Source: a virus. Taken from it: a stretch of DNA of 35,130 bases. This document shows positions 1 through 35,130 of this stretch, piece by piece. Numbering within the stretch: the stretch's first letter is position 1; every line of letters begins with the position of its first letter. Below the pieces are notes generated by a model. That model made no database searches. It had not been told where the DNA came from and worked only from the letters and a program-made list of their open reading frames with translations. Made by a program: the position numbers and the translations under genes. Location of the stretch: positions 1-35,130 of the IMG/VR virus record IMGVR_UViG_3300046008_000877. The stretch is one strand, 5' to 3'.

Positions 1-513
1 AAGAGTTTTGCACTTATTCCATTCAAGTTGAGGGAACTGGGCTACAGTTTCAGCCAATTTGATATCTTGCGACAGGCTTGCAGGGCTAACACCAAGCACA
101 GAAGCAATGTCACGCATAGATACTCCGCTAGCATCAGGGGCAGTGGAAGTCTTTTCACCATGGATAGCCTTTTGGATTTCAAGTAGGTCCCGTTTAGCTT
201 GACATTCTTCAAGGAAAGTAAAATCCTTGCGTTTGATGTTCTCCTCGATTTCAATAGACCTGAGTTCGAGCTCAGTTAGCTCTTTGTCATACACTCTGCA
301 AGGGATCTCGGTATGGCCAAGGAAGCCACAAGCAGTGTAACGGCGTCCACCAGCCACGAGTTTGTACTTACCATCAGGCATAGTTGTGACAGTTATGGGA
401 TTTATGAGTTCTTTTTGCTTAATTGAGAGCGCCAAGTCCTCTATGTCACCATAATCTTCACGCTTTCGCTCGCCAAAAACTATATTCTTAATTGGAATAT
501 TTAAAAGTTGCAT
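1..513 (-). CDS. ParB-like nuclease-domain protein, C-terminus cut by window edge
   Basis: I translated this frame directly. It opens at ATG 513-511 and stays open for 171 codons to the window edge. Residues 1-75 look like a ParB/Srx-type N-terminal domain, with the characteristic LVAGGRRYTACGFLG segment near residues 53-67 (ParB proteins usually read AGERR here). A helix-turn-helix follows near residues 130-150 (MRDIASVLGVSPASLSQDI). Plasmid and chromosomal ParB proteins bind centromere sites and hydrolyse CTP, but phage ParB-like proteins may instead be nucleases or regulators, so the exact role is open. The start overlaps the stop of the upstream 74-residue gene (TGATG), suggesting translational coupling. 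Confidence 0.8.
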   Translation of the reverse strand, partial: MQLLNIPIKNIVFGERKREDYGDIEDLALSIKQKELINPITVTTMPDGKYKLVAGGRRYTACGFLGHTEIPCRVYDKELTELELRSIEIEENIKRKDFTFLEECQAKRDLLEIQKAIHGEKTSTAPDASGVSMRDIASVLGVSPASLSQDIKLAETVAQFPQLEWNKCKTL

Positions 514-737
514 CACATAGCTCCAAGTTCTGCTATAAGTTTCATTTTTGCTTCTTTGCTCATGCCATTTATAAGAGATTCAAGATTTATAGTCTTTGGC
601 TTAGCCTTAGATTTGGCCTTGGATGGTTGTTTGTCAGGTTTAGTGCGCAAATTCTGGCGCCTTTCCAAGATAAGAGCCATTACTTGATCACGAGGCATTT
701 CAAGTATGCTTAGACATAGGTTGTCTATTGTTGCCAT
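513..737 (-). CDS. small Lys/Ala-rich hypothetical protein (74 aa)
   Basis: This 74-residue protein is not recognised. It has a helical N-terminus (about residues 1-28), a basic Lys/Ala/Pro-rich middle (about 30-48, KPDKQPSKAKSKAKPK) and a helical C-terminus. The basic linker suggests nucleic-acid contact, which is inference only. Its ATG lies 2 nt after the stop of the 84-residue gene upstream, and its stop overlaps the ParB-like start. The three genes therefore form a tightly coupled unit, and a partnership with the ParB-like protein is plausible. Confidence 0.65.
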   Translation of the reverse strand: MATIDNLCLSILEMPRDQVMALILERRQNLRTKPDKQPSKAKSKAKPKTINLESLINGMSKEAKMKLIAELGAM

Positions 738-739
738 AG

Positions 740-994
740 CTAATTCCCATGAGGTTCACGATTTTCACGTGGTTTTAGGTTGAGTTTGCAGATTTCATTA
801 AGTGATAGCACACGAGTGGTGAAAGCTCCAATTACTTCTCCAGGCCCAAAGCGGTCACACATAGCTATCAGGTCATCTACGATAAGGCCAAAGACCATTT
901 TCTTCATCCCATGCTGAATCATTATGCGATTTAGTTTGTTATGCTGGTCTTCAGTTAGGTCAATTGAAAGTCGAGGTGAATATTCAGCTGCCAT
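740..994 (-). CDS. putative ribbon-helix-helix-like protein (84 aa)
   Basis: I chose ATG 994, which has a GGAG box eight bases upstream. A longer reading from GTG 1048 would place the repeat-derived AAAGG directly against the start codon. Residues 4-45 (SPRLSIDLTEDQHNKLNRI, then two predicted helices) have the strand-helix-helix look of ribbon-helix-helix DNA-binding proteins. The C-terminus is polar. A 19-codon frame (1043-984) starts just after the palindromic repeat and ends inside the first codons of this gene; it could be a coupling leader peptide. The fold is inferred from pattern only. Confidence 0.6.
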   Translation of the reverse strand: MAAEYSPRLSIDLTEDQHNKLNRIMIQHGMKKMVFGLIVDDLIAMCDRFGPGEVIGAFTTRVLSLNEICKLNLKPRENREPHGN

Positions 995-1049
995 TGCATT
1001 GTCTCCAAATGGTGATAGGTGAGATGGCCACGATAGTAACCATCCCACC

Positions 1050-1072
1050 CTTTGTTTAAAAATTGAACATAG
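1050..1072 (-). repeat. 23-bp start-associated palindrome, copy 1
   Basis: This copy begins directly after the stop codon of the 130-residue gene (1073). Read on the minus strand it is CTATGTT, an AT-rich centre, then AAACAAAG. The gene-side arm has CAAAG in place of CATAG and runs into AAAGGGTGGGATGG. Confidence 0.9.
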
Positions 1073-1465
1073 TTACATGAACTTAGTGATAGTATTCACT
1101 GGTGCGCCATCTTGATCTTTGCCTACACCCAGGATAGCCCAGCCTTCAGATCCCTTGATTGCCTCAAGATCAATCTCTGCCGTAGTGTCGATGTCGAAAG
1201 CCTTGAAGAAGTTAATCAAGTCGAGCTTGGACTTGTTAAGGTTCTTCGGCTCCATGCCAGCATGTGGGAGTTCAAGATACTTGCCAAATTCTTTGAAGTA
1301 TGGGTCATCAGGATTTTCAAAGAAGGGCATAATGAAGCGATTTCCCTTCTTCGAAGTCCCCTCAATTATGTTGATGATGCGAAGTTTTGCCTCTGATCCA
1401 GCAGGCAGGACAGTAGGTTCAAATGTGTCAGACAGGTTGATAGAGGTAAGGTCGAGAATAGTCAT
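1073..1465 (-). CDS. DUF669-like / ssDNA-binding-like phage protein (130 aa)
   Basis: ATG 1465 has a good AAAGGA box. Residues 24-48 (GSEAKLRIINIIEGTSKKGN, then RFIMPFFE) and the C-terminal segment EGWAILGVGKDQDG followed by ITKFM match the pattern of DUF669-type proteins. In many phages these lie beside recombination ATPases and nucleases, and are thought to act as single-strand-binding or annealing accessory proteins. Here it follows the Sak4-like ATPase gene, which supports a role in recombination or replication. The assignment is by motif and neighbourhood; no characterised relative was checked. It is followed directly by a palindrome copy. Confidence 0.55.
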   Translation of the reverse strand: MTILDLTSINLSDTFEPTVLPAGSEAKLRIINIIEGTSKKGNRFIMPFFENPDDPYFKEFGKYLELPHAGMEPKNLNKSKLDLINFFKAFDIDTTAEIDLEAIKGSEGWAILGVGKDQDGAPVNTITKFM

Positions 1466-1490
1466 TTTTAGGTCCTTTCATTTAGATGAT

Positions 1491-2297
1491 TTAGATTATT
1501 GTTTTGTCTTCATGGTTGATTTTGGCTTTCTTTAAGATCGCTTTAATGTTGGCTTCTTCATACTGCGACAGCAGACCATCCTTTGCCAACCGAGAACGGG
1601 CAACATAGGTGCCAGTTGATTGAGTGAGGATTCGGTAGTCAACTCCTTTCGAGCCACTTTTTGGGCTCATTACCCAGATCTCGTCAAAGAGAAGAGGGAT
1701 AGTTTGTACACCTTTGCCTGTGGTAGCGTAGCGATAGGATACGCCGCCAGTTACTTCATCCTTGTAGCTTTCCAGGTGGCCAGTTAGGATGAAATCACAG
1801 GGAAGTGAGAGTAGCTCACGTAGCCAGTTACGGATTTCAATCTTTTGTGGGTTATAGTCATGGGTGAAGCGGGGAGCAGCACCGGCCAGGCCAGCACGCT
1901 TCAAGATTTCGTTCATGATAGATTCAGCCCAAGTAGTGCTGCTATCGAGGCAATAAGTGCCAAGCATTTCAAAATAGCCAAGTTGCTCACGCTTAGCCAT
2001 TTCTTTCTTCCAAAGCTCGAAAGCAAAGGGTTTTTTAGGATCTTCATTGCCATAGCGAGAATCGACAATCACTTCACCCTTTTTAATATACTCATCAAGG
2101 CCCTTAGCACCACCAGGGTCGAAAGAGTCAATGTGGACAGGCTTGCGAGCAGTTCTCATCAGGAAGGTCTTTCCACTGCCGCTTTCACCAAGCAATAGAC
2201 AATTGAAGCTATGGTTGCTCTTATCCTCGGCGTACATTGACTGAAGTTTAGCAACCTCCGCTTTTATTTTCAGCATCTTTTCATCGTTCATTTTCAT
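1491..2297 (-). CDS. Sak4-like / RecA-type AAA ATPase
   Basis: This is an NTPase with Walker A motif GESGSGKT near residues 37-44 and a probable Walker B (YCLDSST) near residue 115. The single-domain, RecA-like layout of about 270 residues and the neighbouring DUF669-like and PD-(D/E)XK genes fit phage Sak4-type ATPases, which work with a single-strand-binding protein in strand annealing. Start choice is uncertain. TTG 2321 gives eight more residues, while ATG 2297 or ATG 2291 are more likely; none has a strong ribosome binding site. The start lies inside the end of the upstream 65-codon frame (stop 2281), so coupled translation is likely. Confidence 0.8.
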   Translation of the reverse strand: MKMNDEKMLKIKAEVAKLQSMYAEDKSNHSFNCLLLGESGSGKTFLMRTARKPVHIDSFDPGGAKGLDEYIKKGEVIVDSRYGNEDPKKPFAFELWKKEMAKREQLGYFEMLGTYCLDSSTTWAESIMNEILKRAGLAGAAPRFTHDYNPQKIEIRNWLRELLSLPCDFILTGHLESYKDEVTGGVSYRYATTGKGVQTIPLLFDEIWVMSPKSGSKGVDYRILTQSTGTYVARSRLAKDGLLSQYEEANIKAILKKAKINHEDKTII

Positions 2298-2478
2298 TTT
2301 CCACTTTAGGATTGAGGCCAAGAAAATTGGCTATTGTTTTGTAGATTATTTTAAGTTCATCTTTTGTGTATGAGCAAGAGAACTTCTGGCCATTCTTTCT
2401 TATCAAAACCAGATCAAAAAGTTCTTCTCCGCTACGATTGTGAGTGTAGTGAAAGTCTTGGATTATGTAGGCTTTTAT
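2281..2478 (-). CDS. small ORF apparently starting at ATA (65 aa)
   Basis: This 66-codon frame has no ATG, GTG or TTG near its 5' end. A perfect GGAGG box lies at the right distance before the codon ATA at 2478-2476, giving IKAYIIQDFHYTHNRSGEEL and onward. The protein is polar with a helix (KDELKIIYKTIANFLGL) near the end. It overlaps the stop of the 58-residue gene upstream and the start of the ATPase downstream. This tiling and the GGAGG box suggest it is translated. Alternatives are initiation at an internal TTG near 2400 or loss of the original start codon. Function is unknown. Confidence 0.4.
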   Translation of the reverse strand: MKAYIIQDFHYTHNRSGEELFDLVLIRKNGQKFSCSYTKDELKIIYKTIANFLGLNPKVENENER

Positions 2479-2651
2479 CTTCTTGCCTCCAGTTCTTCCA
2501 GTTCTTCCATGCGCACAAGTAATTCAAGAATCCTTCCTTCAAGCTGACTACAATAATTATTCATCGCAGTGATTTCTTTGTTTCTATTCTCAATTTCTTC
2601 AACAAAATCACCTAAGACATCTATGTTGTAGGTATTTAAAGTAGGTCTCAT
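2475..2651 (-). CDS. small coiled-coil hypothetical protein (58 aa)
   Basis: ATG 2651 sits nine bases after palindrome copy 2, whose altered arm supplies an AAAGGA box. The 58-residue product (MRPTLNTYNIDVLGDFVEEI, then Glu/Leu-rich sequence ending EELEARR) is almost entirely helical, with heptad-like Leu spacing, so a small coiled-coil dimer is likely. Its last codons carry the GGAGG box of the next frame. It sits between the nuclease and the ATPase. Function is not recognised. Confidence 0.65.
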   Translation of the reverse strand: MRPTLNTYNIDVLGDFVEEIENRNKEITAMNNYCSQLEGRILELLVRMEELEELEARR

Positions 2652-2660
2652 TGTTGTTTC

Positions 2661-2683
2661 CTTTGTTTAAAAATTGAACATAG
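2661..2683 (-). repeat. 23-bp start-associated palindrome, copy 2
   Basis: This copy starts immediately after the stop codon of the nuclease gene (2684). On the minus strand the upstream arm is CTATGTT and the gene-side arm is AAACAAAG, followed by GAAACAACA and the ATG of the 58-residue gene. Confidence 0.9.
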
Positions 2684-3646
2684 TTATATCGCAATAGTTT
2701 TCTTGGCTTCTTTTGCCAAAGGATCCCAAAATTCCTTCACAAATCCCATAGGAACATCCCCACACCTATTCAGCGGATTAGGCCAAGCAATGCAGAAAGG
2801 ATGAAAGATACAAAGTTTGCCGTAATCAAGGCAAGCAGAAGAATTAATAGGGAAGTAGCCGAGAACTTCGCCATCAAGAGCATCAGGCCCATTAGCCATT
2901 GAAGTATGATACTTAATTTCTTCAAAAATCCAGTTAATACGTGAGAGCCAAACTTGCATTTGGTCTTTGGATTTTGCGATAGGCTCACGAATGAATTCCC
3001 AAGGGAGTTTGTTCTTAGTTCTGCCAGTTGCATTTATATCCTTCCAGCTATTTTTAGCTTTAGAAATAAAAAGACCATTCATAGTTATGCAGTCAACTTC
3101 GTTTTGACCAAAGAGACAATTTAGTGCGTGGGTGTAAGTGCCAACTTGCACACTCAACAACCATTGCTCAGCCCACAAGTAGGTGCTGGATGCAGTTTTA
3201 TGTTCAAGGGAGAACACTTTTCCACTTTTGCGATCCCTAAGGATTGAATCCATCCGTAGGGCGATAGAGTCAACTCCATTAATAGCCACAGTGCCAGCTA
3301 TTTCGGTGTAGAGGACATCAAAGTTTTCGAGATCACGTTTGTAGTTGTTAGCATAAGCATTCAAAATGTGAAAGAAATTTTGGGGAGTTTTGGGTTCGAA
3401 GATTTCATCTTGGCTTTCACTAAAAGTTTTGCGATATTCAGCCAGGAATAGATCAAAGGCACCCATGATGCTGTTGTTGTCATAGCCATTCAGCAGCAGA
3501 TGCTCAAGAGCCACATGGACAGCAGAGCCAAAAACAAGGTGATTTGAAATTGTCTCACTTTGCCAGCCAAGATAATGGCGATACATGTAATAGCGAGGGC
3601 ATTTTAGAAAGTCATTTATTTTGCTTGAGTCAAGAACAAGTTCCAC
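2684..3646 (-). CDS. PD-(D/E)XK nuclease, RecB/Cas4-like with probable Fe-S cluster
   Basis: The 320-residue protein shows the RecB-family motifs in order: GSAVHVALEHLL (residues 40-51, His44), the catalytic Asp133 in RMDSILRDR, and Glu148 and Lys150 in SLEHKTAS. Four cysteines, Cys16 in KCPRYY plus Cys272, Cys279 and Cys285, are spaced as in the 4Fe-4S exonucleases Cas4, AddB and viral relatives. It is likely a 5'-3' single-strand exonuclease for replication or recombination, working with the ATPase, DUF669-like protein and ligase of this arm. The start is GTG 3646, with GGAG eight bases upstream. Family membership is confident; substrate and polarity are inferred. Confidence 0.85.
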   Translation of the reverse strand: MELVLDSSKINDFLKCPRYYMYRHYLGWQSETISNHLVFGSAVHVALEHLLLNGYDNNSIMGAFDLFLAEYRKTFSESQDEIFEPKTPQNFFHILNAYANNYKRDLENFDVLYTEIAGTVAINGVDSIALRMDSILRDRKSGKVFSLEHKTASSTYLWAEQWLLSVQVGTYTHALNCLFGQNEVDCITMNGLFISKAKNSWKDINATGRTKNKLPWEFIREPIAKSKDQMQVWLSRINWIFEEIKYHTSMANGPDALDGEVLGYFPINSSACLDYGKLCIFHPFCIAWPNPLNRCGDVPMGFVKEFWDPLAKEAKKTIAI

Positions 3647-3660
3647 TTTGTTTTCTCCAT

Positions 3661-3954
3661 TTAAAGGATTATTACTCGTTCAATATATTCTTTGTTTTTA
3701 GCGTTCCACAATAGCAGATTGAGGCGTTTGTGCAGGTTAGCAAAATAGGCACAAGCAATGGAGTTCATAATAGCCAGGCCACTTAGCAGCAGATAATCAC
3801 CAGGCTCAGATAGGTCAAGGGATTCTCCAAACTTGCGATACATAGCCACGCAGTCGAAGCGATTTAGGTTACCCTTTGACATGAAAACCAGAGAGCCAAA
3901 CTTTTCAGCAGAGCTGTAGTCATGGCAACTTTTGTTTACTATATAAACGTTCAT
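3661..3954 (-). CDS. conserved-looking hypothetical protein (97 aa)
   Basis: The 97-residue product begins MNVYIVNKSCHDYSSAEKFG and ends in a helical Leu/Ile-rich stretch. It looks like a compact alpha/beta domain: an N-terminal strand, then the segment DYLLLSGLAIMNSIACAYFA near residues 53-72. I recall similar small proteins in other phages without a known function, but cannot name a family. The ATG lies 2 nt after the stop of the 64-residue zinc-finger-like gene and its own stop is 14 nt from the nuclease start, so all are cotranscribed. Confidence 0.6.
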   Translation of the reverse strand: MNVYIVNKSCHDYSSAEKFGSLVFMSKGNLNRFDCVAMYRKFGESLDLSEPGDYLLLSGLAIMNSIACAYFANLHKRLNLLLWNAKNKEYIERVIIL

Positions 3955-3956
3955 AG

Positions 3957-4151
3957 TTATTCATCCTTGTCGATGAAATAATACTGGTGACTTGCTCTAC
4001 AGGCAAGAATGATTTTGTTATCTTCAATATGACAGAAAGGACATCGGTCAGAGCAGGGGCGTTGCTTTTCAGGGCAAGTCATAGTCATGCCATTGCGAAT
4101 TAGGACTTGCTCACTCTGGCCTTCATTCAGCACATATTCACGAAGTTTCAT
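3957..4151 (-). CDS. small Cys-rich, probable zinc-binding protein (64 aa)
   Basis: The product is MKLREYVLNEGQSEQVLIRN followed by a cysteine cluster CPEKQRPCSDRCPFC and a further Cys and His (CRASHQYYF). Spacing of the cluster (C-x6-C-x3-C-x2-C) suggests a zinc knuckle, perhaps a nucleic-acid or protein-binding adaptor. The gene starts 3 nt after the stop of the 69-residue gene and ends 2 nt before the next ATG. The exact family is unknown. Confidence 0.6.
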   Translation of the reverse strand: MKLREYVLNEGQSEQVLIRNGMTMTCPEKQRPCSDRCPFCHIEDNKIILACRASHQYYFIDKDE

Positions 4152-4154
4152 TAG

Positions 4155-4364
4155 TTATATCTCCATTATTTTGTATTTAACTGCTTCATTCACAGCATTA
4201 AGGAGAGACTTATTTGAATCAAAAGACATTCCGCCGACCAGGATGTGATAGTAGTCAACATACTTCACATCAAGCATTGGACGGATGGCACTACATTCAG
4301 ATATATCAATGTAAGCGCCAGGGAAGACTTTTTCAAGTTTGTCAAGAGCTTCTTTTCTTGTCAT
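4155..4364 (-). CDS. small hypothetical protein (69 aa)
   Basis: The 69-residue product starts MTRKEALDKLEKVFPGAYID and ends NAVNEAVKYKIMEI, an alpha/beta mix with no recognised motif. Its ribosome binding site, AGGAGG five bases from the ATG, is formed by the end of palindrome copy 3 plus the next four bases. It opens a run of small coupled genes downstream of the ligase. Function is unknown. Confidence 0.6.
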   Translation of the reverse strand: MTRKEALDKLEKVFPGAYIDISECSAIRPMLDVKYVDYYHILVGGMSFDSNKSLLNAVNEAVKYKIMEI

Positions 4365-4373
4365 TTTAGCCTC

Positions 4374-4396
4374 CTATGTTTAATTTTTGAACATAG
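4374..4396 (-). repeat. 23-bp start-associated palindrome, copy 3 (perfect arms)
   Basis: Both arms are intact (CTATGTT / AACATAG). It lies 3 nt after the ligase stop codon, behind a second in-frame TAA. On the minus strand the final AG runs into GAGG, giving a perfect AGGAGG for the next gene. It is the only gene-proximal copy that keeps the perfect palindrome. Confidence 0.9.
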
Positions 4397-4399
4397 TTA

Positions 4400-5254
4400 T
4401 TAGACAACTTCCACAAAAACTGGAAACCGAGGGACTTGTTTGCCAGGAGTTAGATGCTGGTATTTAACACGTAGTTTACGACCAACAAGTGATTCTTTTT
4501 CAAGCCAAAGTTGGGCAGATATTTCATCTGTCAGGCCAGAGCCACAAGAGAATATGTTACCAGTTTCACCTTTGCAAACAAGAGCACCGATTGTTTCCTT
4601 GCCATAGCCATTTTTATCAGTTTCTTCTTTCCAACTCACGATTTCATAGATATCTTCCTTTGCAGGTTTGAACTTCATTAACAATTGAGATCGAGATCGC
4701 TGGTACATGTTTTCACAGTGGCGCAAGATAATCCCCTCATATCCCATAGCCATATAGCGATCCAGCATACTCATAGCTTCAGTTAGTGATGAAATTAGAG
4801 CAAAAGGGACACGAACGATAGGCCAGATAAAGTAAAGATTGTTAAGAGCAACAAGCCGCTCCATTTGATTTTTAGACTCATCAATCAGATCAAAAACGTG
4901 GTACTCGATTTCACCAATGTTAGCGTGAGTTGTTATGCGACTGCTTGCACACCGAGAATGGATTTCCTCAAAGCTCAAGCCATGTGCATAGAGTTCTCCA
5001 TCAAGCTCAATTCCGGGGTTGTATAGGTGGAAATCATTTAGAGCTTTTTGGATGTGAGGTATTTGACGAAAAATAGCCTCACTGGATGATAGCATGACAG
5101 GCCAAGGGAGTTTAGTTCCCTCAACAATATCCACTGACCTACAACGCTCACCATCGAGTTTTGGTTGACAGATGTAAGGAGGTTGCCACTTTGCAAGTTT
5201 GCGTTCATCCAAAGGATTGCAGAGCATTATACCAGATCTTTTTGCGAGTTGCAC
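4400..5254 (-). CDS. ATP-dependent DNA ligase
   Basis: All nucleotidyltransferase motifs are visible in the 284-residue protein. Motif I is KLDGER with the AMP-accepting Lys32; motif III is ELDGELY (83-89); motif IIIa is EYHVFDLID (117-125); motif IV is YEGIILR (172-178); motif V is LLMKFKP (191-197, Lys194/Lys196). A short OB-fold-like C-terminus (GRKLRVKYQHLTPGKQVPRF) follows. It has the minimal two-domain layout typical of phage ligases that seal nicks in replication or repair. Start GTG 5254 has GGGAG eight bases upstream. It begins just after a hairpin terminator, so it may head its own transcript. Confidence 0.93.
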   Translation of the reverse strand: MQLAKRSGIMLCNPLDERKLAKWQPPYICQPKLDGERCRSVDIVEGTKLPWPVMLSSSEAIFRQIPHIQKALNDFHLYNPGIELDGELYAHGLSFEEIHSRCASSRITTHANIGEIEYHVFDLIDESKNQMERLVALNNLYFIWPIVRVPFALISSLTEAMSMLDRYMAMGYEGIILRHCENMYQRSRSQLLMKFKPAKEDIYEIVSWKEETDKNGYGKETIGALVCKGETGNIFSCGSGLTDEISAQLWLEKESLVGRKLRVKYQHLTPGKQVPRFPVFVEVV

Positions 5255-5294
5255 TTTAGATCTCCCTCATTTTTGTACTTTTGTCCATAATGAA

Positions 5295-5354
5295 AACCCA
5301 CTTAGAGTTGTTTCAATAAGCACATTTGGTTATTGTTTGCTCTCTAAGTGGGCT
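5295..5354 (-). terminator. probable terminator between the 110-aa gene and ligase
   Basis: A perfect 11-bp inverted repeat (positions 5297-5307 and 5342-5352) encloses a 34-nt loop. On the minus strand the 3' arm CTCTAAGTGGG is followed by TTTTC. It lies 18 nt beyond the stop of the 110-residue gene, so a leaky intrinsic terminator is the best reading. The long loop makes it weaker than usual. Confidence 0.55.
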
Positions 5355-5370
5355 TAGTTGGTGATAGCGA

Positions 5371-5703
5371 TTACATACTTGCTTGCAATGCTTCCAGATA
5401 GGCCAGGCGTTCTTCCTGAGTCATTTTGCCAAACTTTGCTTTGGCCTGAGCGAGGACATCAACCGCAGATCGCTGCAACTGGATACCAGGCTTCCAGATT
5501 TCAGCCAATTCCAGCACATTTCCGCCCTTTTCCAATCTTGTGCGCATCAGGGCCTGCAAGGAGATTTTGGCACTTTGGACGAAGTTGCTGAAAACCACTT
5601 CTCCACCAAACTTGTTAATTGCATCATCCAGATTGTCGCCAAAGTCATACTGGATTGTCGCTTCGAGATCGCCCTTTTTAGCTGCTACGTCAATATTAGC
5701 CAT
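5371..5703 (-). CDS. hypothetical phage protein (110 aa)
   Basis: I start this gene at ATG 5703, preceded by AAAGGAT; the longer reading frame to 5790 would start inside its promoter. The product opens MANIDVAAKKGDLEATIQYD and is otherwise helical and charged (EEVVF-like strand, then QSAKISLQALMRTRLEKGG). It has its own sigma70-type promoter upstream (5778-5806) and a hairpin terminator downstream, so it is probably monocistronic and highly expressed early. Its codon use is richer in G and C than its neighbours. No family is recognised. Confidence 0.65.
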   Translation of the reverse strand: MANIDVAAKKGDLEATIQYDFGDNLDDAINKFGGEVVFSNFVQSAKISLQALMRTRLEKGGNVLELAEIWKPGIQLQRSAVDVLAQAKAKFGKMTQEERLAYLEALQASM

Positions 5704-5777
5704 TTTTTCAGATCCTTTCAATTTACAGATTGTTGCCGTTATTGGCATTTGATGGGTAATTCCCATTGATGAAACAC

Positions 5778-5806
5778 ACATTAACATCATTTAATGGCCA
5801 TGTCAA
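5778..5806 (-). promoter_or_regulatory. sigma70-type promoter for the 110-aa gene
   Basis: On the minus strand TTGACA (5806-5801) and TAATGT (5783-5778) are separated by exactly 17 bp. The same boxes and spacing recur at 11646-11674 before the first rightward gene. The bases before the -35 box (AATTGTTGACA) also match the operators at 9068-9131. Confidence 0.7.
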
Positions 5807-5932
5807 CAATTATTTTCATTAATGATTTCAATGGTTTATGACCAAAAAATCACATATTTGTTTGGCATATATATTGCATACATCCTATGGCCACCAACTA
5901 AACATAGCAATTCGAGATAGGGTGATGAACTG

Positions 5933-5955
5933 CTATGTTTAATTTTTGAACATAG
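5933..5955 (-). repeat. 23-bp palindrome, copy 4 (perfect arms, no adjacent start)
   Basis: Both arms are intact. It lies 5 nt after the stop of the 111-residue secreted-protein gene, with no start codon close by; the next gene starts at 5703. An extra half-site (AAACATAG) lies about 30 bp to the left near 5900. The intergenic stretch 5704-5932 otherwise holds only the promoter at 5778-5806. Confidence 0.9.
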
Positions 5956-5960
5956 GTGGG

Positions 5961-6296
5961 TTATTTTATGACTTCAAAAGGGACGTTGATGAAAGGCGTA
6001 TAGATTTTATCTTTGTAAAATGTAATAGCCCCAATTCCATCAATGTAGAATGTTTTCTTTCCATCATAAGAATAATTGAAGTCCCAACAATTAGAGTGCC
6101 AACAGATAGAGCACTGGCCCTCAGAGTCTTCATTTTCATCATTCAAAGGATAAGGGAGAAAACTAGGTTTGAAAGTTATGTTGTATTGTGGATAAGTAGG
6201 ATGTTGAGCATAGAGGTTTTTAGTGTAAGCATCAGCATTTGCAGATAATAAGCAAACACCAGCCACAGCCATGATAGAGCGTTTTAAATAGTTCAT
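5961..6296 (-). CDS. small secreted or periplasmic protein (111 aa)
   Basis: The N-terminus MNYLKRSIMAVAGVCLLSAN, continuing ADAYT, is a classic Sec signal peptide: Lys/Arg, a hydrophobic core, and cleavage likely after Ala-Asp-Ala near residue 23. The mature part is aromatic and contains a CSICWHSNC cluster (three cysteines), suggesting a disulfide or metal site. The start ATG 6296 overlaps the stop of the 54-residue gene (ATGA). A secreted protein in the early arm could modify the host envelope or exclude superinfecting phages; that is inference. No family is recognised. Confidence 0.65.
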   Translation of the reverse strand: MNYLKRSIMAVAGVCLLSANADAYTKNLYAQHPTYPQYNITFKPSFLPYPLNDENEDSEGQCSICWHSNCWDFNYSYDGKKTFYIDGIGAITFYKDKIYTPFINVPFEVIK

Positions 6297-6457
6297 TCTT
6301 TGTTCCTTTCATTTAATTGATTTAGATATTCAGTTAGAGATGCTATTGTAGTTTCAATTTCCTCTTTTATTTGACTCAGAGTTGTAGCATCATCAACTCC
6401 ACAAGAGAAGATCTCACATTCATCCAGCAGAGATAGTTTAAGGGATTTTATCATCAT
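6293..6457 (-). CDS. small acidic hypothetical protein (54 aa)
   Basis: I translated this frame directly: MMIKSLKLSLLDECEIFSCG, then an acidic helical tail ending LNQLNERNKE. Starts ATG 6457 and ATG 6454 overlap the stop of the upstream 80-residue gene (TGATGATG), and its own stop overlaps the ATG of the secreted-protein gene. These overlaps at both ends argue that it is real. The C-terminal 30 residues look like one amphipathic helix. Function is unknown. Confidence 0.6.
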   Translation of the reverse strand: MMIKSLKLSLLDECEIFSCGVDDATTLSQIKEEIETTIASLTEYLNQLNERNKE

Positions 6458-6699
6458 CAGGTTTCCACAACAAATACTTTTAAGTTATCTTTGGCTAAAA
6501 CTCTTGTTATGTTAGTTCCATTTATTTTGGCCTCACAATTTACAGTTACAACTGGGATCATCTTGTCACCTGCAAGAGATTGTATGGTTACTTGCAGGCC
6601 ACCAGTTATTCCTTTTGCCCTAAATGTGAGCACCCGCTCTTGGCCATCGACAGAGATGATAGCTTGGAAATTAGAGTAGTCTGGTTTTTTCTTACTCAT
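6457..6699 (-). CDS. small beta-rich hypothetical protein (80 aa)
   Basis: The product is MSKKKPDYSNFQAIISVDGQ followed by alternating hydrophobic strands (RVLTFRAKGITGG; VTIQSLAGDKMIPVVTVN) and ends VFVVET. It looks like an all-beta domain of about 75 residues. An AAAAGG box precedes ATG 6699. A strong hairpin (6712-6741) separates it from the gene upstream. No family is recognised. Confidence 0.6.
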   Translation of the reverse strand: MSKKKPDYSNFQAIISVDGQERVLTFRAKGITGGLQVTIQSLAGDKMIPVVTVNCEAKINGTNITRVLAKDNLKVFVVET

Positions 6700-6711
6700 T
6701 TTTTACCTTTT

Positions 6712-6741
6712 ATCCACTCACACTGTGAAATGTGAGTGGAT
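6712..6741 (-). other. perfect 11-bp hairpin between genes
   Basis: The arms ATCCACTCACA and TGTGAGTGGAT pair perfectly around an 8-nt loop. On the minus strand no T run follows (AAAAGG comes next, the ribosome binding site of the following gene). It is therefore more likely an mRNA processing or stabilising hairpin, or an attenuator, than a terminator. On the plus strand it is followed by TTTGGTT. Confidence 0.6.
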
Positions 6742-6755
6742 TTGGTTAGATTATT

Positions 6756-6989
6756 TCACGCTTGTAGTTTGTTCTTGCCATCATTGTGAGAGTTGACGAA
6801 GTTACCTCTGTGAAAGAAATCAGAAGGTAGGTCGAAGAGCTTTTTGCTCTGCTTTGTGCAGAAGTAGCAATTATCTTCTTCATACATAGGATAGGTGAAC
6901 ATGAACTTGCCAGTTTGCACACTAGGTGCACTTTTATCAGCGACAAGTTGGCGAGGGTAAGTTCCGCATTTTTTACAAAGTCTGGTCAT
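6756..6989 (-). CDS. small zinc-ribbon-like protein (77 aa)
   Basis: Two CxxC pairs are visible: CKKC at residues 5-8 (MTRLCKKCGTYPRQ) and CYFC near residues 41-44 (EEDNCYFCTKQSKKLFDLP). This is the layout of a small zinc ribbon. The start ATG 6989 has a GGAG box and overlaps the end of the 73-residue gene by 17 nt. Phage proteins of this kind often bind nucleic acid or act as adaptors, but nothing specific can be said here. Confidence 0.65.
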   Translation of the reverse strand: MTRLCKKCGTYPRQLVADKSAPSVQTGKFMFTYPMYEEDNCYFCTKQSKKLFDLPSDFFHRGNFVNSHNDGKNKLQA

Positions 6990-7194
6990 TTTTAGCTCCT
7001 TTTGAGGTTGTGAGGGTTGCTATTTGCTCTTTTGTCCAAACCACTGGCTTGCCATTCCTTTGATATCGGTAAGGGCTTGCTATTTTTAGTGGTTTGCGAT
7101 ATAGAGGACACTTTGCCAAGATGTCTTTTTTCTCTAATTGCCAGCAAATTTGCACTTCCGGATCCTCCCTTTGGTTAATCTTCCAGTGATTCAT
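6973..7194 (-). CDS. small basic hypothetical protein (73 aa)
   Basis: The product begins MNHWKINQREDPEVQICWQL and is basic (KKDILAKCPLYRKPLKIASP; KPVVWTKEQIATL). No motif is recognised. It overlaps the 58-residue gene upstream by 20 nt and the zinc-ribbon gene downstream by 17 nt, and has only a weak ribosome binding site (GGGATG context). Expression probably depends on translational coupling. Confidence 0.5.
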   Translation of the reverse strand: MNHWKINQREDPEVQICWQLEKKDILAKCPLYRKPLKIASPYRYQRNGKPVVWTKEQIATLTTSKGAKNDQTL

Positions 7195-7351
7195 CCCATA
7201 GTTGATTTACTTCATCTATCATGTCGATTAATTCATTGCGCAAGTAGGTTAAAGTGTCATAAATATCCTCATAATCAGTATCCAGGCAAAGGTTACTTAC
7301 CAAGCCAGCGAGTTTGTTTTCATACTCTTCTGCCAACTTTCTTGCGTTCAT
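7175..7351 (-). CDS. small acidic helical protein (58 aa)
   Basis: I translated this frame directly: MNARKLAEEYENKLAGLVSN, then a Glu/Asp/Leu-rich helix ending DEVNQLWDESLED. AAAGGAG, formed by the end of palindrome copy 5, lies eight bases before ATG 7351. The protein is acidic and probably helical throughout; its function is unknown. The clear start signal makes it one of the better supported small genes here. Confidence 0.65.
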   Translation of the reverse strand: MNARKLAEEYENKLAGLVSNLCLDTDYEDIYDTLTYLRNELIDMIDEVNQLWDESLED

Positions 7352-7362
7352 TTAATGATCTC

Positions 7363-7385
7363 CTTTGTTTAATTATTGAACATAG
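7363..7385 (-). repeat. 23-bp start-associated palindrome, copy 5
   Basis: On the minus strand it reads CTATGTT, an AT-rich centre with one unusual base (ATTATT instead of AAATT), then AAACAAAG, which continues GAG to form the ribosome binding site of the 58-residue gene. Confidence 0.9.
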
Positions 7386-7411
7386 TTATGAGTGCCTAAT
7401 AGCATCTCTTG

Positions 7412-7442
7412 AAATCCTCAAGTTTTGGCAGCTTGAGGATTT
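7412..7442 (-). terminator. hairpin after the 50-aa membrane protein gene
   Basis: A perfect 11-bp stem (AAATCCTCAAG / CTTGAGGATTT, 7412-7422 and 7432-7442) with a 9-nt loop lies 10 nt beyond the stop of the 50-residue gene. On the minus strand the 3' arm ends GGATTTC. The T run is short, so it is a weak intrinsic terminator or an mRNA end-stabilising hairpin. Confidence 0.5.
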
Positions 7443-7451
7443 GGGGAGATG

Positions 7452-7604
7452 TTATGAGAACAAAATGCACAGCGCTATTGATGTGAGAATGATTGCGCTT
7501 GTTATGAGCTCGTTTTTAAGTTCTCGCCAGAATATCTGGCCGACATAGTAATCAGCGCCGAGTTGGTTTTGCACACAAGGTGCGTGGTAATCAGTTAAGA
7601 GCAT
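7452..7604 (-). CDS. single-span membrane protein (50 aa)
   Basis: I translated this frame directly: MLLTDYHAPCVQNQLGADYY, then a charged linker (FWRELKNELI) and a C-terminal hydrophobic segment TSAIILTSIALCILFS. One transmembrane helix at the very C-terminus suggests an N-in tail-anchored protein. AAAGGA precedes the ATG, within the last codons of the 54-residue gene; the two genes are 2 nt apart. A toxin, exclusion or anti-host membrane role is possible but unproven. Confidence 0.6.
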   Translation of the reverse strand: MLLTDYHAPCVQNQLGADYYVGQIFWRELKNELITSAIILTSIALCILFS

Positions 7605-7606
7605 AG

Positions 7607-7771
7607 TTAAATCCTTTCAAGGATATCAATTAGTTCTACTTGTGACATATCTATATTGCGCTCGGATAAAGCAGTAGTAACTGCTATTATAACAGACTTG
7701 CTATCATCTGAAATGCAAGGGATTGTTATCACAGAGCCATCAGATAACTGTATTCCAATATCAAAGTTCAT
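7607..7771 (-). CDS. small hypothetical protein (54 aa)
   Basis: I translated this frame directly: MNFDIGIQLSDGSVITIPCI, then a helical second half ending SQVELIDILERI. It looks like two strands and two helices. GAGGAT precedes ATG 7771, inside the end of the 43-residue gene (11-nt overlap). The operon order is 43-aa, 54-aa, then 50-aa membrane protein. Function is unknown. Confidence 0.55.
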   Translation of the reverse strand: MNFDIGIQLSDGSVITIPCISDDSKSVIIAVTTALSERNIDMSQVELIDILERI

Positions 7772-7892
7772 AATTATCCTCTACATGCCATTCAGGATTT
7801 TCAAGCAAATTATCAAGAACCATCTCCCAATATTCCACACTATCATGCAGCGGAATCTCGAGCTCTTCTTCACACCATTGTTTTAGAGTCAT
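7761..7892 (-). CDS. very small acidic protein (43 aa)
   Basis: I translated this frame directly: MTLKQWCEEELEIPLHDSVE, continuing with acidic and Trp-containing sequence to HVEDNYEL. AAAGGAGG, built from palindrome copy 6, gives it the strongest ribosome binding site in this cluster. High acidity, with Trp and Leu spacing, recalls DNA-mimic or inhibitor peptides, but that is speculation. It opens a transcript just past a terminator. Confidence 0.55.
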   Translation of the reverse strand: MTLKQWCEEELEIPLHDSVEYWEMVLDNLLENPEWHVEDNYEL

Positions 7893-7902
7893 GTTTGGCC
7901 TC

Positions 7903-7925
7903 CTTTGTTTAAAAAATGAACAGAG
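7903..7925 (-). repeat. 23-bp start-associated palindrome, copy 6
   Basis: Gene-side arm AAACAAAG runs into GAGG. The far arm is CTCTGTT, the only copy in which this outer arm differs from CTATGTT. It sits directly after a hairpin terminator, so it marks the start of the next gene cluster. Confidence 0.88.
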
Positions 7926-7934
7926 TTATTACCA

Positions 7935-7988
7935 AAAATCAGTTATTGTGGCCAACTTAACTTGCTCACGGTTAAAGCCACAATAACT
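7935..7988 (-). terminator. intrinsic terminator after the 64-aa gene
   Basis: A perfect 12-bp stem (7941-7952 with 7977-7988, AGTTATTGTGGC / GCCACAATAACT) encloses 24 nt. On the minus strand it is followed by GATTTTTGG. It lies 20 nt past the stop of the 64-residue gene and ends the leftward transcript that starts near 9126. Confidence 0.65.
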
Positions 7989-8007
7989 TGCTCGCTATGC
8001 TCGCTGG

Positions 8008-8202
8008 TTATATCCCTTGTGCCTCATCCATTGCTTCATTTACTTCATCAAGACTTGTTGAAGTTTCATCTATGAGGTTTTCAAGAGAATCAAAAAGTTC
8101 ATCCAGATCTGTTGCCAGTTCTACATCTGCAAGTGATGCTCTGATTCTGGCAGTTATTCTCTTCCTCAAGTCTTTGTCGATTTTCTCAATCTTTTTGCTC
8201 AT
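8008..8202 (-). CDS. small coiled-coil hypothetical protein (64 aa)
   Basis: The product, MSKKIEKIDKDLRKRITARI followed by acidic Leu-rich helices ending EVNEAMDEAQGI, is basic at the N-terminus, acidic at the C-terminus, and likely all helical. A GGAAAAGAAAA stretch precedes the ATG. It is the last gene before the terminator at 7935-7988. Function is unknown. Confidence 0.6.
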   Translation of the reverse strand: MSKKIEKIDKDLRKRITARIRASLADVELATDLDELFDSLENLIDETSTSLDEVNEAMDEAQGI

Positions 8203-8214
8203 TTTCTTTTCCTT

Positions 8215-8820
8215 TCACATTGTTATCTTAACATTACCAGACAAAAAGTCACTTATGCTGGCGGGAGTGATTCCCTTTGCATTGCAATCTTTGGCATAAT
8301 TGTTATAATTGTCAAGATCTTCTGGAGTGATGTCATTAGGGAAGATCTCAATTCCCTTTGCCTGTTTGCATCTTATCCTATCATCTTCACTAATTGGTAA
8401 CTTTGGATCACAGCTATCTTTGTGCATATCGTTGTAGAGTTTATCACACTTTTGCATATTTCTGAGAACTTGCTGTTTAAGTGCTTCATCTTCACTGATA
8501 ATTGCATTAGGATTGCTTTCAAAAGGCACAATAATACCTTGTGATCCTTTGCTATCACACATAAACATATCAACTATTTTCTTATGCCTTTTGTTTTTAG
8601 CTAAAACTGGCAATCCTTGCTGGCTGAGATAATCAAGAGCCAGTGATTCAGAGAATGTAGTTCCATTCTTACCAATATTAGCCATGAAGAACTCAAATGC
8701 TTTCTCAATAGCTTGACTTTTGCTTATGATAGGAACACCTAAATTCTTCAGAGCACTAAGACCTTGTGCGAACTGGCACACACTCAGATTGACTTGTATT
8801 GGAATCTTTAATTCTGTCAT
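8215..8820 (-). CDS. hypothetical early protein (201 aa)
   Basis: I use ATG 8820, preceded by AAAGGA; the GTG at 8835 lies inside that ribosome binding site. The 201-residue product begins MTELKIPIQVNLSVCQFAQG, with a helix-rich N-terminal half, a Lys-rich middle (LAKNKRHKKIVDMFM) and an acidic C-terminal part (ITPEDLDNYNNYAKD). Five Cys residues show no clear metal pattern. It is second in the operon after the 74-residue gene and probably early. No family is recognised. Confidence 0.65.
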   Translation of the reverse strand: MTELKIPIQVNLSVCQFAQGLSALKNLGVPIISKSQAIEKAFEFFMANIGKNGTTFSESLALDYLSQQGLPVLAKNKRHKKIVDMFMCDSKGSQGIIVPFESNPNAIISEDEALKQQVLRNMQKCDKLYNDMHKDSCDPKLPISEDDRIRCKQAKGIEIFPNDITPEDLDNYNNYAKDCNAKGITPASISDFLSGNVKITM

Positions 8821-8821
8821 A

Positions 8822-9046
8822 TCAGATCCTTTCACCTACTGGCTTATAAACAGCTAAAACATCTGTATCTGTTTGAACTAAGTCAATTATCTGATTATCT
8901 CTCAATTCATTTAATTTGCAAAGAATGACAATTTCAGAGTAACTGTTGAAAAGCTCTGTAATTGTCTTAACTGGAATTCCATTCTTTGCTACATATACCA
9001 TGTGGACTATTTTTCTACCTAACTGTTTTTGCTGATCAAATTGCAT
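8822..9046 (-). CDS. first early leftward gene, possible winged-helix protein (74 aa)
   Basis: The product starts MQFDQQKQLGRKIVHMVYVA; residues 24-56 (IPVKTITELFNSYSEIVILC, then KLNELRDNQIIDLV) have the helix-helix-recognition pattern of a small winged-helix DNA-binding domain. The gene is first after the operator/promoter region at 9068-9131, the usual place for an autoregulator. It could be the protein that binds the operators or the 23-bp palindromes. AAAGGA precedes ATG 9046. The fold and role are inferred. Confidence 0.6.
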   Translation of the reverse strand: MQFDQQKQLGRKIVHMVYVAKNGIPVKTITELFNSYSEIVILCKLNELRDNQIIDLVQTDTDVLAVYKPVGERI

Positions 9047-9067
9047 TAGTTATCCTTTCATGTGTTT

Positions 9068-9131
9068 AATTGTTGACAATTGTTCAATTTGAATTGTATG
9101 GTATCATTGAATTGGCGAATTGTCAACAATT
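9068..9131. promoter_or_regulatory. paired palindromic operators with face-to-face promoters
   Basis: Two near-identical 14-bp palindromes, AATTGTTGACAATT (9068-9081) and its reverse complement (9118-9131), lie 50 bp apart centre to centre, about five helical turns. Each contains a TTGACA box pointing inward. The minus-strand promoter is TTGACA-17-TACCAT, leading into the 74-residue gene; the plus-strand one is TTGACA-18-TATGGT. Their -10 boxes overlap at 9097-9103. The arrangement suggests a repressor-controlled early switch. Confidence 0.6.
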
Positions 9132-9222
9132 AATTTCGTAATAAAATGCAATAAAATCACATGGTTATAAAATGAATTTTAATTGATCCCAATTACAAAA
9201 TCCCAAATGATTTGATGTTTTA

Positions 9223-9416
9223 AATCATGGGGCACCCTCCACCACCGCCCGTGAACATAGTTGGTTATAGATGATCTTAGTTATTATATTCTTACTATTA
9301 TAAAAAAAAAAGAATAATATATATAAAAAAAAATAATAATAAAGATAACAACCACCTAAAGACCACCACTACCACCCAACTATGTTCAAAACCGGAAAAT
9401 GGGGTGCCCCATGATT
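9223..9416. repeat. nested inverted repeat around AT-rich core, candidate origin
   Basis: An outer perfect 15-bp inverted repeat (9223-9237 / 9402-9416, AATCATGGGGCACCC) and an inner perfect 13-bp one (9252-9264 / 9376-9388, TGAACATAGTTGG) flank an almost pure A/T stretch (about 9280-9350). The inner arms are half-sites of the 23-bp palindrome. AAATCATG recurs at 9222, 9426 and 9441, like iterons. No gene lies within. A replication origin is the leading idea; it is inference. Confidence 0.5.
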
Positions 9417-9472
9417 GAATGATTGAAATCATGATAACATGAAATCATGCAAACAATCAATTGTGGCCTGCC

Positions 9473-9495
9473 CTATGTTCAAAAAATAAACATAG
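9473..9495. repeat. 23-bp palindrome, copy 7 (perfect arms, no adjacent start)
   Basis: Both arms are intact. It lies beyond the 3' end of the 53-residue gene (9562) and beside the candidate origin. No start codon with a ribosome binding site follows on either strand. The 66 bp between it and 9562 show nothing else. Confidence 0.9.
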
Positions 9496-9561
9496 CTGGC
9501 CTCCAAACCACTGGTCTCCAGCTATCACCTATACCGACATCAAAAGTTATCGTAACTAAAG

Positions 9562-9723
9562 TTAAAATAAAAAATCTATATCCAAACCATCTGCAATGTC
9601 ACAAATATGCTCGAAGAATCCTAAAGTGTGTTGAATCGCTAATAAATCCAAAAAGTCACAAGTCCAATGACTAATCTCCCGGCCAGTAATGTCTGATAAC
9701 ATCAAAAAATGCAAAAGTGTCAT
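9562..9723 (-). CDS. small hypothetical protein with strong RBS (53 aa)
   Basis: I translated this frame directly: MTLLHFLMLSDITGREISHW, then TCDFLDLLAIQHTLGFFE and an acidic end ICDIADGLDIDFLF. A perfect GGAGG lies five bases before ATG 9723. The box is inside the 42-residue frame upstream, with a 53-nt overlap. The protein is hydrophobic and acidic with three Cys. Function is unknown. The opposite-strand frame over the same DNA has no ribosome binding site and reads through a palindrome copy. Confidence 0.55.
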   Translation of the reverse strand: MTLLHFLMLSDITGREISHWTCDFLDLLAIQHTLGFFEHICDIADGLDIDFLF

Positions 9724-9799
9724 AACTGCCTCCATTCACAGCATCGCTGTGTGTCGGCATAAGTGATAACTGGAAATCACCAAAGCCACTGACCCTCAT
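9671..9799 (-). CDS. very small hypothetical protein (42 aa)
   Basis: I translated this frame directly: MRVSGFGDFQLSLMPTHSDA, ending FFDVIRHYWPGD. A GGAG box lies seven bases before ATG 9799. The gene follows the 158-residue gene after 45 nt and overlaps the 53-residue gene. Its first codons lie inside an imperfect 24-bp inverted repeat, with a degenerate partner at 10427-10450. It could be a leader peptide coupling translation of the next gene. Function is unknown. Confidence 0.45.
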   Translation of the reverse strand: MRVSGFGDFQLSLMPTHSDAVNGGSYDTFAFFDVIRHYWPGD

Positions 9800-9844
9800 G
9801 TGAGCACTCCAATTGAAGTGCCCTGTTAGTGTTAATCGCTATCG

Positions 9845-10321
9845 CTAATCATCATCTCCATCTAAAACATCTGCCATCGTTACTGTGGGCTGCAAAATGG
9901 GCTGTGCCAATGTTGGCTGTGGTGTCTGGGCTGTCTGAACTGGGCGCTTAACCTGTGGTGGTGCCATTACTGGATCTCCCACATGTTCCATTGCCCAGCT
10001 GATGAACTGATCTCTGCGATCTGGGGTCATCCTCAAAAAAACTGTCTCAACGCTAACTGTGGTGCGCTTACCTGCTGGAGCATACAAACTCTTCACGTTA
10101 ACTCGCTGAATGCCAACTCCTAATCTCAAAAAGTCATCCCTGTTGAGGCTCCTGCAGTGCGCTTGCCATGTCACCCTTGGACTCTGACCTCCACTGAGCA
10201 GGGTCATCATCTCCTGCATGTCATAACCTGTGAAATCAAACTCCACCTGTGCGGTCACTGTTGCAACCGTCACGCCATTAGCTATCTGGGAAATCCTGAT
10301 CTGTTGAACCGGTGCTATCAT
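9845..10321 (-). CDS. hypothetical protein with Pro/Gln linker and acidic tail (158 aa)
   Basis: Start ATG 10321 has a strong GGAGG seven bases upstream. The N-terminal 110 residues (MIAPVQQIRISQIANGVTVA and on) alternate strands and helices, with FDFTGYDMQEMMTLL and basic patches (QAHCRSLNRDD). Then comes a Pro/Gln/Thr-rich linker (about 118-145, KRPVQTAQTPQPTLAQP) and a short acidic end, ADVLDGDDD. A folded domain, disordered linker and acidic tip recall single-strand-binding protein architecture, but no OB-fold motif is clear. It is the gene nearest the divergence point on this arm. Confidence 0.65.
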   Translation of the reverse strand: MIAPVQQIRISQIANGVTVATVTAQVEFDFTGYDMQEMMTLLSGGQSPRVTWQAHCRSLNRDDFLRLGVGIQRVNVKSLYAPAGKRTTVSVETVFLRMTPDRRDQFISWAMEHVGDPVMAPPQVKRPVQTAQTPQPTLAQPILQPTVTMADVLDGDDD

Positions 10322-10342
10322 GTGATACCTCCATTGTGTGAA

Positions 10343-10372
10343 AATGTACGTTAAAGTGGCTGTCCGAATCAA
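10343..10372 (-). promoter_or_regulatory. possible promoter for the 158-aa gene
   Basis: On the minus strand TTGATT (10372-10367) and TACATT (10348-10343) are 18 bp apart, ending 22 nt before ATG 10321. The boxes are only moderately close to consensus. Confidence 0.35.
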
Positions 10373-10404
10373 CTAAACCCGGCCGCCCTATCTATAACCC
10401 TCTA

Positions 10405-10547
10405 ACACCGCAGGTGTCGAAGTTGAAGTGCTCACATGAAGACCAGTGGCTAACACTGGCAACCATCTAATGGACGAAGTCCATGCTGGCTCCCAATGAC
10501 CCGCTTCGGGATTCCCGCCTGCCAACCATAAGCTGGTTGCTGGGAGT
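10405..10547. ncRNA. cluster of perfect small hairpins, candidate structured RNA
   Basis: Six stems follow one another: ACACC-gca-GGTGT (10405-10417), CCAGTG-gctaa-CACTGG (10443-10459), ATGGAC-gaa-GTCCAT (10470-10484), and an outer CTCCCA/TGGGAG pair (about 10489 and 10541). The outer pair encloses CCCG-ctt-CGGG (10500-10510) and CAACC/GGTTG (10523-10539). Three have 3-nt loops. GCAACC (10459-10464) could alternatively pair with GGTTGC (10535-10540). No gene overlaps on either strand. It may act as a structured RNA or as DNA hairpins for protein binding; strand is unknown. Confidence 0.4.
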
Positions 10548-10655
10548 GCTGAATGTCAAAGATCTCGTTGCTGGCCACTGAGTGTGTCTAATGTATCCAA
10601 TGGCCCTTATGCTGATTGAAAAATCTGATGCACGCAATCATAGTGTGGTTCGAAA

Positions 10656-10692
10656 CATACTATGACCAGTTTAGTTTTTTAGACATAGTATG
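10656..10692. repeat. 9-bp perfect inverted repeat CATACTATG
   Basis: CATACTATG (10656-10664) pairs with CATAGTATG (10684-10692) around 19 nt that include a T6 run. A related CCTACTATGCC follows. It may be a weak terminator or a protein site unrelated to the 23-bp palindrome. Confidence 0.4.
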
Positions 10693-10867
10693 ACTCGAAG
10701 CCTACTATGCCTTCCTTCCACTTGCCACCATCATACACTGTTGGTGGCTATTGTCAAGGCCCTTGCCCTGACCACTTTGTTTGTCGCTTTCGTTAAATAC
10801 ATAATACATGATCCCAGTGGTTTGTCAACTTTCACATTCCCATGGCTGGAGTGATTTGCCATGTGAA

Positions 10868-10890
10868 CTATGTTCAAAAAATGAACATAG
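10868..10890. repeat. 23-bp palindrome, copy 8 (perfect arms, intergenic)
   Basis: Both arms and even the GTTC/GAAC steps are symmetrical here, making it the most perfect copy. It lies in the large intergenic region with no gene start nearby. Confidence 0.9.
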
Positions 10891-11557
10891 CCACAACCAA
10901 TCTCATGAAAATCCAAAGGGGGATGATCCTCCCTTCGGTCGGACAATAGCATTGAGTAGGAAATATATAAGATTTTGAATACCCACAAATATGTGTAATT
11001 AACGTGGTGCACGCCTTCATACCACATTTGGCAACCCATACAATCCAACACACCATGCGCCCAGCGCATTGTGGTGGTCATTTGGCGGCCATTAATGGCC
11101 ATTTCCAACAACAAATACCACCACCCCGACCAACCCGCCAACAACACTAACCAATCGAACGTAGTGAGGAATGGCCAGATAGCGACTCTGGTAGCGGTAG
11201 CGGCACTATGCTGAAAGCGGCATTTGTGTTGGCCTTTTGTTAGGTGAGTTAACGTGGTGATGATGGTGGATGGGTGGTGGTTGGTTGGTGTGATTCATCA
11301 TGGTGTGGTGGTTGCGTGTTGTGGTGGGCATTGTGGGGCGTTTGAACGGCATTTCCGCCCATAATCACATCCCGCCAACCACATTGCCCCGACCGTAGGG
11401 AGTGTATGTTAATCTAAATGTAGTGAGGAATTTGCCCCGAGCGTAGCGAGTTAGATAGGGATAGCGACAGCGATAGCGGCTAAGATCGCAATAGCCGCTA
11501 TGTGGCGACCAAAGGGAGCAAAACAAACCAGATTTAAACTATGGTGATAACAACTGT

Positions 11558-11626
11558 ATCGCGCAACCAGTAATTTTGCGCGATTAAGGTGACTTGGCGG
11601 AAAATTTCTGCGCAACCAAAGGTTGC
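11558..11626. repeat. two hairpins sharing GCGCAACCA
   Basis: ATCGCGCAA / TTGCGCGAT (11558-11566 and 11576-11584) forms a 9-bp stem with a 9-nt loop. GCAACC-aaa-GGTTGC (11612-11626) follows. Both contain GCGCAACCA. They lie 20-90 bp upstream of the main rightward promoter, so they may be regulator or terminase binding sites. Confidence 0.4.
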
Positions 11627-11645
11627 AATTGTGGGAAATAATGGG

Positions 11646-11674
11646 TTGACATCTTGGTAAAAATGTTGTAATGT
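11646..11674 (+). promoter_or_regulatory. sigma70-type promoter of the rightward arm
   Basis: TTGACA (11646-11651), 17 bp, TAATGT (11669-11674): identical boxes and spacing to the leftward promoter at 5778-5806. The leader to ATG 11711 is about 30 nt and includes AAAAAGG. It is probably host-polymerase driven. Confidence 0.7.
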
Positions 11675-11710
11675 GGTTTTAAAATCTTCACACCAAAAAG
11701 GCAACTTTGC

Positions 11711-12259
11711 ATGGCTACACTAACAAAAGAACAATCTGAGCGTTACACTATGCCATATCGCAGTGACCAACGATTCGGTCCTGTGCTCAGCAAGAAGAAT
11801 TGGCAAGTAGGCCAACTATGGGACTTGCATCATGAAGTGATTCGGATGTTGTTGCTGGGAATGAAGCAAACTGACATCGCAGCAAAACTCAACATCACCG
11901 ATTGCCAAGTCTCGAAGATCAAAAACTCCCAAGTCGTCCAAGATCGCTTATCGCTGATGCGTGCATCTCGTGATGTTCAAACTATTGACATCTCAAGGGA
12001 TATTCTGGAAGTTGCACCTCGTGCCCTAAAACTATTGAAAAATATCGTTGAAAATGAGGGAGAAGGTCGTCAAGCAACTATTGGATTGCGTAGCAAGGTG
12101 GCTGAGAGCTTGCTCGACAGGGCGGGATTTGGGGCAGTGAAGAAATTGCAAAGTGAAAATGTGCATACCTTTTATGATGCTAATGAAATTGAGCGCATAA
12201 AGCAAAGGGCTATGCTCGCCAGCGGCGAGGTGGAAGAGGCCATAGTGGTGAATGGCTAA
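11711..12259 (+). CDS. terminase small subunit-like DNA-binding protein
   Basis: The 182-residue product has a helix-turn-helix near residues 42-73 (MLLLGMKQTDIAAKLNITDC, QVSKIKNS). A helical oligomerisation-like segment follows, with SLLDRAGFGAVKKLQSENVH, then YDANEIERIKQRA. This closing pattern (LLDRAG, then a basic stretch, then an E-I-E helix) is common in phage small terminases, which recognise the packaging site and load TerL. It is first on the rightward transcript, beside a hairpin-rich region. TerL lies 15 kb away, which is unusual. A transcriptional regulator is the alternative. Confidence 0.6.
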   Translation: MATLTKEQSERYTMPYRSDQRFGPVLSKKNWQVGQLWDLHHEVIRMLLLGMKQTDIAAKLNITDCQVSKIKNSQVVQDRLSLMRASRDVQTIDISRDILEVAPRALKLLKNIVENEGEGRQATIGLRSKVAESLLDRAGFGAVKKLQSENVHTFYDANEIERIKQRAMLASGEVEEAIVVNG

Positions 12260-12261
12260 CG

Positions 12262-12284
12262 CTATGTTCAAAAATTAAACAAAG
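12262..12284 (+). repeat. 23-bp start-associated palindrome, copy 9
   Basis: It lies 2 nt after the TerS-like stop codon. The gene-side arm is AAACAAAG followed by AGG, giving the ribosome binding site for the 1244-residue fibre gene 14 nt later. Confidence 0.9.
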
Positions 12285-12298
12285 AGGACAATGCTGCT

Positions 12299-15200
12299 AT
12301 GTACATTCACAAACCGTGGAAGACATTCTTCGCGCCAACTGTCATAAAGTATGAAGCACCAACTGCTAATGACTACCAATATGACGTACCTACTGTCTGG
12401 CTGAACAAAACTACTGATATTTGCTATCTGCTGGTGGACAACTCTATGGGTGCTGCCATCTGGGTTAGCCGAGAGAATAGCAATGGTGGCGACTCTGTGT
12501 GGGTGTTGTATGGCCAGAATGCGTGTTATCTTGCTGGAAATGTGGGCATTGCTACTCCTGACCCAAGCCAAACTCTTACAATCGCTGGAACTATTGGTGG
12601 TGGTGAGCATGGAACAGAGTTCACTGTAGATATGAATGGTAGTGTGATTTGCGGAGACGTGAATAATCAGATCATATCTAATGCTGCGTCTTTCACTGGA
12701 ACTGTGAATGCAGATGATGGCTTCTTGGTTGGAAATGACGCTACAAGTGGCAATGTGTTGAAAGCTGATGGAATTTCATTCAAATCTAGTGCTCTCACCA
12801 AAAGTGATGTGGGCCTTGATAATGTTGACAATGTAAGTGATGCTAACAAAATCATATCTAACCTAACTGCAAGTGCTCTTGCTGCAAAGGCTGACTTGGT
12901 AAGTGGCAAAGTTCCAGCAACTCAACTCCCTGCTAGTGCATTAATGGAACTTGGAAATGACTCTACCAATGCCTATTGGGGTGATAAGGGCAAAATTGCT
13001 TATGACCACTCCCTTGTTGTAGTTGGAAACCCTCATGCTGTTACAAAGAGTGATGTTGGTCTGGCTAATGTTGACAACACCAGCGACACCGCCAAACCAA
13101 TCTCCAGTGCTGTCTCCCTAGCCTTGACTACCAAAGCTGATCTCGTGACTGGCAAAGTCCCTGCTGAGCAACTCCCTCCAATGTCTTATTCTGTTGTTGA
13201 CTATGCAAATCGTGCTGCTTTCCCTGATCCGGGCGATAGCAATACCTACTATGTAGCGCTTGACACTATGTATGTCTACTTGTGGGGTGGAGATGGAGTT
13301 GGCTATGTGATGATAACTGGATCGCTTGTGATAGCTGATAACGCTGTGACAATGGTTAAGATCCAAGATATCGACACAAACACTGTGATTGGGCGGATAG
13401 ATAGTGGAATTGGAAACCCAAAGGCGCTGAGTGCCAGTGAACTGCGGGCTATTATTGGCACTGTTGGTATAGCAACTGACGCTATCTGGGATGCCGCTGG
13501 GGATCTTGTGGTTGGCTCTGGTGCTGATGCGGCAGTGCGGCTTGCAAAGGGTTCAAGTGGCCAAGTGCTGACTGCTGGTGCTACCACGTTATCTTGGCAA
13601 ACACCAGCAACTGGTGGTGGAACTATAACTGATGTAACCGGCACTAGCCCTGTGGTCTCTAGTGGTGGTACAACTCCTGCCATATCTATGCCTGCTGCAA
13701 CTGCAAGTGCTCCTGGCCATGCAACTGCGGCGCAGATAACTAAACTTGATGGGATTGAGCCAGGTGCTAACGACTACACCCATCCAGGTGGTGATGGCTA
13801 TCTGCATGTCCCCGCAACTGCTGGTGCTTCAAATGGCCAAGCTCTGCTTGTTGACACACCTGGAGCTGCTGCTGTGTGGGGAACTATCTCATCAAGTGGT
13901 GCTGTGAGTGTTGCTGACACCTCATCTATCGATCTGACTCTGAGTGGAAGCCAAATATCTGGCGTAGTGCTGCCTGCTGGAGTGAATCATGACAGTTTGT
14001 CAAATTATAGTGCTAACAAACATATAGATCATTCGGCTGTAAGTGTGATTGCCGGAACGGGGATGAGTGGAGGTGGAACACTAACTGAATCTCGCACACT
14101 GAATTGCACTGTAGTTGGCTATTCTGCTGCAACTGCTAGAAGTGATATGATTGCTGCGAGTATTGCTGATGGTGACACTACCCACGCCCCTGATGGCAAT
14201 TCTGTGTTTGACGCTCTTGCGCTTAAAGCTAACCTCGTCAGCCCAACTTTCACTGGCACAGTGTTGTGCGCTGCTATAACCGCAAGTGGCATTCTGACTG
14301 CTGCGACGATAAAAACTGGCTCGCTGAACACTACTTATGTCCCCTACTACGATTCCACTAATGGCCTGTCAAATAGCATAATCCGCAGTGTAGCTTCTGT
14401 AATTGGCATAGGCATATCTCCAACTAAAGCATTTTTGCATCTTGCGGCTGCAACTGCGGCTAATGCCAACTTGAAGTTTGAGCCTGCTGGTGTTGAACCA
14501 ACTAGTGCTGATGTTGGTAGTTTGTGGTTCTATGTCGATGGTGGAGGGATTCCATATCTGAAGTTCAAAAAAACTAGCTCTGTCACAGTTGACCTACTTG
14601 CCATGTCTGGCACATCACAGTGGACAACAAGTGGAAATAATATCTGGTTTGGCACTGCTACTGTGGGAAGTGTTGGAGTTGGGATTTCTGCTCCTAGTGC
14701 ACGGTTGCATGTGTATGGAACTAATGCTTCTGGGCTTGCGAGCGGTCGGTTTGAGAATACATCAACTACTGGTTATTGCGAGGTTAGAGTAAAATCTGGA
14801 ACAAATGATCTATATTTTGGTGCTTGTAGTCCTGGATACACAGGTACTGGATTTGAATCTGGATCGTGGATATGGAATACTGGGGCAGGAAAACTATCTT
14901 TTGGTACAAACAATACTGAGTGCTTTAACATAAATAGCAACAACGTGCTATATGTGTCAACTCCAACTAATCGTTACCACCAGATCTATAAAACACAATC
15001 TAGTGTGGATCTGACTGTGCCAACAACTAATACTTGCTTCTCTCCTGCGCTTACAGGTGGAACTGGCCAAGGAGTTGGCTGGATGCTGCCAATTGTCCCG
15101 CAGGTGTTTTGTGGAACTATTTGCAATGTAGTGCCTACAATAAGTGGGTCGATGTGGTATGCTACAATTCACTCTAAGGTGCTAAACACTGGAGGAATTG

Positions 15201-16033
15201 GACTTCAGACAACTTCAGGTAGTTATAACTCTGCAATAACCAGTCACATTGGCTTGGTGCATGAAGTTGAGAACAAAGGTGGAAAAAGTGGTGATTGTAG
15301 TGCAGTTTTCCATCAAGTATATATGCACGGCCATCTTGCAAATGAAAGTAGCGAATCAACTTCAATTTATTATAGCCATGTCATAGGTGGTTTTCCTGGA
15401 GTTGAGGGAAATGATGGGCTTGGAGCATACTACACCTCTGTCTTTGAGGGCCATCAGTACTATATGAATGGTGGTAGTAACACTCGGGGGTGCAAAGGTT
15501 GGTGGCACTTGCTGTATATCAGCAATAATTTCGCTACTGGTGGATTATCTGCTGGAAATTGGAAATCCTATGATTATATAAGTGCAATACATGGTGTAGA
15601 TGTTGCTACTTTTGGTGCAGCAGCTATGAGTGGATATGATATTATGTATGCCGATACTTTTTTAAGGGCTGCTGGAAAATGGCATACTGTCTTTGGTGGT
15701 GGAGTAGCTAGTTATGAAGATGCAACTACTTTTCAGTTAACCTTAGATGTATGTGGAATAGATCTTTGTACTAATGTATTATATTCTTATGCAACTGTAC
15801 CAGCCCTTAAAATATCAGATGCCACATATATAGACTTAAATGGAAAATTTCCTTATACAGGTACCTGTAAAATTGGATCTGTTTCAAATGGAATTCATAT
15901 GACTATAATGGGTACAAGTGGTACAGCAGTAACTGCATTTGGTATAAATAGTTCTGCCACATATCTACGAATAAATAATGTTTTGTATGGATTATCTGTT
16001 GATACTAATGGATTTGTAAAAGCTACTTCATAA
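12299..16033 (+). CDS. large tail fibre / adhesin (1244 aa)
   Basis: This is a Ser/Thr/Gly/Asn-rich protein of fibre type. Two copies of a tail-fibre repeat, TKSDVGLDNVDNVSD and TKSDVGLANVDNTSD (about residues 166 and 250), are followed by the module ITKLDGIEPGANDYTHPG with GDGYLHVPATAG. Motifs of the form VGIGISxPxxxLxV recur (for example VGVGISAPSARLHVYG). It probably forms trimers and binds the host surface. The ribosome binding site AAAGAGG comes from palindrome copy 9. From about 15500 on the DNA becomes visibly richer in A/T than the first 3 kb, suggesting a recombined C-terminal receptor-binding part. Confidence 0.85.
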   Translation: MYIHKPWKTFFAPTVIKYEAPTANDYQYDVPTVWLNKTTDICYLLVDNSMGAAIWVSRENSNGGDSVWVLYGQNACYLAGNVGIATPDPSQTLTIAGTIGGGEHGTEFTVDMNGSVICGDVNNQIISNAASFTGTVNADDGFLVGNDATSGNVLKADGISFKSSALTKSDVGLDNVDNVSDANKIISNLTASALAAKADLVSGKVPATQLPASALMELGNDSTNAYWGDKGKIAYDHSLVVVGNPHAVTKSDVGLANVDNTSDTAKPISSAVSLALTTKADLVTGKVPAEQLPPMSYSVVDYANRAAFPDPGDSNTYYVALDTMYVYLWGGDGVGYVMITGSLVIADNAVTMVKIQDIDTNTVIGRIDSGIGNPKALSASELRAIIGTVGIATDAIWDAAGDLVVGSGADAAVRLAKGSSGQVLTAGATTLSWQTPATGGGTITDVTGTSPVVSSGGTTPAISMPAATASAPGHATAAQITKLDGIEPGANDYTHPGGDGYLHVPATAGASNGQALLVDTPGAAAVWGTISSSGAVSVADTSSIDLTLSGSQISGVVLPAGVNHDSLSNYSANKHIDHSAVSVIAGTGMSGGGTLTESRTLNCTVVGYSAATARSDMIAASIADGDTTHAPDGNSVFDALALKANLVSPTFTGTVLCAAITASGILTAATIKTGSLNTTYVPYYDSTNGLSNSIIRSVASVIGIGISPTKAFLHLAAATAANANLKFEPAGVEPTSADVGSLWFYVDGGGIPYLKFKKTSSVTVDLLAMSGTSQWTTSGNNIWFGTATVGSVGVGISAPSARLHVYGTNASGLASGRFENTSTTGYCEVRVKSGTNDLYFGACSPGYTGTGFESGSWIWNTGAGKLSFGTNNTECFNINSNNVLYVSTPTNRYHQIYKTQSSVDLTVPTTNTCFSPALTGGTGQGVGWMLPIVPQVFCGTICNVVPTISGSMWYATIHSKVLNTGGIGLQTTSGSYNSAITSHIGLVHEVENKGGKSGDCSAVFHQVYMHGHLANESSESTSIYYSHVIGGFPGVEGNDGLGAYYTSVFEGHQYYMNGGSNTRGCKGWWHLLYISNNFATGGLSAGNWKSYDYISAIHGVDVATFGAAAMSGYDIMYADTFLRAAGKWHTVFGGGVASYEDATTFQLTLDVCGIDLCTNVLYSYATVPALKISDATYIDLNGKFPYTGTCKIGSVSNGIHMTIMGTSGTAVTAFGINSSATYLRINNVLYGLSVDTNGFVKATS

Positions 16034-16054
16034 TAACTAAAGGAGAAGTGAAAA

Positions 16055-16348
16055 ATGGAAATTAATGTAAATCAGCCTATTATCGACCTGGATGGAAAAG
16101 AGCTTGTTGAAGATGGAAAAACAATAACTGTTGGCTTGGTGATATTCCGATCACTATTGGGCGCTTATCAAGATGAGCAAAATCTGAGTGGAGAAGAAAA
16201 GTTTTCTCGTGGCGAGCTGGCAATGCGTGTGAAGAATGCTGAAAACTCGTTAACATTAAAAGCTGAAGACATCGTGCTGGTGAAGAAACTTGTAGCGAAG
16301 ATGTTTACAACTTTCATCGTCTGGCAAATGTGGAAAGTTTTAGATTGA
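16055..16348 (+). CDS. small phage protein next to fibre (97 aa)
   Basis: The product, MEINVNQPIIDLDGKELVED with GKTITVGLVIFRSLLGAYQD and a helical Lys-rich end, is of a kind often seen among phage structural genes: a short beta start (DLDGKxLxxxGKTITVG), then helices with LSGEEKFSRGELAMRV. Its function is unknown to me. A strong AAAGGAG box lies before the ATG and the next palindrome copy follows 12 nt after its stop. It may be a small chaperone or a structural accessory. Confidence 0.6.
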   Translation: MEINVNQPIIDLDGKELVEDGKTITVGLVIFRSLLGAYQDEQNLSGEEKFSRGELAMRVKNAENSLTLKAEDIVLVKKLVAKMFTTFIVWQMWKVLD

Positions 16349-16359
16349 TTTGTGAATGG

Positions 16360-16382
16360 CTATGTTCAAAAATTAAACAAAG
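16360..16382 (+). repeat. 23-bp start-associated palindrome, copy 10
   Basis: Gene-side arm AAACAAAG continues GG, nine bases before ATG 16392. The sequence is identical to copy 9 over all 23 bp. Confidence 0.9.
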
Positions 16383-16391
16383 GGCTTTGAA

Positions 16392-16787
16392 ATGAGTGAA
16401 CAATATCAAATACTACCAGTTAATGTTCCCTTGACCATATATCAAGGAGTGACATTTTACAAATTGTGGAATTTCTACTTGCCAACTGGTGAGGCTTTTC
16501 CATTCTTTGGCGAAGATGGCTATGCTGAGTGGACTGGCAGGAGTATGATAAAAAGTAACTATGATGACCAAAGCCCTTTGGTTTCACTAACAAGTGCAAA
16601 TGGTGGAGTTTTCTTTCAAGAAGCTAATGGCGTAGCGTCTTATGGAATGATAATATCTGCCGCTCAAGCATCTGCCCTCCCTTATGGCAACGCATATTAT
16701 GATATTGAGTTTGAGCGTCTTGCTGATGGCTGGGTGATAAGACCACAGCATGGCAAGGTAACTATCATGGCGGAGGTGACGAAATGA
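16392..16787 (+). CDS. fibre-associated beta-sandwich protein (131 aa)
   Basis: The segment VNVPLTIYQGVTFYKLWNFY, the Thr-Gly-Arg-Ser step and SLTSANGGVFF follow a pattern common in phage proteins encoded beside tail fibres (TIYQGxTF, then xWTGRSMIKS, then LTSANGG). These are probably beta-sandwich adaptors or fibre tips. The stop codon overlaps the ATG of the 1205-residue fibre (ATGA), so the two are translated together and likely assemble together. No enzymatic motif is seen. Confidence 0.65.
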   Translation: MSEQYQILPVNVPLTIYQGVTFYKLWNFYLPTGEAFPFFGEDGYAEWTGRSMIKSNYDDQSPLVSLTSANGGVFFQEANGVASYGMIISAAQASALPYGNAYYDIEFERLADGWVIRPQHGKVTIMAEVTK

Positions 16788-19700
16788 CAGACTTTATTAA
16801 TGCCTCTGGCCCTTTGGCAGATAGATACTTATATGATTCTGAAGATATTGGATTTACATATCTTGCTGTTGATACAGATGAAGTTTATGTTATAGTTGAA
16901 TCTGATATTGTTCCTGATGGAATGTTAGGAGAATGGCAACTACGAAACTTCTTTCGAGCTGCTTTCATTGAGGTTGGTGCTCAAGGTGAACCAGGGCCTG
17001 AAGGGCCAGCTGGTGAAGATGGAAATGTTATACAGATAAATGCTTCTGGATCTTACAACAATCGTTATCTCTACGACAGTGCCGATGTAGGCTTTAAGTA
17101 TCTCGCTGTTGATACTGATACTATTTATGAAATGTCAAGTGAAAGGGTTTGGGAAGAGAAAATAGTTTTTCGCACTGAATTTATCGAGCAGGGGCCTCAA
17201 GGTGAAATTGGTCCTCAAGGTGAAGTTGGCCCAAAGGGTGATAAGGGCGATACTGGGGATGCGGGATCTGGAATAAACTGGAAAGGTGCGTGGAGCAGTG
17301 CGGTTGAATATGTAGAATTTGACGCAGTTGAATTTATGGGAAGTTCATTTGTCGCTAATGGAACAAGCACAAATAGTATTCCATCATCGCTGGTTGATTG
17401 GTATATTTGGGTTTCAAAAGGTGACAAAGGTGACAAAGGTGACCAAGGCGAGCAGGGAATTCCAGGTGTAAGTGCTGGTCCTCCAACATCTTCTTGGTCT
17501 GCAATTCCAAATCATGTAAGATATCCAAGCGAACTTTTGGTGTACTCAAGTCTTGGCCAAAAGTCAAACTCTTTTCATGTGCACTCTAATGTTAGCCTGA
17601 GCGCAGATGGATTTATGTCTGCTGGAGATAAAAGCAAACTTGATGGTATTGCGAGTGGGGCACAGGTAAATGTTGGAACTAATCTTAGTTTAGGATTTGT
17701 CACTGGAACTACAAGACAAATATTATCATCTACTGGATCTGGAGTAACTATTCCAGAAGCTACTATAACTTCCAGTGGTATTACTGGTACTGCTGGTTTA
17801 ATGTCATCAATAGATAAAACAAAGCTTGCTGGAATTGATCCGCTGGCAAATAATTATGTTCATCCAAGCGGTGATGGTAATCTACATGTACCAGCCACTA
17901 GCACAAATAATGCTGGAAAAGTATTAACTGCTGGAAGTACTGCTGGATCTATTAGTTGGGTAGATGTTGTCAGTGGAGGTGATGGTGGAGATCTTAATCT
18001 TGAAACACTTAGAATATTTAATGTAAAAGATTTTGGTGCGGTTGGGAATGGAGTTGTTAATGATAGGGATGCAATCCGTAGAGCTATTTATGCTGCCAGT
18101 ATAGTTGGCGGTGGAACTATTATTTTCCCTCCTGGCACATATAAAGTAGATGGCCCTATATCATGGATAGCTAGTTGGGATAGAATAAATGGTGTTGAGA
18201 CTGAGCCTAATTTTTATAAGTGGGATGAATATCCACTAACTGCTTTAGATAATTTACATCTTGTTGGTATCGGAGCAGTAACGATAATTTGTGATATAGC
18301 TAATACAAAAATGCAAATTTTTTATCAGGTGTCTGTTCGAGAAGGATCTTCTTGGACTTTAAATAGAGCTACATGCGCTAAAAATCAATCTTTTACCAAT
18401 ATTATCTTTGATGGAAATATAGATCATATTGATAATACTACTTTAACTGAAGATGCACTTGTTACATTATCTCCAGTAGATGGGTTAAGAATTGAAAAAT
18501 GTACCTTTAAAAATGGTGGGGCTTATGGTCTTTCACTACAAAATAATTCAGATGTGGTAGGAAACGAGAAAAATAAGAATATAACTATAATAGATACTAT
18601 ATTTGAGAATAATGGAAGATTTTTGCCTATTAATGGTTTAGATGGATTTGATGGATTAGACATAAAATGTGGAAAGAATATAACTCTTATAAATTGTACA
18701 GCACAAAATAATATGAATTCTGGATTTGATATTAGAGGGGAAAATGTTTCATATATAAATTGTTGTGCTTATAATAATGGTGGAAGTGGATTTGATTTAA
18801 CTGCCAATATAACACCTGGTCTTCCATCATCATATAATATAATTGGAGGAGTCTCTTCTGGTAATGGTACTGGTGTTGGAGTAAATGGTAATTGTACAAT
18901 AGCAGATTATAGTGCTGCAACAAGAATGATTGCTTTCATTAGTGGTATGAGAATTTTAAATAGTGTGAGAACTTGGAGTACTACTGCTGTTCCTCCTCAA
19001 TGGATAAATGGTGATGGAATACTTTTTTATGGTGATAGAGATGCAGATGTAAACAAAAATACTTTTGTTACTTTTGAAAATTGTGAAATAGTTGGAAATG
19101 AAAGATATGGAGTTTGGATGCATTCGAGTAGTGTATCGACCTATAACCTAAGAATTACCACTATTGGTTCAGCAGTTTTTAATAATTGTATTATTGCAAA
19201 TAATGCAAGTACAGGTGTTTATATTGAATTTGGAAATGTCACTATTCATGGCGGAAAGATTTTTGGTAATGGTGCTTATGGTATCTGGGAATCTGTATAT
19301 GAAATAAAAAAGACTGTTTCAAAAACAATATATAGTGGAAATTTAGTAGTAGAAAATAATACTTATCAAGGTGAGGCAGATAAAAATATATTTCTTACCT
19401 CTGTTGCTGGTAGCTTGACAAATAGTGGTAGTATCACAGCAACAGTTGGAAAAGAAGTAAGAGATTATAATTACACAGCGCTTGATTATAATATCAAAAC
19501 AATAGCATCAGCTGCAACTATAACACTTCCTTATGGAGTTGATTTTTTCTGGATTACTGGAACTACTGCAATAAGTAACATAAATGGTGGCTATCATGGA
19601 AGAATAGTAACATTTGGATTTGCTGCTGATTGTCCTTTCGTGCATGGTGGAACTTATGGTAATACAAAGATATGGTTATTTGGCGCAGCAAATAAAACAT

Positions 19701-20401
19701 TTCCGGCTAAAACTTATATAACTTTTATATTCTATTCTACTTTTGGTTGGTATGAGATGCAAAATTCTAACATCTCAACAGCTGAGCAGACTGCATTTTT
19801 TGACACTGTTACAATGAATGGCTCAAGTGTTGGCATTGGTTTAGGAGCAGCGCCATCAACTAATTATGTGTTGGATACATATTATACAACTATTGATCAA
19901 TCTAAATCACTTTTTGGTGGAATAAGAACACAAGGTGAATTTGTAACTATAAATCCATACGCACTTAGAATGATTAGTGGATATGATGGTACTCGTGCTA
20001 CTATTCTTTATAATAGTCTTACTGATTTTGAACTAAAAATAACAGACACGAATAAAAAATATGACCAATTCAACGCACTTGCACCATTTAAAGTATCATT
20101 GCTTACTGGAAATGTAACCTTCGGCCACGAAGTATTTTTTAATAAAAATACAATTTATGCTAATACTTATGGAATAAAGATCAAAGATTCTGGTGGAAAC
20201 CAGGTTGATGTTCTTAAAGTAACAACATCAAACAATATCCACATTGGTATGGATCACTATAAAAGTGTTTATCTTGGCCATGGTGGTGGATATACAGGTG
20301 GATGTCCAGTTGTAATAAGAGCAAATAATGAAAATCTTAGAGTCTCTTTTATTGAGATTGATAATATAAAGTATCTGATTGGATTATATGATAATGGATA
20401 A
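16784..20401 (+). CDS. tail fibre/spike with collagen repeats and beta-helix (1205 aa)
   Basis: Domains in order: a duplicated N-terminal unit (residues 5-64 and 84-136; both hold INASG, RYLYDS and YLAVDTD); collagen-like Gly-X-Y runs (66-80, 137-161, 213-228); a carbohydrate-binding-like patch (WKGAWSSAVEYVEFDAVEF, 166-184); a module shared with the 1244-residue fibre (GDGNLHVPATS, near 363); then a pectate-lyase-3 type right-handed beta helix opening at LRIFNVKDFGAVGNG (409-423). Such spikes often degrade or bind surface polysaccharide. The start overlaps the previous gene. Base composition is very A/T-rich. Confidence 0.88.
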   Translation: MTDFINASGPLADRYLYDSEDIGFTYLAVDTDEVYVIVESDIVPDGMLGEWQLRNFFRAAFIEVGAQGEPGPEGPAGEDGNVIQINASGSYNNRYLYDSADVGFKYLAVDTDTIYEMSSERVWEEKIVFRTEFIEQGPQGEIGPQGEVGPKGDKGDTGDAGSGINWKGAWSSAVEYVEFDAVEFMGSSFVANGTSTNSIPSSLVDWYIWVSKGDKGDKGDQGEQGIPGVSAGPPTSSWSAIPNHVRYPSELLVYSSLGQKSNSFHVHSNVSLSADGFMSAGDKSKLDGIASGAQVNVGTNLSLGFVTGTTRQILSSTGSGVTIPEATITSSGITGTAGLMSSIDKTKLAGIDPLANNYVHPSGDGNLHVPATSTNNAGKVLTAGSTAGSISWVDVVSGGDGGDLNLETLRIFNVKDFGAVGNGVVNDRDAIRRAIYAASIVGGGTIIFPPGTYKVDGPISWIASWDRINGVETEPNFYKWDEYPLTALDNLHLVGIGAVTIICDIANTKMQIFYQVSVREGSSWTLNRATCAKNQSFTNIIFDGNIDHIDNTTLTEDALVTLSPVDGLRIEKCTFKNGGAYGLSLQNNSDVVGNEKNKNITIIDTIFENNGRFLPINGLDGFDGLDIKCGKNITLINCTAQNNMNSGFDIRGENVSYINCCAYNNGGSGFDLTANITPGLPSSYNIIGGVSSGNGTGVGVNGNCTIADYSAATRMIAFISGMRILNSVRTWSTTAVPPQWINGDGILFYGDRDADVNKNTFVTFENCEIVGNERYGVWMHSSSVSTYNLRITTIGSAVFNNCIIANNASTGVYIEFGNVTIHGGKIFGNGAYGIWESVYEIKKTVSKTIYSGNLVVENNTYQGEADKNIFLTSVAGSLTNSGSITATVGKEVRDYNYTALDYNIKTIASAATITLPYGVDFFWITGTTAISNINGGYHGRIVTFGFAADCPFVHGGTYGNTKIWLFGAANKTFPAKTYITFIFYSTFGWYEMQNSNISTAEQTAFFDTVTMNGSSVGIGLGAAPSTNYVLDTYYTTIDQSKSLFGGIRTQGEFVTINPYALRMISGYDGTRATILYNSLTDFELKITDTNKKYDQFNALAPFKVSLLTGNVTFGHEVFFNKNTIYANTYGIKIKDSGGNQVDVLKVTTSNNIHIGMDHYKSVYLGHGGGYTGGCPVVIRANNENLRVSFIEIDNIKYLIGLYDNG

Positions 20402-20405
20402 TATC

Positions 20406-20428
20406 CTATGTTCAAAAATTAAACATAG
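20406..20428 (+). repeat. 23-bp palindrome, copy 11 (perfect arms)
   Basis: Both arms are intact. The next start codon (ATG 20456) is 27 nt away and has its own GAAGGA box, so this copy does not form the ribosome binding site. Confidence 0.9.
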
Positions 20429-20455
20429 TCACGAACTGTGGCGAAGGAAAATGAA

Positions 20456-20797
20456 ATGGTTCCTTTAAAAGTTGCATACTCAACAAAAGGTGGAGATAGC
20501 ATATTTGCTATACAACAAAGTGATACTATCAACTCTCATGTGCTAGCTGCCAACGTCGCTAAAAGTGCCACTGTGCCTGTGGGGGCAGCTAGAGTAATTT
20601 TTACTGTTATTCCAAGTGGAGTTGATTTCTATGCTAAAATCACAACTGCTGGAACTGTTGCTGCGATTAATACAACTGATATAACTAATGGATCTGCAAG
20701 TGAGCCTAATCCATCTGTGAGAACTGTAATAGCTGGTCAGACTATAAGCATGATCTCTGCATCAGCATGTAAAATATATCTATCCTATTTTTCATGA
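20456..20797 (+). CDS. small beta-rich structural/fibre-associated protein (113 aa)
   Basis: I use ATG 20456 with GAAGGA eight bases upstream rather than GTG 20438. The product MVPLKVAYSTKGGDSIFAIQ, with SATVPVGAARVIFTVIP and ISMISASACKIYLSYFS, is beta-rich and small, like fibre-tip or decoration proteins. It lies between two large fibre genes and shares no visible repeat with them. The 108-residue protein at 22672 has a similar ending style. Function is inferred from position. Confidence 0.6.
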   Translation: MVPLKVAYSTKGGDSIFAIQQSDTINSHVLAANVAKSATVPVGAARVIFTVIPSGVDFYAKITTAGTVAAINTTDITNGSASEPNPSVRTVIAGQTISMISASACKIYLSYFS

Positions 20798-20810
20798 TTG
20801 GAGATCTGAG

Positions 20811-22076
20811 ATGAATCCTTTTAATTCTAGTACAATGAATTTAGTAGATCCAACATTTGAGACGGTTAAGTTAACTAATCTTACAGATGGTTACTTACCA
20901 AAGCACACGTCTGATGCAGTTGGATTGGCGAATAGTCCAATTTATACTAATGGAACTAATGTTGGAATTGGGGCGAATAGTCCAAGATCATTGATGGATA
21001 TTACAAGTGGATTAGCAAACACCGACGGGAACACATCCAACGGTATCAATGTTACTGCTCCAAACTTAGCCATGACCAGCTCAAATGTCAATTTGCAGAT
21101 CAACACAAATGATGCTCAGGCAGCAGATGTGGGTGGAAGTATCGGACTGGGTGGACTATATCGGACTACTGCAAGAGATAATATCACTTATGCGATAATT
21201 AAAGGAGCAAAGCTAAACGCAACAAACGCCACTTATAGCGGATATCTTGCTTTTGGAACCAGAAATCATGGGAATGAAATCGCTGAAAGAGCGCGTCTGG
21301 ATAATTTGGGAAAATTTGGAGTCGGAACGGCTACACCAGCATCAACGATTTCATCCAGCGGAAATCTTTCTGTTGGGGCAAATTATGCAGCGGTGGCCGC
21401 ACCGACTAATGGCGCTATCTTTGAGGGTAATGTTGGAGTTGGGACGAGTAGTCCAAATGCATCATTACAAGTTAAATCTGATACAAACAAAGAAATACAA
21501 ATTGGCACAACAACATCAAACTACACTACATCAACATATTTTACTGATTTAACTGCGACTTCATCATTGATAAACTTTTCAAGGCCGAGCGATGGAGTAT
21601 TTGTGAATTCAGTTTTTTCTTATAATGCTTCAACTTATTGTCATCTTGGATTAGCTGCGAGACATGATTTTGTGTTTGTCTGTGGGGAATTAGAACGACT
21701 TCGGTTGACAAGCGCAGGATTACTAAAAGTCGTTAGCTTGGCGGGTACAGGAAATCGTGCTGTTTACTCTGATGCAAGTGGAAACCTTACCAACAGTAGT
21801 TCTGACGAAAATCTGAAAACAAACATATCAAACCTAACTTATGGCCTGTCTCAGGTATTAGCCATGCGTCCAATATTCTATAATTGGATTAATCCTGTAC
21901 TTGGCGACCAAAGAGAAATAGGGTTTGTTGCACAAGAGATTGAAAAAATTATACCTGAAGTTGTTGGAATAAACTCAAATGGGATGAAATCTCTTGATTA
22001 CCCCAAACTCGTAGCAGTTATGGCGATGGCAATTCAAGAACTTAACGTAAAATTGGAGGCATACATTAATGGCTGA
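20811..22076 (+). CDS. tail fibre with C-terminal Peptidase S74 chaperone domain
   Basis: The 421-residue protein carries repeated NVGIGxxSPxxLxxI motifs (NVGIGANSPRSLMDITSG; VGVGTSSPNASLQVKSD) and ends in an intramolecular chaperone domain from about residue 330. That domain begins SSDENLKTNISNLTYGLSQV (Ser/Lys dyad region), followed by GFVAQEIEKIIPEVV and LDYPKLVAVMAMAIQEL. These are hallmarks of Peptidase S74 (endosialidase-type), which trimerises the fibre and cuts itself off. A GGAG box precedes the ATG. It may be the chaperone-bearing tip for a fibre of this locus. Confidence 0.88.
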   Translation: MNPFNSSTMNLVDPTFETVKLTNLTDGYLPKHTSDAVGLANSPIYTNGTNVGIGANSPRSLMDITSGLANTDGNTSNGINVTAPNLAMTSSNVNLQINTNDAQAADVGGSIGLGGLYRTTARDNITYAIIKGAKLNATNATYSGYLAFGTRNHGNEIAERARLDNLGKFGVGTATPASTISSSGNLSVGANYAAVAAPTNGAIFEGNVGVGTSSPNASLQVKSDTNKEIQIGTTTSNYTTSTYFTDLTATSSLINFSRPSDGVFVNSVFSYNASTYCHLGLAARHDFVFVCGELERLRLTSAGLLKVVSLAGTGNRAVYSDASGNLTNSSSDENLKTNISNLTYGLSQVLAMRPIFYNWINPVLGDQREIGFVAQEIEKIIPEVVGINSNGMKSLDYPKLVAVMAMAIQELNVKLEAYING

Positions 22077-22389
22077 TTATAAAGAATCAACAATATCAGG
22101 AACATCATGGCAACGGACAAACCAGATCGTTATCGTCAATCCTTCTGGTGGCACACCAACAGTAATCTACAACGAGGAAACAGCGTTCAACATTGGGACT
22201 ATGACAATCACGTCTCCTTGCGGTAATCTAACGGTGCCTTGTTCAGACATGACAGAGGAAATTCCGCTACTCAATCCTGTTGACGGATCATCTACAGGAC
22301 AAACAATGACTATGGGGCAACTGTACCAGGCTATTTATAGCCATTATATCGCCAAAGCGACTGAAAGGGATAATGCAAATGCACCCTGA
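22069..22389 (+). CDS. small fibre-associated protein (106 aa)
   Basis: The product, MADYKESTISGTSWQRTNQI with VIVNPSGGTPTVIYNEETAF, looks like a short beta domain and resembles phage proteins annotated as hypothetical near tail fibres. The start overlaps the last codons of the S74 fibre gene (ATGGCTGA), so it is translationally coupled and probably an accessory of that fibre. A GGAGG lies in the S74 gene 8 nt upstream. Confidence 0.6.
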   Translation: MADYKESTISGTSWQRTNQIVIVNPSGGTPTVIYNEETAFNIGTMTITSPCGNLTVPCSDMTEEIPLLNPVDGSSTGQTMTMGQLYQAIYSHYIAKATERDNANAP

Positions 22390-22606
22390 AGATAAAGGAA
22401 CAAATAGCATTTTAGGTGGCGGTAAACCAATGCCTCCAACAAGCATGAAATTTTGCAATGCTAACAATGAAGTTATCGGGGTTTTAGATTTCTCTGAGTC
22501 TCCCATAACTTTTGTAGGGGATGTGGATGCCTCTGCTAAATTATTTTTTGATTCTGTTTGTAAATTATGGTGTGGAGAACAGGAGAAAAACAATGCTGTA
22601 ATTTGA
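22373..22606 (+). CDS. small hypothetical protein (77 aa)
   Basis: The product begins MQMHPEDKGTNSILGGGKPM and includes MKFCNANNEVIGVLDFSESP and FFDSVCKLWCGEQEK. Start ATG 22373 or ATG 22379 are both possible; AAAGGGA precedes the first. It overlaps the 106-residue gene by 17 nt. No family is recognised. The fibre locus continues after a palindrome copy. Confidence 0.5.
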   Translation: MQMHPEDKGTNSILGGGKPMPPTSMKFCNANNEVIGVLDFSESPITFVGDVDASAKLFFDSVCKLWCGEQEKNNAVI

Positions 22607-22614
22607 TAAAATAA

Positions 22615-22637
22615 CTATGTTTAAAAATTGAACATAG
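22615..22637 (+). repeat. 23-bp palindrome, copy 12 (perfect arms, extended)
   Basis: Both arms are intact, and symmetry extends outward to TAACTATGTT / AACATAGTTA, giving a 10-bp stem. The next start (22672) is 34 nt away with its own AGAGGAA box. Confidence 0.9.
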
Positions 22638-22671
22638 TTACAAAAATATTTTGCTTTGAGAGGAACGTAAA

Positions 22672-22998
22672 ATGGATAACATGATGTCTAAAATGGGAAA
22701 GTTAGTAGAAACCACAATAAGAGTATCACTAACTGATTCTTCTCAACTTCTGACTGCTATCATAAACACAGCACTTTCGAAAACAGTTGATTTTTCTCTT
22801 GTGCATGCTGTTCTTATAACATGCGAAACTTATGATTGCAGACTTGCTTTTGGAACAGCGGCGACTACTACTGTCGGACATACTGTTTATGCCGGACAAT
22901 CAGTTCGTATTCCCTCTAAAAATCTTATTCAATCTGCAAGATTAATAAACAGAGTAGTTGGAGCTAATTCTATTCTCCAAATAACGTTGGAGGGATAA
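22672..22998 (+). CDS. small structural protein of the fibre locus (108 aa)
   Basis: The product begins MDNMMSKMGKLVETTIRVSL and is beta-rich (DFSLVHAVLITCETYDCRLA; GHTVYAGQSVRIPSKNLI). A compact beta-sandwich is likely. The gene is followed 2 nt later by the 192-residue adhesin gene, whose GGAGGG box lies in its last codons. Position suggests a tail or fibre accessory. Confidence 0.6.
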   Translation: MDNMMSKMGKLVETTIRVSLTDSSQLLTAIINTALSKTVDFSLVHAVLITCETYDCRLAFGTAATTTVGHTVYAGQSVRIPSKNLIQSARLINRVVGANSILQITLEG

Positions 22999-23000
22999 TT

Positions 23001-23579
23001 ATGAGTTTCTTTTCTCCATTCACATTTTCTGGCATTGGTGGTGAGAATACAGCATTTGCTATTCTATGGCGTGGTACTTGGAGTGCTTCTGCTTATAACA
23101 AGTTTGACGCTATAGGATACAATGGAGCTGCTTATATTGCAAATGCTACTACAATATCTACTGATGTTCCCGGCGTAAGTAGCAAATGGGACTTATGGAT
23201 TAATCAAGGAACAACTGCTGTTGCATATAAAAACTATGGCGCTGTCTTTGATGGCGGTGGATCGGCTATAGCCGCCAATAAAAAAGTCTATGTGAGAATT
23301 CCCAATTCAGGGGTAATCATAAAGTCCTATATTTTTGCTGATGTCTCAGGAACAATCTCAATCGAAGTCTGGAAAGATACCTTCGCAAATTTCCCGCCGT
23401 TGGTAGCTGACAAAATATCTGCAAGCGCTCCCATCGCCTTGTCGTCTGCCCAAAAAAGCGAGGATACAACGCTTACAGGATGGACTACGGCTGTGACGGC
23501 AGGGGATGTACTTTGCTTTAATGTGAGTGCTTTGGCGACCAGCATAACTTGGTGCGCCGTTGGGGTGGTGGTGTCATGA
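23001..23579 (+). CDS. adhesin with carbohydrate-binding-like domain (192 aa)
   Basis: Residues 22-72 (ILWRGTWSASAYNKFDAIGY, then NGAAYIANATTIST and SSKWDLWINQG) match the pattern of a small carbohydrate-binding module: W-x-G-x-W-S, tyrosine, F-D-A-I, then the S-K-W-D-L-W end. It is close in form to the segment WKGAWSSAVEYVEFDAVEF of the 1205-residue fibre. The remainder is beta-rich with WTTAVTAGDVLCFNVSALA. It probably binds surface glycans. The stop overlaps the ATG of the next gene. Confidence 0.7.
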   Translation: MSFFSPFTFSGIGGENTAFAILWRGTWSASAYNKFDAIGYNGAAYIANATTISTDVPGVSSKWDLWINQGTTAVAYKNYGAVFDGGGSAIAANKKVYVRIPNSGVIIKSYIFADVSGTISIEVWKDTFANFPPLVADKISASAPIALSSAQKSEDTTLTGWTTAVTAGDVLCFNVSALATSITWCAVGVVVS

Positions 23580-24685
23580 CAATAAATTATAGCAGTTCGA
23601 TTCTTTTTGCTCCTATTTTGGGTGGGGATGGTTCTACCGGATCAAACACAGGCTATGCACTTGACAGTAACTTTGAGCTTGGCGTTGGAGGTGACTGTGT
23701 AGGAATTCGCTTTGTAGCTCCGCCTGGTGGCGTGCATTTACATTCGGTTTATTTTTTCCTTCATGCGGCTAATGCATCAAGTCTTGATTTGACTTGCCAC
23801 TTGGCGAACTATGGGGCAGCGGCAACCAGAGCAGGAACGTCAATCCGATCTGTAACTGCTGCTGGAGGCACGACTGCATATAAATGGATTAAGTTTGACT
23901 TCTCAGCGTATGAAGATGCTTTGACAGCAAATGAAACATACTGGGCGGTTGTTGGCGCTGCTGCTGGTAGTGGCAGTGGGTATCAAATAAGGACGAGAAA
24001 CTCAAGTATTTTAACAAATACAAGTTCTTCAAATACGTCACTTGGAAAAATGTTTTCGATGTACACAAACGATGCTGGATTTACAACTGTTGGCATAGGG
24101 GCGTCATACCCATGTTCGTTTATTCTCGTTTTTTCAGATGGTACGGCCTTTGGGCATCCTTATACACAAATTCCATCTATGGCCTCGAATACTTTAGAAA
24201 GAGGGTTAAAATTTATTTTCGATGAAAAAATAATCTGTAATGGGATGATAGGGGGCTTATCTGTGAGCAACTCAACCATCCAAATATATCAAGAAGCAAC
24301 TGCTCCAGGGGGGACAGTCTGGAGCGGGTTTAACGGAGGTGCAGCATATAGTTTGCCGACGAATGTGAAAGCTGCTACATCTGGTATATTTTTCCCGTCT
24401 CCTGTAACATTTGAAAAAAACACATACTATCGTATGACAGTTAAATCAACGGCAAGTAACACATCGCCGCCTTATTCCGAAGTAGAGGACTACGCAACCC
24501 TCGAATCCGCTGCGCTCAACACACTTCTGGGTGCTGGTAGCTGGTGCTACACCATAGACAACGATGCGGGTGGATGGACTGACTACAACAACGCAACGGA
24601 TGGCTATCGGCTGCCAAGGATGTCTCTGATTATGCAGTCGCAGGTGCCTATTACGGGTGGTGGCAATTATGCTTTTGGAGGATAA
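23576..24685 (+). CDS. adhesin or tail-tip protein (369 aa)
   Basis: I use ATG 23576, which overlaps the previous stop (ATGA); the frame also extends to 23549. The product is Gly/Ser/Thr-rich and beta-strand patterned, with two similar halves: GGVHLHSVYFFLHAANASSL with YWAVVGAAAGSGSGYQI, and ICNGMIGGLSVSNSTIQIYQ with TYYRMTVKSTAS. Two jelly-roll-like binding domains are plausible. It closes the fibre/adhesin locus. Its stop codon directly abuts the next ATG. Confidence 0.65.
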   Translation: MTINYSSSILFAPILGGDGSTGSNTGYALDSNFELGVGGDCVGIRFVAPPGGVHLHSVYFFLHAANASSLDLTCHLANYGAAATRAGTSIRSVTAAGGTTAYKWIKFDFSAYEDALTANETYWAVVGAAAGSGSGYQIRTRNSSILTNTSSSNTSLGKMFSMYTNDAGFTTVGIGASYPCSFILVFSDGTAFGHPYTQIPSMASNTLERGLKFIFDEKIICNGMIGGLSVSNSTIQIYQEATAPGGTVWSGFNGGAAYSLPTNVKAATSGIFFPSPVTFEKNTYYRMTVKSTASNTSPPYSEVEDYATLESAALNTLLGAGSWCYTIDNDAGGWTDYNNATDGYRLPRMSLIMQSQVPITGGGNYAFGG

Positions 24686-25033
24686 ATGAATTTAGATTTT
24701 ATTGTTGAATTACTTGAAAAGAATGGTGACTTTAACATCACAGGAAGGTGTATTGACTGTGATAAGGATGTCAATGTAAGCGTTGAACTGATTGGTGAAA
24801 GCCAGATCAAGATTAGTGGTGGAGCACTTTATCAACCGCCTGAAGCCTATAACTATCATGAAAAGATTGTCTGCAAATGTGATGAATGTTTCAAAATTGA
24901 TTCACAGATTCATCAGAGAAACGAGGTCTATACCAGAGTAGTAGGATATCTTCGGCCCAAAAGCCAGATGAATCCTGGTAGGATTTCTGAAGTTGAACAG
25001 CGTATGATGTTTGATATTCCTATTGCTGCCTAA
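24686..25033 (+). CDS. NrdD-like C-terminal zinc-ribbon protein (115 aa)
   Basis: The segment NEVYTRVVGYLRPKSQMNPG, followed by RISEVEQR (residues 79-106), resembles the C-terminal part of anaerobic ribonucleotide reductase NrdD (EVYSRVVGYLRPxxxWNxGK). Cys22/Cys25 and Cys65/Cys68 (CxxC pairs) could bind zinc. The radical-bearing RVCGY motif is not present: the protein has RVVGYLR. Small NrdD-like fragments occur in other phages near lysis genes; their role is unclear. It starts directly after the adhesin stop and precedes the holin-like gene by 17 nt. Confidence 0.6.
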   Translation: MNLDFIVELLEKNGDFNITGRCIDCDKDVNVSVELIGESQIKISGGALYQPPEAYNYHEKIVCKCDECFKIDSQIHQRNEVYTRVVGYLRPKSQMNPGRISEVEQRMMFDIPIAA

Positions 25034-25050
25034 CCTGGAGGACAAAGCCA

Positions 25051-25371
25051 TTGCCTGAAGAACGTCGTGCAGCAGATATAAAACTGGATGGTATTGAGAA
25101 GAAACTTGAAGAACATTCATCAGTTCTAAATGAAATGCGAGATACTCTCCAACAAATTGCAGTTCAAAACTACATGATTCAATCTATGCAAGCTCAGATG
25201 ACTGAAGTTCGTGGAGATGTTAATGAGTTGTATAAGCGACAAGAATCTATTTTGACTTTCCAGGCTAGTTGTCCAAAAAGTAATCTACACGTTCTGTGGG
25301 GAGTAATAGTCACATCTGTTGTTGGTATGATAGGTGCTTTTACTGCTCATGTGATGGGCGGTGGCAAATGA
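25051..25371 (+). CDS. holin/XhlA-like membrane protein (106 aa)
   Basis: The start is TTG 25051, with CTGGAGG at good spacing; no ATG is available nearby. Residues 8-70 form a charged coiled coil (LDGIEKKLEEHSSVLNEMRD and on) and residues 80-103 a transmembrane helix (LHVLWGVIVTSVVGMIGAFT), then a Gly/Lys tail. Such coiled-coil plus C-terminal helix proteins are common next to endolysins, as in XhlA-type hemolysin or holin partners. The stop overlaps the ATG of the response regulator, so the two are translationally coupled. Confidence 0.65.
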   Translation: MPEERRAADIKLDGIEKKLEEHSSVLNEMRDTLQQIAVQNYMIQSMQAQMTEVRGDVNELYKRQESILTFQASCPKSNLHVLWGVIVTSVVGMIGAFTAHVMGGGK

Positions 25372-25739
25372 AGAAGATACTTGTGATTGATGATAGTCAC
25401 TTTGCAATTCACACACTTAAAAACTGTCTGCGTGGAAAATATGAAGTAGTTGCTCTATGTATGGCTGAGCATGCACTTGAAATGATAAAGGTTGAAAAAC
25501 CAGATTTGGTCTTACTTGACATTATGATGCCTGTGATTAATGGTATAGAATTGTTGAAGCAAATTCAGTTGGATTTATCTATGAGAATTATTCCAGTAAT
25601 TATGCTAACATCTATAATGAATGTTGAGGTTGAATCAGAGTGTCTTAAACTTGGCGCAAGAGATTTCATCCGTAAGCCTTTCAATATCGAGATGTTAATT
25701 TCCAGAATAGAAAATGCCATAAAATACACGGAATGCTGA
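25368..25739 (+). CDS. stand-alone CheY-like response regulator receiver
   Basis: The 123-residue product has every receiver landmark: acidic pair Asp8/Asp9 (ILVIDDS), phospho-acceptor Asp51 (LVLLDIMMP), Thr81 (PVIMLTS) and Lys103 (FIRKPF). There is no output domain. The start overlaps the holin-like stop (ATGA) and the endolysin starts 2 nt after its end, so it is embedded in the lysis cassette. A receiver here could sense host phosphorelay status, titrate a host kinase, or time lysis; none of these is established. The frame could also start at 25296, adding a fused Cys-rich piece, which is unlikely. Confidence 0.92.
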   Translation: MKKILVIDDSHFAIHTLKNCLRGKYEVVALCMAEHALEMIKVEKPDLVLLDIMMPVINGIELLKQIQLDLSMRIIPVIMLTSIMNVEVESECLKLGARDFIRKPFNIEMLISRIENAIKYTEC

Positions 25740-25740
25740 T

Positions 25741-26205
25741 ATGAGAGAATCATTTAACAAAGCATTTGAGATAGTAATTGGACTTGAGGGCAAGATATCT
25801 AATGATCCAAATGATCCTGGCGGACTTACTATTTGGGGACTTTCTAGCAAATATAATCCTGAAGCTCACATAGGAATGACAATTAACCAGGCGAAGAAAG
25901 TTTATTTTGAAAAGTATTGGATTCCTGCTGGAAGTGAAACAGCTCCATTTCCACTTGACATTTGCCTGTTTGATGCAAAGGTTAATCCACAAGACAACAA
26001 AGAATGGCCAGGGAACTCAATGGATGAGTTGATGAAATTTCATCCTGAAAATTGGCAAGAGTATTTAATCTTGAGGATGGTAAGATATTCTAAATGTTCC
26101 AAAGATATATATGTTAAAGGGCATCTTAATCGAATCCTGAAACTTTATTTGGCAATAAAGGAAATACAGAATGGACAACTGGCTAATAGCACAGCTCAAA
26201 GATAA
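25741..26205 (+). CDS. endolysin, GH108-like muramidase (154 aa)
   Basis: Residues 5-40 (FNKAFEIVIGLEGKISNDPN, DPGGLTIWGLS) carry the GH108 signature E-G-x-x-S-N-D-P-x-D-P-G-G, with Glu16 as probable catalytic acid. This family cleaves the glycan strands of peptidoglycan. The C-terminal part (YLILRMVRYSKCSKDIYVKG, HLNRILKLYLAI) fits a degenerate peptidoglycan-binding region. The ribosome binding site is weak, so coupling to the response regulator is likely. No signal peptide is present, so export depends on a holin. Confidence 0.82.
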   Translation: MRESFNKAFEIVIGLEGKISNDPNDPGGLTIWGLSSKYNPEAHIGMTINQAKKVYFEKYWIPAGSETAPFPLDICLFDAKVNPQDNKEWPGNSMDELMKFHPENWQEYLILRMVRYSKCSKDIYVKGHLNRILKLYLAIKEIQNGQLANSTAQR

Positions 26206-26362
26206 TTTAATAACCATCTGGGCAATCCTTGAAATCCTTCGTGGAGTAGCATGGCTAACTCCTACAGTTAAGGATGACAAGGTTATAACGCTGTTGCAAG
26301 GAATCTATTGGGGAATCAAAGAACGTAAAGCCAATAAGTCTACAGGAGTTGATAATGCTTGA
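26171..26362 (+). CDS. small hydrophobic lysis-cassette protein (63 aa)
   Basis: The product, MDNWLIAQLKDNLITIWAIL followed by EILRGVAWLTPTVKDDKVI, is amphipathic or membrane-associated. Proteins of this pattern are frequent directly after phage endolysins and usually have no assigned role. It overlaps the endolysin end by 35 nt and the next gene by 8 nt, so it belongs to the lysis operon. AAGGAAA precedes the ATG. Confidence 0.6.
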   Translation: MDNWLIAQLKDNLITIWAILEILRGVAWLTPTVKDDKVITLLQGIYWGIKERKANKSTGVDNA

Positions 26363-26579
26363 AGATCGTCCACCATCGAATGAAGAAAGATATGCAATAA
26401 CAGTTGATTTATTAAAACTTTGGCGAGAATTTAAAGGAGAGCAATATGATAGCTATGAACATCCTTGCGGTGATTACTGCACTTCCAGGCTTAGTGAAAT
26501 TGATAAGAGAATTGATGCAGCAATTGCAGGAGCAGCTAGGCCCAGGAACGGGAGTGGAGAAGAAGAAAGTGGTTCTTGA
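26355..26579 (+). CDS. small lysis-cassette protein, overlapped (74 aa)
   Basis: I use ATG 26355 with GGAG six bases upstream (a TTG at 26349 is in frame). The product MLEDRPPSNEERYAITVDLL includes KLWREFKGEQYDSYEHP, CGDYC, and ends in a Gly/Glu-rich tail. Its last 134 bases also encode the next gene in another frame. No lipobox is visible, so a spanin pair cannot be claimed. Function is unknown. Confidence 0.55.
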   Translation: MLEDRPPSNEERYAITVDLLKLWREFKGEQYDSYEHPCGDYCTSRLSEIDKRIDAAIAGAARPRNGSGEEESGS

Positions 26580-26676
26580 TGTGGTAGCTGGAGTTGTTGG
26601 AGATGAGGGAGTTTGGGAAAGTGTAAAAGGGATTTTCTCTTGGATCATTGATTGTATTGCTATGTTCAAAAAATGA
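26446..26676 (+). CDS. small membrane protein overlapping the previous gene (76 aa)
   Basis: AAGGAG lies five bases before ATG 26446. The product MIAMNILAVITALPGLVKLI has an N-terminal hydrophobic helix, a Gln-rich coil (RELMQQLQEQLGPG) and an amphipathic C-terminus (VWESVKGIFSWIIDCIAMFK). Its last codons, including TGA, are written by palindrome copy 13. A holin or lysis regulator is possible. The two overlapping frames each have a good ribosome binding site. Confidence 0.55.
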   Translation: MIAMNILAVITALPGLVKLIRELMQQLQEQLGPGTGVEKKKVVLDVVAGVVGDEGVWESVKGIFSWIIDCIAMFKK

Positions 26677-26682
26677 ACAAAG
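26660..26682 (+). repeat. 23-bp start-associated palindrome, copy 13 (inside gene end)
   Basis: Gene-side arm is GAACAAAG, continuing GG, six bases before ATG 26689. The left part lies in the coding frame of the 76-residue gene and gives Met-Phe-Lys-Lys-stop. Confidence 0.9.
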
Positions 26683-26688
26683 GGTGTT

Positions 26689-27336
26689 ATGGATACCTAC
26701 GACCAACAAAGAACTCAAAGATCAATTTTAAATATTTTAACTTCTCTTGGCCTTGAAGATATTAACATATTGTTGGAATTGTTTTCAAACTTTATATCTT
26801 TAAGTCAAACAACAATGGCTAATGGATCATTTCTGGGGCGCAAGGTAAGTGGAATTGGGCCAGTTGATGAAGTTACATTAGATGAAGTTAAAACATTTCT
26901 GGGTATAGAGCTTGACCCAAAGATAAAATTCACAGCTGAAGGTGGTTTGGCAGTTAAGTTGATAAATAAAACTGGATTGCCATCTATCAAAGGCTATTGT
27001 GTAACACCTGAGAGTGCTGATAGTGGTGTAGTTCTTGTGCCTATTGGAGAGCCAGATTGTATTGGAGTATTTTATGAAAGTGGAATTGCTGATGGATCTG
27101 AAGCTTGGGTTGTTGTAAGTGGAATTGCGGAAGTGTATTTTTGGAATGCTGCTACTCGTGGCTATCTTGCAAGAACTGGACTGGCTTCTGATACAGGCGA
27201 AATATCTGGCCAAGCATTATCTGAAGCTATTCCTACAACTCCATTTGCAGTTGATAAACATTTCTGTGAAATAGGTCATATTCTTGAAACAAAAATAGCC
27301 AGTGGTTTAGCTAAAACGATATTGCATTTTAACTAA
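26689..27336 (+). CDS. putative capsid decoration or head fibre protein (215 aa)
   Basis: Residues 1-45 are helical (MDTYDQQRTQRSILNILTSL). From residue 85 the sequence is beta-rich: VKLINKTGLPSIKGYCVTPE, then IGVFYESGIADGSEAWVVVS and GIAEVYFWNAATRGYLARTG. This last segment recalls small capsid cement or decoration proteins seen next to terminase and portal genes. It lies directly before TerL (8 nt). The start context AAGGGTGTTATGGA is the same as that of TerL. The role is inferred from pattern and position. Confidence 0.55.
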   Translation: MDTYDQQRTQRSILNILTSLGLEDINILLELFSNFISLSQTTMANGSFLGRKVSGIGPVDEVTLDEVKTFLGIELDPKIKFTAEGGLAVKLINKTGLPSIKGYCVTPESADSGVVLVPIGEPDCIGVFYESGIADGSEAWVVVSGIAEVYFWNAATRGYLARTGLASDTGEISGQALSEAIPTTPFAVDKHFCEIGHILETKIASGLAKTILHFN

Positions 27337-27343
27337 GGGTGTT

Positions 27344-28813
27344 ATGGAACGATCTAATGAAATGGATGAGATACTCAGGCAATGTTACTTGAGTACAAAA
27401 GTGTGCTCAAAGGTACTATTTCCTGAACGCTTTCACAGGCCATTCTCAACTTTGCATGATGAGATTTTCAAAGTTCTTGATGATGATAGTATACGCAAAG
27501 TGGTGATCGCTGCACCTCGTGGATTTGGCAAGACATCAATTGACACTATCTCATATCCAGCAAAGAAGATTTTATTTAGGGAGAAAAAGTTTATAGTCCC
27601 AGTATCGTGTACGGCAACAAGTGCTGTTATGCAAGGTGAGAACTTGAAGCGGGAGTTGCTCTACAACCCTGACATCACTCGGTTATTTGGCCCTATGAAA
27701 TCTGACTCTTTCAGCAAAGAGCAGTGGGTGACACAAAGTGGTACAATGATTATGCCTCGTGGTGCAGGCCAGCAAATACGTGGTCTTCTGTTCGAGCGCT
27801 ATCGACCTGACTTGATAATAGCTGATGATCTTGAAGATGCTGAAGGGGTTAAGAATGAAGAGCAAAGATTGAAGCTCAAAGAGTGGTGGTTCTCAGATGT
27901 TTGCAATAGTGTAGATCGTGGATCGAAGAACTGGAAGATCATAATGGTCGGAACTGTGCTTCATGAGGATTCATTGCTGGTGAACTTGCTTGAAGATCCT
28001 GAGTGGCATTCAGTTCACCTATCAATCTGTGATGATGATCTTAAGAGCAATTGGCCAGATTTTATAACTGATGATGAAGTTAAAGCACTTTATGAGAGCC
28101 ACAAAAATCGCACTCCAAGTCAAGTTGATCTATTTTATCGTGAGTATCGTAACATACCTATCAGTACAGAAGATGCAACATTTAAGCCAGATTATTTTAA
28201 GTATTATGATGAAGGTGAGTTTGCAAGTAGTCAGAAATCAAAGGATTGCATAACGGTAGTTATAGTCGATCCTGCTAAAACAGTGAAACTTCACAGCGCT
28301 GATAGTGCAATTATCGGTATAAGCTTTGATCGGGAATCTAGGGCGATATACATAAGAGATGTGGATGCAGGCAAGTTTTATCCTGAGGAATTGTATGACA
28401 AAGCTATTGATATGGTGGAGAGGATTAGGGCGAGAATCATAGCGCCGGAGGTAACTTCACTTAACGAATTCATAACTCAGCCATTTCTCAACCAGCTAAA
28501 ACTAAGGGGATGTTGGGCACAGTTTGTTGAACTCAAAGCAAGGATGAAGAAGGAAGATCGTATCAGTGCGCTCGTGCCATACTATCGCCAAGGCTTTGTC
28601 TTCCATAATAAAAGTTGTTGCCAAAAACTTGAGTCGCAATTACTTAGCTATCCACGATCAAGACTGTGGGACGTGATGGATGCAGAGGCTTATATCATTG
28701 AGCTGATGGAACTTGAAGGCCAGTACTTCGACCCACCTGATATACCAGAAGATGATGAGAGTTATTTTGATCTTGAAAATGATGGAATAATAAAAGACTG
28801 GAGATTAGTTTAA
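27344..28813 (+). CDS. terminase large subunit
   Basis: This 489-residue packaging motor shows Walker A APRGFGKTS (57-65), Walker B LIIADD (157-162), the coupling segment MVGTVLHEDS (201-210) and a RuvC/RNase H-like nuclease start VVIVDPAKT with Asp309. It cleaves concatemers and pumps DNA into the prohead through the portal. Its stop overlaps the portal start (TAATG). The TerS-like gene lies 15 kb upstream, an unusual separation. Confidence 0.93.
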   Translation: MERSNEMDEILRQCYLSTKVCSKVLFPERFHRPFSTLHDEIFKVLDDDSIRKVVIAAPRGFGKTSIDTISYPAKKILFREKKFIVPVSCTATSAVMQGENLKRELLYNPDITRLFGPMKSDSFSKEQWVTQSGTMIMPRGAGQQIRGLLFERYRPDLIIADDLEDAEGVKNEEQRLKLKEWWFSDVCNSVDRGSKNWKIIMVGTVLHEDSLLVNLLEDPEWHSVHLSICDDDLKSNWPDFITDDEVKALYESHKNRTPSQVDLFYREYRNIPISTEDATFKPDYFKYYDEGEFASSQKSKDCITVVIVDPAKTVKLHSADSAIIGISFDRESRAIYIRDVDAGKFYPEELYDKAIDMVERIRARIIAPEVTSLNEFITQPFLNQLKLRGCWAQFVELKARMKKEDRISALVPYYRQGFVFHNKSCCQKLESQLLSYPRSRLWDVMDAEAYIIELMELEGQYFDPPDIPEDDESYFDLENDGIIKDWRLV

Positions 28814-30828
28814 TGCCAATTATAGATTATGGTGCTAATAATGGAAGTCCGACAAATTTCCAGGGAACGAATTTTGACTATGATTACCCTGAAGGACTTG
28901 ATCTTAAGCCGGGAAGTTTGTTGCATACAAAGTTGGTGAATGAGATAAAATCTCGTGCACTTGCATCACAGCGAACTATGTCAACCCGGTATGATGCTTG
29001 GAATAATATAGATTGGACGCTTAGTGCGTATATCAATCTGGATGAAAAAGAACAGATTGTGAAAGAGAAAGATGCACGTAAGCCAACTAGCATTGTCTTC
29101 CCATATAGTTATGCTATAATGGAAACACTGCTTGGCTATCTAGTTGCGGCATTCTTTCAAGATCCAATCTTCCGTTATGAAGGTGTATCACCTGAGGATA
29201 CTCTTGGTGCTATTATGATGGAGAAGGTAATTGATCTTCACTGTAACAAAAGCAAAGTAGCACTCAACTTGCACACCCTGTTTCGTGATAATCTTGCCTA
29301 TGGTTTTGGAGTTGCTGCGCCGGGGTGGGTGACTAAATATGGTCGTAGGACTGTAGCCAAGGAAAATGGAATCCAAGGTGTGCTTGGTCAACTTATTGGT
29401 GCGGGAAGTGTGAAAAGCAGTGAAGAAACGATATTATTTGAGGGGAATGAACTTAGCAATATTGATCCTTATCTGTGTTTACCAGATCCAAATGTCAGTA
29501 TTCATGACCAGCAAAAGGGAGAGTTCTTTGGATGGTTAGAGAAAACCAACCTAATGAACATGCTGAGTGAAGAACGCAATAGCAAAAGCATGTTTAATGT
29601 TAAGTATTTGAAGCAAGTGCAGAATAAAAGATCCTCGCTATTTGAAGGTGACAAATCTGAACGTGAGCGAAAAACTGGATCAACATCAAGAGTTAATGAT
29701 GATAATACTACAAGTCGTGTAGATAACATCCACATGTTCATAAAGCTGATTCCCAAAGATTGGAATCTTGGTGATAGTGAATATCCAGAAAAGTGGGCAT
29801 TTTGTCTGAGTGCAGATGAGGTTATCACTAAGTGCAAACCCCTTGACCTCGATCATAATATGTTTCCTATTGCTATCAGCGCAAGTGACTTTGATGGTTA
29901 TAGCACTACGCCAATATCAAGGATTGAGATCTTGGGCGGAATGCAAGGGATATTGGATTGGCTCTTCAATACACATATTAGCAATGTTCGCAAAGCAATA
30001 AACGACATGCTTATCGTTGACCCTTTCTTGGTTAATGTTAAGGATATTGAAGATCCTAAACCAGGCAAGCTTATTCGTTTGCGAAGACCTGCGTGGGGAA
30101 AAGGTGTGAAAGATGCTGTACAACAGCTTGCAGTGCAGGATGTAACAAAGGGTCATATTGCTGACTCGGCATGGATAGTGCAGTGGATGCAGAAGATCGG
30201 CGCAGCGGATGATGCAAGTATGGGTGCGTTGAGAACTGGTGGGCCTGAGAGGTTGACAGGAAAAGAGTTTGAAGGCACCAGGGCTGGCGGGTTCACCAGG
30301 CTTGAGCGGATGGCAAGAATTATTGCGTTGCAATCTATGCAAGACATTGGCTATATGTTTGCCTCACACACAAAGCAACTTATGAGTGAAGAGTTGTATG
30401 TCACTACCACTGGCCGGTGGCAGCAGATGTTGATGACTGAATATGGTGAACGAGTTATGGCTAATAAGATGAAGGTCTCACCCTTTGATATTCTTGTTGA
30501 CTATGATGTGAAGGTAAGGGATGGTAGTGTGCCAGGGAGCAATTATTCTGAAGTGTGGACTAAGATGTTTGAAATGATAGCTACCGAGCCAAGGCTGCAG
30601 CAGAAGTTTGACATAGTCAAAGTCTTCGAACATATAGCCAGGAACAATGGTGCGAAGAATATCGAGGAGTTTGAAATAATGCCTATGCCAGATGAACAAG
30701 TGCAACAGCAGGTGCAAGCTGGCAACATGGTTCCTTTGCAAGATGTTGCTGCACAAGAGCGATTCTTGCCTGAAGGAGCACAGAATATTCTTAATGGAAT
30801 TACAAGTGCAGGTTATTTACAAGGATAA
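28813..30828 (+). CDS. portal protein
   Basis: The 671-residue product lies directly after TerL. Features are a Lys/Asp-rich N-terminal helix region, IVFPYSYAIMETLLGYLVAA (residues 97-116), PWGV-type conserved loops, and a C-terminal Gln-rich stretch. This length and order are typical of podovirus and SU10-like portals. It forms the dodecameric DNA gate at the head vertex and nucleates capsid assembly with the scaffold. The start codon overlaps the TerL stop. Confidence 0.85.
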   Translation: MPIIDYGANNGSPTNFQGTNFDYDYPEGLDLKPGSLLHTKLVNEIKSRALASQRTMSTRYDAWNNIDWTLSAYINLDEKEQIVKEKDARKPTSIVFPYSYAIMETLLGYLVAAFFQDPIFRYEGVSPEDTLGAIMMEKVIDLHCNKSKVALNLHTLFRDNLAYGFGVAAPGWVTKYGRRTVAKENGIQGVLGQLIGAGSVKSSEETILFEGNELSNIDPYLCLPDPNVSIHDQQKGEFFGWLEKTNLMNMLSEERNSKSMFNVKYLKQVQNKRSSLFEGDKSERERKTGSTSRVNDDNTTSRVDNIHMFIKLIPKDWNLGDSEYPEKWAFCLSADEVITKCKPLDLDHNMFPIAISASDFDGYSTTPISRIEILGGMQGILDWLFNTHISNVRKAINDMLIVDPFLVNVKDIEDPKPGKLIRLRRPAWGKGVKDAVQQLAVQDVTKGHIADSAWIVQWMQKIGAADDASMGALRTGGPERLTGKEFEGTRAGGFTRLERMARIIALQSMQDIGYMFASHTKQLMSEELYVTTTGRWQQMLMTEYGERVMANKMKVSPFDILVDYDVKVRDGSVPGSNYSEVWTKMFEMIATEPRLQQKFDIVKVFEHIARNNGAKNIEEFEIMPMPDEQVQQQVQAGNMVPLQDVAAQERFLPEGAQNILNGITSAGYLQG

Positions 30829-30830
30829 TT

Positions 30831-31037
30831 ATGCTAACCAAAAGTGAACTTGAAAGATTTATAGATGATCCAGTGTGGAAAGTTTTTAGAGAAGAGTTAC
30901 AATCTATCCACGCTAATGTTATGGCGAGTATACTATGTATGGATGAACCACTTCAGATCTATCGGGCACAAGGAAGATCCGAAGTGCTGATCGATATGAT
31001 GAAGTGGCCTGAGATGCAGCTTGAAGAGCTTGACTAA
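30831..31037 (+). CDS. small head-module protein (68 aa)
   Basis: The product MLTKSELERFIDDPVWKVFR, with EELQSIHANVMASILCMDEP and IYRAQGRSEVLIDMMKWPE, is helical. Short proteins of this pattern commonly follow portal genes in phages of this type and have no assigned function. AAGGA precedes the ATG, 2 nt after the portal stop. Palindrome copy 14 begins directly after its stop codon. Confidence 0.65.
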   Translation: MLTKSELERFIDDPVWKVFREELQSIHANVMASILCMDEPLQIYRAQGRSEVLIDMMKWPEMQLEELD

Positions 31038-31060
31038 CTATGTTTAAAAAATGAACAAAG
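31038..31060 (+). repeat. 23-bp start-associated palindrome, copy 14
   Basis: Gene-side arm GAACAAAG continues GAG, giving AAAGGAG 12 nt before ATG 31073 of the scaffold gene. The far arm begins right after the stop TAA. Confidence 0.9.
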
Positions 31061-31072
31061 GAGAGTGATCTA

Positions 31073-31918
31073 ATGGAAACTGATGAAAGCCAAAAGGAAC
31101 AAGTCGATAGTATGTTGTCTGACTTTTTTCCATCTTCTGAACAACCTGTTGAAGAACCTGTTGCTGAGGAGCCAGCGGATGAAACGAAAGGGGAAGAAAG
31201 CCAAGCTGATGAAGGAGAGACAACAAAAGAAGAAGTTACTGATATTGAAGATAAAGAAAGAAAAGAAACACCTGCAGAGATCACGCCAGTAGCAGAAGAA
31301 GTCCAAGTTGCTGATGATGAGATCACCACAATCAAGAAGCAGAATGAAATCTTGATGCAGAGGATAGAGGAATTATCTGGCAAGATCATGGAGCCAGCGA
31401 AAGTTGCTGAACCACAAGTGCAAGAGAGCCAGACAAATCCAAGTGTTTATGATATCATAGGTGACAACGATATAGATGATGTGCTGGCGAGTAAAGAGCT
31501 TTTCAACTCTGCTATCTCAAAAGCTATGAAAATGGCTGAAGAGAGTGCTGTGCAGAAGATCTTCACCAGCTTACCTCACATCGTGATGAAGCAGATGCAA
31601 CAGCAGTTCACTATCAAGCAGGCCACAGATGAGTTCTATCGTGATAACCCAGACCTTGAACCAGTGAAGAAAACTGTGGCGGCTGTAGCGAATGAAATTT
31701 ATAGTACAAATCCACAACTTTCAGTTGTAGAAATATTCCAAAAATCAGCAGAGAAAACAAGGGAGATATTAGGCCTTCGGAAACAAGCGACAAGATTAGT
31801 CAACGAGCAGGGAAGGATGCCGGAGTTGGTGAAAAGAACGCAGGGGAATAGAGAGAAAATGAAGATTCCTAATGTAGATAAAATGCAGCAGGAATTGTCG
31901 GATTTACTTAATTTCTAA
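31073..31918 (+). CDS. scaffolding protein
   Basis: The 281-residue product is very acidic in its first 100 residues (METDESQKEQVDSMLSDFFP, then Glu-rich runs), has a coiled coil (ITTIKKQNEILMQRIEELSG, about 85-104) and a helical C-terminus with basic charge (VKRTQGNREKMKIPN). Length, charge split and position between portal and capsid gene match phage scaffolds, which direct procapsid assembly and leave or are degraded before DNA entry. The ribosome binding site comes from palindrome copy 14. Confidence 0.8.
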   Translation: METDESQKEQVDSMLSDFFPSSEQPVEEPVAEEPADETKGEESQADEGETTKEEVTDIEDKERKETPAEITPVAEEVQVADDEITTIKKQNEILMQRIEELSGKIMEPAKVAEPQVQESQTNPSVYDIIGDNDIDDVLASKELFNSAISKAMKMAEESAVQKIFTSLPHIVMKQMQQQFTIKQATDEFYRDNPDLEPVKKTVAAVANEIYSTNPQLSVVEIFQKSAEKTREILGLRKQATRLVNEQGRMPELVKRTQGNREKMKIPNVDKMQQELSDLLNF

Positions 31919-31933
31919 TTGGAGGTATTTTAA

Positions 31934-32302
31934 ATGGAAAGACGTCATGAAAGAATTAATAGTGATATGCTGGACAGCTCTAGAGGATTTAATGGTCTTG
32001 TGATTAATCTTACCACAGCTGTTCCTACATATCAAATGAAGGCTGTAGATCAGAATATCAGAGCAACTTCTGATGTGGCTGATGCTTCTGGTATTATCAC
32101 GTTACCTAGTATGGCTGAGGCATGTGGGAAGTTCTATTATATCAGTGCTCCTACCGGTGCTGCTGGTGGTGATATCTCGCTGTATGTGAAAGAAACAGCG
32201 ACTGAGCTTACCACTGTTGGTGACTTGGATGCTGATGGAGATTGGGTTATGCTGTTCTGTGATGGCTATGCTTGGAGAACAATTACCAGTGGTGTAGCAT
32301 AA
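31934..32302 (+). CDS. small structural protein before the capsid gene (122 aa)
   Basis: The product MERRHERINSDMLDSSRGFN is followed by beta-rich sequence (ASGIITLPSMAEACGKFYYI; DISLYVKETATELTTVGD) and Gly/Asp turns. It sits between scaffold and major capsid protein, with GGAGG before the ATG. A capsid cement, decoration or vertex role is likely from position and beta-rich composition; no family is assigned. It shares its general character with the 178-residue neighbour. Confidence 0.6.
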   Translation: MERRHERINSDMLDSSRGFNGLVINLTTAVPTYQMKAVDQNIRATSDVADASGIITLPSMAEACGKFYYISAPTGAAGGDISLYVKETATELTTVGDLDADGDWVMLFCDGYAWRTITSGVA

Positions 32303-32312
32303 GGAGGTTTGA

Positions 32313-32849
32313 ATGTTTAATACTAAAGCTTTATCAAAAAGACTTCATGTGATTGAGACAAAGTTGGCAACTGTGGATGCTCTTCTCGATTACAAAGGTT
32401 GGCAGTGTTTGGAAAAATCTGATGGCACAGTGCCAGCAAATACAACTGATAGTCTATTCACAATTGCTGGAGGTCCTATTCATGCCAGGATTTTTGGGAT
32501 TGTAACTACCGTCATTGGCGCTACTGCGGCAAATGGTACTTTGCAAATGACTACTACTAGTCCATCTGCCACTGTGGCAATCAGTACTGCTGTATCAGTT
32601 GCAAGTGCTGCGGCTGGTAGTGCAATTCACTTTGCAACTGTGGCTGCTGGCACTGTTCCAGTTTTGACTATCACTGCAAATGGTATTAACTGGTATGATC
32701 CTGCCACAGCTACAAAATTGCCAGCTGAGTTCTTCTTGCCGCCTGGGACTATTAAGTTTCATAGTTCTGCTGCAAACACTGGTAATATCAAATGGTACTT
32801 GTCATTTGTGCCTCTTTCTACTAACACTGTAGTAACTGTTGCTGATTAA
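32313..32849 (+). CDS. small structural protein before the capsid gene (178 aa)
   Basis: Residues 1-30 are helical (MFNTKALSKRLHVIETKLAT). The remainder is Ala/Thr/Val-rich and beta-patterned (ARIFGIVTTVIGATAANGTL; AIHFATVAAGTVPVLTITAN), ending GNIKWYLSFVPLSTNT. AAGGAGG lies before ATG 32313. It is likely a decoration or cement protein, perhaps partnering with the 122-residue protein. This is inference from position. Confidence 0.6.
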   Translation: MFNTKALSKRLHVIETKLATVDALLDYKGWQCLEKSDGTVPANTTDSLFTIAGGPIHARIFGIVTTVIGATAANGTLQMTTTSPSATVAISTAVSVASAAAGSAIHFATVAAGTVPVLTITANGINWYDPATATKLPAEFFLPPGTIKFHSSAANTGNIKWYLSFVPLSTNTVVTVAD

Positions 32850-32871
32850 TTTTTGAAAGGAGATTTATAGA

Positions 32872-34158
32872 ATGAACGGATTCTTAGGTATGCGTGGTAC
32901 TGGTAATTGGGGAACAGATGAAAGACCTACTAACTTTCGTGAAGGGATTTTGTATCTGTATCCTAATGGGGAAATGCCTCTTACAGGTATTATGAGTAAA
33001 ATGGGATCGGAGAAGGTTGATGACCCGCAGTTCAGCTGGTGGACTAAGGGTTTGCCAGAACAGGCTGGGACAGTTGCAGATGTTTACACTGATGCAGCGT
33101 TGTCAACTGCTTATACCACTGGCGGTGCTGTTGGTGATGTGCTTTATGCGAAAGTAGCTGCAGCTGTTGAGAGCGAGATTCGTATAGGTCATATGGTTAT
33201 GCTACGTAATACTGCGAACTATCTCGATGATACCAGAGCGAAAGTTGTGGCAACGCTGAGCAACGGCGCAAGTTCTTACATTGCGTGTAAGTTGCTGCAG
33301 GCCGATCCTACCACCAATGGCATTGCTGATGTTAATCGGATCTTGGTAATTGGTAGTGTGAACCCGGAAGGTGGAGCTATGCCTTCTGCTATCAGCTACA
33401 GCCCGACCAAGTTTTATAACTACACTCAAATCTTCCGCACTTCACTAAGTATCACTCGTACTGCCAGACTTACCAAGTTACGGACGAAGGCTCAGTATGA
33501 AGAAAGCAAACGTGAGGCACTCCAGCTGCATGGTATTGAGATGGAGAAAGCCTTCTTGTGGTCTGTTAAGAGCGAGTTGACAGGTGCTAATGGAAAGCCT
33601 GAGAGAACTACTGATGGTATTATTCCTTTTATGCTTGCTAATGGTGCAGTTAATTCTGACTTTTCCACTTCAAGCGATTTCACCAATAGCTATTGGGTAG
33701 ATAAAGGTGAGGAATGGTTGGATACCCAGTTGGAGACCTTATTCCGCTATGGTTCCAGCGAACGTCTTGCGATTTGTGGTAGTGGTGTTATCCTTGGCAT
33801 TAACAAGCTGGTTAAGGCTTATGGTAACTACACTTTTACCCCACAGACCAAGAGCTATGGTATTAAAGTAATGGAATGGGTTACTCCGTTTGGTACTATT
33901 TATATGAAAACTCACCCGTTGTTTTCGTATGAAACAACTAACCGCAACAGCATGGTCTGCTTGGATATGAGTAATTTGAAGTATAAGTATATTACTGATA
34001 CTACATTTTATGCTGATGCTGAAAAGCAGAACACTGGGCGGAATAGGATTGATGGCACAGATGAGGAATATCTGACTGAGTGTGGTCTTGAGATTCATCA
34101 TCCTACCACATTTGCGTACCTGAGTGGCTTTAACACTGACAATGGCACTCCGGCGTAA
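32872..34158 (+). CDS. major capsid protein, SU10-type (DUF5309-like)
   Basis: The 428-residue product begins MNGFLGMRGTGNWGTDERPT and contains FREGILYLYPNGEMPLTGIM, FSWWTKGLPEQAG, YNYTQIFRTSLSITRTARLT and EMEKAFLWSVKSELTGANGK. Together these match the SU10-like major capsid protein family (DUF5309), an HK97-fold shell protein. A strong AAAGGAG box precedes the ATG. Position after scaffold and before the adaptor agrees. A hairpin and a palindrome copy follow the gene. Confidence 0.9.
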   Translation: MNGFLGMRGTGNWGTDERPTNFREGILYLYPNGEMPLTGIMSKMGSEKVDDPQFSWWTKGLPEQAGTVADVYTDAALSTAYTTGGAVGDVLYAKVAAAVESEIRIGHMVMLRNTANYLDDTRAKVVATLSNGASSYIACKLLQADPTTNGIADVNRILVIGSVNPEGGAMPSAISYSPTKFYNYTQIFRTSLSITRTARLTKLRTKAQYEESKREALQLHGIEMEKAFLWSVKSELTGANGKPERTTDGIIPFMLANGAVNSDFSTSSDFTNSYWVDKGEEWLDTQLETLFRYGSSERLAICGSGVILGINKLVKAYGNYTFTPQTKSYGIKVMEWVTPFGTIYMKTHPLFSYETTNRNSMVCLDMSNLKYKYITDTTFYADAEKQNTGRNRIDGTDEEYLTECGLEIHHPTTFAYLSGFNTDNGTPA

Positions 34159-34171
34159 CAACTAACTCATG

Positions 34172-34198
34172 GTGACAGATGCTGTGGTGGTCTGTCAC
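34172..34198 (+). terminator. hairpin after the capsid gene
   Basis: An 8-bp perfect stem (GTGACAGA / TCTGTCAC, 34172-34179 and 34191-34198) has an 11-nt loop, 13 nt after the capsid stop. A T5 run follows only 10 nt later, inside the palindrome, so termination would be weak. mRNA protection is an alternative. Confidence 0.45.
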
Positions 34199-34220
34199 TA
34201 TGTTCAATTTTTAAACAGAG
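34198..34220 (+). repeat. 23-bp start-associated palindrome, copy 15
   Basis: Gene-side arm is AAACAGAG and continues TGGAGG, the ribosome binding site of the adaptor gene ten bases later. The far arm CTATGTT overlaps the end of the capsid hairpin by one base. Confidence 0.88.
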
Positions 34221-34230
34221 TGGAGGATAA

Positions 34231-34956
34231 ATGACACTTGTTGAGCTGAGAAGAAAGTTTGTGGAGCTTAGTGGAAGGTATGATCTGGTGTCGAATACCT
34301 CTACCTGGGCAGATAATGGAGCAGATTTTTTCATAAATGCTGGACAGAATTATCTGGATAGGTTGCTAACTGTGCCAGAAACCAAAGCAACATTGTTTTT
34401 TGCTTTGGCTAGTGGCCAATATGCTATCACATTCCAACAGAGATGCAGAGCGATTTTGGAAGTTTGGGTTAATAATAGTGAAGAACGTGTGTTGCTGGAA
34501 AAATGCTCGCTGAAAGATCTTAAAGAATATTATAGTGGATTAGTATCTGCTGCTGAAGTTGGCCAACCTTTGTATTATGCTCCAGCAAATATGAGAGCTC
34601 TTGAAACAACAGCACAAAATTCACTTGGCACATTCTTGGGATTAAACAATGCTGAGACAGATGCAAAGTATAACTATCGTGGGATCATAGTTGCTCCGCC
34701 CTGTGATAGTGATTATGTAGTTGAAGTGCTTGGAATGTTTAACCAGGCAGTTTTATCTGATGATGATCAAGAGAACTATTGGACTCTTGAGGTTCCAGAG
34801 CTATTGCTGAAAGCTGCTCTCTATCAGCTTGAAATATTCTATCGTAACACTGAAGGTGCTAATGATTGGCTTAGGGCGATTCAGCTTGAAGTTGATGGAT
34901 TAGACAAAGATAATGTGGAAGAAGAAATTTCAGACCTTGATGATATGGGAGATTGA
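34231..34956 (+). CDS. head-tail adaptor-like protein (241 aa)
   Basis: The product starts MTLVELRRKFVELSGRYDLV, with WADNGADFFINAGQNYLDRL (about 26-45). It continues with beta-rich segments (YAITFQQRCRAILEVWVNNS) and a helical C-terminus (ELLLKAALYQLEIFYRNTEG). This pattern, and the place after the capsid gene, match phage adaptor proteins that extend the portal and connect the tail. GGAGG precedes the ATG, behind palindrome copy 15. Confidence 0.75.
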   Translation: MTLVELRRKFVELSGRYDLVSNTSTWADNGADFFINAGQNYLDRLLTVPETKATLFFALASGQYAITFQQRCRAILEVWVNNSEERVLLEKCSLKDLKEYYSGLVSAAEVGQPLYYAPANMRALETTAQNSLGTFLGLNNAETDAKYNYRGIIVAPPCDSDYVVEVLGMFNQAVLSDDDQENYWTLEVPELLLKAALYQLEIFYRNTEGANDWLRAIQLEVDGLDKDNVEEEISDLDDMGD

Positions 34957-34957
34957 G

Positions 34958-35130
34958 ATGAAAGAGTTTGAAAGTTCTTACAATGATATTGCCAGAGGGC
35001 TAAAGGCATTTGGAAGTGGGAAAGAAGCTGGTTTGCAAGATTGCTACAATGCTATGCCTATGGGAGATGAAGGGCTACTTCCACATGAAGAAGTTCAGAG
35101 TATTTTGGTTAACTCAAGCTATGATGGCTC
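34958..35130 (+). CDS. head-tail module protein, 3' part outside the window
   Basis: I translated this frame directly: ATG 34958 lies 1 nt after the adaptor stop. The visible 57 residues begin MKEFESSYNDIARGLKAFGS and continue LQDCYNAMPMGDEGLLPHEE. Similar sequences occur in phage head-tail or tail-tube proteins, but the family cannot be fixed from this piece. The gene continues past the window end. Confidence 0.65.
   Translation, partial: MKEFESSYNDIARGLKAFGSGKEAGLQDCYNAMPMGDEGLLPHEEVQSILVNSSYDG

Follow-up and report, generated by a model that had tools for sequence, protein, structure and literature searches.

Fusions of a ParB-CTPase domain to a methyltransferase are reported to be frequent in phages and to have no role established for them (PMC12704722). 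Among the closest known systems are these ParB-CTPase-N6_N4 methyltransferase fusions, with the Bce_0392 ParB-methylase of Bacillus cereus (PMC5512222), for which we found neither a DNA site nor a recognition code described. Among the matches listed from the open-licence PMC literature, covered as titles and abstract openings, no paper deals with the palindromes described here or with a DNA site of a phage ParB-methyltransferase. The window analysed in this work is a whole stretch of viral DNA of 35,130 nucleotides (IMG/VR record IMGVR_UViG_3300046008_000877), and it holds 15 copies of a 23-bp palindrome together with part of the gene of such a fusion.

In parS the base that is read lies about 6 bp from the dyad, as does the base predicted to be read here. 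KorB is not known to carry a methyltransferase, and its sites are described by their position relative to promoters. ParB and Noc, with their sites parS and NBS, share with our fusion the ParB-CTPase N-domain and an HTH, predicted here to read a palindrome as a dimer. Their residue 173 contacts guanine when it is arginine and adenine when it is glutamine, as known from crystal structures, and the code of residue 145 here is alike (PMC7383237). Their sites measure 16 bp whereas ours measure 23 bp; here a methyltransferase replaces the C-terminal dimerisation domain, no ParA exceeds its cut-off in 10 of 10 records and many sites are dispersed over each phage genome. KorB of RK2 is also a ParB-family CTP clamp, with a dozen OB sites dispersed over a mobile genome, and its small DNA-binding partner KorA recalls a possible role of an RHH-like protein found here (PMC11790492); our sites differ in being over-evenly spaced and in lying inside genes as well.

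L5 stoperators number more than 20 per phage genome, and some of them occupy short spaces between genes, but they are 13-bp, asymmetric, monomer-bound and orientation-dependent (PMC9283540), unlike a 23-bp palindrome. Their reader is an immunity repressor, and the candidate here belongs to another protein family. The start-associated elements of cluster K phages overlap the ribosome binding site in a subset of genes, SAS being 13-bp and asymmetric with AGGAG and ESAS consisting of 17-bp repeats with a variable spacer (PMC3203893). In contrast, we deal with a single fixed 23-bp palindrome that also occurs far from starts, 47 sites being at convergent junctions. SAS/ESAS and stoperators are analogies to the palindromes and not the same thing.

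Results

Palindrome copies in the window

The 15 copies all lie at exactly the positions given by the original prediction:

1050–1072, minus strand: follows a TAA stop and precedes the RHH-like gene in the ParB cassette; 1 nt off a GTG and 55 nt off the ATG of its 84-residue form
2661–2683, minus strand: CAAAG arm; TAA stop on one side, ATG of a 58-aa ORF 9 nt away
4374–4396, minus strand: symmetric CATAG arm, then GAGG; 69-aa ORF starts 9 nt on
5933–5955, no strand assigned: within 60 nt, neither strand has the start codon of any ORF of at least 30 aa
7363–7385, minus strand: 11 nt before a 58-aa ORF
7903–7925, minus strand: 10 nt before a 43-aa ORF
9473–9495, no strand assigned: between the two arms; sole overlap a doubtful 75-aa ORF
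10868–10890, no strand assigned: between the two arms; sole overlap a doubtful 138-aa ORF
12262–12284, plus strand: CAAAG arm; 1244-aa ORF 14 nt downstream
16360–16382, plus strand: CAAAG arm; 131-aa ORF 9 nt downstream
20406–20428, no strand assigned: outer arms symmetric; possible GTG start at 9 nt
22615–22637, no strand assigned: outer arms symmetric; 108-aa ORF 34 nt downstream
26660–26682, plus strand: CAAAG arm; 215-aa ORF 6 nt downstream
31038–31060, plus strand: abuts a TAA stop; CAAAG followed directly by GAG, 12 nt before a 281-aa ORF (itself preceded by the portal gene and one short ORF)
34198–34220, plus strand: CAGAG arm; 10 nt before a 241-aa ORF, which comes after the major head protein gene

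The strict pattern CTATGTT-N7..11-AACATAG has six matches in the window and none in 100 shuffles. With a weight matrix made from the 15 copies, these score 28.7–35.1, while the next best site in the window reaches 10.2 and the top score over 200 shuffled windows is 15.4. Because of this gap the set is discrete, with no other site near in score.

As predicted, the gene-side arm reads CAAAG or CAGAG in nine of the ten near-start copies, the tenth (4374) keeping CATAG followed by GAGG. The five far copies retain CATAG, including the one at 20406 with its possible GTG start. The same tendency is seen in relatives with CTW-type palindromes, where a purine occupies the middle of 58 of 75 gene-side arms of sites at most 14 nt from a start versus 26 of 75 distal arms (Fisher P = 2e–7); at sites far from starts it is found in 150 of 300 arms. 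The bias toward a Shine-Dalgarno sequence is thus confined to the gene side of near-start sites. This likeness is real, but it looks like a packing compromise, and any role in ribosome-binding sites is very probably only incidental to the palindrome.

Palindrome families in related phages

Relatives of the phage are uncultured, the nearest named one being a Desulfofustis phage. Lineage-specific families of 23-bp palindromes (CTWTGTTYAA, CTWTGGGGAW, CTATGTCCCA, GWTCGTTTAA and others) were found in 122 of 227 records, a set that includes overlapping pieces of one contig. Controls gave 0 of 227 shuffled records, and 5–7 of 227 at even lengths. At least three clustered sites and a near-full ParB were present in 110 records; after dropping 47 that were at least 95% identical to a kept one, 63 representatives remained. 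Among 20 further records with just two clustered sites, the pair in L304 looks like chance. Five more distant ParB-methyltransferase phages (L333–L337: Mel-JY34, MW202489 and three others; stretches of 26–40 kb) have no 23-bp palindrome family. Shorter repeat clusters in these stretches look like chance.

A host-derived regulatory element was considered and rejected: the exact pattern occurs in 257 Gb of bacterial and archaeal genomes in four stretches, about one being expected at equal base frequencies, and a search of these four loci for seven clade protein families returned one marginal match (p130, E = 0.003).

Site spacing and gene context

Variation in spacing was below the mean of a uniform null in 38 of 38 records, i.e. 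the sites are overdispersed, and they are more even than placement at random junctions would give. Taken singly, 14 of 38 records reach P < 0.05 against the uniform null and 22 of 38 against the junction null; doublets within 100 bp were merged in the data and left unmerged in the nulls, a slight bias toward evenness, and the Fisher combination of these tests assumes independence among phages that are related. Evenness does not exceed the junction null in L145, and gaps of 7–11 kb occur in several phages.

Gene contexts come from a simple tiling of ORFs of at least 60 aa, which overlooks small genes and includes some false ORFs. By this rough measure 110 of the 452 sites in the 63 representatives lie inside ORFs. 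The claim that copies always sit at junctions or in intergenic DNA is therefore fair for the window, where those at 7363, 9473 and 10868 overlap doubtful short ORFs, but fails for the family. Tandem junctions hold 262 sites (over 1619 junctions), at a median of 18.5 nt before a start; convergent junctions hold 47 over 184 and divergent ones 16 over 151. Internal sites are present in 31 of 54 giant ORFs (at least 900 aa), the lineage palindrome being kept there although the peptide differs. Universal marking by a site is seen for none of the 19 core gene families tested. In 22 of 60 cassettes the RHH-like gene has a site in the 100 bp before it, and in 26 of 62 a site lies just downstream of the ParB gene.

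Candidate readers

Four features at the start of the window are relevant to the question of which protein reads the palindrome:

1–516, minus strand: N-terminal 172 residues of a ParB-HTH-N6/N4-methyltransferase (ParB-CTPase domain and HTH), cut by the window edge; predicted cognate binder
37–117, minus strand: HTH of the fusion, residues 134–160, recognition helix 145–160, placed from the model of the G001 protein; residue 145 is proline (82–84)
513–737, minus strand: 74-aa ORF between the RHH-like and ParB-methyltransferase genes; no family match
740–1048, minus strand: small conserved protein, 102 aa from GTG or 84 aa from ATG, possibly ribbon-helix-helix (RHH); candidate partner

In the relative G001 the fusion is complete (443 aa, 42321–43652, minus strand). 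Its ParB_N domain matches PF02195 with 44.8 bits (cut-off 26.3), and residues 231–426 match N6_N4_Mtase; no ParB C-terminal dimerisation family is among its domain matches. The ParB nucleotide motif G[GE]RR is found in 63 of 63 representatives and motif IV, DPPY, in 62 of 63; in the top motif I variants, which cover 54 of 63, every one has GSG. The C-terminal fold matches beta-class methyltransferases, and motif IV precedes motif I (FxGxG) as in beta-class N6/N4 enzymes, which makes the protein a candidate enzyme. The Desulfofustis phage has DFPY where others have DPPY, and catalysis may therefore be dispensable there. In none of 10 near-complete records did PF13614, the ParA partner, exceed its cut-off, and a partition system was rejected on that ground; G001 and G002 contain two sub-cut-off matches of 40 residues each. 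The tyrosine integrase PF00589 was found in 0 of 10 records, which may be fragments.

The original prediction proposed a dimeric phage-encoded DNA-binding protein; this part is likely right, the symmetry of the site pointing to a dimer. The proteins it named probably do not read the palindrome: the 182-aa one is a small terminase, and neither of the two 74-aa ORFs matches a family over cut-off. The 84/102-aa protein contributes no column to the top ten predictors of bases 6–8. Its RHH identity is weak, with a sub-cut-off ParD match and an AlphaFold model of pLDDT 80 that gives no Foldseek match in the PDB at E up to 10. The best candidate is instead the ParB-HTH-methyltransferase.

Co-variation of the palindrome with the HTH

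Half-site bases were compared by adjusted mutual information with 1892 variable columns of six phage proteins, other than the small terminase and the products of the 74-aa ORFs, over the 63 non-redundant representatives. The best of all columns was ParB column 145 for base 6 and ParB column 144 for base 8, whereas for base 7 column 146 came third and column 192 first. At base 6, histidine or arginine at residue 145 goes with G, glutamine with A and other residues with T. G is found with 10 of 12 H/R proteins versus 0 of 51 others (P = 5e–10), and A with 3 of 3 Q proteins versus 1 of 60 otherwise (P = 1e–4); L290, a Q protein outside the 63, has A in three of four half-sites. Exceptions are T in 2 of the 12 H/R proteins and A with Pro145 in L150, and the two-site records L138 and L140 (Ile145) have A in some half-sites.

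In tree simulations, from which runs were discarded if their change count differed from the observed one by more than 3, no accepted run reached the observed association at three bases: 0 of 663 for base 6, 0 of 1088 for base 7 and 0 of 970 for base 8. For base 1, where a single deep split confounds the comparison, 31 of 1289 runs reach it. In a first partial Mantel test for bases 6–8 the HTH columns 149, 146 and 145 ranked 3, 4 and 7 of 369, behind ParB columns 192 and 386; independent-pairs tests, under-powered, gave mostly three pairs the same way and none opposite. For bases 2, 3, 4, 9 and 10 the top predictors lie outside the ParB HTH and belong mostly to other proteins.

The turn G142-x-S144-x145 is laid out like G170-K171-S172-R/Q173 of ParB, so that residue 145, as judged by this layout, corresponds to ParB/Noc residue 173. 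A profile alignment pairs 'gvsk' with GKAR of Spo0J at 2.7 bits, a weak match, not significant alone. Co-variation supports a predicted residue-173-type code for this HTH. As binder of the palindromes the fusion is strongly supported by these comparisons, and since the palindrome varies in step with its HTH, it is very probably that protein's landing site.

Discussion

We consider it probable that the palindromes, distributed over the genome, are parS-like loading sites at which a ParB-CTPase/HTH/DNA-methyltransferase fusion binds as a dimer. One HTH would occupy each half-site, and after loading the fusion would act over a few kb of flanking DNA as a sliding clamp or by bridging, so that sites placed at intervals would let it cover the whole phage genome. 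Its methyltransferase domain might modify phage DNA selectively, for marking or anti-restriction, with a possible added effect on transcription; the role of the bound fusion, be it DNA marking, transcription control or compaction, is inferred. Most sites lie in the gap that separates a stop codon from the following Shine-Dalgarno sequence, which the scarcity of non-coding DNA would explain; where a site abuts a start, its arm has been tuned to double as the Shine-Dalgarno sequence.

The same binder could instead use the sites as operators or roadblocks, acting as a KorB- or stoperator-like silencer at promoters and junctions throughout the genome with methyltransferase feedback. The predominance of tandem junctions close to starts and the sites flanking the cassette genes fit this, and KorB silences promoters at distances of up to more than 1 kb (PMC11790492). 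We nevertheless find it rather unlikely, as convergent junctions are relatively richer than tandem or divergent ones, giant genes contain sites, no core gene is always marked, spacing is overdispersed and the palindrome is symmetric, as opposed to the orientation-dependent L5 stoperators (PMC9283540). Several of these observations also tell against SAS/ESAS-like elements coupling transcription with translation, the purpose originally proposed for the sites: overdispersion, the sites within giant ORFs, those at convergent junctions and the lack of a universally marked gene among the core genes tested make gene-start control unlikely as their main purpose. The tuned gene-side arm does speak for such elements, but it is limited to near-start sites, while the lineage-specific sequence tracks an HTH and no ribosomal feature, and the idea is very improbable.

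Just as improbable is that the RHH-like protein reads the palindrome and the ParB pattern reflects shared ancestry. That protein co-occurs with the fusion (206 and 217 of 227 records, respectively), its gene adjoins the fusion gene and often has a site directly upstream, and four of its columns are in the ten best for base 3, with one ninth for base 5; yet it is absent from the ten best for bases 6–8, identical strand residues (RLSIE) occur with both GGGG and GTTCAT sites, and ParB residue 145 obeys the known ParB/Noc code (PMC7383237). An inverted repeat between genes might also form a hairpin in mRNA, for processing, termination or translation control. We give this almost no credence: the stem would have a C·A mismatch at columns 8/16 in 11 of 15 window sites and A·A at columns 3/21 in seven, gene direction being unclear for two or three of the sites, and there is no Rfam match. 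Half-sites vary independently, which fits a dimeric DNA site and not a stem.

Under the loading-site reading, one large group of these fusions now has a DNA site and a residue-level recognition code shared with ParB/Noc, and the genome-scale pattern, with even spacing and sites in giant genes, narrows the possible roles of the fusions. The many natural site-reader pairs are a ready set for studying the evolution of ParB specificity. More tentatively, we suggest self-marking, in which an NTP clamp with a methyltransferase loads at palindromes spaced regularly, spreads and methylates the phage genome selectively; site-less host DNA would stay unmarked, and each lineage would have its own site language. 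If true, loading and spreading would direct methylation to phage DNA.

Palindromes in the window

The original prediction had placed 15 copies of the 23-bp palindrome in the window, a virus record 35,130 bases long, and every one of them was found where it had been located. In a weight-matrix scan the 15 sites score 28.7 to 35.1, while the next site reaches 10.2 and the top score in shuffled windows (n = 200) is 15.4, so that the 15 form a discrete set. Their spacing is regular inside each arm: the eight inter-site gaps of the left part have a mean of 1.4 kb (CV 0.26) and the six of the right part a mean of 3.7 kb (CV 0.22). Half-site-like remnants lie at 5885 (score 10.2, 48 bp from a full site) and at 9380 (score 8.9, 93 bp from a full site). 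Between the two arms, the stretch at 9050-11700 has few clear genes, with one 175-aa ORF at 9845-10372, and holds two symmetric palindromes (9473, 10868); it is a candidate origin or control region. Elsewhere, a protein of the replication arm (3661-3954, minus strand) matches the cyanophage Pam3 gp32-like family PF23992 (E=3e-13). An ORF adjoining the endolysin-like gene (25296-25739, plus strand) matches PHROG families that have no assigned function (E to 4e-26), and we take it to resemble a response-regulator receiver domain.

Lineage versions of the palindrome

Comparison of related sequences indicates that the palindrome is a feature of a phage group and varies by lineage. Two longer relatives, G001 (52.4 kb) and G002 (51.5 kb), share with the window a large terminase of 100% identity; the sole fairly close named phage record is Desulfofustis phage LS06-2018-MD01 (described in PMC10370329), whose terminase is 42.5% identical, and the next record stands at 27.6%. 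Among viral contigs the exact pattern occurs in 54 stretches. A looser form (≤2 mismatches) was found in all 25 records made from these stretches and the terminase relatives, with zero matches to a reversed-pattern control in all but one. The Desulfofustis phage carries another palindrome, near CTATGTCCCAANTTGGGACATAG, in six near-copies.

Three scans with the ParB-methyltransferase family yielded 80 loci apiece, the confirmed relatives numbering 343, 517 and 105, respectively. De novo clustering, with three or more palindromes counted as a family, was applied to 227 records, some of them overlapping pieces of one contig, and gave 23-bp families in 122, even-length families in 5-7 and none in shuffled records (0/227). 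Lengths 21 and 25 also score (77 and 112 records) because they are nested in the same 23-bp sites. Lineage versions of the half-site include CTWTGTTYAA, CTWTGGGGAW, CTATGGAAAA, CTWTGGTAAT, CTWTGTCCAA, CTATGTTACA, GWTCGTTTAA and GWTAATTAAA.

Placement and spacing of the sites

Placement was counted for 452 matrix-scored sites in 63 records with a rough ORF tiling. Convergent junctions are the richest, with 47 sites at 184 junctions versus 262 at 1619 tandem and 16 at 151 divergent ones; 17 sites lie at record edges. The remaining 110 are inside ORFs, where the same tiling puts 82.5% of random positions, so the sites avoid coding DNA. ORFs of at least 900 aa number 54, and 31 of them contain a site; sites within these giant ORFs carry the palindrome of their own lineage, which means that the encoded peptides differ between lineages. 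None of 19 core gene families is always marked. Among families present in at least 45 records, sites most often follow p130 (31/61), the ParB gene (26/62) and the primase-like gene (26/58) or precede the RHH-like gene (22/60); among families in 10-14 records, they most often follow the major head protein gene (7/10).

Spacing was tested in every record that has at least six sites (n = 38) against a uniform null and a random-junction null. Its variation is under the uniform-null mean in 38/38 records and under the junction-null mean in 37/38, with individual p<0.05 in 14 and 22 records, respectively. Fisher-combined p-values are 3e-18 (uniform) and 7e-28 (junctions), to be read with the relatedness of the records and merged doublets in mind. 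Gaps of 7-11 kb between sites occur in several phages.

The ParB fusion as predicted reader of the palindrome

The core gene set common to ten near-complete genomes includes a protein of 430-450 aa with ParB_N, HTH and N6_N4_Mtase domains in that order, and a small RHH-like protein is encoded near it. In the window these are:
1-516, minus strand: partial ParB fusion, the ORF retaining the ParB domain and HTH
740-1048, minus strand: RHH-like protein

The N-terminal part of the fusion matches Noc (Foldseek E 1.3e-10) and the C-terminal part beta-class methyltransferases. The ParB nucleotide motif is retained in 63/63 representatives and the methyltransferase motif DPPY in 62/63; the only other form is DFPY in Desulfofustis phage MD01 (10342-11634), where catalysis may be lost. 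Neither a ParA over cut-off nor a tyrosine integrase was found in the 10 near-complete records. A short sub-cut-off N-terminal match to ParA-type AAA_31, in an ORF of 317-324 aa, is seen among these only in the window's two closest relatives (G001:36214-36330 and G002:34437-34556).

Which protein reads the site was assessed by co-variation, taking for each half-site base the best predictor among all variable columns, 1892 in total, of the ParB fusion and of the RHH-like, Sak4-like, p130, nuclease and Pol proteins in 63 non-redundant records. ParB columns 145 and 144 are the best predictors of bases 6 and 8; columns 154, 133, 192 and 241 come first for bases 1, 5, 7 and 9, with column 145 third for base 5 and column 146 third for base 7. 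Top columns for bases 2, 3, 4 and 10 belong to other proteins; RHH-like columns 26, 16, 14 and 35 rank in the top ten for base 3, and RHH-like column 39 ranks ninth for base 5.

With H or R at residue 145, base 6 is G in 10/12 records, versus 0/51 others; two H145 proteins carry T. Q goes with A in 3/3, and a Q protein outside the 63 (record L290) has A in 3/4 half-sites. Other residues go with T in 47/48, the exception being record L150 with A. This pairing fits the chemistry. In crystal structures ParB residue 173 makes R-guanine and Q-adenine bonds (PMC7383237). In a structure model of the fusion, residue 145 is the first of the recognition helix, and the turn G142-x-S144-x145 is laid out as ParB G170-K171-S172-R173; a weak profile alignment (2.7 bits, alone not significant) pairs 'gvsk' with GKAR of Spo0J.

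When the half-site base was simulated along a tree made without the HTH, associations as strong as observed arose in 0/663 (base 6), 0/1088 (base 7) and 0/970 (base 8) accepted runs. Base 1, whose changes follow one deep split, is of little weight because 31/1289 runs were as strong. Some results, among them the two H145 proteins with T and the RHH-like columns above, count against the fusion as reader. By partial Mantel correlation, used as a first test on bases 6-8, ParB columns 192 and 386 outrank HTH columns 149, 146 and 145. Most independent-pairs tests gave three concordant pairs and no discordant one, a number too small to reach significance. Taken from sequence co-variation, the prediction that the ParB fusion reads the palindrome is strongly supported and very probably correct.

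Arms that overlap ribosome binding sites

The change of arm shape near starts, where the gene-side arm reads CAAAG or CAGAG instead of CATAG, proved real and general across relatives: at sites ≤14 nt from a start, a mid-arm purine is present in 58/75 gene-side versus 26/75 distal arms, and far from starts in 150/300 arms. The median distance from stop codon to site is 4 nt. The simplest account of the arm tuning is that a site wedged between stop codon and start has to double as Shine-Dalgarno. A conserved RNA stem was also considered and is very unlikely, since the window arms mismatch at columns 8/16 in 11/15 copies (in the orientation chosen for that comparison).

A proposed loading system in one phage group

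We propose that the ParB-type protein would load at the palindromes and then act across kilobases of DNA, with sites spread so as to cover the whole phage genome and the methyltransferase attached to the loaded protein. A protein of this kind fits sites that are evenly spaced, that also occur inside ORFs and that seem indifferent to the type of junction. The main rival explanation is a KorB-like silencer. That the fusion methylates phage DNA, and at which places, is an inference.

PMC5512222 refers to a ParB-methylase from Bacillus cereus, and a 2025 survey describes the ParB-methyltransferase fusion as frequent in phages, with a role only suggested (PMC12704722). Titles and abstract openings among the matches listed name no DNA site for such fusions. 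Relatives further removed, Microcystis phage Mel-JY34 among them, have the fusion, and the stretches examined hold no such palindromes. Mel-JY34 and MW202489.1 share with the window's group the module nuclease - Sak4-like ATPase - ParB-methyltransferase - Pol; both lack an RHH-like match and a palindrome family. With no palindromes of this kind in the stretches from distant relatives, the site system seems to belong to a single large phage group.
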